Positions 1-64,000 of a DNA stretch of 64,000 bases are shown one piece after another. Position 1 is the first letter of the stretch, and each line of letters starts with the position of its first letter. The stretch is taken from contig JABLUY010000017.1 in assembly GCA_013306675.1 (NCBI GenBank), forward strand, positions 210,316 to 274,315. Reading direction: 5' to 3'. The translations under genes were made by a program, and so were the position numbers. This DNA is from Thraustochytrium sp. TN22 (Eukaryota; Sar; Bigyra; Thraustochytrida; Thraustochytriidae). Below the pieces are notes generated by a model. It saw nothing but the letters and a program-made list of their open reading frames with translations, ran no database searches and had not been told where the DNA came from.

Positions 1-1380
1 TCTCTCGCGAAAGCGGGGGCGCCCAGTCCGCTACAGTCAGCTCAACGTGCGTTGCACACGCGCGTTGACCTGGAAGTACCTCAGCACGTCGCCGCAAACC
101 TTCCGAGTCCGTGACGCCGTCGACATCCTGGCCTTGGCCGGCAGCAATGGATGGATGGATACAACCCCCGAGGCGCCCCCGCGGCCACCTCCTGCTTCGG
201 GTGCGTCGGTGGTGCTGCGCCAGCGCGCGCCGGCGACGGAACGAGCATTTATTGCGCCAACCAAACTCGCGACCGCTGGAACTGAGTGACCCGGCGATGG
301 GCATCGGCTTGAAACAGCGCGCGACCACGAAACACATGGACAGAGCACACACCTCTTTTTGTAAGACAACCCATGGCCACTGCAAACTTGAAGGCGCTCA
401 TCACTGGACCACCCATCACGACAGCGCCACGCAGAGGCACTACGGGCCGGGGCCGGCGGGGCCGGGCAGCGCCGGGCACGCATATGCCCGTACGGTACGG
501 TGCAGTGGTTGTACCCTGGTACCCTGGTACCCTGCCAGTGCCGCTGTCACTGCAGTGACAGTGCAGTGCCAGTGCCAGTGGTTCATTGCAGCGCATGCAT
601 TGTACAGTTATGTAACGACGTTTCTGGGCGTGCCAGACTCGGAGTACCCTTCTTGAGCGCTCGCGCTTCGAGCGCTTGGGGTCTGCTGGCGAGTGCTCAT
701 TGTCAAGACGACGCAAGACGGCGCAAGACCGGCGCGTAGGCGCTAGCCGGCATTCGATTGCGCTCCAAGAGGTGCCGAGCTTCTGTGCTGGAGCCTGGGA
801 GATGGCGACAAGGTTTGCAATGTTGTCGGTAATGGGCATTGCTGCGCAGTCTTGGAAAGAAACACAATTTGATCCTTCCGGTCGTCAAACTCGCAACAAG
901 GTGAGACACTTGATTGTACGCAAGATGAAGGCGAGCTCGTTAGCAACGCTGTAGCTAAGAGCTAGCGAACTCGTAGCATGGCTCTGCACCCCGCTGCTGC
1001 TTTACCAAGGTCACATTGTCGTTGCGTTGCATTTTTGCGCGCTGCTTTCCAAGCTGCGCGTCTGTTTAGCCGGAGCTTGAGCGCGAGTTGCTTACTGGCG
1101 GGACCGCTCCTCCCTGGCACTGGCGCGGTTAGTGGCGGTCGGGCTGGACGCCATCATCAAGCACTCCGATTACCACATCGACATGCACACGGCCAGCTTT
1201 GGCCGCAAGACTCGGAATCGTGCGCGCCGACACTGGCAGTTCGTTTTATTATTTGACAGCGGCCGCTGGCCGGGCCCGGGCGAAAGGAAAGGAAGGCGAG
1301 CACCACCAACCACCGCTGGCGCGGCGGGAAGCGGCGTGGCACCCAGTCCTCTGCGACGCTCGCGGCTTGGCCGCGGCAGG
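1..1380. other. Upstream spacer without a supported gene
   Basis: Several short open frames exist on both strands but none shows a recognisable domain or protein-like composition, so I annotate no gene. The stretch holds the leader and promoter region of the PA28gamma gene and a cluster of short repeats around 505-590 (listed separately). No tRNA or rRNA was recognised. Confidence 0.6.
505..592. repeat. Short tandem repeat and perfect palindrome cluster
   Basis: Three tandem GGTACCCT-like units near 510-535 are followed by an 18-bp perfect palindrome at 544-561 (CTGTCACTGCAGTGACAG). Repeated CAGTGC/CCAGTG units follow up to about 590. The palindrome is read directly from the sequence. A role as a protein-binding site or a hairpin in RNA is only a possibility. 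Confidence 0.7.
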
Positions 1381-2154
1381 ATGGAGCGCAGCAAGCGACG
1401 GAAGCGCGGTGAAGCGGCCGAGCCGTCGGCAGCCATGCGTGCGCTGGAGGCCACGCAGGCGCGCATCCGCGAGGAGGCGGAGCGGACGCTGGACGAGACG
1501 CTGCCGTCCTTCATCGTGGCGGTCGACGAGCTGGCCGCCGAGGTGGAGGCCGCCATGGCGCATCCCGACGCGCAGGCGCGCGTGCCAACCACGGAAGAGC
1601 TCGCTCGCAGTGCCCGCCGGCGCCAGGCCTCCGCAGACGACGGCGCGGGCGCCACCGGCGAGGAAGCAGGCCAGGACTCCGCCAAGACAGAGCACCCTCA
1701 GGGGCTGCACGTCGAGGAGGATAAGGCGCTGGAGGGGCTGCTCAAGAATGCGCTCTCCAAGGTGCGCGAAGGAACGGCGCTGGTTGGGACCATCAAGACC
1801 TGGATCCAGCTCAACATTCCGCGCATCGAGGACGGCAATAACTTCGGCGTTGCGGTGCAGGAGGAGTGCGTCGCGGAGCTCAACCGCGTCGAGGCGGCCT
1901 GCTTTGCGCTGCTCGAGGCCACCTCCGAGCACCTTGGCCAGCGCGCCAAGCTGGCGCATAAAATGACCAAGCACGCGCTCATCCACGATTACCGCGAGGC
2001 TGTCCTCCAGCACGACGCCTACCAGCGCTCCTCCATCAAGATGACCCTTTTACGCATGCGCAATGGCTTTATGGTTGTGCAGGACATTCTCGTCAAGAAT
2101 CGCGACCGCATCAACAAGCCCCGCACCGATGAGCACGCCAACATTTTCTTCTGA
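1381..2154 (+). CDS. PSME3: Proteasome activator PA28gamma / REGgamma homologue
   Basis: 257-residue protein, close to the roughly 254 residues of animal REGgamma. It is expected to form a ring that caps the 20S proteasome and opens its gate independently of ATP and ubiquitin, usually in the nucleus. The diagnostic part is the C-terminal helical domain. It starts near residue 120 and contains the activation loop IPRIEDGNNFGVAVQEE (residues 146-162), nearly identical to the PA28 family, with the conserved Asn at 153. The family's closing helices follow (HDYREAVLQHD, ILKNRDRINKPR). Residues 1-65 form the first helix. The linker at about 65-120 is Ala/Glu-rich and variable, as in other PA28 proteins. 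The frame is open upstream to 1132, but the ATG at 1381 gives the family length and begins with a basic nuclear-type sequence (KRRKR), so I chose it. The basis is recognition of conserved motifs, not an alignment. Confidence 0.93.
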   Translation: MERSKRRKRGEAAEPSAAMRALEATQARIREEAERTLDETLPSFIVAVDELAAEVEAAMAHPDAQARVPTTEELARSARRRQASADDGAGATGEEAGQDSAKTEHPQGLHVEEDKALEGLLKNALSKVREGTALVGTIKTWIQLNIPRIEDGNNFGVAVQEECVAELNRVEAACFALLEATSEHLGQRAKLAHKMTKHALIHDYREAVLQHDAYQRSSIKMTLLRMRNGFMVVQDILVKNRDRINKPRTDEHANIFF

Positions 2155-3249
2155 CCATTCGCGCCTCGAACACGCGTGCGCGAGAATACCAACACTCGCT
2201 GCCTGGCTACGTCGATTGTCTGACGTGAACCAAAGCTCTACTCTGGCAGCCAGACAGCCCTGCACGCTGTCTCCTAACTGTCCGGGCTGAGTCGTGGCAA
2301 CTTGAACCATGTGCTCTTCTTTTCGCGTCCGCGAATGTTTTGGTTGCTTTGCTTTCCACTCTCGCCTCCAAGTTTTCTTGCCTGCAGAGGCCTGCTGGCC
2401 AGGGCCCTGCCAGTGCCTTGCGCGCACTCGCACGTGCTCGACGCAGGCCACGTGCTCTCACGGCGTCGCCGGCGCCGCCGCGCTTCTTCTGACAGGCTCG
2501 CGGTCACACGGTCACACAGTCACCGTGACGGTCGCACGCGGCACTAGCCCACTACGCCGTGCAGTGCCCCGCACGATGCCATCACCACGATCGCGCTTTT
2601 CGTCTGCATGTGCACTGCAAGCCGCGCCGCCGCGGACTTCCAAGAGCCGCTTGCGCCGCAGAAATCACGGCGCTCACTGATTTATGAAGCACTGGCCATG
2701 GCAGTGCGCACGCATCATGCACGCGGTGACGGCTGCCGCGCGCCATGCATCCATCTCTGGCGGCGGCGGCGCCGCCTCGCGAAGGCCTGCCCGCGGCGCG
2801 GCGCCTTCCCGCGCTCGGCGCAGTCTGCTCTGCAGCTGAGCGCGCGGCGCGCCCCGCGGAACTTGACTCGAGGGCCGAGCCTCGGCCGAGCGGGCCCGAG
2901 GACCGGGCGCAGAACCGGCGCCGTGCGCAGCGCGGCTCCCAAGTCGGGCCCGCGGCGGCGCGCAACACGCGTATCGCGGGCCGCAAGTGGCGGCCGCGGC
3001 GGCGCAAGTGGCGCAAAGCGGCCGCGGGAGCCAGCCAGCCGCGGCAAGGAGCAAGCCAACTGGAACAGAAGGGCGAGTCACGCGGCCGCGGCGCGGAGAG
3101 GACGGGAGGGGCGCCATCGCCCCGGGGGTTTGAATCGGGCGCGCGGCGGCAGAGCGGTTGGCAGCGCGCGCGGGGCCCGCGCGCGGCGGAGCGGCGGCGC
3201 GCGAGCGGCGGACCGCGCGGCGGCGCCGGCCGGCGGCCCGGGCAGCGGC
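2155..3249. other. Spacer and probable 5' leader of the giant gene
   Basis: The frame of the giant gene is open back to an ATG at 2608. The 214 residues this would add are Arg/Ala-rich low complexity with no domain, typical of stop-poor GC-rich DNA. They would also bury the signal segment more than 280 residues inside the protein. I therefore read this stretch as intergenic sequence plus 5' leader. No other gene is supported here. Confidence 0.55.
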
Positions 3250-6200
3250 ATGGAGCCGTCCATGCGCGGCGCGAGGCAGGCGGACGAGGCGGCGCCAGCG
3301 CGCCCGCGGCGGCGCACGAGGCCAACGACGACGACGACGACCACCACCACGAGCCCGACCTCGACGAGGGCGGCGCCGGCGGAGGAGGAGAGGAGGAGGA
3401 GGAGGAGAGAGGAGAGGAAGGGCTCGGCGGCGAGGCGAGGGAGGCCCGCCGCGGCCGCCGCGCTGCTCGCGCTCCTGCTGCTGGCCGCGCTCCAGGTCTG
3501 CGCGAGTCTGGCGCAGACCGCCTCCTCGGCGACGGCCTCCAAGGCCGTCGAGGAGGCGGCGGAGGAGGGCGTCCAGGCGCAGGGAGTGGCGGCGGCGGCA
3601 GCAGCAGAGGCCGCCGCCGGCGAGAGCCAGGGCGACGTAGACGAGCTCAAGGTCGGTCTCGTCCAGGAGGAGGAGGACCTGGAGGACCTGGAGGACCTGG
3701 AGGAGGCGGAGGAGGATGAGGCGGCGCCGCATCTGCTGGACCTCCTGCAGTCGTGCCGTGCGGACGAGGAGTGCAGGTCCGGCGTGTGCTGCGAGCACTT
3801 CCGCGTGTGCCTGCCGAAGTCATGCCGCGACGGGCGGCTGAACGGCAACGAGACAGGCGTGGACTGCGGCGGCGACACGTGCACGCCGTGCGTGGCGGGC
3901 GCCGGCTGCGAGGTGGACGAGGACTGCCTGTCGCAGCGGTGCGAGTCCGAGTTCAGGCACCACTGTCTGCCGGCGACGTGCACGGACGGGCGCAAGAGCG
4001 GCGCCGAGACGGACGTCGATTGCGGCGGACCGCTCTGCGCGCCGTGCGCGCTGGGCGACGCCTGCGAGGCGGACGACGACTGCCAGTCCGCGCTCTGCGA
4101 CGATGAGACCGGCATGTGCGTGGCAGCCTCCTGCGGGAACGGTGTGCGCGACGCCGACGAGACCGACGTCGACTGCGGCGGCCTGGACTGCCCGGCCTGC
4201 GAGGACGGACAGTCATGCACGGCGAACCGCGACTGCGCCAGCGGCGCCTGCGATGCGGATGCCGGCGTCTGCGTGCCGCGCTCCTGCACAGACGGCGTGC
4301 TCAACGGGAACGAGACCGACATCGACTGCGGCGGCCCGCAGTGCATGCCGTGTGCACTAGGCGCACGCTGCCAGGCGCCGGAGGACTGCGCGGCACTCGC
4401 CTCGCTGCCCGAAGTCGGCGCAGCGCCCGTCCAGGCCACCTGCGACCCGCATGCGCTCGTGTGCACGCCGATCACCTGCCTGGACGGCCTGCTCAATGGC
4501 AACGAGACCGCCGTGGACTGCGGCGGCCGCTTTTGCCCGCCCTGCGAAGACGCCGCCGAGTGCGTGCGCAACGCTGACTGCCGCAGCGGGCTCTGCAGCC
4601 CGGACCTCGGCCTCTGCATGCCGCGCACCTGCCGCGATGGCCTGCTCAATGGCAACGAGACCGACGTCGATTGCGGCGGCCTATGCGGGCCATGCGCCGC
4701 CGGCCGCGGCTGCGCGAGCGCCGCTGACTGCCTCAGCGGCCTCTGCGACCCGACGCTCGGGACCTGCCTCGACGCTTCCTGCGTCGACGGCCGCAAAAAT
4801 GGCCTGGAGACCGACCAGGACTGCGGCGGTCCCACCTGCAGCCGATGCCCGGACGGCGCCACCTGCGCGGCCGACGACGACTGCGTCAACGGCCGCTGTG
4901 ACGAGCACAGCCGGCGCTGCCTGCCAGAGCACTGCGCGAACGGCCAGCTCGACGGCCTCGAGACCGACGTCGACTGCGGCGGCCCGGACTGCGGCCCGTG
5001 CGCCGACACGCGCCTCTGCGAGGCGGGCGCCGACTGCCTCAGCGGCATCTGCGACCAGGACCTCGGCGTCTGCCTTGCCGAGTCCTGCCGCAACGGCCTG
5101 CTCGACGGCAACGAGACCGACGTGGACTGCGGCGGCGGCTGCCGCCCGTGCGCGGTCGGCGGCTTCTGCAGGGCCGATACCGACTGCGCCTCGGGCGTCT
5201 GTGACGACGACCTCGCCGTCTGCGTGCCGGCCACCTGCCGCAACGGCCGCCTCGACCCGGGCGAGGCCGACGTGGACTGCGCCGGCGACTGCGCGCCCTG
5301 CACCGACGGCTCAGCCTGCACGCTCGACGCCGACTGCGTCTCGCGCACCTGCGACGCCGACGCCGGCCTCTGCCTCGCGCCGCACTGCCGCGACCGCCTG
5401 CTCAATGGCAATGAGACCGATGTGGACTGCGCTGGCCCGGACTGCCTCCCGTGCGAGAACGGCCGTCGCTGTCTTGCCAACGCCGACTGTCTCAGCGGCC
5501 TCTGCGACCCGAACACGGCGCGCTGCCTCGACGCGCACTGCGCCGACGGCCTGCTCAACGGCAACGAGACCGCCACGGACTGCGGCGGCCCGGACTGCCT
5601 TCCCTGCGCCGACCTGCGCGACTGCCGCGTCGACGCCGACTGCCAGAGCGGCCGCTGTCACCCGGACGCCGCGGTCTGCATGCCCGCCTCCTGCTTCGAC
5701 GGCGAGCTCAACGGGAATGAGACCGACGTCGACTGTGGCGCTCAGTGCACGCCCTGCGCCGCTGGCAAGGACTGCGACCACCCGGCCGACTGCGCCAGCG
5801 GCCTCTGCGACCCGGACCAGGGCATCTGCCTCGACGCCTCCTGCGTTGACGGCGTGCGCAACGGGCTCGAGACCGCCGTCGACTGCGGCGGCCCCGTCTG
5901 TGCGCGCTGCGCCGACGGCCTTGCCTGCCACTCGCACGCCGACTGCCAGCACGAGCACTGCTGCGAAGTCCACGCCGTTTGTCTCGCGCCGCACTGCGCC
6001 AACGGCGTGCTCGACTTCAACGAGACGGACCGCGACTGCGGCGGCCCGTGCTCCCCGTGCGAGGACGGCTTCCTCTGCGAGCGCAACGCGGACTGCCTCA
6101 GCAACTCCTGCCACGATGGCGCCTGTCTGCCAGCCTCGTGCAGCAACGGCCGCCTCGACGGCAACGAGACCTCCACGGACTGCGGTGGCCCCTTCTGCCC

Positions 6201-9200
6201 GCCCTGCTCCGTCGGCGACCGCTGCGAGCGCGCCTCGGACTGCAACTCGGACGTCGCCTTTTGCGACGCCACCGATGGCATCTGCTACCCGCTCGCCTGC
6301 GCCAACGGTCTCCAAGACGCCGGCGAGACCGACGTGGACTGCGGCGGGCCCGACTGCCCGCCCTGCGAAGACGGCAAGCGCTGCGAGGACGCCTACGACT
6401 GCGCCTCCTCCGCCTGCGACCTCGACACCGGCATCTGCGTGCCGCCCGCCTGCACGGACGGCCTGCTCAACGGTGACGAGACCGGCGTCGACTGCGGCGG
6501 CTCCTGCGCGCCCTGCGCCCAGGGCGTCGCCTGCCGCGCCGACGGCGATTGCGCCGCTGACCTGCGCTGCGAGCCCTTCCGCGGCCTCTGCGCGCCCGCC
6601 ACCTGCTTTGACGGCGTGCTCAATGGCCACGAGACCGGCCTCGACTGCGGCCACGACTGCTCGCCCTGCGACCACGGCTACGACTGCCTCACGGCGCGCG
6701 ACTGCAAGGAGCTCTGCAGCGAAGACCGCGCTACCTGCATGCCCTTCTCTTGCGTCGACGGCATGCGCAATGGCCTCGAGACGGACACGGACTGCGGCGG
6801 CCCGTTTTGTCGCGAGTGCGCGAACCTGCATCTCTGCGCACTCGACCGCGACTGCCAGAGCGGCTTCTGCGACCCGCGCCTCGCGCGCTGCATCCCGCGC
6901 CAGTGCAACGACGGCATCCAGAATGGCAACGAGACCGACGTCGACTGCGCCGGCGGCTGCGCGCCCTGCTCGCTTGACGCGCGCTGCCGCGCCGACCGCG
7001 ACTGCGAGTCCGGCCTGCGCTGCGACCCGCTCCGCACCGTCTGCGCGCCGGCCTCCTGCTTCGACGGCCTCATGAACGGCAACGAGACCGATGTCGACTG
7101 CGGCGGCCCGCACTGCGCGCCCTGCGCCACCGCGCTCGCCGCCTGCGCGCTTGACGATGACTGCAATGGCACCATGGTCTGCGACCCGGCTCTCCAGCAG
7201 TGCCTGCCAGCCGACCCTCTCGAGCGCCAGCTGCTCCTCCTGCCGCCCTCCTGCCGGAACGGCGTGCAGGATGGCGACGAGACCGACGTCGACTGCGGCG
7301 GCCCGCTCTGCCTGCCGTGCAACCGCACCGGCGCGGCCTGCGCGGCCGCCGCGGACTGCGCCGATGGCCTGCTCTGCGCCGCCGCCTCCAGCACCTGCGT
7401 GCGCGACACCTGCGTCAATGATGTGCAGGACGGTCAGGAGACCGACGTGGACTGCGGCGGGCCCGACTGCGCGCCCTGCGCCGACAACGCCGCCTGCGCC
7501 GACGCGCGCGACTGCGCCAGCGCGGTCTGCGACCCGGCCTCCGGGCTCTGCCTTCCCGGCACCTGTCACGATGGCATACACAACAACGCCGAAGCCGATG
7601 TCGACTGCGGCGGGCCCAACTGCGACCGCCGCTGCGCCGAGCTTTCCACCTGCAATGCGGACCAGGATTGCGTCGATGGCCTGATCTGCGACCCCGACGC
7701 GGCGCGCTGCGTGCAGCGTGACTGCCTCGGCCGCTGCGGCGGTGACCACTGCCCGCCGTGCGCTGTCGGCCGCGCCTGCGACTCGCCTTCCGACTGCGCG
7801 TCGGCCGCCTGCTCCGCGCACTCTGGCCTTTGCGTGCCCGCGCACTGTGGCAACCGCGTGCAGGACCACGACGAGGTTGACGTTGACTGCGGCGGCGCCA
7901 GCTGCGACCCCTGCGCGGCCGGCGCCGCTTGCACGAGCGACGCCGACTGTGCCTCCGGCCTGGCCTGTGCAGCGGCTGACTCCACCTGCCGCCCGGCCTC
8001 CTGCCAGGACGGCGTGCAGAACGGCCTCGAGACCTACACGGACTGTGGCGGCCCACACTGCGCGCCCTGCACGGCTGTCGGCGAGGCAACTTGCTTGCTG
8101 GACCGCGACTGCGCCTCTGGCCTCTGCAGCGCCGACGGCGAGTGCATCGCCAAGACCTGCGCGAACCACGTCAAGGATGGCGAGGAGACCGACGTGGACT
8201 GCGGTGGGCCCTTTTGCGCTCCCTGCGAGAATGGCCGCCGCTGCACCGACAGCGACGATTGCCGCACCGCCTTTTGCGACCGTGTCCTCGCCGTTTGCGC
8301 GGACCCGGCCGACGCCGACGACTGGATCGTCGACTGCGACGGCAACCGCCTCACCAACCTGGAGTGCGCCTCGGCCCGCCTCGGCTACACATCCTGCGAC
8401 CAGCACCTCAACGACAACGTCTGCGATGACGGCGCCTTCGTCTCGGACGCCGGCGTCGCCATCAGGCTTAATTGCGCTGCCCACGAGTGCGACCGCGGAG
8501 CTTGCGGCGCCTGCCGCCAGCTGAGCCAGGGCCGGGGCCAAGACCAGCTGCAGGGCAGTGCCCAGGCGCAGGCGCAGGCGCAGGCGCAGGCGCAGGCGCG
8601 CTACTCACTCCCGGGCGTCAACGCCGCCGCGCTGCCAGACTCCGAGGCTGGCGCCGCGTGGGCCGCCAACTATGCCGGCCTCAGCAACGGCGCATCGCTG
8701 GCCTTCTCTGGGCCGCCAGAAATCGTCACGCGCCTCACGCAGCTCCACAAGTTGGCAGACGTTGACTTCTCCCAGTACGACGACGCGGACACCGGCTTCG
8801 TCTACGGCGATTTCTTCCGCAATGTCGACTACGACAGCCTCGCACGCCCGGCCTCGCTGTGCCAGCCGCGCTTCGGCTGCCGTCTCTCCACGGACCTCGC
8901 GCCAGCTATTGACGCTTTTGCGCACGTTATCATGAGCTTCTACGACTTTAGCTCCATGGAGCAGGACGAGCGCTTCCTCGTGGAGGGCAGCCGCGACCCG
9001 GCAAGCCGCGTGCTGCTGGACGGCTTCTATCTCGCCGCGCGCTCTGCGGACCAGCCCAAAACGCTCACGCTCACCGGCAGCCTCCGGGTCGGCCGCCTGA
9101 GCGTCGTAGGCAAGGGTGGCGTCCTCGACCTGACCGAGGCCGAGTCCGTCCATCTGGAGCAGGGCCTGGTGGTCCTTCCCGGCGGCACCGTGCGCCTGGG

Positions 9201-12200
9201 CGGACCCATGGCGCTCACTGGCTCGGACCGCGCCTTCCTGCTCGTCCTTGGCTCGATGGAGATCGAGGCTGCCGGTGACGTCGACCGGGAGCACCATGAG
9301 CTTCAGGATCTCGAGCACTCCTCGGCGCTCGTCCCGTTGCTGGACCTCGCCCGCATCGACGTCTTTGGGGCCGCCCGCATGCACCACGGCGCTGCCGCCC
9401 AGCTAACGGCGCGCACCGCCTTCTCCGTCATGCCGGGCGCCTCGCTCGAGCTCTTCGGAGATCTCGCGCTGCGCTGCGCCTCGTCCGCACGAGACTGCCG
9501 TCTGCGCAACCTCGGCTTGCTTCGCGTTATGGGCGCCGCCACCCTCGATGTGCACCTGCTCAACGACGGCCACCTCGATCTGCAGTCTGGCGTCTTTCGC
9601 GCGGCTTTTGGGCTCACAAACCGCGGGCTCGTCACCGTCGCACCGACTGCTGTCTGGGAGGCGCAGTCCGCGCGGCTCGATTTGCGTGGCGCGCGCTTCA
9701 TGGAGGATGACTTCGGGCTCAAGGCGCTCCTCGCGCAGACCGAGCCCGTCGACAAGGCCTCTCTACTGCTGCAGCAGCAGCTGCTCCGCTCCCGGGTGCT
9801 CCGGGCCCAGGTTCTCGTGCGCGGCGTCCTGCGCCTCGCGGACCAGGCCTCCCTCCATCTCGCTGACGGCGCGCTGCTCTCTGCTGTGGGCCCCTGCGCC
9901 CTCGAGCTGCGCGAGGGCTCCCGCACCAAGGTGCTCGCCGGCTCTGAGATTGTCCTTGCGCCTGCCGCCGACGCCTCGGCGCCCGCCTGTGCCCGCGAGA
10001 CCCCGCTGCTGCACGGCGAAATCCGCCTGGCCGGCGCTGGCGCCGTGCTTCGCGCCTTCATTCCCGATTCGACGTCCCGCCTCCACATTGACGGCAAAGT
10101 TCTCTTCTCGCAGGGCGGCGCCGTGCTGGTGGAGCACCCCGGAAGCCTCGTTGGTGCTGCTGCAGCCGATCCCACCGTGTCCGTGGCGCGCAGGTCCCTC
10201 TCCGCCACCGGCGCAGGTACCAGCGCTACGACGATGACCTCGGGCGCCAATACGGTCTTTAGTAACCCGGTGGTGGCGGATGGCGACCTTGTCATCCCTC
10301 AGGGCCAGAGCGTGACCTTCCGCTCGACGCTTGTGCACACGGGCGCACTCACCGTGCTGGGCTCGGTCACCTTCGAGGACTACACCCTCATCGCGCACCG
10401 CGTGAGCAACGAGGGTCGTCTGATCGTGGGCTCTGCCGGCCGCGTCATGCTCGCCGGCATGTATTCCGGCGACGGTTTTCTCAAGGTGAACGGCCAGCTC
10501 TACTTTGGCGGCTCTGGCGCCGTGGGCGGCGACCTCGTCAACACCGGTCGTGTGCACGTCGGCGTCGAGTCGCGCGCCGTTCTCGCGGACTTTGAGCGCA
10601 ATCTCTTCGCCTACGACACCGAGACTGCCTCGGGCCGCCGCCTGCTCGCCTGCGATGGCCAGCCGCACACCACGCACGTGCGCTTCGACGTTGGCGCCGC
10701 CTCCGGTGTCGGCGTCGAGTGGACGCTGCCCGTTCATACCTGCGAGCGCACGCCCGACGAGCCCACACTGCTCGCCGCGCTCTCGCGCCAGCTCGGCCTC
10801 GAGTCCGTCGATGGTCTCTCGCTGCGCGCTGGCAGCGGCAGCGGCGACGGTGCCCATACACTGCGCCGCTCGCTGGCGCGCGCCTCGGGCGCCTGGCACC
10901 AGCAGCGCGAGCTCACGCCCGAGGTCAGCCTCGTGGCGCCCGCCGCGACGCTTCCCGTGGGCGCCCTGGCGAGCACCTTTGCGCAGGCCGACGGCGTCCT
11001 GCTCGACATCGCGCGCGCCGCCACCGTGGACTTCCACGGCCGCGTCCTCGACGCGGGCGGCATCCTTGTCGCGGACGAGGCCGACGTTGGCCTCCACGGG
11101 ACGGTGTCCTTTGACCGGCCCATGCAGAACTTTGGCCGCCTCTTCATTGGCCCCACCGCCCACGTCGATTTCGCCCGCGCGCTCGACAGCGCCGGTAACG
11201 TCACCATTGAGGGTAACATCACCATCGCCGATGAGACCATCTATTCGCAGGACGTATACCTGCGCGGCTCCATGCATGTGACGTCCACGGGCAATGTTAC
11301 CTTCGAGTCGCTCCTGGAGAACTCCGGCACGATCACCGTCGACGAGGGCGGTGGCGTTGCCATGTTCGGCGCCGCCACCTTTGATGAGGAGTCCTTCTTC
11401 ATTTGCGACGGCGAGCTGGAGCTCGGCTACGGCAGCTCACTCGTGCTCTATGGCGACTTTGCCGTCACCGAAACAGGAACCACAACAGTGGACGGTGCGC
11501 AGATTGACGTCTATTCGCCGGCCGTCTACTTTGACGGCCTGTACTTCCAGACCCGCGGCGCCTTTGTGAGCGTCGAGGACGGCGGTGTCCTGGTCTTCGA
11601 GGGCGAGTTCTCCTCGGACGAGAACGCGCAGATCTCCGTGGAGACCAACGGTAAGCTTCGCTTCCAGGGCTCCTCAATCTTCGCGCAGGACCTCGTCACG
11701 GGAGCCGCATACCGCTCTGCTACCGACCAGTACGTGGCGCTGTCCAACAAGGGCACCCTCGTGCTCTCGCGCACCGCGACGCTCACCATGGACGGCACCG
11801 AGCTTTCAAGCACCGGCTCGCTTGATGCCAAGGAGGGCTCCACGCTGGCCTGCTCTTCGTCCGACGCCAAGCTCACTCTCAATGACGCCGTCGTGGACGG
11901 CCTGTTGGCCGTCAACAACACCTGCGTCGTCACCTTCACCGGCCACAACGTCGTGGGCGGCTCCGTCATGGTCTCGTACGACGCGGTCACTGTCATTGCC
12001 GCGACGCGTCTCACACTCGACCAGGACGCCCTGTGGACCTCGGACGGCGTGCTCACCGTAGAGCAGGACGCCACGTTTGTGGTCAAGGGTCTGCTGCGCA
12101 GCCGCGGCCACGCGCTCAACCGCGGCCGCCTCATGCTCGCCTCGCGCCTGGCCATGCCCAGTGTCATCACCTCGACGCTGCAGAGCTACGGCTCTGTGAT

Positions 12201-15200
12201 GGTCTCTGGCGCAGCCGTGCTGCGCGGCACCAACGCGCAGTTCAGCGGCGACCTCATCGTGGATGTCGGGGCCGCACTTTACCTGGACGAGGCGGCCGCC
12301 GTGGTGGTGGCCGGCTCGCTCTCGCACGACGGTCTCCTGAACCTCGGCGCTTCGGGCCAGGCCTCCTTCACCTGCGCCTCGCCCGAGTGCTCCTCTACGT
12401 CTGACAGCCAGCTCGAGGGCCTCGGCGCGCTCACGCTCTCCGAGGGCGCCGAGTGGGACCTTCTTGGCACGGTGCAGGTGCCCGTCGGTGCGGAGCAGTG
12501 GCACATCGTCCAGGGCGCCACGCTCTATCTGGGCGGTGCAGCCTCTGTTGGCGCATCGGTGCAGAACGAGGGCACGCTCGTGGTCACCACGGACGGCGAC
12601 GCAGTCTTTCTGGACTCGATTGTCTCGACTGGCCTCCTTCAGGTCGACGGCGCCGCCGACCTCCTCGGCTCTAGCGCGGACCTGGACGGCGAGATCGCCG
12701 GCGCCGGCTACCTTGTGGTTGGTCCGTCGACCAAGGCCGACGTGCTGGCGGACGGCACCCTGCGCGGCGGCATCGAGGTGCGCGTCGGCGGCAGCGCCGT
12801 TTTCTGGTCCTCGTCCTTCACGCTCGAGGGCCTCACCAAGATCGATGGCGACATGTTCATCAGCACCGGCGCGCAGGTCGCCTTTCGCACGGGCGGCTCT
12901 GGTCGCGTGCAGCCCGGCGCGGCGCAGCTGGTGACTACGGGCCAACTCCGCAACGACGGCAACCTGAGTATCGGCGTGCTGGCGGACCTCGGCGGCAACT
13001 TGGAGTCCACCAGTCTGCTCATTGTGGAGCCTGCGGGCGAGGCCACGGTCGTGGGCCTGCTCGAGGTGCAGGAGGGCGAGCTCTACGTGCGGGATGGCGA
13101 GCTCATCATCGACGCCGAGGGGCAGTTGTCCGTGCTCGACACGGCTGCCCTGGTCTCTTCCGATGCCGCTTTTGTTCAGGTGGCCGGCTCACTCACCATC
13201 GCGTCCGGCGCCACCGCGGATCTGCGCGGCCAGGCCGCCTCCGCCTCAAGCGCCATTGTGCACGTTCTCGGCGAGCTCGTGCTCGGCGCCAGCGCTGACT
13301 TCCAGGGATTCACCGAGGTCGAAGGCCTCCTCGTGCTCGCCAACGACGTTGCAGCCACCGGTACGAGCAGCCGCGGTGCAGTCTTCCACGACGTCTTGCA
13401 GAATGGCGGCCAGCTCTGCGCGCAGGCTGGTGCGCGTCTGCAGATCGACGGCGGCCTTACCTCCACGGGCGCCATTTACGTCATGCCGGCGGCGGAGATG
13501 ATTTTCACGCTTGACAGCGTGTCCAAGCTCACTGCGTCCACCGAGGTGGAGCAGCCGCAGGTGGTGAACCTCGGTTCGCTCATCGTCGACCAGGACGCCA
13601 GCCTGGCCAGCGAGGTTGACTTTGTGAGCACTGGCGAGATTGAGGTGCACGGCACACTGGAGCTGGACGGCGGCGCCATTCAGCTGTCCGAGACGGCGCG
13701 CGCCATTCGCAATATGGTGCCCGACCTTTTGGCAGCGGACCTCAACGATATCTCCGACAGCGATGTCGGTGGCCTCTCCGTTATGGAGGACGGCACGTTG
13801 ACCGGCTGGGCCACCGTGGAGGGCGACCTCGTGAGTGAGGGCACCGTGCGCGCTGGCTCTGAGGAGGAGCCGTCCGCCGTGCTCTCCGTCTCAGGCACTT
13901 TTACTGCGCGCACGACGGCCATTCTACAGGTCGCGCTGGCCCTCTCCGACGACAGCGAGTCCTCCATGCCGGCCTACGGCGTCCTTGACGTGGCGGGCGC
14001 GGTCGACCTCGCCGGGACCGTGACGGTTGTGTCGGACCGCTTCTACAGCGACACGGTGCGCCTCGCACCGCTCCTGGCGAGGCGGAACAACCTGGATCTG
14101 TCCACGGAGACTGTCTTCAGCGCCTCTGGCCCGGAGGATTACGAGTTCACCGCGGACGGCTTCGTGGACCAGACCTCGGTGAGCGGCACCCGGCGCGCCG
14201 TCCTTTTGGTGGACCTGCAGAGCTCGCACGCCGTGGTGGTCGGCTCGCGTCGCTCGCTGAGCGCGGAGGCCGTGCTGCACGCCGAGGACCTCCTCGCCAG
14301 CGACCTCGACAGCAACGTGACCCTGGGCGCCAGCCCGCAAACGCCGGACGGGACTCAGCTCGTGGACCTCTGGCTAGGGGGCGTCCGCGGCATCGAGCCT
14401 AGCCGCGTGCGCCGCATCGTGCACACAATCGAAGGGTACCTGGGCATGGTGCCGACGGCGCAGCTGCAGAAGAAGACGCGCATGCCGGCCTTCTTCGAGG
14501 CGTATGTGGCAGAGGTCGTCTCACGGCGCTCGGGCCGTTCTGCGCCCGCCTCCTTCCGCGGCGGCCTGCAGCTCACGCTCGCCTTTTCCTGCCCGACGCT
14601 GGTCGAGTGCCGCTCGTTTTGCACGACCCTGCGCGAGCTGCGTGCCGGCATCGCCCGGGACCTCGTGGAGCGCCTGCACGCGCTCGGCGTACACACCTTT
14701 GCGATGCGCTCCACCACCTGCGCCTCGGTGCACGAGCAGGCACATGTCGCCTCGCTCACGCCGCCGGTTTGCGTGTCGGACGGCCTGCGCGGCACGTTTC
14801 TGACGCCGGGAGTGGAGTGCCACGAGCCCTGCACCTGCGTGGGCGAGGCTTGCTCCTGCTTTATGCGCAGCGGCAAGTGGGCCGGCTGCGAGTGTGGGCC
14901 GTTCGCGGCCGCCGGTGCCTCTTCCCTAGCGACCGCGCCGACTTCCACGGTCGCCTCGCTCGGTGACCTGGCGCATCCGCAGGTGGCGTGCGCCGCCAAC
15001 GGGCTCGGCGCGCCGCGCGCCGGCACGCCGTGCGCGTTCCCGTTCTGGTTCGATGGCCAAATGCACCACTCGTGCATCGGGTCCGGCTGGGGCGGCGATG
15101 GCTTCTGCGTTATCCAAGGTGAGCTGGCCGGGTGCAAGTGCGAGTCGGCCACGGCTGCAGCTGCGGCCGCGGCCGCGGACGGTGCCTCTACGGCGGACGC

Positions 15201-18200
15201 GGTGGCATCCCTGGTCCCTGCCGAGGAGCGGGCGGGTAGGCTGCCCGCGTGCGTCACGACGGGGCGCGGTGCTGCCGCCGAGGGCGACGCTTGCGTATTC
15301 CCCATCGTCTTCAAGGGGCTCGCCTACTTCCGTTGCATCGACCGCGAGGTGGACGGCGGCTGGTGCGTGAATGCCCGCGGCGAGCGCGGCGGCTGCTCCT
15401 GCGAGCAGGACAACAGCACGAGTGCGGAAACCGCACGCTCGAGGCGTGATGAGCACGACGACGACGGCGAGGCCGCTGCGCGCGCGCTACTCTGGCGCGT
15501 CTCGGCTGGTCGCCGGTTGGAGGACTCCATCGCGGTCCAATTCCATTCGACCAAGGTTGCGCAAGTGTGGCTGTACGCGCTCTTGGCAGGCAGTCCGGCG
15601 CCGACGCGCGAGGACATTCTCGCCTGCGCCGACAGCGAGACGGACGATGCCTTTTACGCTTCGGTCCGTGCCGTAGGCGGCGGCCAGGAGCAGGAGGGCC
15701 TGCTGGAGGGCCTGGAGCCCAGCACTGGGTACGATGTCTATGTGTGCTCAGACGCTCCGGAGGCCGAGGAGATTGTGGTGCTCCGCGACGTGCGCACCGC
15801 GCGCGCCAGCACGCGCGCAGCGCGCAGCACGCTTTCCCTGGGCGAGGAGGAGCGCGGCCACCTCATCCTCACGGACGTGGCCATTGAGCTCACAGAGGGC
15901 GACGGGACCGTACAGGAGTATGGCTTTACCTTGGACCGCCAGCCGGATGCAGCGGTGACCGCCACGGTGGTGCTCCCGCCGCGCGACCAGCTGGACGCTT
16001 CCCCGCAGGAGGTCTTCTTCACGCCGAGCAACTGGAACACCACCCAGTACATCCAGGTGTACGCGCGTGACGACGGCGTGTTGGAGGACGACCCGCACAC
16101 GGTCGTTATTCGGCACCGGCTCGAGTCGTCGGACCCGCGCTTTGTTCTGGACGAGGACGAGGATGACGCGGACACGCTCAGCGTTAAGGTGCACGATGCG
16201 TCCGCGCGCGGCCTGGACGCCTCGCTGGCCCTCCAGGTGCGGCCCTCCAAGCTGGACCTCGACGAAGGCGGCCAGCCGGGCGTGTACACGGTCCGCCTCA
16301 CGCGGCAGCCGTCGGCGGTCGTCTCAGTCTCGATTGTGCTGCCGCCGGGCGACGACCTCGAGGTGGCGCCCACGGCGCTCAGCTTTGGCCCGGACGACTG
16401 GGACCAGCCGCAGCGCGTCACTGTGCGCGCCGTGGACGACCGGATCGAAGAGGACTTCTTGCAGGTCGTGCAGATCTTTCACAAGGTTGCCTCGCGGGAT
16501 GCCTCCTTCGAAGGTGCAGACGCGCCTGTCGTCATGGCTTTTGTCAACGACACGCAGACACGTGGCGAGGAGCCGAGCTTCGTCGTCGCACCCTCGACGC
16601 TCGATCTGCCAGAGGGCTCTTCGGCCATGTTCACCATCACCCTGGGCGAGGCTTCGCTCCCGCCGGCGCATGACGTCTTCGTCACTGTGAACTCCACACG
16701 CGAGGCCTTCTTCGACCCGCCCGAGCTCGTCTTCTCGCCCAGCGACTGGGACGCGCCGCGGTCTGTCGTGGTGCACGTGCCGCGCGACGGCGTCATCCGC
16801 GAGGAGGCGAGTTTCGAAGAGGTCGTCTTCACCACTTCCTCGCGCGACTTTGTGTATCACGGCCTGCACATTGACGCGGTGTCCATGCGCGTTGCGGACG
16901 CGGATGTGCCGGGCCTTGTACTCAGCACCACGCGCGTGACGGGCCTCGACGAGGCAAACCCGACGCAGGAGGCTGTCTTTGACATCTGGCTGGCCGCTGC
17001 GCCCCGCGACGGTGCGCTCGTGCGCGTGGACCTGGCCGTCCAGGACGGCTTTTGCCTGCATCGCGGCAACGGTCCCCAGCTGCAGCTGGGCCCGTGCGCC
17101 CTGGACCTGGACTGCGAGCTGGCCAGCGCCGACGCGGCCAGCGCGCGCCAGCTGCGCTGCATTAGGGAGACCGGCGCCTACCTGAACGCGGAGGAGACGA
17201 CACTCTTCTTCGACATGGACAATTGGCGTATCCCGCAGAGCGTCTCGCTGCGGCCGTACGAGGACAACCGCGTCGAAGCGCCCGTGCACATGTCCAAGGT
17301 GACGCTCACGCTCAGCAGTGACCGCGACGAGCGCTTCGCGGGCGCCTCCTGCTACCAGGTGGATGCCTCCTCGGCAGCGTTGGGCGGCGTCGACCTGGTT
17401 GCGGCCGGTGAGTGCGCCGTGCTCGCAGAGATCGCTGACGCCGACATCGCGGCCGTGGAGTTTACACCGGCGCTCGTGACGCTAGACGCTGCCAAGGGCG
17501 AGGTCTCGTACCTCGCGTCGCTGGCGAGCCGGCCTTGGGCGCCCGTCACGCTCAACATTGACCTGGGCAGACTCGGACTCTCGGCGGACCCGCGCCAGCT
17601 CGTGTTCGCGCCGAGCACCTGGGATACGCCGCAACAGGTGCGCGTGCGCATTCGAGACGGCATGGGCGAGTCCGACCAGTACCTGGCGGTGGCCGCGCAC
17701 GAGGCAGTTTCGGCTGACGGTGCCTACGACCGCCTGGTTGAGGAGCTCACGGTCAAGGTCATTCAGGATGCCTGGACCCGCATTGTGCTCTCCAAGCACA
17801 CCGCCACGGTGTCCGAGGATGGACTCGTCGAGACGGTCGAGGTGCGCCTCGCGCGCAAGCCGCACGTGTCGGCGCTGCACGCGGAGCGCGCCGTCACCGT
17901 CGACTTTCCCGTCTCGCACGGCCATTGCATCGTGGCGGCCACTGGCGAGCTGCGCCCGCGCACCGAGCCATGCTCGCGGGACGCGGACTGCGCGGACGAC
18001 GGCGTCTTCTGCGCCCGTGGCGAGCGCGTGCGCGTGTCGCCGTCGCGACTGACGTTCTCACAGTCGAACTGGGCGCTTCCGCAGCGCATCACCATCTCTG
18101 CGGAGGACGACGACGTGGCAGGGTCGGCGCAGGTTGTGCACACGCTGATTGCGCCGCGCGCAGCGAGCGAGGACCCGCTCTTCAACGACGGCGAGGCAAC

Positions 18201-21200
18201 CTGTGTCGCGCTCCACGAAGACGGCAGCTGCGCCGAGTACGACAATTCCACGGCGAGCCGCGGCAGCATCTTGGTCAACGTTCTGGACAACGACGAGGCC
18301 GGCCTCGTGCTGAGCAGCCGCACGCTCGCCTTCGCGGAAAGTCTCGGCGAACAAGCGTCCGAGGCGAATCTCGTCACGGTGGCACTCGCCTCCAAGCCGT
18401 CTGGCGCGGTGCGCGTGGCGATCGAGGTCGATGCGCAGGCTGCCAACCGCCTGCGTGCGGTGCCAGCGCATATCGACTTCACGCCGAGCACCTGGTCTGT
18501 GCCGCGCGCTGTGCAACTGGTGCCGACGGATAACGACATCGCGGATGCCGAGCAGCGCGTGGCCGTGGTCCTGGTGGCAGATTCCGCAGACGATGCCTAC
18601 GCCGGCCTGTCGGAGACGCTGGAGGCGACGATTTTGAACGACGACGTGGATGGCGTGGAGCTGTCCGTGGGCGAGATCACACTCAACAAGGACGGCCACA
18701 CGTCCGTGTACAGCCTCAGTCTGAAGAGCAACCCGGGTCGCCGCGTGCGCGTGGAGCTCTCGGTGCGCCTGCCCGTGGAGGTGGTCGCGCCGCGGGATCG
18801 CGTGCTGTACTTTGACCAGGACGACTGGAACGTGCCGCAGAAGGTGACGATCCGCGCGCTCGAGGACGGCCGCTCCACGTGCGAGACAGTTGTCTCGCGC
18901 AAGGGCAATCCAGTGTTGCACTGCCCGCCCACCGTGGTGCGCATTGTGCACACGGACGTGACGACAGAGAACAGCGAGCCGGCGGAGCTAACAGTCAAGG
19001 TTGTGGATCGCCACAGCGGCATCACCGTCTGGCCACAGGCGCTCGACTTGCTCGAGCGCGGCGAGGCCGGCTCCGTGCACCTCCTCCTGCACGACCGCCC
19101 CAGCAAGCGGGTGGCCGTGCGCCTCTCGCTGACTGGCGAGGGTGCCGATCGTGTCGAGCTCTCGGCTCGCGGCCCGCTCGTCTTCACGCCGGAGAACTGG
19201 GATGTCCTGCGGACCGTGACACTGCAGGCGCGCGACGAGGTTGGCGTTCACGCCGACGCTCGCGTCCTGCTCGAGTTCGAGATGGACGCTACGGGCGCCG
19301 ACGGTCGCTTCGCCGAAGCCAGCCTGCATCCGGTGGAGGTCCTGGTGAGGGACGCCGACACACCCGGGCTGAACATCTCATCGCGCCAGCTGTACCTTGA
19401 AGAGGACCACGGCGGCGCGATCCACGGCTCGGTGCTGCACGTGGCGCTCCTGAGCCGGCCGGTCGGCGAGGTCACGGTGGAGCCGCACTTTGCTGAGCAG
19501 GAGCTCGCGGTCTGGCCCACCTCGCTGAACTTTGACGCCTCCAACTGGCAGATGCCACAGGACGTGCACGTGTCCGCCGTCAACGATGCGGTGGCCGAGC
19601 CGCTCGGGGTGCGCACCTCGATGCTCGCCTTCCGCACGCTGTCGGCGACGGACGCGGACTATTTTGCGCTCGCGCAGGTCACGGTGGAAGCAATGGTGCG
19701 TGACGACGACTTCGCCGGCGTGCAGCTGCGCGAGAGCCTGGACGACATGGCAAGCGCTGGCCTCGGCCAGCTCCTGCGCGAGGGCCAGAGCAAGCGCTAC
19801 CTGGTGACGCTCCTCTCAGAGCCGCGCGGCGAGGTGGTCGTCACGGCGGCCGCCGTCTCCGGCACCTGCGTTGGTCCGGACCATCGCCTCACCAACGCCT
19901 CGTGCTCTATCTCGCGGCCGTGCGCGCGGTCCGAGGACGTTTGCGAGTACGACACCAAGGTGTGGGCGCACCCGGAGCGGTTAACCTTTTCTCAGGCATC
20001 GTGGTCCGAGCCGCAGGAACTCTGGGTCGGCGCGCTCGCGGACAAGGTGCTCGAGTCGGAGCTGCATTCTGGTGTTGTGCACCTGTCAACGCAGTCAGCG
20101 GGCGACTCGCTGTACGACAGCGAGGACCTGCCTGTGTATCTGGACGATGCACAGTTGCCGCAGGGCGAGCTGCAGGTGGACATCATTGACGGCGACGTGG
20201 CGGGCATCCGGGTTGAGACGCCGCACGGCGACGCGCAGGCGCTTTCGCTGGACGAGGGCGACAGCCTTGAGGTGCGCGTGAGCCTGCTGTCCCGGCCGCT
20301 TGCGCCCGTTACGGTGCACGTGAGTGAGCACGGCCTCGGCTTCCTCGCGTTTGACCGCGACCTGCTCGTCTTCAACCGGTCGAACTGGGACCGGCCGCAA
20401 AGCGTGCGCGTGGTCGCTGTGGCGGATGAGCACGCCTGGGCCGATGGCACACGCTTCAGCAGCCTCGACCTCGCAGCGGACTCGCTCGACGCCACCTATG
20501 CGACCGGCACGCATGTCAACCTCGAGGTGGAGATCCGCGACGAGGACGAGGTCGGCCTGGAGTTCGTCACGGGCGCTGGCGATGCCGACGTCGGCCTCGT
20601 CGTGGCCGAAGGCGAGAGCCTGGTGTACGGCGTGCGTCTCCGGAGCAAGCCCTGGGTCGCGGCCGCGCATGGCGAGATGGCCGCGACCGTGATGCTGCAC
20701 GCCATGGACGGCTTCTGCCGCGGACGCGCGACGGGCTCGCGGCCGGACTACGCCATGCCGTGCAGCTTCGACGGCCACTGCAACGAGGCGTCTCAGTACT
20801 GCTACAAGCACTCGACGGTGGACGTGTCTCCGTCGCAGCTCGTCTTTTCAAGCGAGAGCTGGAACGAGCTGCAGTTCGTGACGCTGGTCGCCGTCGCGGA
20901 TGACGTCTTGGAGCCCTCCCTGCAGCACACGGTCGTGGCGCACCGCGTGCAGAGCCCTGACCCGGTTTACGCGACGCTGCCGGCGCGCCAGCTGTCCATG
21001 GCTGTGCGCGAGGCGAAGCGCGCCGGCGTGGTTCTGAGCCGGTCCAGCGTCACCCTTACAGAGGGCGCGACGGGCGAGACGTACACGGTGCGTCTCCCGT
21101 CGCGGCCATGGTCGGCAGTCACGGTTTCCATCAGCAGTAGCGCCGAGGTGGTCACCTCGCGGCACGAACTGGTGATTGAGCCGGACGACTGGTACAAGGA

Positions 21201-24200
21201 GCATGCGCTCACCGTCACGGCGGTGGACGACGGCATCCGCGAGCTGCCGGCGCCGCACCGCGCGCGCCTCGTGCACCGCACGTCGTCCGCCGACCCGGCC
21301 TACGACAACCTGCGCGGCGCCGATCTGCTCTGCAACATCTTCGACCCGGAGGACGAGGGGGATGCGTCGGGCGCCGCGCGGCTCGTGGTCCTTCACGACG
21401 AAACCGGCTCGGTGCCCTTCGAGGCGCGCGACCTGGTTGTGGACGAGGCGGACGGCGACGCGCTGACCTTTTACGTGTCGCTCTCACGGCGGCCTGCCGG
21501 TCGCGTCGATGTGGCGGTCCGCGTCTACTCGGGCCACTGCATGGCGGGACCCGGCGTGGACAACGAGGATCTCTTCTGCTCGTCGGACTCGGACTGCAAG
21601 GCGTACTGCGACACGCAGGCCTGCCTTGAGGCGGCCCGCTGCGAGCACAACACCAAGGCGCATGCCCTGGCCGGTTCCGAGACAGTCTTCTTCTTGGAGC
21701 AGGACTGGCAGGTGCCCAAGCCCGTGCGCGTCGTGGCGTACCAGGACCATCTCGCAGAGTCCGTGCGCCACCGCACCAAAATTCTTCTGGAAGCCTCGAG
21801 CGCATACGACATGGAGTACGACCGATCGCTGGCCGGCGTCTTCCTGGATATTCTCGACCGGGACGCCGCGCGTTTCGACGTACGTCCGGTCGAGCCCTCC
21901 AGTCGCCTCGTGCGCGAGGGTGAGGGCGGCTCGTACACCCTGCGGCTCGCCTCCCGCCCGCTGCTGCCCGTGACGGTGCAGGTAAGCGCGTCGCCCGGCG
22001 TCACGCTCTCGCCGTGCTCTTCCGACGTGGTCTGCGCGTTCGTCTTTGGGCCGTCCAACTGGAGTGAAGCGGTCAATATTGCCTTCACGGTGGAAGACGA
22101 CGACTTCGCGGACGGCGACCCGGCGACCCACAAGCGCGAGATCAGCATTGCCCACTTTGCTTCAACTTCAGACGATCGCTTTCGTCACGTGTCGGAGATC
22201 CTCACGTGGACCGTGCTGGACGAGGACGTGGCCGGCATTGCACTCTCCGTGAGCGAGCTGCGCGTCGTGGAGGGCGGCGCCGAGCAGACTTATCTCGCGA
22301 CCCTGCGGGCGCGGCCTCGTGACCAATTCTGCGCCCGCTACGGTTCGGGCGCGGACGTGGACCGCTCACGCCCGTGCACGAGCGATCTAGACTGCTTGAG
22401 TCCGCTGCCACATGCGGTGGCGCCGGACTTGAGCCTGCGCCAGGCGGTCCAGGATATGCACGCGCGCTGCCTGCGGCCAGGCGCCAACGACGAGGTGCTG
22501 GCCACGCTGACAACCGGCACGCCGGCGGGCTTTTGCCTGGCGGGCGAGTCACGGGAGGCTCGCTTTGACCAGTTCTGCGACCGAGACAGCGACTGCAAGG
22601 CCGGCGTGGGTTCCGTGCGTGGCACCTGCCTGATCGACTCGCTGCTGCGCGTCGTGGGTGACGAGGTCGCCTTTACTGCACAGAACTGGTCCACGCCGGT
22701 GGAGATCCGCGTGCGGGCGCTGGTGGACCACTTCGCAGAGCCCTCAGAGCAAGTCGTGCCAATTACGCACGCCGTGCATACGGAGGATCCCTCCTTCAAG
22801 GCGGCGCACGCCAACCTCGCGGCCACTGTTGTGGACGCCGAGTCCGTGGGCCTGGTCCTGTCCACGAACGCCCTGCATATGACTGCAGGCGCGATGAAGC
22901 AGTACACGGTACGGCTGGCGTCCAAGCCCATGAATGCGGTCCGCATTGCGGTGCGCGTGCAGGGTGCCACGGGTCTCGCGGTGTTACGCGACGGCGCACT
23001 CGCGCTGACCTCGCTCAAGTTCGATGCCACGAACTGGGCCGAGCCTCAAGTGGTGACGGTGCGCAGCGAGGTGACTGCGGCTGGCGCGGCGCCGCGCCTG
23101 GAGCATGTTGTCTCGTCACAGGATGAGGCCTACGGGGCACTGGCGCCAGTCCCGGTGCCCGTGCACCTGCAGGAGAGTACGCGTGCTGGCCTGGTGGTGT
23201 CCACGCCGCACTTGACGGTGCAGGAGGGCGGCACTGCCGCAGCCTTTACGGTCCGCCTGGCGGCGCGGCCCCTGCGGCCCGTGGCGATCAAGGTGACAGT
23301 CCCGGGTGGCCACTGCGAGGCTATCACCCGTGACGAGGAGCCCGCGTATGGATCAATGTGCGCGGTCGGCACAGACTGCGCACTAGGCAATGCTTGTGTG
23401 CAGGGGTCCAAGGCGTACGCGAGCGTCTCGGAGGTAATCTTCACCGAAAGCTCGTGGGCGGCTCCCCAGGTGGTGGTTGTCCGAGCCTACGACGACGATC
23501 TCGTTGAGCCCTATGAGGATCGCACGACCATCACACTGTCAGCGGCGGAGCTGGCCGAGCCGGCCCTAGTCCAGGTGAAGATTCTGGATAACGACGTGCC
23601 AGGTATCGTGTGGGAGGGCGCGACGACGAATGGGCGGCTCTCCGCGACGCTGGGCCGCGCTGCGCGCGTTGGCTTCCGCCTGCGATCGCAGCCGTGGTCC
23701 AACGTGACGGTGCAGCTGAGCGCGCAAGGTGCGCAGGGCAAGACATCGCTGAGCGCGACCACGTTCACGTTTACGCCGGACTCGTGGAGCACGCCTCAGG
23801 CGCTGGAGGTGACCGCATCGCGCGTAGACTCCTTCCGCCTCGTGGCGCGCACGGCGTCGGCAGACGTGAGCTACGGCGAAACGGCGCTGCCCGCGCAGGT
23901 GGCCCTCCTGGATGTCTTTGCGGACGCGCTCGACTACGTGGACCTGGTCTTCTCGGACAGCGCCGTGGTGGTGGATGAGGGCGAGGCCGTAACGTACTCG
24001 GTGCGCTTGCATGCGACGGGCGCGGCCGTGCGTGACCAGTCATGGACCGTCTTCCGTCTGACGGTGGACACCACGTCGAAGCTGGTGGAGGTGTCACCGT
24101 CGGCCGTGGACCTGAGCATTGGCGGCGCGGTGAACTTCACGGTGAGGGCCCTGGAAGACATGAAGCAGGCGGGCGACCAGAGCATCGTGCTCTCGCACGC

Positions 24201-27200
24201 GCTGACACTGGACGGCGTGGAGCGGTCCTGGGAGCTGCCCGTGCTAGTGGGCGACGACGACAAGGGCGCAGTCTTCGTCGCGCCGCGCCGTCTCGCCCTG
24301 GCCGGGCCGGCGGCGGCGTACTCGGTCAAGTTGGCCGACTACATGCCGGGCCCGCTCACCGTGTCGCCACACCCAGTGACGAGCATGTGCTTGAGCAGTG
24401 AGGGCACGTTGACGGGCGCGGAATGCGACAGCAGCTGCGAGTGCGTGGACCTTGGTGTCGCCCGCGTGGAGGTCTCGCCTGGGTCCGCTACGCTCAGCGC
24501 CGCCTCCAACGTGTCCACCTTCACCGTGCGGCCCAACACCGCGACTATCAACTACGCTGATGCCTTGTGGGCCTCTGCGTGGACCACGGTGGTGCACGAC
24601 GGCGTGGACGCAAGCAACAAGAAGGTGGCCATGCCGGTGGTCTCGGCCCGACTCGGGTCCGGAGGAGTGGAGGCGTCCGAGCCTCGTCTCGCGACGGTGG
24701 AGACGGAGGTGTCCGCACTCGGCGGCTGCGGCGCTGACGGCGCGGCCGAAATCCGCGTGCGCCTCACTAGCAAGCCGGTTGCGCTCGTGCGCGTCTTGGC
24801 AGGCCTGGACGATGAATCCGAGGAGGCGCGCAAGGGTTGCCCGGACGTGCAGACACATGTGACGTACCTGAGCGCGCAGGATCCCGCGGTGCTGGGTATT
24901 CATGGGAGCGTGCCGCCGCGCCTGATGTCATGGGGTGATGCTCACGGCTTCGTGGCACTCGGGGCCGCCAAGACAACGTACAAGATCGCTCGCTGGCTCG
25001 GGTCTGGCCTCATGGTGCTGGAGTCCTGCGTAGACCCGGAGTGCGTCTCGACGCGGGCGGTCTCGTCTGCCCTGACGCAGGTCGGCACCGAGGTGCACAT
25101 CTTCGCCTCGGCGCTGCAGGCACACATGTATGCGGAGCGCGGGTGCCCTGGCGAGGAGCGCGGGCCGCGACTCGGTCTCGAGGGCGTAGACACGCTTATC
25201 TTCTCGCCGTCGAACTGGTCGCAGTGGCAGACGGTGCGCGCTGCGCTCTCTTGCGCGGCAGGTAACGCTGAGGTGGCGACGTGGATCGAAGGCCTGCCGC
25301 GCGTGCGGCTCGAGACGTCCACGTCGACATCCGCGGAGTTCCCGCGCATTATGCGCGACGTGCTCTACGAGGGCCTCGAGGCCCTTGTGGACGTGCGTGC
25401 GAGCGAGGGGACCGAGGCGACGAAGGGTCTCGCGCTTTCGGTGGACCACCTGCAGTTGGCGGGCGATGCGGCGCTCTCAGCCACATACTCGGTGGCGCTC
25501 ACGCGCGCGCCGGAGGCCGTGTTGGCGTCGCTGGGCAAGGCGCGCGCCGCGGTGCGCGTCCGCGTGGTGGCTGCGATGACGGCGTGCAATGGCGCAGTCT
25601 GCAGCCCGCAGCTGCACTGGAACTGCTCGTGCGCGCCGGACGAGGAGGAGGCGCTCCCCGCGGGCGTGCAGCTGAGCCCTTCGATCCTGGAGTTCTCGTC
25701 CGGCAACTGGGCCGACCCGCAGACGGTGACGGTGCGTGTGAGCGAGGACGCAGTTGGCGCACACGTTGCCCTGGCCCGTGGCGGCGTCTCGCTGGTCCAC
25801 ATCACGGAGTCCTCCGACCCAGTGTACAACGGCGCGCGCGCGACGCTGCCGACGATGGCTGCGGACACGGATGCCGCAGGCGTGGTCTTTGACTCGAGTG
25901 TGGTGTTCCTGACGGAGCACGGTGCGCCGGCGCATTTGCATGCCTCGCTGCAGAGCATGCCGGCCGCGGAGACGGTGGAGGTGGCCCTGCACGGGCCGGA
26001 AAGCATCCAGGTATTCCCGACTCGGCTCGTGTTCGCACGCGAGTCGTGGAATGTGCCGCAGGCCGTCAAGGTGATGGCCGCCGTTACCGAGGAGGCGGGC
26101 GGCAAGCCTTCGGTCGGCGTACTGTACCCGTCGACGCACGCCGAGGGCGACGCGCGGTACAATAAGGCGGTGCGCGCCGGTGCGGGCGTTGAGGTGGCCG
26201 TGATGGACAGCGATTGGGCCGGCGTCCTGGTGGACTCGGACCGCGTGCTCATTACGGATGGCCGGCCGGCCAGCGTGCGCGTCCGGCTCACGTCAGCGCC
26301 GCGCGGCCCAGTCACGGTCCGCGTCCTCGTGCCGCAGCGCACAATCCGCACGCGGCGCGAGGATCCGTGCCTGGGCACGGTGGAGGTCGAAAACGGTACA
26401 GTGGCGCTCGTAGAGGCGAGCCCGAGCGAATTGACGTTCAACGCGAGCAACTGGGCAGCCGTTCAGACGGTGGAACTGCGCGACGCGGCGCCGGAGATTG
26501 CCGAGAATGTCGCGGAACACGGCCTCCAGGAGGTCCGCTTCGAAGTGTCCAGCGAAGCGGACCCGAATTACGACGGCTCGCTGCTGCGGCGCGAGCTGTG
26601 CGAGGGTCTCGGCTGGAGCGCGCAGCACCCGGACCTTGCGGCCGAGCTGCAGCGCGCTGAGCGCCTGGCGCTCCCCGGGACCACGGTGCAGTGCACGTCG
26701 CGGCCATCGAGCGGTCTCTGCTGCCCGCTGGTGAGCGCGCCGGTAATCATTGCCACGGTGCACTCACCCGTGTGGGGCCCGGCGCCGCGTCTGGTGAGCG
26801 CCAACATGAGCTCTTCAGGGCGGCACCTGGTTGCAGGCTTTGACCAGCCAGTGGCGGAGGCGAGCCGTGCGACGGATTGCGAGGCACTCTTCTCCGGCAC
26901 TTCGGAGGCGTTCTCGGCGTGTGGCGGGCCGTCGGACGCTACGCTGTCCACGGCTGCGGCCCTGGGTCAGGATGCCGGTTGCCGCTGGCTTGACGCGGCG
27001 ACCGTCGTGGTGACGCTGGGTCAGGACGCCGAGGTCGTACCGCATCAGTGGCTGCATGTGGCGGCGCAGCGCATTCGCGCGACGCCGGCAAGCAAGCGAT
27101 TCGCGAGTGGGGCGGTGACCATCTCAGCGGACGCCGGGCGGCTCGAAGCGCTGGCCGCGGCCACCGTGATGCCAGCCGCGGGACATGTGTACGCGTCTAA

Positions 27201-30200
27201 ATCGCGCGCACAGAGCATGACGTCCGTGGTGCGCGCCGAGGCATCTGGCTTCGCCGGCCTGCACCATGATACCCGCCTCGAGTATGCATACGCGCTTGCG
27301 CCCGTGGGCACGGCGCCGTGCAACGAGAAGGCGCCACGCCTGCCGCTGTCGACAGCCTTTGGCGCGGCGATGCAAACAGACGCGGTACTGCCCCCTGGCG
27401 AGTGGGTCATTCTGGCCCTGGCGCGGGCTGCGGACCGGGCGGTGGACCGCGAGACGGCTGCCGAGGCCTGCGCGGCGTCTGCCGTTGTCTCCGTCTCGGC
27501 GCTGGATCTGGGCCATGGGTCGCTGGAGTCTGCCCTCGGTGCGGAACTGTCGGCGCGCGCCGGCGGCGCTCAGCGCGTCCTCCAGCTCTTCGGCATCTGG
27601 GCCGCCGAGCTGTACCCGCATCTGCGCGTCGATGGCGCCTCGAGCGAGGCGACAGAGAGCTGCATGGCGGACGCCGACTGCGGACCTCTAGGCTCGTGCG
27701 AGGCGGATGCCTCGTGGGCTGCCTCGCCTCGCTATGTGTGTCAGTGCCCCGCGTCCCGGTATGGTCAGCACTGCGAGCACTTCGTACCGGCGGCCGAGGC
27801 GGAGGAGGCCTTTCTGTCGGCGCTCCTTGAGGCGTTGCGTGGCGGCGCGGTCCCGGCGCTGCCCGCGATGCAGCTGCTGGCGCAGACTCCGGCGCGACCG
27901 GAGGCGGCGGCGCGACGCATTGAGCTTGGGCGCGCGGCGCTGGCGCAGGCCGACTTTGCGGCTGGTGACGAGGAGTGCCAGGTCGCACTGGAGGGCGTCG
28001 TGGGCTCGGCGCTGGACAGCGTGAATCGGCGCCTGCTGGAGTCCGCAAGCCCCCTGCCAGATCGGCTCTCGGCGTGCGGCACGGCGGCGGCCGAGAAACT
28101 CCACGCGTCTTCGGTCCTCCCGCTGGTGGCGGCGCTGCCTGCCGGGACGCAGTACGTCCTGGGCCGGAGCCTGGCGACCCAGACCGTGGCGGTGGAGGGC
28201 ACTCACGGGAAGCACTCGAGCGTGCTACTGGCGCACGACCCATACCTGTGCGAGACGGTCTCGCCGGTGGTGATGATCCCCTCGGGTGCTGATGCAGGCG
28301 CAGTCCGGGTGCGAGGCCTCCCGGCGCTGGGCAGCCGATACGAGGGTCTGATGTGCATGGGGCGCGGCGCGGACGGACACGTGCTGCAAGGCGTGTGCGA
28401 GGGCACGCCACAGGACTGCACTTGCAAGGTGCCGGCCGGCGAGACCATGTATGTGGGGCTGTACGCAGCGTCCGCCCCCGGCATCGAGCTGGTGAAGCTG
28501 AGTGGCGGCGGTGAGAAGCTGGACGATGCGGATGCGTGGGAGGTCGCGGTGTCGCTCTCGTCCGCGCCGCATGGTGCCCAGGTTCAGGTGTACCTGAGTG
28601 GCAGCGAGGCGGGCGAGATGATCGCGTCGGCAAGCGGGTCGCGATGCGCCAACGTGGTGACGGGCAAGGTGGGCCAGGCGTGCACGCACGCACTCTCAGA
28701 CTGTACAAACCCGCTCGTGGAGACCTGCGTGTCAATGCCAATGGCGCGGTCGCTCATTACCTTTTCGCCGCAGCTCGTGACCTTTGGCAAGGGCAACTGG
28801 AGCGTCCCGCAGACGGTCCGTGTGAAGCCTGCCAAGGTGTCTCTAGCCGGGCCTGCGCTGCTGAGTGCCCGGGTCGTGGCCACCGTGACGGCTTCGGACG
28901 ACCTCAGGTACATGCACGTAAATCGCTCGCTGTCGGTCGCGCTGACGGCCATGAGGACACCGGCGCTCTCGGCCTCGCCTTCGAGTCTGCAGCTTTCCGA
29001 GGGCGATGCGGGCTTTTCTACGGTTGTGGTCGGCCTTGGCGCCGAACCTCGCGGTCCGGTCCGGGTTGAGGCGGTCTTTGACGCGGATATGCTTGAAGTG
29101 AGCCCCACGGTGGTCAAGGTGGACCCGCAGGCGTGGGCCTCTGGCGCGAGCTTCCGTGTGCGCGCCGTAGACAATCAGGTCACTCAGGCGCTCGCGCGTT
29201 ACCCGGCGGCGCTGCGATTCCGACTGCAGCAAGGCAGCCTGGAGGCCGACCCGTTTTTCGCGGCGGCCGCCAGCAACGGCGGCGATGTGGAGGTGGCGAC
29301 GACGATCGTTGACGACGAGACGGCTGGCCTGGTGCTGAGCCAGTCCTCGCTGACGCTGGTGGAGGGCGGCACGCCCGCGCACGTGGGCGTGCGGCTGACG
29401 CAGAAGCCAAGCCGCGGCGCCGTCTTTGTGCGCATCGTGGCCCGCGACGGAACATGTCTCTCGCCGGAGCATGGCACCGGCGCACGGCGGGAGAGCTGCG
29501 TGTCGAGCGCCGAGTGCATGCGCGGCTTCGAGTGCGTGCGGTCGACGGGGCTCGCGGTGGCCGCCGGCGCGCCGGCCGTGCTCCGCTTCGACGCTTCAAA
29601 TTTTGACGTCGAGCAGCGCGTGCAGCTGCAGGCGTTCGCGGACGATTTCGTGGAGGGCGCGCACGAGGATGTGGTGGTGCTGGAGGTGTCCAGCGCAAAC
29701 GACGACTCCTTCTCGCGCGTCGAGGCGGCCTCGCTGCGCGCCACCATTCTTGAGGAGGCGACCGCGCGCGGCGGCGTTGTCGTAGAGGCGGCACCCGGTT
29801 CCAAGACAGCGTCCTTGGGCGTGGTCCGCGTGGCTGAGGGCGGTAAGCCGGCGCAGTACGGCGTACGGCTGCAGACTCGGCCCCTGGGACGCGTCGGTGT
29901 GACGGTGCACGTGGACGCGGACCCGGTGGCGGCGTCGATGCTTCACCTGCCGGAGGGCGCGGCACTGTGGTTCGACATGCACAACTGGGCGACGCCGCAG
30001 GTGGTGCGCGTGGAGGCTCGTGACGTGGACGCCTACTTCCAGCCGGACCACGCCCATGCAACCTTGGTGCACTCGCTGGAGTCCGCCACGGACGCCGCCT
30101 ATGCGTCCCTGGGCGTATATCGCGACGCGGATGTCGCCGTGGAGGTGGTGGACGACGACGTACCGGCGCTGCGCGCGGACGTCTCGCAACTGATGCTGGA

Positions 30201-33200
30201 GGAAGGCGAGGCTACCTCGTTGCGGCTCAAGTTGGCGGCGCCACCGAGCGCGGGCCGCGACGTGGAGGTCCGCGTCAGCGTGCCGCATGGGCGCTGTGTG
30301 TCTGCGGACCAGGGCTTCTCGTCAACGGTGTGCTCTTCGAACGCAACGTGCCGCGCGTCCGTGGCGGAAGGCGCGTGGTGCTACGCGAACGCGCACGCGC
30401 TGGTGACGCCGCAGGTGCTGACGTTCTCAAGCTCGACATGGAATGCGTGGCAGACGGTGACGATCGAGGCCTTCGACGACCACGTGGTGGACGGCGACCT
30501 GGCGGGCGCTGTGGTGCGCGTGACGAGCTCGAGCTCTGAGACGTCTTTTGACGGCCTCGGCCTGCGCATTGCCCTGAGCGTGACTGACATGGACGCGGCC
30601 GGCCTGAGCTTTGTCGCGGGCGGTCTCGCGGCCGGCGGAAGCGACGACCGGCAGATGTTGCACGTAGTGGAGGGCCGCAGCGTGCACTACGGCGTGTCGC
30701 TGTCGTCGCGCCCGCTCCTTCCCGTGCAGGTGTCGGTGCTGGAGTGGCCGCTCCGCAGCGAGGCCCAGGTGGCGGTGGAGCCGACAAAGCTGGAGTTCCA
30801 GCCTGAGGACTGGGACAAGATCCAGTCGGTGGTCGCAACGCCGGTGGTGGACGGCCTGTACTGGCCCAAGGCGGCAGCGAGCGGCGGCGACGGCGTGGCC
30901 GCGCTCCGGCATGTCGTGGAGTCCACAGACGTCGCGTATCGTCAGCTGGCGTTCTTGGATCTCGGGCTGAACGTGTCGGAGAACGAGGCGCCTCTGGCGC
31001 GCATTGGGCTGGGCTCGGCGGAGGCCGGCGTCCTGCGTGTCTTTGAGCAGGATGCCGACGACGAGCAGGCAGACGCGGCGTGGTACGAGGTGGCGCTTCT
31101 GGCACCGCCGCCTGCGGATGTTCCGACGGTTGTGCACGTCGACGCGACTTCGGGCTTTTGCACGCAGAGCGTGGTGGGCGTGGAGGTCTCGCGCGTCCTG
31201 GTGGCCGGCAGTTTTTGCTCGGAGCATGCGGACTGCGAGGCGGGCCAGTTGTGCCGCACGGGCACCAAGATCAAGGCGGAGCCTGCGAAGCTGGTCTTCT
31301 CTGAGCAGAACTGGAACGTCCCGCAGCGCGTTTCGGTGCGCGCGTGGGACGACGACGTGGCCGAGGAGTCCGTCCACCTGGGCCGCATTACGCACCGTGT
31401 GACGCGCCACGAGGCGGAGCTCGGGTCTGTGGACAGCGTGCTGGTTGAGATCGTGGACGACGATGTGGCGGGCATTGCGCTGGATCGCGGGTCGATCCGT
31501 GTTGTGGAGGGCGAGGACGCGGACGCTTCCTTCCAGGTACGCCTGACGTCGGAGCCGCTGTCCCCGGTGCTGCTGGAGCTGGACGCCGGCCACGGCGGTT
31601 TAGTGACGGTGGTGCCGAGCACGCTGGAGATTGCGCCCGCCGTGTGGGCGACCTGGCACACGGTTCGCGTGCGTGCACGCGAGGACGAGGTTGCGTCGGG
31701 TAAGCCGCTGGCAATGCAGCTCGTGCAGCGCGCGTTGTCACTGGACCCGGCGTACAACGGGCTCGCGCAGACGCTCGAGGTGGAGCGCATCGACAGCCGC
31801 GAACCGGAGGTGCGCGTCACGTTGGACGCCCCGGTGGCGAGCGAGGAGGGCCTGGTGGTGGCGGAGGGCGGCGCGGCCGCCCAGTTCTCCATCGTGCTTG
31901 GCTCGCGCCCCGTAGCGCCGGTGCGCGTGCGCGTGGATGCATCGCGCGGGTACTGCCGAAAGACGCAGCAGGCTTATCAGACGGTGCCAGACTTTGACCG
32001 GCCGTGCGGCGTTCGCAGCTCGGGCGGTATCCAGAAGACGCTCGTGGGCGCGAATACTGCCGCCGCGGCGGCAGCAGGGGCGGCGGCCTGCGATTGCATG
32101 CTGGGCCTCGGCGCAAACGTGGACCGGCGATGGGTGGACTTTTCCGCGGAGGACTGGGACCTGCCAAAGGTGGTGACGGTCGCTGCGGAGGAGGATGACT
32201 ATGCTGAGCAAGCCACGCACCCGGCGTGGGTGCGTGTCTCGCTGGACGCGGCGACCACGATGGACGCCACGTACCGCGCGCACTACAACGATGTGGAGGC
32301 GATCGACTGGGTCAGCGTGAGCATCCTGGATAATGATGAGGCTGGCCTCACGTTGGCTCCCGGCGTGCAGGAGCCGATCCGTATCGAGGATCAGGCACAG
32401 GAAGTTGCAGGGGTGCGCCTGCGCAGCCGGCCTTTCGCGTACGTGGACGTGGCCATGCGCGCCGATGTGCCCGTTCAGGTGACTCCCGATGGTGCGCGTA
32501 TTACGCCGGAGCAGTGGGACGTGCCCGTGAGCGTGGTCGCGGTCTCGAACGCGCTGGGTGGTGCGGCGATGGACGCCTTCGGCGAGGGCCTGAAGCTGCA
32601 TGTGGCGAGCCTCTCGTCTCGCGACCCGGCGTACGCGCCAGACGTCGTAGCTTCGCTGCAGGTGGCGGCGGAGCTGAGCGCCGACCGCAGCGTGCGGGTG
32701 AACGTGGTGCCTGCCGGCACGGCGCCGGGCGGTGTGGTGTCCTCGACGAGCAGCGTGAGCCTGCGCGTGGTGGAGGGAGACGCGAGCGGGTCGGCCTACG
32801 CGGTGGTTCTCAACGCGGAGCCGCAGGCGAACGTGCGCGTCAGCGTGGTGGCGCCCATCGGGCACTGCGCTGACGCGAGCTCCGGGGCACCGTCTTATGC
32901 GCAGGGCTGCGCAGAGGGCTGCGGCAGCGGGCTCGTGTGTGTGCCCGGCACGGGCGCGACCGTGGTGCCTTCGGAGCTGGTCTTCTCGCCCGCGAACTGG
33001 AGCTTGCCTCAGGAGGTGGTGGTCCGCAAACCGGAGAACGCGGTGGACGAACGCGCCGGCGTGGCGCAGCCGCATGTGCGCACGTGGTCGATCCGGCACG
33101 AGGTGTCTGCAGGCGCGGACGCGCGGTACGACGCGCTGAGTGCGGTGCACGTGCCGGTGTCGCTGGTGGACACGGACGAGGCTGGCGTGATCATTCAGAT

Positions 33201-36198
33201 CGGCGACGCCGCGGCCGTGACCCTGGGAGACGGCACAACCTCCGTTCGGACGGACGCCGTTGAAGGCACGGCCCTGGAGGTGGGCGTGCGGCTGGCGTCG
33301 CAGCCGTGGGCTGAGGTGAGGGTGAGCGTGGTGGTTGCGATGCCAATGCCGACGGCAGCAGCCACGGCGGCGTCAGCGGCGTCGAAGACGCTGCTGTCGC
33401 GGTCGGCAGCGGAGGACCGCGAGGCGGTGACCGAGGAGGTGACGTTGGCTGGCACGCTGATCTTCACGGCGAGGACGTGGAATGTGACGCAGCGAGTGCA
33501 TGTGGAGGTGCCGGAGAATGACCTGGTGGACCCGACGGCGAGGTCCGGGGCAATTCGCGTGGAGACGGCGTCGCGCGACGCGCTGTACGCGTCGTCGTCG
33601 CACGAGGTCGGCCTTGACGTGCTAGACAACGAGTGCCGCGTCGGCTCGTGGGGCCCGTGGTCGGTGTGCGATCGCGCATGCGGGCCAGGCTTCGAGCGGC
33701 GGCACCGCGAGGCGTTCTTCCCGAATGGCGGCGGCGGCGGATGCCCGTACGAGATGGTGAGCCTGCGGCCGTGCAACCTGGGCTCGTGCACGAGCCTGTC
33801 GCTGGAGGACGGGTCAACGTCGTTGTCGTCGTCGTCGACTTCGTCGGGGCGGCCCATGATGCTGGAGCTGGGCTTCTTCTTCGGCGTGGCGATGCAGTCG
33901 GATCGCCGCGTGTTGGCGGAGGAAACGGCGAGCTCGGTGCACGCGAAGCAGATCAAGGAGTCGCTGGCGCGCGCCCTGGATGTGTCGACACGCCAGGTGG
34001 AGCTGGCGAGCGTGTTTCTGGCGCGCACCGAGAACGAGACGGACGTGGTGGGCGTGCGCGCGGTGGCATTTGCAAACGCGACACGCGGTGTGCTGGAACT
34101 GGAGACAGCGGCTCGCCGGCAGCTGTCGGAGCCGACGAGCGCGCTGAGCGAGGCCCTGCCGGGCCGCCTGCTGGTGGGCGCGGATGACGTGGTGATCGTG
34201 CGGCATGCGGCGAGCGACTTTGGCTACTTTTGCGTCGCGTCGGACGCCGAATCGGACGCGCCCACGCACTCGCCCACCATGGTGCAGGAGCTGCACTCGC
34301 GGTCGGGCGGGCCAGTGCAGCTGGCGAGCGAAGAGGACTGCCTGGCGTGCGACGCGAGCGTGGTGCAGTACTGCTGCCCACTTGGCGCGGTCTCGAACGG
34401 GACGTGCCTTGTGGGCCTCGAAGACGTGCCGGCGGCATTTTGCGCGCACAGCGCGATGCCGTTGCGCGCGTGCGCGGGCGCCGGGCCGTTCTCGTGGCGC
34501 CTCGCTGCAGCGGGCAGCACGGCGGGCCTCTTGGGCGCCGTGCTGATGCTCTTTGCCTACCTGCAGCTGCGGCCTGCGCCGTGGCGGTCACCGTCCAGGG
34601 GCAAGGGCAAGGGCAAGAGGCCTCGGCGGCGGCTGCTGAGCGCGTACTGGGGCTTCTTTGGCGCCCGGCAGGCGAGCGAGGAGGCCATGGGCAAGAGCAG
34701 CCGCGGCACGCGGCGCTTCGGCACGCACTCGGAGTCGGCGAACTCTACAGATGTGCCAAGCGATGCAGGCCACGATCGAGAGCGGGATCTGCTGCTGGAC
34801 CCGGCGCGCGAGATCGCGGCTGCGACCACGACGGCCGTGGCGGGTGACGAGGACCGCGACGCGGCTGGGGCCGCCGAGTCGGCCCCGCCTGGGTTCGCGC
34901 GTGCGTTCGCGCAGCACGAGCCGCCTTCGGATGAGGCCTTGGCGCCGGCAACGCGTGTACTGGTCTTTTACGACTACGACTCGAGCTACTACGTGGGCAG
35001 TGTGCTGCGTCACAACGTGCTGGATGGCACGTACTCGATCCTCTTCGATGATGGGGACGAGGATGACGCTGTCGAGCTGTCGAGCATGCGGCTCATGGCC
35101 TCGGTGGCAGCCTCCAGCACTGGTGGGGCGAGCGGCCGTCGTGAGAGTAGCGGCGGCGCACGCAGAAGCAAGAGCGGGGCAAGCAGCATGCGCAGTGGCA
35201 GCAGCGGCGGAGGCAGGGCGAGCCTGCGAAGCGCGGGGCAGCAGAGTCGCGCAAGCGGCAGCGCGATGGGCGGCCTGCGCGGCAGCAGCACGGCGCTGGC
35301 GTTGGAGGACGCGCTGGCCCACGGGGGCGACGCGAGCTCCCAGGCTGGGTGCTCGATTGCCTCGGGCGATATTGTGGAGGTGCTGGACGAGCGTAGCGAG
35401 CGGTGGCAGCTGGCCCGCGTGCTGGAGGACGCGGCCAGGGGTGATGGCGAGCGCTTCCGCGTTGCCTTCGACGACGGCACGGTGGAGTCAAACGTGCCGC
35501 GGCAGCGCATCCAGCGCTTCTTGCCGGTGAACACGCCGGTGCGCGTGGTGTATGGCGGTGTAGGCGCGGCCTTCCAGGGCGTGGTGGCTGCCATCGTTGG
35601 CGACGGCGAGTACATCGTGCGCTTTTCGGACGGCGCCGAGGAGCCGCTGCCGCGCCAGTGGCTGAGCGCCGACGACGGGTCCGCGCTGGGCGCGGACGAG
35701 GTGGACTTTGAGGACGACATGCTCAACTTCCTCCTGCGCGGCGGCAAGGAGGACGACGATGAGGACGACGACAACGACAACAACCACAACAGTGGGAGGC
35801 GGCGGGGTTCTGAGCACGAGAGCTTGTATGGGGAGCACGAGGTGGCTTCGGAGGCCGGCAAGCGGCTTCTTGATGGCCACGCCGAGACTGACCGCGCCTG
35901 GGACTCCCTGGTGCGCGATGGTTTCTCCGTGCGGCTCGACTCGCGGCGGGGACTCGGACTCAAGCTCGGCATGCTCCGATCGCGCCTCGTGGTCGTGACG
36001 GGCTTCCTCCCGCTCGCGGACGGCCAGCCGGGCCCTGCAGAGGCCTGCGGCGCTCTCCGTGTGCGCGACGTGCTGCTCGGCATCGACGGCGAATCGGTGC
36101 GTGGCTGGGACTTTACCCAGGTGGCCGACAAGATCAAGCAGGCCGACCGTACCATCACCCTGCGCTTCGGCCGCATTGAGACGCAGCGTGCTCCGTGA
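3250..36198 (+). CDS. Giant multidomain single-pass surface protein (about 10,982 aa)
   Basis: A single uninterrupted 33-kb frame encodes a predicted type I membrane protein. A basic n-region (residues 1-66) precedes a hydrophobic signal or anchor segment at 67-88, with a plausible cleavage after ASLA. The ectodomain has: about 29 cysteine-rich repeats (168-1683); a beta-helix-like region (about 1935-3590); two FN2-like modules (about 3914-4052); NWxxPQ Calx-beta-like repeats (about 4197-7835 and 8415-10128); a REJ-like stretch plus an EGF module between them (about 7840-8177); and a TSP1 module (10129-10180). One transmembrane helix (10418-10440) is followed by a basic stop-transfer run. The cytoplasmic tail has three Tudor/SH3-like barrels and a C-terminal PDZ-like domain. 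The start at 3250 was preferred over 2608 because it puts the hydrophobic segment nearer the N-terminus. Domain names rest on pattern recognition. Cell adhesion, matrix contact or cell recognition is inferred from architecture only. I recognise no named orthologue. Confidence 0.85.
3448..3513 (+). other. Signal peptide / signal-anchor segment of the giant protein
   Basis: About 22 residues of Ala/Leu (core [12 protein letters not shown]) follow an Arg/Lys-rich run. A small-residue site (ASLA, then Q) follows. With one clear C-terminal transmembrane helix and cysteine-rich ectodomain modules, a cleaved signal peptide with an unusually long n-region is the consistent reading. An uncleaved anchor cannot be excluded. 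Confidence 0.7.
3753..8298 (+). repeat. About 29 tandem cysteine-rich repeats ([17 protein letters not shown] type)
   Basis: Each unit is about 50 residues and follows the pattern C-x-D/N-G-x3-G-x-E-T-D-x-D-C-G-G-x2-C-x2-C, then two shorter Cys pairs around D-C-x-S-G-x-C-D. I count about 28 complete copies plus one truncated copy near 7,721-7,760 that lacks the ETDVDCGG half. About 12 copies contain NET, an N-glycosylation sequon, at the same place. Similar [15 protein letters not shown] units occur in secreted proteins of bacteria and protists. Disulfide bonding and the Asp/Glu pattern suggest a rigid, possibly calcium-binding rod, which is inference. A further Cys-rich stretch without the full motif runs to about 8,517. 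Confidence 0.9.
8563..8599 (+). repeat. In-frame (GGCGCA)n hexanucleotide repeat coding (Gln-Ala)n
   Basis: Perfect hexanucleotide repeat inside the giant gene, giving a run of about six Ala-Gln dipeptides between the cysteine-rich stalk and the next globular region. It is a likely hotspot of length variation between alleles. Confidence 0.85.
9055..14030 (+). other. Beta-helix-like region of the giant protein
   Basis: About 1,650 residues almost free of cysteine are built from short rungs such as GTLVV, GSLTI, GLLQV and GDLIV, alternating with Asn/Asp/Gly turns roughly every 20 residues. This is the look of right-handed beta-helix (pectate-lyase or autotransporter-passenger type) folds. It is known in adhesins and surface enzymes, but no catalytic signature was recognised here. 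The assignment is by composition and periodicity only. Confidence 0.6.
14989..15405 (+). other. Two fibronectin type II-like modules
   Basis: Two cysteine modules (14989-15147 and 15250-15405) share the order G-x3-C-x-F-P-F/I, an aromatic/Gly centre, C-I, then G-x-C-V and G-C-x-C. This matches the FN2/kringle-like pattern ([18 protein letters not shown]). A related, more divergent cysteine cluster precedes them at about 14768-14903. In animals FN2 modules bind collagen and glycans. The ligand here is unknown. Confidence 0.6.
15838..26760 (+). repeat. Calx-beta-like NWxxPQ repeats, block 1
   Basis: About 24 repeats of roughly 110-190 residues. Each begins with a strand like GLVLSxxxLxVxEG, continues with YxVRLxSxPxxxVxV, and has the signature F-x-P-x-N-W-x-x-P-Q-x-V-x-V followed by A-x-D-D-x-x-E and a D-x-x-Y segment. 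This resembles the Calx-beta/cadherin-like beta-sandwich group, whose acidic loops often bind calcium. Many repeats carry a small cysteine insert before the NW motif. Two members near 24,060-24,560 have lost the NW signature. Confidence 0.75.
26779..27600 (+). other. REJ-like (polycystin-type) region
   Basis: This break in the repeat array contains a stretch of the type [20 protein letters not shown], then a Cys-x3-Phe segment, LG-x4-C-x-W-x-D-x2-T-V-V-V-T-L-G, and a later V-x-P-x-x-x-L-x-V strand. This is the pattern of REJ regions in polycystin-1-like and sperm receptor-for-egg-jelly proteins. No GPS motif or polycystin channel domain is present, so only the extracellular module is suggested. 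A profile search is needed to confirm it. Confidence 0.45.
27661..27777 (+). other. EGF-like module
   Basis: Six cysteines are spaced as in EGF, with the closing C-x-C-x5-Y-G-x-x-C segment ([12 protein letters not shown]). It lies directly after the REJ-like region. The roughly 240 residues after it (to about 28,490) include another cysteine cluster I cannot assign. Confidence 0.7.
28491..33630 (+). repeat. Calx-beta-like NWxxPQ repeats, block 2
   Basis: About twelve repeats of the same type as block 1. They alternate strictly between a long form, with a cysteine insert (pattern G-x-C, C, x-C, C before the V-x-P strand), and a short form without cysteines. The alternation implies growth by duplication of a two-repeat unit. 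Confidence 0.75.
33634..33789 (+). other. Thrombospondin type 1 module
   Basis: The motif W-G-P-W-S-x-C-D-x-x-C-G-x-G-x-x-x-R, followed by C-P and R-P-C-N-x-x-x-C, is characteristic of TSP1 repeats. It is the last ectodomain module recognised before the membrane-proximal region. Confidence 0.88.
34501..34569 (+). other. Transmembrane helix of the giant protein
   Basis: About 23 uncharged residues (core [16 protein letters not shown]) are followed immediately by a strongly basic run ([10 protein letters not shown]). This is the stop-transfer pattern that places the N-terminal side outside and the C-terminal tail in the cytosol. Confidence 0.85.
34948..35676 (+). other. Three Tudor/SH3-like barrels in the cytoplasmic tail
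   Basis: Three segments (34948-35100, 35365-35526, 35527-35676) share the pattern of a valine-rich strand, W/Y-x-x-G/A, then Y/F-x-V-x-F-D-D-G-x-E. This is the hallmark of Tudor-like or 'agenet' small barrels. The first two are separated by a Ser/Gly/Arg-rich linker that could be phosphorylated. Tudor-like domains are usually nuclear or RNP modules, so their presence on a membrane protein tail is unusual. Confidence 0.6.
35911..36186 (+). other. C-terminal PDZ-like domain
   Basis: The last ~90 residues start with [16 protein letters not shown] (the carboxylate-binding-loop position). They continue with [19 protein letters not shown], the classic G-D-x-I/L-L-x-I-N/D-G-x-x-V pattern, and end with a helix and the strand [12 protein letters not shown] domain at the end of the tail would link the giant protein to cytosolic partners. 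Confidence 0.75.
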
Positions 36199-36846
36199 AC
36201 GTGACACTAAAAGAGCAGAGATGCACTGCCAAGATAAAAACTGAGAAAGCATCATTTGATTTGACTTTAAAAAGAGTGGCGGTGCCATGGTGTACCACAG
36301 AGTCGCGAAGTCGTGAAGCAGGGCCTGGCCCGAGGAGGGGCACATTTCTGAGCACAGGTGGGGAAACTGTAACCTTGAAGCGAAAGGAAGGACAAGTGGT
36401 CCACCTCTGTTGCAGGGATAAGCATGCTTCGTTCTTGCACTTTTTGAGAGGCAAAGGTACCAGGGAAATCTACGCGGAAGCCAAACTGTCTAGTTTTCTT
36501 TGTTCCCTCTCTCAGTGCTCTTGCTTTTTTGGCATCCGGCGGTCTTCGCGTAAGTACAACTCAGCTTTCGTTCAGATCGAAAATTCAGAGTGTTTCCCAG
36601 TGCAGGTCGTCAGGATCAAGGCAGGGCAATGATGCAGCTCAAGCTAAGAGATGTAAATCTCTAAGTTAGCTTGCGATATGCATTGGCGCGCGCCGCGCCC
36701 CCGACGGAGCGACCCTGACGTACACATTGTGTACACTGTGTATACACAAAGCATCCTCCCTTTTCGGGACACGGTCGCCGACGGTGGTTAGGCACCTCGG
36801 AGAGAGCGCTCGCGTGCGATCAACCACCGCGAGGACGAATCCGACG
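36199..36846. other. AT-richer spacer, 3' flank of the giant gene
   Basis: This is noticeably less GC-rich than its surroundings and is probably the 3' untranslated region and terminator of the giant gene. An open frame of 145 codons begins inside the stop region but has no protein-like features. It contains an imperfect hairpin at 36641-36672 (arms AAGCTAAGAGAT / ATCTCT-AAG-TTAGCTT). Confidence 0.55.
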
Positions 36847-37092
36847 ATGGCAGAGCTGAAGCTGGTCGCCGAGCAGAGCGGCAGCGCGGGCCTGGCGCCA
36901 CAGCACCTCGCGGCTGGCTTGGAGGGAGGCGCGGCCCTTGCTGCGCTGGCGCGGCTGCGCAGTGAGCACACGCGCACGCGCGGGATTCCCAGCATGGCGA
37001 GCTTGGGCGGCCTCGGCGCTGAGCGCGGCGACAACTTCGCCGGGATGCATGAGCATGGACGGTTCTACGTCTATAATGAGGGCTGTCTGTGA
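36847..37092 (+). CDS. Small open frame, possible 5' part of the PiggyBac-like gene
   Basis: 81 codons beginning MAELKLVAEQ, with an Ala/Leu-rich helical look, end at a TGA that overlaps the start of the next frame. The sequence GTGAGC at 37089 could be a 5' splice site or the point of a frameshift joining this stretch to the acidic N-terminus downstream. I cannot tell whether it is translated separately. Confidence 0.3.
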   Translation: MAELKLVAEQSGSAGLAPQHLAAGLEGGAALAALARLRSEHTRTRGIPSMASLGGLGAERGDNFAGMHEHGRFYVYNEGCL

Positions 37093-37169
37093 GCTCAGAC
37101 GATGAGCTGTCCACCACCTCGTACGAGTTAAGCGAAGGCGAGAATGTGGAGGGCAGCTTCGACGAGGCG

Positions 37170-39847
37170 ATGTCCGACAGCGACTCGGAGGGCTGCGGGC
37201 CGTGGTCCTACTTTTCGTTCTCAGAGTGCGGGGCTGGGTGGCATGGGCAAATGCAAAGCCAACTCGTCGACCTGGACTCGGTGCAGATCGAGCACAACCC
37301 AGCTAGCAAGACCTTGCACAGCAAGCTGCTGGCAGAAAGCGCCGAGGTGATGAATCGAGTCCGAGACTTTCTCGGCGTCGCGCCGGGCACCCAAATTACT
37401 CCACTCCTTGCCTACCGGGCAGCCCTCCCTGTAGGATGGACGCGAGGCCTTCACTCGTGGCTGAGCAAGCTCTCCGGGGCTGACTCCATCACGATGAGGG
37501 AAGTCTACGATTTCCTCACCATGGAGATCACCCTGCGCGCCGCGGCCCTGTCGTTTGAGGAGTACAAGAGCACTCGGCATCTGGGATGGAAGCCTCCGGT
37601 GGTGGCGGCTTACATCAAGGTACGCAAGATCATGGCCAAGGACAAGCCGGAGGTGACAGAGCGGACCCAGCGTGGAGCAGCGCAGCCTCAGAGCATGTCT
37701 GGCGACACCCTGAGCATGGAGCTCGCAGCCGAGCTCACTGGGGTCGGCTCTTCTTCGTGCGTGGTGTCTCCTGGGTCAGCATTGACAAGGACAAGCTCCC
37801 GTTTGGTGGGAATGTGTGGACGGCCTTCGGAATCCGCCTGGTTCCAACCACGACCAACGGGAAGACGAAGAGCAAGCCTGTGGTGCATGTTGTCACATCC
37901 GTGGCCACCGGCCTGGTCGTCCAGGCCTGGACGGAGTCTCTTCGTTGCACGGTCTCAGAGATCGCGACGGAGGCCGTGCAGACGCTTCTGCAAGACGTCA
38001 CGCGCAGCGAAGCGCACAAGATGGCGTTTCTGATGGACCGTGGCTACTTGATCCACGATTCGTCTCGGCCGGCGAAGAAGATCTTCCGGGTCATGGGGGA
38101 GAAAGGTGTGGGCTACTTGGTCTCTTGCAAACCAACGGGTAGCTTTCCTGCCCGCGAGGTCGCGAAGGACGGCGGCCCAGACGGCGTGCGGCCCATCGTT
38201 GCAGATTTCGGAGGGCGCACCGAGTACCAGGCGCAGTGCGAGCAAGGCACAAGCCGCGTGGCGGCGATTGCCTACGGTGACCATGGTCGCGGCCATGGCA
38301 TCCACCTCGTCACCAACGTGCCGACACTTACGAAGCACGCGTGGGCGTACGAGGTCCCAGAGGCCGCTCTGGACGCGAGCGCCCCTGGCGGGGTCAAGCG
38401 TACGCTCCATCGCGGACCGTCGGGGCCTGTTGCGCCGGGCGCCAGGGCGGACGTGCGCGCGCGAGCGGCCCTGAACGAAATGGAGCTCGGCATCTACAAG
38501 ATCGCCGAGGAACAGCAGAGCAGCGACTGGTCTCTCGGTCGCCTCTTTCGAGCCACCGGGCCGACCGCCTATCGCAGCCTGAGCTTTAGCGAAGCGGCCT
38601 TTCTCCACACCCCGGAGCTCCGGCGCATGCACGCCGACGCTTCGGCGTGTGCGCAGCTCCCGGCGCCGCCGGGGACGGACGTGTCGATGGAGCACCTCGC
38701 TTCCAGCCCGAGGCCAAACGCGAGTGGCCCTGGTGAGGCTGCTCCGTCGTCCTTTCGGCTGCGGCAGCGGGAATACCTCCGCCTCGTGACCCCCACCTGG
38801 TTCGTGAAAGCGCGCCCTGACCAGGCGCGCCCGTTCGCGCTGGACATGGAGGACGCGTCCGCCATGCTCGAGGAGCTCACAATGTTTTTAGAGACCGCCA
38901 CCAAGGGAACGCTGAGCGTCGCCTGCGTTCGCGAGTACGGCCTCGTCGTGCGCCGTGACAGCCCGTTTCTGGCAGCCTCTCCTGACGGGGCGGGTGTCCT
39001 CTTGCACAAGGCCGGAGGCAGCGTCACTGTGGGCAGCCCCTTTGCGCTGGAGATCTTGATGAGCAGCAGGCGCATTTCGCACGCAAAGCTGGAGGACCGC
39101 GTCACGGAGCTTGGGTCCTTTGTCGAGTGCGTGAGCGGCAGTGCAGAGTTTTGCAAGCTGGTCCCAGATGCGTTTCAGCGGGCGCAGTGCATCCACCACG
39201 CGGCCGTTCTGGACGTGCCCTCCGTGCTGGTGGTGCACGCCACATGGATGGAGATGAGGCAGGCCGTGCTCGTCTCCGTCCCAGAGACGCAGCGCCGGGC
39301 CTGGCGGGTGTACCTCTGTGCGCTTGCGGACGAATACATGCAGTTCGCCTACGGCGAGACTTTGCGGCCATTTCCGAAGATCGCCGATGATCGTTCGCCA
39401 TTTCTGGGCCGCGCTGGCGATCACCACACGGTGGACACCTCCCTGCAGCTCTGGCGCCTTCACTTTGCTGACGTCAAGGCCCACGGCACGCCGCCGCCGT
39501 GCAGGCGTATGCTGCCCACGTCCGTCTCTCACTGGAAAATGCTCCGGGGCGGCGTGGAAGACTCCATTCGCAAGGTGATGCGCGGGCCTACGTCAGCTCC
39601 CACTTTACAAGAGAGCACGCCCAACACTGAGATCTGGTCCACCTACCTCGACTACGCATTCTACAACGCCTTCAAGATCTACCAGATGGCCATCAACGAA
39701 GACTTCATCAGGTCTTCGCGCAGCCACGAGGCTTGGATCCGTCGCAAAAAGCGAAGCACGTCCAGATTCTTTCTCGTCGCGCTGCTCAAGGCCATCACTG
39801 AGCCTAGGTCCTACGCCCGGACGTACATTGATGAGACGATGCCGTAG
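37170..39847 (+). CDS. PiggyBac-like transposase with YqaJ-like nuclease C-terminus, frame-interrupted
   Basis: Two overlapping frames make one protein. The first (37089/37170 to about 37740) has an acidic N-terminus rich in Ser/Asp/Glu and a segment like the PiggyBac N-terminal domain (ITMREVYDFLTMEI). The second (about 37740-39847) has SIDKDKLPFGG, then TGLVVQAWTES, then FLMDRGYL and LVSCKPTGSFP. These follow the order of the PiggyBac DDE core, with the first two Asp present. From about 38790 the protein changes to a pattern like the YqaJ/lambda-exonuclease nuclease fold (GLVVRRDSPFLAASPDG, then FALEIL), but the catalytic Lys of E-x-K is missing. A +1 frame change is needed near 37,620-37,740. 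AAG/GTACGC at 37617 is a good donor, so a short intron is possible, but a mutation is equally possible. I found no terminal inverted repeats or TTAA duplication. It may be domesticated or decaying. Confidence 0.6.
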
Positions 39848-40191
39848 GCACCTGCCACGTTTGCGCGCCGCGATGGCGAAAGCGCCGAGCTCGCCAGCCT
39901 CAAGAGAGGGACAGAGGTCCAACGGGGACCCCCGGGTGAAGCAAGAGACCACACATCAAGTGAAGAAGCAACTTTCATAGCAGGCCCGGCCATGATGTGC
40001 TTGGTGCTTGGCATAAGGTGTGAGAAGGCTCCAGCGCACACGCGGCTTGGCGGCAAAGACAATCCGATTGCGTACTTTTGCCGCAAGACTAGCTAGCTAG
40101 CATCGACTCGAGACTCGTTTCGCATCGAGCTTTCGCCCAAGTGACAGGCACGTGCCGAAAGTTGTAAAAGGCAAGCAAAAGGCAGTTCCTT
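39848..40191. other. Convergent spacer
   Basis: This lies between two genes that converge, so it should contain both 3' ends. It carries a CTAGCTAGCTAGC run at 40089-40101. No gene is seen. Confidence 0.6.
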
Positions 40192-41952
40192 TCATGGGGG
40201 TACAGAGTTCGGTGGAGCTGAAGGAGAGGCAGCTTGATCGTCGTCTGGTTTGAGAGTGGGTGCGGGCGACGCCTGTGCCTGCGACTTTTGCGCGACAAGG
40301 GCATCCTTCCAGATGGTGCGCAGCGCACGCGCATACGACTTGACCTTTTCGTTTGCATGCGAGCGCAGGGTCTGGATAACGGGCCCGAGCTTGGACTCGC
40401 GGAGCAGCGCCTCGGTGATGGGAAAGGCAGCGAGGTCCTGCAGGAGCTGGACGGCCTTGGCGACAGCCTGCTCGTTGTCGGCAAGCACGGGGTGGTCGAT
40501 GAAGGCCTGGAGCTTCTTATGTGTCTTGGCCAGGCGGCGGGTGGCCTCCTCGGGGTCGAGGGCGTCAGCGGGGCGCGGGCGTTTGGCGGGCGGCGGCGTG
40601 GCGGCGTTGTCGGCGGTGGCGGCGTCGCCGTCATCGTCGTTGTCTGGCTGATTGGTGTCGCGTGGGCGCTTGGCACCCTTGTCCTTCTTGTCCTTCTTGC
40701 GCTTTTTCTTCTTGTCCTTTTTGTCCTTTTTGGTTTTCTTGTCCTTTTTGTTTTTCTTGTCCTTCTTTCTCTTGGCGTCCTTGCCGGCAGGCGGCTTGGT
40801 GGGCCGTCGCCTCGCGCGCGCTTTGGGCTCGTCGAGGACAAAGTCGTCCTCGTCGTCATCGTCTTCTGGAAAGCTGCTGGTAGAGCTGCTTTCGTCGTCG
40901 TCATCATCGTGGTCGAGGTCGTGGTCGTAATCGTTCCCAAAGTCCGGGTGGGCGAGGTCAGCGGCGGCCGCATAGGGATGCGCGTCGGCGTCGGCGTCCA
41001 GCGCAAGGCTCGCGGCGTCGCCGTTGGCGTGGGCGCGCGAGAGGTCGTGCGCGTCCGCGAAGGGATTGAGTTCGGCGGCGGGGTCTGGCGCGGGCGAGCG
41101 TCGGTTCGAGGAGGCGAACTGCTGGTGGAGTTGACGACGCGCCAGGTGCGCGCTGAGGCGGTAGACGTACTCGGGCTCGAAAGGGTCTGTGCCGTGGAGC
41201 GGGCCGGCGGCCTGCGAGCCTTGCGCAGCGGCTGCGGCGGCGGCTACGGCGGTGGCGGCGCGCGAGCCAGGGTGCGCGCGGCTCCTGGCGGTGGAGGAGC
41301 GGCCGGAGCGCGTGGAGCGCGCATCCTCAGACTCATCGGCCACGGACTGCGGCACGGTGTTGACACGGTCGACGTGCGCGAGCGGGTCGTCCAGCAGACT
41401 GTCAGCCTCGGCCCGCGCCGCCTCGAGGAATGCGCGGTTCTTCTCGAGCAGCATACCGGCAGTGCCGGCGGTGCCGCTGGCAGGCCCGTGGCCGGCGCCG
41501 GGCAGGGCAGAGGCGGGGTCCTGGGGCGCCGCGGCATCTGGATCCTCGGCCGCATCTCGCGGGTCCTGGTCCTCGTTTGGATCAACCGCGCCGGGCTCGT
41601 ACGGCAGGAGGTCGGCGACGCGCACCTTGCCAAAGCTGCCATACCCGAGCCAGAAGACCACGACGGTGGGCCTGCGCGAGGCGAGCGCGTCCTTGGCCAG
41701 GATGAGCTGCTCTCGCGAGCGCAGGCGCGTGGCCGGCACCACGACGCACGGCAGCAGCAGCGAGTCCCTCTCGAAGCGCGCCCACCGCACCGTGCCTTGT
41801 ACGGCGCGCGCCTCGGCGGCCTGCTTCTCCGCCAGCGCCAGCACGCGCTGCTCCAGCACCGCGCGCTTCGTCAGCACCTGCCCGCCGCGCGCGCCGCCGC
41901 GCCCGCGCGCGCCGCCGCCGCCGCCGCCGCCCGCCGCTGCGCCGCCCTCCAT
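40192..41952 (-). CDS. PWWP and IBD/TFIIS-N domain chromatin protein (LEDGF/HDGF2-like)
   Basis: 586 residues. Residues 51-120 look like a PWWP domain. GTVRWARF is the usual G-D-x-V-W-A-K strand, LLLPCVV stands in place of the PWWP core, and VVFWLGYGSFGKV with LLPYEP closes the barrel. Residues ~468-555 match the TFIIS N-terminal / integrase-binding-domain fold (AVQLLQDLAAFPITEALLRESKLGPVIQTLR, then A-x-x-L-x-x-I-W-K). The long middle is acidic, with a lysine block (KDKKNKKDKKTKKDKK) near residue 380 that is surely a nuclear signal. The order PWWP-linker-IBD is that of LEDGF/p75 and HDGF2, which read H3K36 methylation and recruit elongation factors. The aromatic cage cannot be judged by eye. 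The ATG at 41952 was chosen because the open frame upstream is low complexity. Confidence 0.82.
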   Translation of the reverse strand: MEGGAAAGGGGGGGARGRGGARGGQVLTKRAVLEQRVLALAEKQAAEARAVQGTVRWARFERDSLLLPCVVVPATRLRSREQLILAKDALASRRPTVVVFWLGYGSFGKVRVADLLPYEPGAVDPNEDQDPRDAAEDPDAAAPQDPASALPGAGHGPASGTAGTAGMLLEKNRAFLEAARAEADSLLDDPLAHVDRVNTVPQSVADESEDARSTRSGRSSTARSRAHPGSRAATAVAAAAAAAQGSQAAGPLHGTDPFEPEYVYRLSAHLARRQLHQQFASSNRRSPAPDPAAELNPFADAHDLSRAHANGDAASLALDADADAHPYAAAADLAHPDFGNDYDHDLDHDDDDDESSSTSSFPEDDDDEDDFVLDEPKARARRRPTKPPAGKDAKRKKDKKNKKDKKTKKDKKDKKKKRKKDKKDKGAKRPRDTNQPDNDDDGDAATADNAATPPPAKRPRPADALDPEEATRRLAKTHKKLQAFIDHPVLADNEQAVAKAVQLLQDLAAFPITEALLRESKLGPVIQTLRSHANEKVKSYARALRTIWKDALVAQKSQAQASPAPTLKPDDDQAASPSAPPNSVPP

Positions 41953-42358
41953 GCGCACGCGCCCTGCGCGCCCCCGCGCGCGCGGCGAGCGCAGCCCGAG
42001 ATACCCAACTGGCTCTGCCCGAGCTTTTCGAACGCGATGAGGACTCGGATGCCGCTGCTGTTCTTGCTCCTCCCTCCCAGACGCGCCGCAGCGCCGCCGG
42101 GCCGCGGGCAAGCGACTCGAAGGCGGCGAGGCATGCGAGCGGCTGCCCGAGGGCCTTGCTGCCTGCTGCGAGCTGGAGGCGCGAGCTGCCGCCTCGCAGA
42201 CTTCGTTCGCTGCACTGTCCGAGCGCACGTGCATGCATGAGACGGTTGAGCGCGCGCACAAGCTGCGCAAGGGCAGGCGCAGCTCCAGATCAAGCCTTGG
42301 GCAGGCGCGAGCGGGCGAGGGCAGGCGCAGAGGCGCGGAGGCCACGAGACAACCGGGC
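41953..42358. promoter_or_regulatory. Divergent promoter region between PWWP gene and small helical gene
   Basis: The two genes are head-to-head with about 406 bp between their chosen starts, so a shared bidirectional promoter is expected. No TATA-like or initiator element is clear. The assignment depends on both start choices. Confidence 0.4.
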
Positions 42359-42958
42359 ATGGCGGCCCAGCATGGCGGCAGCAGCGTGGTCGCCCGCGCC
42401 AGAGCGCTGGCCGCCGCGGGCGCCGCCGCGGCGGAGGCCCAGCGCGAGGACGGGGAGGACTACTGCAAGAACCAGGGCGCAAAGGACCGGGCGGCCCTGA
42501 GCGGCGCGCAGCGTATGTGGCTGGCCAGCGCGACGGCGGCGGTGGAGGCGGAGGCGCTGCTGCGCGGATTGCTGAGGCTTCCCTCGCTGGAGGCCCTGCG
42601 CGAGGCCGTGAAGCTCGTGCCGGAGGCGCTGAGGTCAAGGGACGAGCGCGTGGCGGTCTTTACGGCGCTGGGCGCCGTGCTTGAGCAAGGCCTCGCCGTG
42701 GGCCTCGTCGCGGCGGAGTGTGCCCGCTGGCTGTGTGTGGACACCCGCCTCCGCCGTTGCATGCTGCGCGAGACGGACTTTCTCGCGCAGGCGGTTGGTG
42801 CGGCGCTGGCCAGCGGGCGCGCCCAAGACCGCTTCCAGCTCGTACCTCGCGTGCAGGCGCTCGTGACACTCTGTCGCAGCCAGGACCCGTACTGGACCAA
42901 ACTGTGCGCGCGCCGTCTTGGCCTGGCGCGCCCGCTCGGCCGCCTGTTGGGCGAATAG
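42359..42958 (+). CDS. Small alpha-helical protein of unknown function
   Basis: 199 residues from the ATG at 42359 (the frame is open back to 42233, but that part is Arg-rich low complexity). After a short Ala-rich N-terminus the protein is a series of amphipathic helices rich in Leu/Ala/Arg (ALREAVKLVPEALRSRDERVAVFTALGAVL; DRFQLVPRVQALVTLC), resembling an ARM/HEAT-type or four-helix bundle. No catalytic motif, membrane segment or signal is visible, and I do not recognise the family. The regular hydrophobic pattern and compact stop suggest a real gene rather than chance open frame. Confidence 0.55.
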   Translation: MAAQHGGSSVVARARALAAAGAAAAEAQREDGEDYCKNQGAKDRAALSGAQRMWLASATAAVEAEALLRGLLRLPSLEALREAVKLVPEALRSRDERVAVFTALGAVLEQGLAVGLVAAECARWLCVDTRLRRCMLRETDFLAQAVGAALASGRAQDRFQLVPRVQALVTLCRSQDPYWTKLCARRLGLARPLGRLLGE

Positions 42959-45843
42959 TGAGGAGAAACGGAGCCATGCCACCCAATCGAGCGAAGCAGC
43001 CTGCCAACCGGCGCACTGCACACGGCCGCTACTGCACTGCACCGATCGAGCGCGATCAGCGAGCTGAGCAGCCTGCCAATGAGGTACCGGACCACGTTGC
43101 AGCCAGGCTTCGGCTTGAAGCGGTCGAGCGGCCAGCGGGCGGCCTGGCCTGGCGGGCCGCGAAGCGCGGCAACTTGAAGGCGGTGCGTGAGTGCGTGCTT
43201 CAAGTTGTATGCGCACGTGCGTGTGCGTTGCGGATAATTCCGCCAGTGACAGTGTAGGCCTTAGTAGTTACCGCAAGAACCAAGCGACCGTGAGCGAGCA
43301 GGGCGGGCACGAGCAGCACGATCGAGCGGTCGAGCAACATGGAGGATGGCACTATGTAATTTACCTTCTCAAAGTTGCTGCTGCACACGCCTCGTCTCGC
43401 CACCGTGACGCCACGCCACGCGGCTTGCTCGAGACCAAGATTCCAGCGTAGCGTGCGCAAGTTCGGGCTTGCCAAGTTGCCAGCCCGCAAGTTTCCAACC
43501 GAAGTCGCGCAACGCTCAAGAGTGGGTTTGGGCGCAAAGGCACGCCCCGGCCCCAAGCAGCCAGAAGTTGGCAGGCTGCTTCCGCAAGCACGTCCTCCGC
43601 GTTCAGGCAGGCTAATCCGATAGCCTAGAGGGTCTAACTCGGATGCCTTTCAGGCTGGGCCCTGCTCTGAGCTCTCTAACCGGCGGCGGAGCAGCCTGGC
43701 TGATGACGCACTGCCCTGACTCATCGTCACTCAGGCTGATGGACCCGAGATGAAGAGGTACACCGTGAGGTACCGGCGCAACCCCTCAAGGCTTGCTCGC
43801 TCGCGGGTCGCGGGCGCACGCGGCGCTCGCTCCGAGTCGCTCGAGATTCGCGCTGGCTGCCGCGCCAAGTAACGCCGCGGCTGCCCGCGTGAAAGACGAG
43901 CGCGGCGACGCTCGCTAAGCCTGCCTGCGCGGCGGGGCCGCTCGCGGTCAGGAGTCGGCCAGCCTGGTCCTGAGGCAGCGCGGGCCGGGCCGGCCGGCGT
44001 GCAGCCAGGCCGTCCGAGTCACGCCGTCCGTCGCGGCCCGCGTCTGCGCCCGCCAGCGCGCCGAGCCCTAGCTAGCTAGCTAGAGCTAGTAGAGGCGGCG
44101 AGCCCAGGCTATTCCTTGGTCACCGGCACTGCACAGGCAGGCAGGCCGGTGTCCCCCAAGGTCCCCCCAAGGCGTATTTTCCCTCCTCCGCCCGGGAACC
44201 GCGGGCGCGCCGCCTGGCAGCTCAGGCTGGCTGCCTGACGCGCTGTGCCTCGGGCGGCGAGCGCGATTCCCAGCCGCCAGCAGCCGGCCGGCCGGCCCGG
44301 TCCCCGCCGCCGTCACGCGCAGGCGCCGTCGACGGCCGGCACGGCCGCGCCGCCGACTCGGCGCCCCGCTTCGCCATCCTTGACAGGCTGCGCGCAGTGA
44401 TCATGACAGCTCGCTCGCGCTCACACGCGGCGGACAGACAGACAGAAACTCCTGTCGCCGGTGGGCGAAAGGCGCGGCGCGCGCCCGGTCTCCGGCGGAC
44501 GCCCGGGAGCCGAGTGGCCCGCCGGGGTCGCCCGGAAGCCTTGCGGAAGGGGTCCGGGCCGGCGCCGGCCACTCGGGCGGCCGGCCAGGTGGCCTCTGCG
44601 CGCGCGCCCTCTGTGGCGCTAGTACTAACTTAGTAGTAGCAGGAATCGGGCCGGCGCCGGCGCGCGGGCCGGGCTGAGCGGCGCCGGCGCGTCACTCGCC
44701 GCCGTCGTCGGCGCGGCGGCGGCCGCGGCGCGCGAAAGCCGTGTCGCGCGCGGCCGGCCGGTCCGAAGCGCGCCGCCAGCCCTGCGCTGACTGCGCTGCG
44801 CTGCGCTGCACTCCAGCGCAGCCAGGCGCGCGGGCTGGACTCGCGTCGCCAGCCTGAGCCTGGCAGAGGTGAAGGCTGCGCGCGTCACCCGTCTCGTTCT
44901 TTCGTGACGGCGTCTTTTCTGGCTAGTAGCTCGGCTAGCTAGCTAGCTCTGATCGTCGTTGTTGTTGCCGTTGAAGGCAGGCATTTTCTTTCCTCTCGCG
45001 ACCCGCGCCGCGCCGCGGCGGCGAGCGCGGCGAGCGCGAAGCTTGGGGGCGAGCGCGGAACTTGAAGCCACACTCCGTCATCAGGGTCGGGTCAGCTGGC
45101 TGGCCTGGCGGCCTGTGCGTCGCACTGCAGCAGAGGAGGCTGTGCACCCTGCACTGCAGCCTGCACTGCAGCAGCGAACGAACCAAGCTTTGACGTTGTG
45201 ACCTGCGACGACTCGCCAGTGGAGTTGGCACCGGCGCCGACGCGTCGGCGGTGGCGGCCCGGGCAGGGGCCGCCGCGCTTGCCGTTGAAGCCGTGAGCGA
45301 GCGCGGAACCGCACTGGCCGCACGGGCGCGGGATGTCTCGCTAGCTAGCAAGGTTACTGGGTGAACTTGATGACAGCTTGCACATTTTCTACATGAGGTC
45401 AGGCTACTCTACTGGTCCCGAACTAGCCGGCGCTGGCGGGTTGGCGGGTTGGTTGATTCTTGTCGCTTCTCGCTGCTCACTCGCGGTGCGGTTTCTAGAG
45501 TACATGGGCAGCGCGGGCGGGCGCACATGACGCGACGCGAGGCGAGGCGTGGGCCGGTCTATCGGCCGCCGGGCGGGCCGACCGACTGACTAACTGCCCC
45601 CTGCGAGAGGGAGCGGGGTGGGGTCAAGAAGTCTAGTTTGCGTTGCCTTGCGTTGCCTTGCGATACGTTGCCTTGCGCACCGGGTCTCGGGCGGTGTATG
45701 TATGGTCTTTGTGGTTGTTGTGTACGTGTGTTCAGGCCCAAGGAGCTCCTGTGACTAGCTAGCGAGGAGCTCCAAGCGGCGGGCGTCCTTGTCGTCTCCC
45801 TCTCTGTCTTGCTCATCGCCATGCGCTCACGCGCGGCGATCGA
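42959..45843. other. Gene-poor spacer with short repeats
   Basis: About 2.9 kb without a frame that looks like protein. It contains CTAGCTAGC runs at 44068-44083, 44934-44949, 45341-45349 and 45755-45763, a CGTTGCCTTG decamer repeat at 45641-45675 and CTGCACTGCAG units around 45140-45175. No tRNA, rRNA or snRNA was recognised. Confidence 0.6.
45641..45675. repeat. Decamer tandem repeat CGTTGCCTTG
   Basis: Two perfect copies are followed, after a 5-base interruption, by a third copy. This is a short minisatellite in the spacer upstream of the minus-strand CxxC gene's stop. Confidence 0.85.
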
Positions 45844-46455
45844 TCAGAGGCTCGAGCTGGAGTGGACGTGCAGGCCGTTCTCGAGCGCGCAGACCTGGCG
45901 GTCCACGGAGCTGAGAAAGGCTGCGATGTTGTCGAGGTGCGCGCCGCAGACGGCGCAGGACTGCGCCTTGAGACTCTGCACCTTCTGCTCGCGCAGGGTG
46001 GCAACCTTGCCCTTCTTGAACTCGAAGGAGCACCACTCGGCAGTGTGCATCTTGTCGCGCGTGGACTCGCTGTGCGACTTGCCCGTCAGCGAGGCGAGCT
46101 CGGTGATGCAGGACTTGTGCTTGGCCAGGTACGAGCCCACGGACTTCTCGCACATGTCGAGCGTACGCTGCAGGCGCTCCGCGGCCAGCGGCGCGGCCTC
46201 CGGGCCGTGGCTGTGGCGCGCGCACAGCGAGCACTCCTCGCCGTCCATGACCCTCTGGTACTGCTCCTCCGCCAGGCGCGCCGCGCCCGACAGCTTGAGG
46301 ATGCCCTGCTCCAGGCGCGTCCTCTTCTCCTGCAGCGCGCGCACCTCGAGCGTGGTGCTCAGGCTTGCGGACCGCTGCCGCTTGAGGCCCGTCGCGCGCC
46401 GCAGCGCGCTCGCCGGCGCCGCCACCGCCACCGCCGCGCTCGCCATGGGCGCCAT
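45844..46455 (-). CDS. Small coiled-coil protein with two CxxC motifs
   Basis: 203 residues. After a basic, Ala-rich N-terminus (residues 1-30), residues 33-70 look coiled-coil (TLEVRALQEKRTRLEQGILKL). A CSLC motif lies at 75-78 and CAVCG at 167-171, with His/Cys residues between them (C102, C116, C142). The pair of CxxC motifs could bind one zinc ion and close a hairpin of long helices, as in zinc-hook or RING-like coiled-coil proteins. The second motif faintly recalls the LUC7 second zinc finger, but the following His positions do not fit. Function unknown. A second Met at residue 4 could also be the start. Confidence 0.6.
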   Translation of the reverse strand: MAPMASAAVAVAAPASALRRATGLKRQRSASLSTTLEVRALQEKRTRLEQGILKLSGAARLAEEQYQRVMDGEECSLCARHSHGPEAAPLAAERLQRTLDMCEKSVGSYLAKHKSCITELASLTGKSHSESTRDKMHTAEWCSFEFKKGKVATLREQKVQSLKAQSCAVCGAHLDNIAAFLSSVDRQVCALENGLHVHSSSSL

Positions 46456-47225
46456 GCTCCCGCTCTCCCGCCGCCGCCGCTGCCGCTCGCCGCCGCCGCC
46501 GCGCTCCGATCGAGGTTTGTCTGCCGCGCGCGCCGCCAGCCGCGCCGCTGCGCAGCTCCCCTCGCCTGCTCCGGCCCTAACAACAACCGCGAAATGCCCG
46601 CCGCCGGCGATGACGCCCTTCGCGGGCTCCGGGAAGTTGCCGCTTCAGCGCCGCCGCGCACCAGCCGCGGCGCCGCCGCCGCCGCCGCGGGCAGGCCGGC
46701 GCGGCGCGGCGGCGGGCGGGCCTGCGCGGCGCGGCGCGGCGCGGCGCGGCCGGCGAGGCCGGCGAGCGCCGCCAGCCCGAGGCGGCCGCGAGCGGTTGGC
46801 TAGCCGGCAGGCGAGCGGCAGGCCGGCGGCCGGCCGGCGCAGACAGGCGAGGCGAGGCTCAGTAGGCGGCGGACGGGTGCGTTGAGGCGGCGCGGAGCGG
46901 AGCGGGGCCAGGCTAGTCGTGGCCTCGCAGCTGCGCGCGCTCCGATCGTTGCGGCAGGCGAGCACGCTCTAGGCCTAGCTAGCGAGCTAGCACGAAGCTT
47001 GCGAAGCGCGGGCTTGCGCAGTCGCACGCGGACTTGCGAGGCGAGGCAGTGCGAGCGAGCGAGCGAGCGCGAGCGACGCGAGGCGGCGCGAGCAGACGGC
47101 GAGCGGGAGGCGCGGCCACCGCGGGGGAGACTGAAGTAGAAGGCTGACGCCCGCCTCGCGGCGGCCAAGCCTTGCCTGTCAGAAGGGTTGATTGATGGGC
47201 GTCCATCGATCGCCACGACGGTGCG

Positions 47226-47252
47226 CCTCGCCTCGCCTCGCCTCGCCTCGCC
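47226..47252. repeat. Pentanucleotide repeat (CCTCG)n
   Basis: Five tandem copies of CCTCG in the large spacer, one of several 5-bp microsatellites in the window (others at 46733, 48048, 53631 and 58721). Confidence 0.85.
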
Positions 47253-48047
47253 GCGCCCAGGGTTGGCCTGGCTGGCCGGCTGGCTGGCTAGAAAGGCTTG
47301 GCTTGTTTCAAGCTGGCGCCTGACTGGCGGACTCGCCGTCGTCGCCAGGCCTACCTGGCCGCCTGCGCGTCAGCGGCCGCGGCAGCCCGTGTAAAGTACC
47401 CGCGCGGCGCGGACCGGACTGGACGGACCCGAGTCGGTGCGTCCGCGAGCGCCGGTGGGTGTCGCCAGCTTCTCTGACATGCTAGCCTGCTTCTTTCCGC
47501 CTGGCCAGCTAGGCTTGCTCGCGCGAAGCGCGCGGGTGGGCGTGCGAGGTAGGGCCGGCGAGGTAGGGCTGGCACCGGTAGGCAAGCCTTGACGCCGCCA
47601 TGCGACCGTGCAGTGCGCCGAGCCGCGCGCGGCCAGCCTGAGGAAGGTATGGCTGGCTTGCTTGCAGCCTTCAAGTTGTTACCTGCCCGCCCGCCCGCCC
47701 CAGCCCGCCCTCGGCTTGCAAGGGCGGCAGCCGGGCAGCGTACGCCAGTCCAGGGGCAAGCTTCCCGTGCTTGCCGGTGCAGCCGCACGGCGAGGTACGT
47801 ATGCGCTCGCGCTCGCTCCGTCGCTCGTCCCTCGCGCGGGCGCGCGGAGTGACCGCGCGAGTGGCCGGTGCGCCGCCGCCGCGTAGGGGTCGCACCTGAC
47901 CGCACCTGCGGCGGCGCATGGACCGGCGCCGGCGCGCTAGTCCGGCGGGTGCACTGCCGCGCCGCGCCACCGCGCGCGCTTGCTGGCGCGCGCTTGGACT
48001 CGCCGCCAGGTCGCACCCGCGGCGGGCGCCGGCGGTGGCGGACGGCA

Positions 48048-48070
48048 GGCCTGGCCTGGCCTGGCCTGGC
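48048..48070. repeat. Pentanucleotide repeat (CCTGG)n
   Basis: Four tandem copies of CCTGG. The same unit, in five copies, recurs at 53631-53657 upstream of the myosin gene. Confidence 0.85.
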
Positions 48071-48600
48071 GAAGCCAGGCTGCCCGGCCAAGCTTGCAAG
48101 CCTTGAAGACGGGTTCAAGACGGCCGCGGGTGACGGGTCACAGACGCTGGCAGGGCGACGCGACGGGAGGAGGGAGCAAAACAAGCCGCTTGCTTGCACG
48201 CCGCCGGCTGGGCGGGCGCGACGAGCGTCCGCCACCGGATTTGGAACCCGCGAAGGAACCGGCGGCGACCGCGACGCGGCGGCGCGCCGGCGCGCGGCGC
48301 GACGCGCCGACGTACCGACCTGCTCGCCCGAACGCGACAGCTTCATCCTGGTCCCTGACCATGGTGACTGTCCTGTCAGCAGCCCGATGAAAGGAAAGAA
48401 CGGCGCCGGGCCGAGCGAGCTTGGCTTCGCCAGGAGCCTCATACGCTCCGCCAGCCTCCTCTGGCACAAGTTGGCTGGCCGCTGGCGCTGGCAGCGGCGC
48501 AGCGCCGGCGCTGGGCGCCGGTGCCGGGCGCCGGTGACGGGCGCCGGCCAGCGCTGGAAGCCGCGACCTCTCACGGGGCCGCGCGCACACGGGGTGCGCG

Positions 48601-48637
48601 CGGACCATTCGGGCCCTTCCAGCCCGCGAATGGTCCG
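48601..48637. repeat. Inverted repeat, 11-bp perfect arms
   Basis: Arms CGGACCATTCG (48601-48611) and CGAATGGTCCG (48627-48637) are separated by 15 bases. Seen directly in the sequence. The function is unknown. Confidence 0.85.
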
Positions 48638-49454
48638 GCGGCGGCGCGGCGCGCGCGGCACCGTCCGCCAGGCCTGAGAGCGGGGGCACGAGTCCGCACG
48701 AGTTGAATCAAGCCCGGGCCAGGGCCGGCGCGAGTGATGGTGGCGGTCCGAGCCGGGCGGGGCGCGGCGCCCCGCGAGCTGGCGCGTCGCAGCACCCCGA
48801 GCCTGCGCGCGCCGCTCGCTCCACGCTCTCTCTCTCGCTCGCTCGCTCTCGCTCGTGGCGCCAAGCAAGCGTCCTTCGCGGGCGGACAGGCAGGCGGCCA
48901 GCCGGTGCCAGCAGCGACCGGGGCCGGCCAGGCGGGAGCAGGGGAGAAGCTACGCAGCTTGGCCGTAGCTTCTTGCGCAGCGAGCATTGGCTCGTGGCAG
49001 CGCGGGTGTAGCTTGCACGGCAAAGGGCGGCGGGCCCGCGAAAACCCGCGAGCGAACCGGCGCGAGATTTGACGGCGACGTCGGCGGATGCTGTAACAAG
49101 CCTGCCGATTTGGTAAGCTAGACCAGTCCCGGAGAAGCCTGCCCTGCAGTGACTGGAGCTGGCGAAGTCAGCCGCGGGCTAACCCCGCGTTTGGGCTTGT
49201 CTGGACTCTGTCCTTGACCACAAAAAAAAACCAACTTGCTCGCAGTGAAGCAGAAGAAGCTTCCACGGCGCGTGCGCGCGCGCAACTGCGAAAGCTGCAG
49301 TGCGCGGCCAGAATCAAGTGTGTGCAGGCGTGTGCAGGCGTGTGCACGCACAGGCTGCGCCGCAGGTGCCCGCAGGTGGAGGCCAGCACGAGCGAGACAT
49401 CTGCGTTGCGTCCTGGTCACTCCGCGCGCAACTCTGCAACTTTTAGGGCCCGCC

Positions 49455-49481
49455 ACAAGTCCGCCCGGCGGGCGGACTTGT
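49455..49481. repeat. Strong hairpin, 12-bp perfect arms with 3-base loop
   Basis: ACAAGTCCGCCC (49455-49466) pairs perfectly with GGGCGGACTTGT (49470-49481) around GGC. It is not next to any annotated gene, so it may be a transcript end, an element of an unannotated RNA, or a remnant of a small mobile element. Confidence 0.85.
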
Positions 49482-50296
49482 CCGAGTGACTTGGTCGCTG
49501 GCTCGCGTGCGCCGCGTGCGCGCCGCGCGCGCGCTGTGCGTGCACCGTGCGTGCGCCGTGCGGTACGTCGTACCTCATTATTCCGTGTGTGCGCGGGCGC
49601 CGCGCTGCGCGGCGCGCAAAGCGCTGCGCTCGCCCGACTCCCGCCGGGCCGCGTGCAAGCACGCGACTCGGAGGCAAGGAAGCGAGCAGCCTGCCGTAGA
49701 GAGCGTGTAGGTCCGGGCCCACGACTGCTGTCGCACGTGGCCGCACGCGGCACGGCTCGCAAGTGCGCGCCCGTCAACTGCGCGCTCCGTGTCCCTGCCA
49801 TCGTGACGGACTGAGCTTGCATTTCCTCGTCCTTTTCATTGCACCCAGGCGCACCCACCGACCACCAGCGCTCGCACGCATGGCCGTCGCCGCGTGGCGA
49901 CGCGTGGCGACAGATGACGAGGTTGCTCAATCGAATCGGAGGCGGGCAGTCCAACCCTAGCTTGGCTTAGCTGGACTGGCGTGGCGTGACTAGCCGCCGA
50001 CGGCTGGCTTGGAGCCTTGGACCCACCCACCACTGCACCACCTGGCGGGTCGTAGACAGTCGCAGCTCCGGGGTACGGTGGGCCGGGTGGGGCCGTCCGG
50101 GCCGTGCGTGGTGGACAAGACGGACGCAAGACTCGTCTGTCCGTTAGCGAAAGTTTGACGCGTCATCGCGGCAAGGATGCAATCTGGCGGACGTAGCGCA
50201 GAAAGATTATCGCATCGGCCGTGGCCGGCAAGAGCAAGCATGCGATGCGGGCGAGAAGAATTATCACATCGGTTGTGTTTTCGCTACGCCTCGAGC

Positions 50297-53179
50297 TTAG
50301 GCAGCGTGGTTGAGCTGGATGAGCGCCGCGGAACCCATGACGGGCGGAATGTGGACGGAGACGGCGTGGTTGGCTTTCTGAAAGGCGAGCTTGGGCCTGG
50401 CCGCGGCATCGGCGGCAGGCGCGGCGGCGGACGACTCAGAAAAGGCGAGGGTGCGCTCCTCCGTAGGGCCCTGGGCGGACTTGCCGCCGAAGAGCGAAGG
50501 CTTGGGCGAAACGTACTGGAAGGAATCCTGAAAGCGCACGGTGAGGTCCTGACGCTGGCCCGTGAGTACGGTGACGATCTCCGCCTTGCGCGCCGAGTGC
50601 ATGAAGATGGTGGGCTGCTGCCGATTCGCAACGTCGAGCGCGATGTAGCCGTCCGCGAAGGTGGAGAGCGTGGCCGCAGAGATGTCGGCGAGCGGGACGC
50701 GCCGCGAGACGCCGCCGACGAAGTCGAAGGCGCCCTTGTTCTGCTTGCTGGGCCGCGCGCGAAGCATGAGCACGTTCTTGTCGGTGATGACGCAGAGGCG
50801 CACCTGCGGCTTGCAGCTGCGGTTGATCTTGGTGACCGTGTCGGCGAAGAGCACCGTCTCGCCGCGCAGCGCGGACATGACGACCGGGTGCTCGCGCACG
50901 CGCACGTAGTCGCCCAGAAAGTAGAGCCGGAAGGAGGCGCCGCGGCGCTTCTGGCCGTCGAAGATGCGCATGGACCGGTCGCGCATCTCCTTGAGCGCCT
51001 TGCGGGCCTTCCACCCGCGGAAGCAGACCTGGATCGTGGCCGCCAGCGCGTGCAGCTTGGATTCGCGCATGTCCTCCAGAGCGAAAAGCGTCATGGGCTT
51101 GCGCACGAACACCTTGGTGTGCCCGAAACGGTAGCCGTCCTCGTCGATGCCCACGGCCTCCAGAATGTGGCGCGCGTCCTCTGTCTCGTCGCCCGACCCG
51201 CGCGGCCACGTCTTGCGCGAGAGCATCTTGTACCGGTGCACGAACTCCGTCAGCGGCTTGCGGTGCGCGAAGCCCGCGCGCCGCACGCGCACGTTCTCCA
51301 GGAGACCCAGGTACCGCGCCTGGTCCGCCACGCGCTCCTCCTCGAAGACGCCGCCCAGCTTCTGCTCGTTCGGCTTGATGCACCGGATGTAGTGCGGGTT
51401 GCACAGCTGCAGCGTGCCAATCAGCTCCTGCATCTGCGCACGGAACTTGGTGCCCGCCGTGGGAGGCCGCTTCTGGTCGCGCTTCTCCTTGTGCTCCGGG
51501 AAGAGCTCGCGCACAAAGTCCACCGACGTCGTGCCGCCCACCGCCTCAATCAGATCGCGGTACAGCGTGTCGCGGTTCTTGTCCAAAAAACCCGTCGCCT
51601 CGTACTTGACGTTGCCCGCGTAGTGCCGCACCACAAAGTGGTGCGGGCTCACCTTGACCTCTTCGTAGTGCGGGTGCTCGCGCAGCGTCTTGTCCATCTT
51701 CTTCAGCAGCGTCAGGTCGTCCACCTTGCCCAGCAGCGAGCATTCCTCATCCACCAGCGCCAAAATCCCCGGGTGCGGCTTCTGCTTCGCCTCAATCAGG
51801 TCGCACACCGTCTTGTTGTTGAAGTAATCCACGTGCTCCCACTCAATGCCCTCCGCCGAGTACTCATCCTGCTCCGCGCGCAGCGTCAGCTCGATGAAGA
51901 GCTGCTGAAGCTTCTCGTTGCAGTAGTTGATGCACAGCTGCTCGAAAGAGTTGCGCTCGAAGATCTCGAAACCGTAAATGTCCAGCACGCCGATGCTCGT
52001 GTACTTGCGCCAGCTGTTACGCTTGAAGTTACGGTCGTTCGCCAGGTCCTCGTTCGTCATTGCCAGGTTGATCCACTTCACCACCATCTCGAACGTCCGC
52101 GCGTACAGAGCCTTGGCCAGCGCGTCGCGCGTCTCGTACGCCTCGTCCTTGTGAAGCACCTTGTCCACAGAGTCGCCGCGCGTCACGATCTTGCGCATCA
52201 CAAGCGCGCGATCCAGAGCGTCCACCTGCACGCCCAGCAGCTTCGCCGCCGTCTCGAGCGCGCTGCGCGCCGCACCGCCGTCCTCCCGCGCCACGCGGCT
52301 TCCGCACTTGCCACTGTCGCCGCCAGCCTCGTGGTCGTCCTCGAAGTCGATCTGGCCCACCCAGAGCACCGCCGCCACGACACGGTACAGGCTCTCCTTT
52401 TGCTCCTTCGACAGGCCCACGCCATCCATCGCCTTGTCAATGTCTGCGAACGAAGGCGTTGCGCTGCGCTGCGCCGCCGGCCGCTCCTCGCCCAGGTACC
52501 TAAAGTCCGCCGCGCTGCGCCCATCCAGCGCCAGCTCCGCCTTGGCCGCAGCCGGCATGCCCTCCACCACCATATAAAAGATGTGGAAGTTTTGCTCGCC
52601 AGCCGCGTGGGACACCACGCGAGGGTTCTCCAGCAGATAGTTCGAAATCGACCCCTGCACCGGCTCGCCCTTGTAGTCGAACATCACTTGCATGTACTTG
52701 CCGAAGCGCGACGAGTTGTCGTTCCGCAGCGTGCGAGCGTTGCCAAAGGCCTCCAGCAGCGGGTTGCTGTTCAGCAGCGCGTCCTTGATGCCCGCGTACC
52801 CGGACCCGCTCACCGCCGCCACAAACTCCAGCACGCGCTTCGTCGCCTCCGTCTTGCCCGACCCGCTCTCACCGCTCACCAGCACGCACTGGTTGCGGCA
52901 CGTGCGCATCATCGACCGGTATCCCGACTCCGCCACCGCGTACACGTGCGGCGCCAACTCGAAGCCCATCTTGCCCTCGTACTTGGGGATCATCTCCGGC
53001 CCGTACAGGCCCTGGATCGTCTTGAACGGGTTCACCGACAGCAGCACATCGCCAATGTACGTGTAGATCTGCTTCGAATCGAACCGCCGCTTCAGCGTCT
53101 TGACGATCTCATCCTGGCTCACCTCCTCGATCAGCACCAGGTCGTCCACGCGCCCCTTTTCGATGCGCCGCTTCTCCAT
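50297..53179 (-). CDS. Class I-like unconventional myosin heavy chain
   Basis: 960 residues: motor, one neck IQ motif and a lipid-binding TH1 tail. The motor (about 10-700) has the P-loop GESGSGKT (103-110), switch I NDNSSRFGK (153-161), switch II DIYGFE (399-404) and the DALAK motif (351-355), so it should be an active actin-dependent ATPase. Counting 16 residues before DALAK gives D335 at the TEDS site, with S336 next to it. An acidic residue there would bypass heavy-chain phosphorylation. The IQ motif is near residues 707-730 (TIQVCFRGWKARKALKEMRD). The tail (about 740-920) matches TH1 (basic membrane-binding domain of myosin I). There is no SH3 domain after it, so it is a short-tailed form. 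It probably links actin to membranes at the cell cortex or endosomes. A motor insert rich in Gly/Asp/Arg lies near 280-305. Uninterrupted by introns. Confidence 0.95.
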   Translation of the reverse strand: MEKRRIEKGRVDDLVLIEEVSQDEIVKTLKRRFDSKQIYTYIGDVLLSVNPFKTIQGLYGPEMIPKYEGKMGFELAPHVYAVAESGYRSMMRTCRNQCVLVSGESGSGKTEATKRVLEFVAAVSGSGYAGIKDALLNSNPLLEAFGNARTLRNDNSSRFGKYMQVMFDYKGEPVQGSISNYLLENPRVVSHAAGEQNFHIFYMVVEGMPAAAKAELALDGRSAADFRYLGEERPAAQRSATPSFADIDKAMDGVGLSKEQKESLYRVVAAVLWVGQIDFEDDHEAGGDSGKCGSRVAREDGGAARSALETAAKLLGVQVDALDRALVMRKIVTRGDSVDKVLHKDEAYETRDALAKALYARTFEMVVKWINLAMTNEDLANDRNFKRNSWRKYTSIGVLDIYGFEIFERNSFEQLCINYCNEKLQQLFIELTLRAEQDEYSAEGIEWEHVDYFNNKTVCDLIEAKQKPHPGILALVDEECSLLGKVDDLTLLKKMDKTLREHPHYEEVKVSPHHFVVRHYAGNVKYEATGFLDKNRDTLYRDLIEAVGGTTSVDFVRELFPEHKEKRDQKRPPTAGTKFRAQMQELIGTLQLCNPHYIRCIKPNEQKLGGVFEEERVADQARYLGLLENVRVRRAGFAHRKPLTEFVHRYKMLSRKTWPRGSGDETEDARHILEAVGIDEDGYRFGHTKVFVRKPMTLFALEDMRESKLHALAATIQVCFRGWKARKALKEMRDRSMRIFDGQKRRGASFRLYFLGDYVRVREHPVVMSALRGETVLFADTVTKINRSCKPQVRLCVITDKNVLMLRARPSKQNKGAFDFVGGVSRRVPLADISAATLSTFADGYIALDVANRQQPTIFMHSARKAEIVTVLTGQRQDLTVRFQDSFQYVSPKPSLFGGKSAQGPTEERTLAFSESSAAAPAADAAARPKLAFQKANHAVSVHIPPVMGSAALIQLNHAA

Positions 53180-53481
53180 CGTGCAGCTTCGCGCCGCCCC
53201 AAATGCGCGTGCGCTCTAGACTCCGTTTGCCAGCTCGCGCTCGCTCCCCCCTCGCTTGCCTGGCCGCCCCCGGGACCGATACAGCTTTGCTTCGCTTTTT
53301 GCCTACCCCACGGGCCCACCGTGCAGCTTGGCGAGATCTGCGCGCGTCTTGCTGGATGGTGGTGCGACCAACGTCCCACCTCATGTTAGGCAAACGCGAT
53401 AATGCAAGCAAGGAAGTTGCGAGCAAGGAACTCGATTTCTTTCATTCTTCATTGATCTCTTTTTCTCTTGCTGTGTGCCTT

Positions 53482-53531
53482 TCTCTCTCTCTCTCTCTCT
53501 CATTCTCACTCACTCTCACTCACTCACTCAC
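53482..53531. repeat. (CT)n / (CACT)n microsatellite
   Basis: About 19 bases of CT repeat are followed by CACT-type tetranucleotides. On the minus strand this is a purine-rich (GA)n/(GTGA)n tract about 300 bp upstream of the myosin start, where it could lie in the promoter or 5' leader. Confidence 0.9.
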
Positions 53532-53630
53532 GCGTCCTCAGCCGCTTCCAACGATTCAATTCAGCCTATCTACTAACTATCCTAGTATTGTTGCCACTTC
53601 GTCTCCTTTTTCCTGGCCTAGCCCCGCTTC

Positions 53631-53657
53631 GCCTGGCCTGGCCTGGCCTGGCCTGGC
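53631..53657. repeat. Pentanucleotide repeat (GCCTG)n
   Basis: Five tandem copies of the 5-mer, the same unit as at 48048-48070. Confidence 0.85.
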
Positions 53658-54130
53658 TTGCGCGTGCGCGCGGTGCGCTTCGATCGAACGCCTCCACCCC
53701 TCCATCCCTCCTTGAGGTGTGACTTCTCCGCCGTTTTACTGTGAGCGCCCGTCGTCAACAGCCTTTGCGCGCCGAGGGGCGGTTGCTCTCTCGCGCGGAC
53801 AAGTCCCGAGCCCTGTGCAGTGTCCCAACAAGCCCGTGCGACATGCGTCCCACTGGCACCCCGCAGGCGGACAGATGACCCGATGGCCACTCACCGAGCT
53901 GAGCTGAGCCCAAGGACGCGCACGCCGAGTCGAGCCTCGCGCTACCAACGGGACCGCCGTCGGCCCGTTCGCTGCCGCGCAGGCTGTCGCGCAGCTAGTG
54001 CACCGCCCAACCTCGACATCGTGGGCCAGCCGCCACATCGACAAGGGGACGGCGATCGAGCCGCGCAGCGATAACAGCCGCGTACACGGACAGCGAAGCA
54101 AGGAAACACGTGCGCACCCGCCTGTCCGGG

Positions 54131-54982
54131 TCAGCCCGTGGCGCCCAGTCGCTGCATAGCGCGCTGACGCTTGTGCTCCTTCTTGCGCACCGTGCGCGCG
54201 TCGCGGTCCTCCGCGCGGCTACGCTTGATCTGCATGCGCCGCGAGCCGCAGTACTTGGCCTGCTGCTCGCGCATCGCGCGCACCATCTCCATCGGGTCGC
54301 TAAAACTCACGATGCCATAGTTCCGCGACTTGCCCGTGTGCCGATTGCGGATCACGCGTGCCATATTGAAGCTTCTGTACTCGCGGAACTTGCCCGAGAG
54401 CATCGAGTCGTTCACGTCGTTGCCCAGCTGGCCCACCCACAACCGGTAGTCATTCTCCGGCCACTCCGCCAAAGTAGGGTCCACGTACGTGCCGCTCGCG
54501 CCCACGCGCAGCGCACCTGCGCGCTTCCCGCCCTCCGCCTGCTTCTCCTCGGCCTCCGCCTCCTGCTGCCGTAGCTCTCCCTGCTCTTTCTTCTCTCCTT
54601 CATCGGGCGGGTCCTCTGCAGAGTACGCGCCGCCCGCACGCCTCTTTCGCGACGAGATCGCCGCCAGGTACTCCTCGCTCACTGTCGGCGCCGCCGCGGC
54701 CACCGCCACCGCCTCCACCACCTCCTCCTCCTCCTCCTCTCCATCCTTCCTCGTTGCTGTCGCTCTTGCCGTTGCTGCAGCAGGTGTCTCCTCGCGCTCG
54801 CGCTTCTGGCCTCTCGTCCGTCTTGCCTCACCTTGCTCCTCGCGACTCTCGCGGGCCTTGTCGTCCACGTGCTGCTGCAGCTCCTGCTCGCCCTGGGCGT
54901 CGTCCTCGCCCACGGCGGCCTCCAGGTCCGCGACGTCGGCCTCGAAGGCCGCCAGCTGCGCGTCCAGGTCGTCATCCGCCAT
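54131..54982 (-). CDS. RBM42: RNA-binding protein RBM42 homologue
   Basis: 283 residues. The N-terminal 170 residues are disordered, rich in Glu, Ala and Arg. A single RRM follows at about 178-256 with RNP2 LWVGQL and RNP1 RNYGIVSF (Asn replaces the usual Gly). What identifies the family is the extended signature around the RRM. Before it comes VDPTLAEWPENDYRLWVGQLGN, and inside it VNDSMLSGKF, ARVIRNRHTGKSRNYG, DPMEMVRAMRE and KYCGSRRMQIKRS. The ending VRKKEHKRQR is also typical of RBM42. Human RBM42 is a nuclear splicing-associated and stress-granule protein of about 480 residues, so this version has a shorter N-terminal part. The frame reaches 55021 but has no ATG there, so the start is the ATG at 54982. 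Confidence 0.9.
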   Translation of the reverse strand: MADDDLDAQLAAFEADVADLEAAVGEDDAQGEQELQQHVDDKARESREEQGEARRTRGQKREREETPAAATARATATRKDGEEEEEEVVEAVAVAAAAPTVSEEYLAAISSRKRRAGGAYSAEDPPDEGEKKEQGELRQQEAEAEEKQAEGGKRAGALRVGASGTYVDPTLAEWPENDYRLWVGQLGNDVNDSMLSGKFREYRSFNMARVIRNRHTGKSRNYGIVSFSDPMEMVRAMREQQAKYCGSRRMQIKRSRAEDRDARTVRKKEHKRQRAMQRLGATG

Positions 54983-55419
54983 CGCGCCGCCGCGCCCGCG
55001 CAGCGCCGCCGCACAAGTCAAACTGCGCGGCGCCGACCTCCGAGTCCTCCTCCACCGCCGACGCCGGGTCTTCCTCCCCGGAAGTCCGGGCCTCTCCTCC
55101 GGAAATCCGCCCCCGTCGTGCTCAGCGGCTGCACCCCGCCGGGCGCGGAATTCCGGGGCGCGCGAGGGCGCGCGCGGAGATCCGGGCGATCTTGCGGGCC
55201 CGCCTTAGGCGTCTGCCGCGGCGCGAGAAGAGGGCTGCGCGGCGCGCAGGGACGCAAGGACGCGGCGCGGCACGGGCCCGCCTTAAATCGGGGATCCTGC
55301 GCCTGCGCGGCCGCGAGCGGCGCCGAGCAGCAGACCGCGATTACTGAGAAAGAATCCATCGCCCGCCCGCCTGCCTGCCTGCCTGCCTGCAGCTGCGAAG
55401 CGCGAGCGCGAGCGAGAAG
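54983..55419. promoter_or_regulatory. Divergent promoter region of RBM42 and malate dehydrogenase genes
   Basis: 437 bp separate the two divergent starts. It includes a GCCTG repeat just before the malate dehydrogenase ATG (55369-55390) that probably lies in its 5' leader. No canonical core element was recognised. Confidence 0.5.
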
Positions 55420-55868
55420 ATGCTGGGCTCCATGTCGGTGACGCGCGGCTTCAAGGCCGCGGCCCTGGCCACCCGCGCCATGAGCACCAAGGCCACCGTC
55501 GGCGTGGTGGGCGCCTCGGGCGGCATCGGCGCGCCGCTCAGCCTGCTGCTCAAGCAGAGCCCGCTCGTGGGCGACCTCCGCCTGAGCGACGTGGTACGTG
55601 GACAAGGGGGAGGGGGAGGGCGGGGGCGAGGACGCCCGCGACGTGCTCGGCCTCGTCTTGCGCGCGTCCGTCCGCCGTTGCTGCCGCTGCACCTGCTGCA
55701 CCTGCGGCCAGGTGCTCTTGGAGTGGTGGTGGTGTCCGCGACTCCGGATCCATCCACCAGGTAGTTCGCGGACTCAGTGGACAGGATTGGACGTCAGCAA
55801 GACTTGAGGCGCTGCCGCGACACGTTCGCGGCGAGAAGAGGGAAGAGGATGGGTGAGGAGGTGGGGGG

Positions 55869-55902
<34 letters not shown>

Positions 55903-56845
55903 GCAGCAGCAGCGGCGGCAGCTGGACAAACAAGGAGGAGACGAGGATGCCGAGCATTCTTGAGCAAAGAGAAAGATCGCTGACGATGATACAAAACGCA
56001 CACAGGTTGGCTCCAAGGGTGTGGCCGCTGACCTCGGCCACATCGACACCGAGGGCAAGGTGACCGGCGGCGATGGCCCCGAGGCCATGAAGGAGGTGCT
56101 CAAGGGCTGCGACGCCGTCGTCATCCCGGCCGGCGTGCCCCGCAAGCCCGGCATGAGCCGCGACGACCTCTTCAACACCAACGCCAGCATCGTGGCCAGC
56201 ATCGGCAAGACCATCGCCGAGGTGTGCCCGAACGCCTTCGTGCTCATCATCAGCAACCCGGTCAACTCGACCGTGCCCATCATGGCCGAGACCCTCAAGG
56301 CCGCCGGCGTCTACGACAAGCGCAAGGTCATGGGCGTGACCACGCTCGACGTCGTCCGCTCCAACTGCTTTGTCGGCAACGAGCTCGGCAAGCCCATGAG
56401 CGAGATCAACGTGCCCGTCATTGGCGGCCACGCCGGCATCACCATCCTGCCCCTGCTCTCCCACATCAAGGGCGCCAACTTCTCCGACGAGCAGATCGAG
56501 CGCCTCAGCCACCGCATTGCCTTTGGCGGTGATGAGGTCGTCCAGGCCAAGGAGGGCGCTGGCTCCGCCACCCTCTCCATGGCCTACGCCGCTGCCCGCT
56601 TCACCGAGAGCGTCCTCAAGGCCGCCTCCGGCGAGAAGGGCATCGTCGAGTGCACCTTCGTCGAGTCCCACGTCGCCGAGGCCCAGGGCTGCGCCTTCTT
56701 CTCCACCCCGTGCGAGCTCGGCCCCAACGGTGTCGAGAAGGTGGGTGACATCCCGGAGCTCTCCGCCTTTGAGAAGGCCAAGTTCGACGAGATGATCGGT
56801 GACCTCACCAAGCAGGTCAAGAAGGGCATTGACTTCGTCAAGTAA
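55420..56845 (+). CDS. MDH: Malate dehydrogenase, mitochondrial type (two exons)
   Basis: Exons 55420-55593 and 56006-56845 join to 337 residues, the usual length for mitochondrial malate dehydrogenase. It interconverts malate and oxaloacetate with NAD in the citric acid cycle. Residues 1-24 are Arg/Ala/Ser-rich with no acidic residue, a typical mitochondrial targeting peptide. The NAD-binding loop is GASGGIG (31-37). VPRKPGMSRDDLF carries substrate-binding Arg residues. VTTLDVVRS contains the catalytic Asp (D173), and GGHAGITILPLLS contains the catalytic His (H200). The splice joins LSDV to VGSKGVAADLGHI exactly where the conserved strand runs on, which proves the intron. A second Met at residue 5 or 21 could also initiate. 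The C-terminus is complete. Confidence 0.96.
55594..56005 (+). other. Intron of the malate dehydrogenase gene
   Basis: 412 bp, from GTACGTG to ACACAG. The sequence CTGAC at 55980-55984 gives a plausible branch point (A55983) 22 bases before the acceptor. It contains a G-run followed by a (GCA)n tract at 55871-55920. It is the only intron in the window that I can place with confidence. Confidence 0.93.
55871..55920 (+). repeat. (CAG)n trinucleotide repeat inside the intron
   Basis: About 11 uninterrupted CAG units after a run of eight G, then CGG-interrupted units. The tract is likely to vary in length between strains without affecting the protein. Confidence 0.9.
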
Positions 56846-57438
56846 AGTGCGCGCGCGAACTTCCTTCGACAAGAGAAGTCGGGGTGTGGACCTGCTCCAC
56901 TAGCAAGTGCCACCTCCTCCTCTGCTTCCGGTTCCTTTCAGTATCGCTAGCCATTTCCAAATCTTTTGCGTCTTGCGTGACCATGTTTCGAAAAGCACAA
57001 CGTTTCTCGCGTACAGCGACGTCGCCTTCGCTCTCTTTGGACGTCAAGTCATCTAGCAAGTGCCACCTCCTCTGCTTCCGGTTCCTTTCAGTATCGCTTG
57101 CTATTTCCAAATCTTTTGCGTCTTGCGTGACCATGTTTCGACAAGCACAACGTTTCTCCCGGACCGTGACGTCGCCTTCGCTCTCTTTGGACGTCAAGTC
57201 ATCTAGCGCGCAACACGGACAGCATCAGCAATGACAGAAACTCCGAGCGTGACTTGTGACAGTCAATAGCGAAATAACAGGTGCTCGTCCAACAAGGTTT
57301 TAGCGCTTCTTAGCTAGCTATACCTCTAGCTAAGTTTAGTAGCTAGCTAGCTGGAGAGCGAAGCCTGCTTCCCTGCGCTCCCCTACATTCTCGCGCTCGC
57401 TGGTCTACGAGCTTGTGCTCGCCCTCGCGCAGGTTGTC
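56846..57438. other. Convergent spacer between MDH and BAR genes
   Basis: Holds the 3' ends of both genes, a tandem duplication (listed separately) and CTAGCTAGC-type runs at 57311-57352. The sequence is less GC-rich than the genes. No coding potential is seen. Confidence 0.7.
56901..57203. repeat. Direct tandem duplication of about 150 bp
   Basis: Copy 1 (56901-57053) and copy 2 (57054-57203) are nearly identical. They differ by a 3-base CTC indel near the start and about six substitutions. Both begin TAGCAAGTGCCACCTCC and end with GGACGTCAAGTCATC. The copies lie in the 3' flank of malate dehydrogenase. Confidence 0.95.
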
Positions 57439-58647
57439 TCAAACAGAGAACCACTTGTCTACCAGCTCGTTTTCGCCCTCTGAGGTCGTGCTTGGACGTC
57501 GCGGCGCGACAGGCGGCGCAGGGCGCTGCGAAGCGGGCCTGGTTGGCACGGACCGCATCGAGGAAGTCCGAGGTGCAATCGGTGGGACTCCAGGCGCCGC
57601 AGGACGCGCAGCCGGCACAGGTGCATCATCATGTTGTTGTTGCTGCTGCTGTTGCTGCTGGTAAGGTTGCCCCGGCGCCGGCGTCGGCGCCGGCGGAGGA
57701 GGAGGAGGCGCACCGCCGTAATACGCGGACTCGGAGCCTGGAGACAGCGGGCCGGACGAGGACGCCGGGCTCGAGGGCGCCGTGGAGTATGTGTCCGTGG
57801 GCGAAGGAGCCGGCGCCGACGAAGTGCTCGATGGCCGCCGGCTGCCGTCTGCGCCATACTCGTAGAGCGTCTGCGATGTGGAGGCTGGCCGCGCGGGCAT
57901 GGGCCGCGTCGTGCTGACGGAGGTGGCCTCGGGTGCCTGCGCCGGCGAGTCCGGCAACGTCACCTGGAGCGCATCTGAGCACTGCCGGAATAACTCCTGC
58001 TGGAACTGATGCACGTACTTGAGGATCGGGTCCATGGTCGTGACGCGCGACTGATAAAAGTACTCGAGCTTGTGCACGAGCGACGAGGTCATCTCGTCGC
58101 GGCCGGACCGCGCGTCCTCGAGCTTCTTGCGGTTGCGCGTGAGCTTTTCAATTTGCTTGGGCTTCTCGCCCTTGCCGTCGGTGCTACGCTTATTGTGCTC
58201 CTCCTCCAGCTTCTGCAGCTTCTTCGTGTAGTGATCCAGCTTCTCCTGGCGGTCCTGAAAGGTCTTGATCTCCGACTTGACATCGGTGAGCTCATTCATG
58301 TACGCGTCCAGTCGCGCCACGATATGCTCCGACGCCACTCGAAGAAGCTTGTCCGGTACCTGCCGGTCCACGGCCTCATGCGCCTGCTCGTACACGCGCG
58401 CGCGCTCCTCGCCCACCGTGCCGGCATAGTACGAGCGCACCGCCACGGTGACGCGGCCTGAGGCGTCTGCCTGCTCGCGCACCTTGCCTAGGAACTCTTT
58501 AATACTGGCCGCCAGACAGCGCGCCTCGAACTCCACCTCCACATGCCTCTGCAGCGCGATATCGATCTGGTGGTGGCCCGTCAGGATCGCCTTGCCGGGC
58601 GTCGTGGGCGAGCCGCCCGCCTTGTTGCTCGCCGCGCGCCGCCGCAT
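57439..58647 (-). CDS. BAR-domain membrane-curvature protein
   Basis: 402 residues. Residues ~15-240 form a long helical region with the layout of an amphiphysin/RVS-type BAR domain: VEFEARCLAASIKEFLGKVREQ (helix 1), YMNELTDVKSEIKTFQDRQEKLDHYTKKLQKL (helix 2), KLEDARSGRDEMTSSLVHKLEYFYQSRVTTMDPILKYVHQFQQELF (helix 3). Such domains dimerise and sense or bend membranes in endocytosis. The remaining 160 residues are disordered, rich in Pro/Ser/Ala with a Gln run (about 9 Q), and end in a short acidic/aromatic tail (VDKWFSV). No SH3 domain is visible, unlike most amphiphysins, but the proline-rich part could bind SH3 partners. The ATG at 58647 was chosen because the open frame upstream is Arg/Gly-rich repeat sequence. 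Confidence 0.82.
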   Translation of the reverse strand: MRRRAASNKAGGSPTTPGKAILTGHHQIDIALQRHVEVEFEARCLAASIKEFLGKVREQADASGRVTVAVRSYYAGTVGEERARVYEQAHEAVDRQVPDKLLRVASEHIVARLDAYMNELTDVKSEIKTFQDRQEKLDHYTKKLQKLEEEHNKRSTDGKGEKPKQIEKLTRNRKKLEDARSGRDEMTSSLVHKLEYFYQSRVTTMDPILKYVHQFQQELFRQCSDALQVTLPDSPAQAPEATSVSTTRPMPARPASTSQTLYEYGADGSRRPSSTSSAPAPSPTDTYSTAPSSPASSSGPLSPGSESAYYGGAPPPPPPAPTPAPGQPYQQQQQQQQQHDDAPVPAARPAAPGVPPIAPRTSSMRSVPTRPASQRPAPPVAPRRPSTTSEGENELVDKWFSV

Positions 58648-58957
58648 CGAAGCCGCCCCGCGCTGCCGCGCACCGCACGCCGCGCCGCGCTGCGCAGCAC
58701 AGCGCCCCCTCCTCCCCTCCCGCCCCGCCCCGCCCCGCCCCGCCCCGCCCCGCCCCGCCGCGCGCGCCGCCGCTCCGCGTTTGCCGCGCCGCTCCGACGC
58801 CGCCGCCGCCGCGGAGAGGAGGAACGAGACAGAGCCAGAGCCGGGAGCCCGCCTGCTGAGAGCCCGAGCGACCCGGAGAGAGCGAGCCTGAGTCAGACGC
58901 GTGCGCGCGTGCAGGCAGAGGCGTGGCGACGGTGATGGAGATGAGCGACGGCGCCGC
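58648..58957. promoter_or_regulatory. Upstream region of the BAR gene with GGGGC repeats
   Basis: Between two minus-strand genes. It holds (CGCCC)n at 58721-58758, which reads as about seven (GGGGC) units on the strand transcribed for the BAR gene. They lie 75-110 bases upstream of its ATG, probably in the promoter or 5' leader. Confidence 0.55.
58721..58758. repeat. (CGCCC)n / (GGGGC)n repeat, potential G-quadruplex
   Basis: About seven tandem copies, perfect. On the minus strand there are at least four GGGG runs one base apart, which meets the usual G-quadruplex pattern. Confidence 0.9.
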
Positions 58958-59725
58958 TCACTGGCGCGGCTGGCGCAGGGCCGCCTCGGCACGCTGCATG
59001 GGCGTCAGCGAGCGCGACGGCGGCGGCCGCTTGGCCGCCAGCGCCAGCTCGTGCGGGTGCGGCTGGCCAGGGTGCATGGCGGCGTACACCTCGAAGGCGT
59101 CGCGACGCGACGCCTTGGAGGACGAGGACGCCGGCACTGCGGAAGGCGCGGCCTTGGGCGTCCACTGCCGGTAGGCGCGCTTCCACTGCTCGAACGGCGA
59201 GTCGCCCTCGCCGAATGCCTTGGTGCGCTGGAAGAGGACGTCGTCCGCGCGCTTCTCCTCGTCCTCGTCGAATTGCTGCCGCGCCAGCGCCAGCGCCTGC
59301 GCCGGGCTCTGGCCGCCCGCGTGGTGGACGCGCGACTCCAAGTTTGCCACTTGCTGCTTGAGCGAGAGCACGATGCGCCGCGCGTTCTCCTCGCGCTCGC
59401 GCGCAAAGGTCTCGGACCGCACGGCGCGCCGACGCTCCTCGTCCAGCCGCCGCACCTGGCGCTCCAGCGACTCGGCCACCGCAGTGCGCGTCTTGAGCTG
59501 CTTGTTCGTCTCGCTCAGCCGGTCCTTGAGCTCCTTGATGCGCGAAACCTGCGCGCGCTCGCGCTCCAGGCTGTGCACCAGCGACCGCCGCACCTTGTCA
59601 AACTCGTGCTTGAACGTCAGCAAGTGCTCCGGCGCGCGCACCTCGAACTCGCGCTCGATCGCGGCCACTTCCGCGGCCGACAGCTTCGTCGCCTCCGCGC
59701 CGCTCGACTCATCCTCGAGGCTCAT
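58958..59725 (-). CDS. Coiled-coil protein of unknown function
   Basis: 255 residues. Residues ~20-165 are predicted coiled-coil by heptad pattern and high Glu/Arg/Lys/Leu content (VRRSLVHSLERERAQVSRIKELKDRL; VRRLDEERRRAVRSETFAREREENARRIV). The C-terminal third is less regular. It includes EQWKRAYRQWTPK near 180 and a basic end with SLTPMQRAEAAL. No enzymatic motif, signal or membrane segment is visible. The layout is common among centrosomal, ciliary or trafficking proteins but I cannot assign a family. The start at 59725 follows a stretch of low-complexity open frame. The gene lies in tandem with the BAR and SPO11 genes. Confidence 0.7.
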   Translation of the reverse strand: MSLEDESSGAEATKLSAAEVAAIEREFEVRAPEHLLTFKHEFDKVRRSLVHSLERERAQVSRIKELKDRLSETNKQLKTRTAVAESLERQVRRLDEERRRAVRSETFAREREENARRIVLSLKQQVANLESRVHHAGGQSPAQALALARQQFDEDEEKRADDVLFQRTKAFGEGDSPFEQWKRAYRQWTPKAAPSAVPASSSSKASRRDAFEVYAAMHPGQPHPHELALAAKRPPPSRSLTPMQRAEAALRQPRQ

Positions 59726-60042
59726 TTCTGCTGCCCGCCTGCGCCGCTGCCTCGGGCCGCGCCGCGCCGGCCGCGCCGCGTCGCGCTGCGCCGCACCGCA
59801 CCGCACCGCGAGGTAGCGGCCAAGGCAAGAGAAACGAAAGAGTTCTTGCTTGTCCTTCTTCGTCTCGACGCGGAGTGCAGCGATTGATTGCCTTGCAGAG
59901 CCTTCGATCATGAACTCAACCTTGACAAATGCAAGGGGGGTCCCCGTACACACCGTTCGAGCGACCTGGCCTGAGACTGTGCGACAGGGTGAACCTGTCC
60001 TCGAACGGATTTGCCGATGGCCCTGGTTTTTTGCCAATACCT
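59726..60042. other. Spacer between coiled-coil gene and SPO11
   Basis: Contains the presumed promoter of the coiled-coil gene and the 3' flank of SPO11, both on the minus strand. No gene or clear site is seen. Confidence 0.6.
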
Positions 60043-61155
60043 TTACTCTGGGCTCACTGTGAGGGCGGCGCGCAGCTTGGCCGGAAGCCAGACATCGGCG
60101 AGGGAGCCGGGATCGTACTCGCCCGTACGGGACTGCAGGGCCTCAAGCTCCAGCTTATGGCCAACGCGGAGCATCGCCGCGAGCTCGCCTGGCACGTCCG
60201 CGACGGCGGAGGCCGCGTGCAGGTCCAGGATGCCCTCGGCGCGGCTGCGGTCCACAGCCGACAAGGCCTGGCCGGCGGCTGCCCTGGCAGCCTCCGGCAG
60301 GCTCGCCACGTCGACCTGCGTCATGCCAAGGAGTCGTAGGCGCGGCACCGCCCACAGGTAGCTGGCGGCCTCCAGCGTGCTGCCATGCGCGTAGACCAGC
60401 GCAATCGCCAGCCCGTGCGGATTCCAGTCCACGAGTGCGAGCACCGGGACCTGCGGAAAGCTTGCCGCGACAAGCGCCAAAAAGGCGCGCGTCGCGAGGC
60501 ACGGCATGCCGCGACCCGTCACGAGGACGCCATGCAGGCGCAGATGCAGGTTCGCCTGCTCGAGCTGGTGAAAGATGGCGGCCTTCTCCACAACCAGCAC
60601 AAAGGCGGGCGCGTTCTGGCCCGGCAAGGCCCGGACGAGGACACGCCCGGGCACCAGGACTTCGCTGCGAATTGGGATGCTCCAGTGCCTTGCGGTCTCC
60701 GCCGCCACGTGGCCCGTGGCCGACCGGGTCAACACCTCAATTGGCCCAAGCACTGACCCTTTGCTGTGCGCTACGAGCCCAAGGGCCGCGCGCGGGACGC
60801 GCAGCCGCCACGTGACGTGCCGCACGGCGCGAACGCAGTGCTCGTAGCTCTCGAACGCGTACGCGGACCCTTTGAGCACGTAATAAACGTCGCGTACAGT
60901 GGCAGTCCGGCCATCCTGCAGGCCAGTGCGCACCACGTGCAGCAGGCGCAGCAGGCGCAGCAGGTCCTCGCCGCGCCGCACAATCACAGCCTCCTCCGTG
61001 GCAACCAGCACGCGCACGCGGCCCTGGACATCCACCTCGGTGGCCGCCAGTTTGGGCAGCTCCAGCGCCTCGTCGCGATGCGCCTCCGCCATGAGTTCCG
61101 CGACGAGGCTCTCGGCCTGCGCGCAGTTCACCCACCGCACCTGCAGCGTCTCCAT
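60043..61155 (-). CDS. SPO11: SPO11-like meiotic DNA double-strand-break transesterase
   Basis: 370 residues, the usual SPO11 size. SPO11, related to archaeal topoisomerase VI subunit A, makes the double-strand breaks that start meiotic recombination. The 5Y-CAP part contains TVRDVYYVL (residues 86-94). The catalytic Tyr is one of Y91/Y92, at the family's DIYY position. The family-specific LVAHSKGSVLGPIEV follows (127-141). The Toprim domain has VVEKAAIF with Glu190, VTGRGMPCLATRAFL (212-226) and LVDWNPHGLAIALVYAHGS (241-259). In that last motif the second acidic metal ligand is Asn (D-W-N instead of D-x-D), as I recall for some eukaryotic SPO11 paralogues. Intronless. Its presence implies a sexual or at least meiotic cycle if expressed. 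The start is an ATG with few residues before the conserved region. Confidence 0.93.
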   Translation of the reverse strand: METLQVRWVNCAQAESLVAELMAEAHRDEALELPKLAATEVDVQGRVRVLVATEEAVIVRRGEDLLRLLRLLHVVRTGLQDGRTATVRDVYYVLKGSAYAFESYEHCVRAVRHVTWRLRVPRAALGLVAHSKGSVLGPIEVLTRSATGHVAAETARHWSIPIRSEVLVPGRVLVRALPGQNAPAFVLVVEKAAIFHQLEQANLHLRLHGVLVTGRGMPCLATRAFLALVAASFPQVPVLALVDWNPHGLAIALVYAHGSTLEAASYLWAVPRLRLLGMTQVDVASLPEAARAAAGQALSAVDRSRAEGILDLHAASAVADVPGELAAMLRVGHKLELEALQSRTGEYDPGSLADVWLPAKLRAALTVSPE

Positions 61156-61351
61156 GGCCCCAGCTTGTCCTGACTGGCGAACGAGACTGATTTGAGCTTT
61201 TGAATCCTGTGCTCAGGCAGGCTGCCAGTTCGAAATTCAATTTTCTTGCACCTCATCAACTGCACTCCAGGATTCTTCTTCACTGCAGATTGCTTCTTCA
61301 CTGCACGTTGCCAACCAGGAAAGGTGCTCGCTCGCTCGCTCACTCGCTCCC
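61156..61351. other. Short spacer between SPO11 and ubiquitin-like gene
   Basis: 196 bp on the minus-strand side. It contains the SPO11 promoter and two TTCTTCACTGCA-like direct repeats near 61272-61307. No gene. Confidence 0.6.
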
Positions 61352-62327
61352 TCACTCAAAGTCGTACCGTTCGAGCGCGCCAGACTCCTCGTCGATGAAC
61401 TTGCGCTCGCGCGAGATAAAGCTGCCTCGAAAGGCGCCAGAGCTGTCGAAGCGCTGGCCGGTGCGCACGCGGGCTTGAAAGTCAGGGCTAAAGGTAGTCG
61501 TCTCCGAGAGCAGCGTCTGACCCGAGGTCGGGTGCACGGCCGTGAGCACAAGCACGTGGGAGCCGACCTCGCGCAGCTTGATGAGCGCGCCGCGCGCGAG
61601 CTCTGGCAAGTCCGTCTCCACGTGCGCGAGACCGTCTGCCTGCGGTACGTAAAAGAAGGCCGAATGCGAGGCGACGCCCGAGGCGCCAGTGAGGCGCTGG
61701 CGCTCGAGCCAGCACGCCCGGTCCGCCAAGAAGCTCACGCGGCTGCTGCACGCATGCGGGCCGGCTGGGTGCGTCTCGAGGTCGGCGGTGAAGAATGCCA
61801 TCGTTCCGGCCCACCGGCCCTCCGCCTTGTGCAGCAGGCTAAAGTCGCAGCCGCCGGCGCGGCACGTGTAAACCGACACGAAGGAGCGGCCCTGCGGGCC
61901 CACCTTTGACGCGCTGGCGCTGGCGCCGGGCACAGAGGTGGCGCCCGCCTCGCTCGCGGCGGCACCCGTGCCCGTGCTTCCGGCGGTGGCGTTGTCCGAG
62001 GCCTGGCTCGGCCGCCGCGCGCGCCGGAAGAGGTCCTCGCGCGCCGCCTGCCCCGCGCGGCCCACCCCGTTGGCCGTCCAAGGGCCCCCGTTGCGGCCCA
62101 CGCCACCACTCATGTCGCTCCTCAGGTCATCCTCCGCCTCCTCCTCCCCCATCAATACCTCAGCGCCATCGTCTTCTATCACACTCCCCACCACGCTCCC
62201 AGGGCCTCGCACCTGGTCCTGCAGCGTGGGCGCGGGCCGCCTGGGCAGGAGGCGTCCGGACCCGGACGACCGCCCATGGTTCTGCAGCTGACGAGGTCGC
62301 TGCTGCGACTGCGGCAGGGCCGACCCC

Positions 62328-62361
<34 letters not shown>

Positions 62362-62881
62362 GCCGCCGCTGCTGCTGTTGTTGCTGCTGCTGTTGCCGCT
62401 GATGCTTGGCCGCGGCTGCGGCGGAGCGGTGCGGGCTTGGCGTCAGCTCGCGGGATGCGCTCGGTGGTACGGTAGACCACCTGTTGTTCACGTCCACCGG
62501 CGGGTACGACAGGTACTCGTCGCCGTGCGTCCAGCGGCCCTCCCAGACGTCGCCTGGCATGTAAAAGTCAGCCGCGGACTTCTTGTAGCCCTCCGCCACG
62601 AGCGCGGCCGCCAGCTTGTTGTAATCCACAGCCGAGTACGGCTGACTGGGCGCCACCGCCAAAAAGAAGCGCGCCACCGACAGGTCATGCAGGCCGTAGT
62701 CGCCCACGCTATCCTCGTCTGCCATCTCCTGCCCATTGTACGTGAGCGTCAGCAGCCGGCCGCGGCGCTCGGGGAAGGACTCGCCCACCAGGCGCGCCTT
62801 GACCTCCGCCACCAGGTCATCGCGCCGCACGTCCACCTGGGTCTGGACGCCGCCCTCCGTGCCCACGCTCACCAGCACCAT
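61352..62881 (-). CDS. Protein with N-terminal ubiquitin-like domain and C-terminal beta-rich domain
   Basis: 509 residues. Residues 1-~78 look like a ubiquitin-like fold (VQTQVDVRRDDLVAEVKARL, then LLTLTYNGQEMADEDSVGDYGLHD, the usual 'hold the phone' turn with L-x-D/H). There is no C-terminal di-glycine, so it is an integral domain, not a modifier. A short segment follows (YSAVDYNKLAAALVAEGYKKSA; GDVWEGRWTHGDEYLSYPP). Then comes a long disordered region with two Gln blocks near 165-190 and acidic patches. The last ~170 residues are beta-rich, with two cysteines (YTCRAGGC) and repeated strands ending YDFE. The C-terminal domain loosely resembles lipocalin-like barrels but I do not recognise it. 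Such UBL proteins often dock on the proteasome or chaperones, which is inference. Confidence 0.72.
62331..62402. repeat. Polyglutamine-coding CTG/CAG tract
   Basis: CTG triplets on the plus strand (CAG codons on the minus strand) interrupted by CCG and TTG, inside the ubiquitin-like-domain gene. They code for two Gln blocks separated by Arg residues. The tract is prone to length variation. Confidence 0.9.
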
Positions 62882-64000
62882 CGCGCCGCCGCCGCCGCCG
62901 CCGCTGCCACCGCCGCCGCCGCCGGCCCCTGCCCCGAGCGTCCCAGGCTGGTCGCGGAGCGTCTCGGATCTGTCTGGCCACCTCTGTCATGATGACAGTC
63001 AAGCCCCAAAAGCTACAGTCAGACCACACAAGCATGGCCGCACTTGCTGGTTGGCAAGACGACTTGGACATCAGCCACCAGCCAGATGCAGTCCCCGGCG
63101 CCTTCCACCACCACTAGGGCTACTGACAACGGCGATGAGCGCCAAATCTAACCTGAACCCCGGTTGCTCTCAGGCTCGCTCATGAGGGAACTCGAAAGCA
63201 AAAGCGGCGACGGAAACGAGCTCTCTGAAAGCCTCCCTCTGACATCTGACACATGATCACCGCCGCCGACGCCCACCATGGCCAGCCGTGCCGTCACCGC
63301 GATCACGAAAGCAGCGCACACATGCTAGTCCCCGCGGCGCCTCGGCGCGCTCGGGGACAGGTGCACACCCGGTTCGCGGAACGATCCGACCTCTGCGCGA
63401 AGAAGGGGGACATCGTCCGCCTGCAGTGGCGCCGGGGTTCCAGCTGGGGGGCCCTCGCCAGCTTCCGCGCGGCTTCCTGCTGCCGGCGCGCAGCCCGCCC
63501 GGAGGAGGAGGGGGGTGGCCGCCCCACACCAGCCTGGCCTCCCCCGCCCGCCCCCACTGGGCGCCGCACTGCCCCCCGCGCGCGCGCTGTCTCGGCGTCT
63601 GCGATCGCGGATGAGCGGCCGTGGCGAGCAGAGGGCAGCTGCGGGAAGGATCGGGCGGGCCGCCGCAGGCGGGAGGGGCCGCACGGCCGCTGCGGGGCTC
63701 AGCGAGCGAGGCGCACAGAACAAGCCAGGGGGGGCGGCGTAAAGTACGGGGCAGTGCGGCGAGGGGAGGGCTGCGGGGATGACGGCGAGGGGGGACCTTT
63801 TCCAGAGGGGCAAGGACCGGCGCGAAGAGGCGGTCGAGTCGAGCAGTCTCGTCTCGTTCCACGCCCTCGGTCTCCGCCCGCCGTCGCGCAGACCGCGCAA
63901 GCGTACGTGAGCCGCGCCCCAGCGCTGTGGCGCCGCGCGCCGCGCCGCGCCGCCACTGGCAGGCAAGCTGAAGCCCGGAAGCGTGGCTCGGCACTGGCAG
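62882..64000. other. Right-hand spacer without a supported gene
   Basis: Holds the promoter of the ubiquitin-like-domain gene. Open frames up to about 245 codons on both strands near 63257-63994 are Arg/Pro/Gly low complexity with no domain and are attributed to high GC. A gene starting beyond the window cannot be excluded. Confidence 0.55.

Follow-up and report, generated by a model that had tools for sequence, protein, structure and literature searches.

An apparently intronless 33-kb gene for a predicted giant type I surface protein in Thraustochytrium sp. TN22

A 64,000-nucleotide stretch of DNA from Thraustochytrium sp. TN22 (the window) carries on its forward strand one giant open frame that is likely to be a real, conserved gene, apparently without introns. 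We lean towards reading its product as a long type I cell-surface tether or adhesin anchored to a cytosolic scaffold, because of its unbroken, coding-like frame, its domain matches, a colinear relative (P0005), an Ig-like model of its NWxxPQ (NW) repeat, the presence of that repeat in other giant proteins, and analogues in oomycetes. The protein unites module types shared with bacteria, the NW repeat and a Myxococcota-type eight-cysteine module (NGxETDxDCGG), with FN2 and TSP1 modules and an odd Tudor-PDZ membrane tail; neither the NW repeat nor the cysteine module matched a model in the Pfam copy scanned. New here are the predicted Ig-like fold of the NW repeat and its occurrence in giant, apparently bacterial proteins and in one oomycete protein. 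Features are listed by window position, with residues counted from the ATG at 2608 (residue 1).

2608..36198, + strand: single open reading frame; stop-free, coding-like GC3, P0005 colinear over the first half
3448..3516, + strand: signal-peptide-like hydrophobic helix, residues 281-303; hydropathy 2.42, the protein's highest
3823..8322, + strand: array of about 30 eight-cysteine modules of about 51 aa each, residues 406-1905; motif counts
8329..8514, + strand: cysteine-rich link between array and solenoid, residues 1908-1969; well conserved in the P0005 alignment
8905..14247, + strand: beta-solenoid-like region, residues ~2100-3880; sequence pattern, conserved in P0005
14992..15405, + strand: two FN2-type modules, residues ~4129-4266; Pfam PF00040, E 4.4e-10, 2 stretches
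15817..33639, + strand: 36-40 NWxxPQ repeats, residues 4404-10344; own HMM
33634..33789, + strand: TSP1 domain, residues 10343-10394; PF00090, 24.1 bits (cut-off 21.6)
34501..34557, + strand: single transmembrane-like helix, residues 10632-10650; hydropathy 1.89
34948..35091, + strand: Tudor-like segment 1, residues 10781-10828; PF18115 Tudor_3, 32.9 bits (cut-off 25.8)
35365..35511, + strand: Tudor/Agenet-like segment 2, residues 10920-10968; PF05641 Agenet, E 3.8e-5, below cut-off
35524..35688, + strand: Tudor-like segment 3, residues ~10973-11027; own Tudor HMM, E 0.0012 (weak), and PF23614, E 2.1e-5, below cut-off
35920..36177, + strand: C-terminal PDZ domain; PF17820 PDZ_6, 30.5 bits (cut-off 27)

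The open frame and a colinear relative

Counted from its first ATG, the frame runs through 11,196 codons without a stop (11,216 aa from stop to stop); a start at ATG 3250, residue 215, would leave 10,982 aa, or about 1.15 MDa. No stop was found where composition predicts 181-235, and the longest stop-free frames in five first-order Markov surrogates of the window were 383-501 aa. GC3 lies between 0.80 and 0.93 in all 23 blocks of at most 500 codons, the first of which, holding the doubtful 5' end, is little informative since all three codon positions are GC-rich there. The sequence-only reading had claimed an uninterrupted 33-kb frame for about 11,000 residues, and these results bear it out. 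Misassembly by the collapse or joining of repeats is unlikely because the window contains no Ns and, among 42 pairs of internal DNA repeats, none of at least 100 bases is more than 71.8% identical. The gene lies inside a 274-kb contig (assembly of 37.9 Mb in 453 contigs). The GC content of the window is 68%, and the published values available to us for five labyrinthulomycete genomes are 43-47%.

That the frame is a real, conserved gene is likely because P0005, an unnamed 6,793-aa protein in ENA, is colinear with it from the cysteine array through the solenoid and FN2 modules into the NW repeats. Like the giant, P0005 has, in the same order, a signal-peptide-like start, an eight-cysteine array, a solenoid-like stretch, FN2 modules and NW repeats (25 cysteine-pair matches and 18 NW matches); identity is 36% over 3,669 columns from the array to the end of the solenoid and about 24% from FN2 into the NW repeats. 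Unlike the giant, it has more FN2-like modules (by eye) and ends within the NW repeats, so that its record is without TSP1, transmembrane helix and tail, and the conservation seen in this alignment reaches the NW repeats and stops short of those parts. We consider it very improbable that several adjacent genes, or exons separated by in-frame introns, have been read as one frame: the uncertain 5' end and the end of P0005 at 6,793 aa would suit such an artefact, but GC3 holds throughout, Ns are absent, the colinearity crosses the boundaries between array, solenoid, FN2 and NW repeats, and NW repeats lie on both sides of the interruption in their run. About 66 residues separate ATG 3250 from the signal-like helix, whereas in P0005 the signal-peptide-like sequence comes first, which makes another start codon, or an intron near the 5' end, possible.

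To our knowledge, eukaryotes very rarely have unspliced single frames as long as 33 kb. The lack of introns looks ordinary in this genome because it holds other giant open frames (7,573, 3,698, 6,937, 3,096, 6,738, 4,026, 3,380, 3,062 and 2,761 aa), including a second NW giant (C288 68002-85503, reverse strand; 5,834 codons read) that has a signal-like start, 24 NW matches and a hydrophobic helix near residue 5011, followed by a charged, coiled-coil-like stretch. To judge by these cases, giant open frames that lack evident introns, and giants with NW repeats, recur in this genome and are no single oddity. Within the window, a PA28-type proteasome activator gene (1132-2154, forward strand, 340 aa) lies upstream of the giant as a single frame, and a 960-aa myosin with head and TH1 tail (50297-53179, reverse strand) is likewise unbroken, as fits an intron-poor eukaryote. 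The lack of introns and the size had both been called exceptional; the former is weakened by the other giant frames, the myosin and the PA28 gene, and the latter is extreme but not unique, given the Saprolegnia proteins discussed below. Elsewhere in the genome, the 6,937-aa frame (C410 91415-112225, forward strand) gave 18 Tudor-like matches, a single motif picks out 14 nearly identical Tudor repeats in tandem in a 2,696-aa frame (C104), and the frames of 4,026 and 2,761 aa (C79 and C75) combine several hydrophobic helices with short runs of cysteine modules.

The eight-cysteine array, solenoid-like region and FN2 modules

Motif counts in the array gave 28 motif starts, 27 complete modules by regular expression and 30 DC[GA] motifs. 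Among the matches listed from prokaryote genomes, a relative is encoded in at least 495 of 574 stretches that fit the pattern, and the 79 loci retained share 41-56% identity over it, which places the giant's copies within a Myxococcota module. By their titles, these loci belong to Myxococcota groups (54), Deltaproteobacteria (10), uncultured bacteria or proteobacteria (9), archaea (4) and other bacteria (2); to judge from these sequences, the module is widespread in prokaryotes and common in Myxococcota. No NW match at E <= 1e-3 occurred in the 79 stretches (at most 6.5 kb each) around these loci, and the profiles of the cysteine module and the NW repeat are unrelated. The module weakly resembles cystine knots or knottins; a PDB sequence search with a module pair returned a single antibody chain (E 0.023), which we take as chance.

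In the region that follows the link, a periodicity of 6-8, 14, 20 and 28 residues in glycine and hydrophobic positions makes residues ~2100-3880 look like a beta-solenoid. No PDB sequence matched this region, and none of the three candidates scored in the own genome was a second copy. Between the FN2 modules and the NW repeats, an FN3-like pattern read by eye at residues 4300-4400 found no support in Pfam.

The NWxxPQ repeats

An HMM built from the giant's own repeats gave 40 matches in the NW region, 38 above 10 bits and 36 above 50 bits. The run is weak near residues 7106-7430 and interrupted near 7998-8612. Fifteen of 36 repeats contain at least four cysteines, which in the examples inspected lie in an inserted loop, and many repeats have acidic ends such as V-x-V-x-D-D-D (by eye). 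The AF2 model of one repeat (pLDDT 83.8, pTM 0.77) predicts an Ig-like sandwich, and Foldseek listed CALX-CBD1 among its matches (TMt 0.66).

This likeness raised Calx-beta (PF03160) as a candidate identity, which we rejected while keeping the likeness of fold: one of 35 repeats matched at E 0.0018 and the others not at all at E <= 1. Profile-profile comparison of the NW repeat with Calx-beta gave a probability of 19% when four Calx-beta domains of the own genome were aligned and 46% with one exchanger. Calx-beta was also absent at E <= 1 from six repeat pieces of related proteins (P0001-P0004, P0006 and P0007), where the best match was LapA (7.2e-4, below cut-off); the records of P0001, P0002, P0004 and P0006 list PF03160 somewhere. 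No Calx chain was among 50 rows of VIA structure matches to the NW model, though the repeat may still have that fold. Searching PDB sequences with the NW profile gave five weak matches, the best a designed Ig domain (E 0.003), and NCBIfam returned no family in any of three pieces covering NW and cysteine parts. No paper on the NW motif strings was found in the literature searched, which is not proof of absence.

The non-NW insert at 26575-28527 (residues 7990-8640) had no Pfam match, and neither a REJ-associated-like pattern (residues ~8060-8190) nor an EGF-like one (residues 8352-8392), both read by eye, was supported by Pfam. By eye, the insert also resembles the segment that follows the NW repeats of P0007, a likeness that is not significant.

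Topology and the predicted cytosolic tail

Simple hydropathy suggests a type I, single-pass protein, with a predicted signal, one transmembrane-like helix and a putative cytosolic tail of about 540 aa; its strongest peak is at residues 281-299. There are 47 N-glycosylation sequons in the ectodomain (residues 301-10630) and one in the tail. The TSP1 segment scored 37.4 bits against PF19028 (cut-off 41) and matches thrombospondin-1 chains in PDB. Domain scans, HMM and motifs bear out the cysteine repeats, FN2, NWxxPQ and TSP1 modules of the ectodomain that had been proposed beforehand. The beta-helix in that proposal agrees with the periodic pattern, which is a sequence pattern alone and found no PDB sequence match. 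Its type I topology agrees with the signal-like helix, the one TM-like helix and the colinear relative, tempered by a modest TM value on the hydropathy scale and weaker peaks at residues 3216, 8037 and 10980.

The size, the repeats and the 47 sequons would also suit a structural or protective glycoprotein of a coat, wall, scales or flagellar hairs, with no specific adhesive binding, and giants of Saprolegnia have been proposed as hair-bundle components (in the accessible text of PMC5771568). Instead, the TM-like helix and the tail behind it, with its PDZ domain, point to a link to the cell interior, and we regard a structural role of this kind as unlikely.

The tail had been described as three Tudor-like barrels plus PDZ: the PDZ domain and the first Tudor segment exceed their cut-offs, and segments 2 and 3 remain below theirs. 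The PDZ segment also scored 22.5 bits against PF00595, just under its cut-off of 23.2, and matches PDZ chains in PDB. No other frame of the own genome matched both Tudor and PDZ parts of the tail (11 matches), and a homologue search with the tail, which scored the 8,000 candidates with the most words in common, returned one Tudor-repeat protein alone. Tudor domains are familiar mainly from nuclear readers, which is a poor fit for a membrane tail and counts against the tether reading. A phagocytic or prey-recognition receptor, whose ectodomain would bind bacteria or particles and whose Tudor-PDZ tail would recruit uptake machinery, is in our judgement quite unlikely; the PDZ tail is in place, and the accessible part of PMC8163842 lists a TSP1 orthogroup among those that it scores for lifestyle in MAST stramenopiles, but no lectin-like domain, nor any other defined domain for particle binding, turned up in the pieces scanned.

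Relatives in other organisms

The homologue search, with residues 1201-11196 as query, scoring on the last 1,297 residues and coverage of proteins 0.55 to 1.75 times 9,996 aa long, reduced 4,031 candidates to 7 proteins. A further homologue search returned none, missing even the known relative P0005. That few further relatives were found means little, because the searches were limited by length and by words and one of them missed even P0005.

P0001-P0004 and P0006 have 20-44 NW matches each and, unlike the giant, no cysteine-module or Tudor match in any of the five. Two of them have autotransporter-like barrel ends (by eye), and judged by their protein ends these NW giants are apparently bacterial. 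P0007, a putative transmembrane protein of Phytophthora cinnamomi (6,147 aa), resembles the giant in its 10 NW matches; the segment after these resembles giant residues 8041-8300 by eye, with no significant BLAST match. It differs in carrying PF00335 and PF02010, which we take to be tetraspanin and REJ, and several TM-like stretches (by eye), with no cysteine-module or Tudor match. None of these limited searches matched the whole architecture of the giant, above all its Tudor-PDZ tail, so the earlier remark that such a layout was known from no named protein stands uncontradicted by searches that were few and limited in reach. The literature searched yielded no paper on giant intronless thraustochytrid proteins, which again does not prove absence.

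Discussion

On the tether reading, the N-terminal signal-like helix would take the protein into the ER, and the 36-40 Ig-like NW repeats (roughly 150 nm by our estimate if fully extended) together with the beta-solenoid would hold the eight-cysteine array far from the cell. The disulfide-rich array of about 30 modules could then form a binding tip, with matrix or carbohydrate contacts perhaps added by FN2 and TSP1 modules, and the one TM helix would pass load to the cytosolic tail, in which Tudor-like segments and the PDZ domain may dock to a scaffold at the cortex. ER entry, binding tip and docking are steps that we infer beyond the sequence anatomy, just as the sequence-only reading had inferred its role as adhesin or recognition receptor. 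Against the reading stand, besides the Tudor domains, the modest hydropathy (1.89) of the TM helix, the end of P0005 before TSP1, TM helix and tail, the tail search that gave a single Tudor-repeat protein and the further homologue search that came back empty.

Among known systems, the Calx-beta repeat proteins, such as the Na/Ca exchangers, have the Ig-like sandwich that is predicted for the NW repeat and differ in that Pfam Calx-beta matches one of 35 NW repeats. ADGRV1 is another protein with Calx-beta repeats, an adhesion GPCR with a seven-TM domain and a GAIN domain; we rejected this type for the giant, which has one TM-like helix near its C-terminus and no seven-TM or GAIN match in the pieces scanned with Pfam. 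A protist analogue of integrins or cadherins, a single-exon megadalton receptor with a tip of about 30 cystine knots on a solenoid and an Ig-like rope and with a Tudor-PDZ tail for cortical docking, is a doubtful extension of the tether reading; if it held and the host is a labyrinthulomycete, the receptor might serve as a tether for the ectoplasmic net, a structure for which PMC12221091, in its accessible part, gives thraustochytrid candidate proteins.

Giant proteins are also predicted in an oomycete. The accessible text of PMC5771568 describes predicted secreted giants of Saprolegnia parasitica (SPRG_19863, 9,440 aa; SPRG_05384, 6,547 aa; SPRG_03974, 5,297 aa) that contain FN3 domains and are expressed more highly in cysts than in mycelia; with a 936-aa TSP1 protein they were proposed, without functional proof, as components of attachment-hair bundles. 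The same paper and PMC3869178, as far as these sources were accessible, also cite an adhesin of Phytophthora that carries TSP1 repeats. The Saprolegnia giants and the giant described here are alike in size and in being predicted extracellular, and differ in that the former are described by their FN3 domains; the two are set side by side by description alone.
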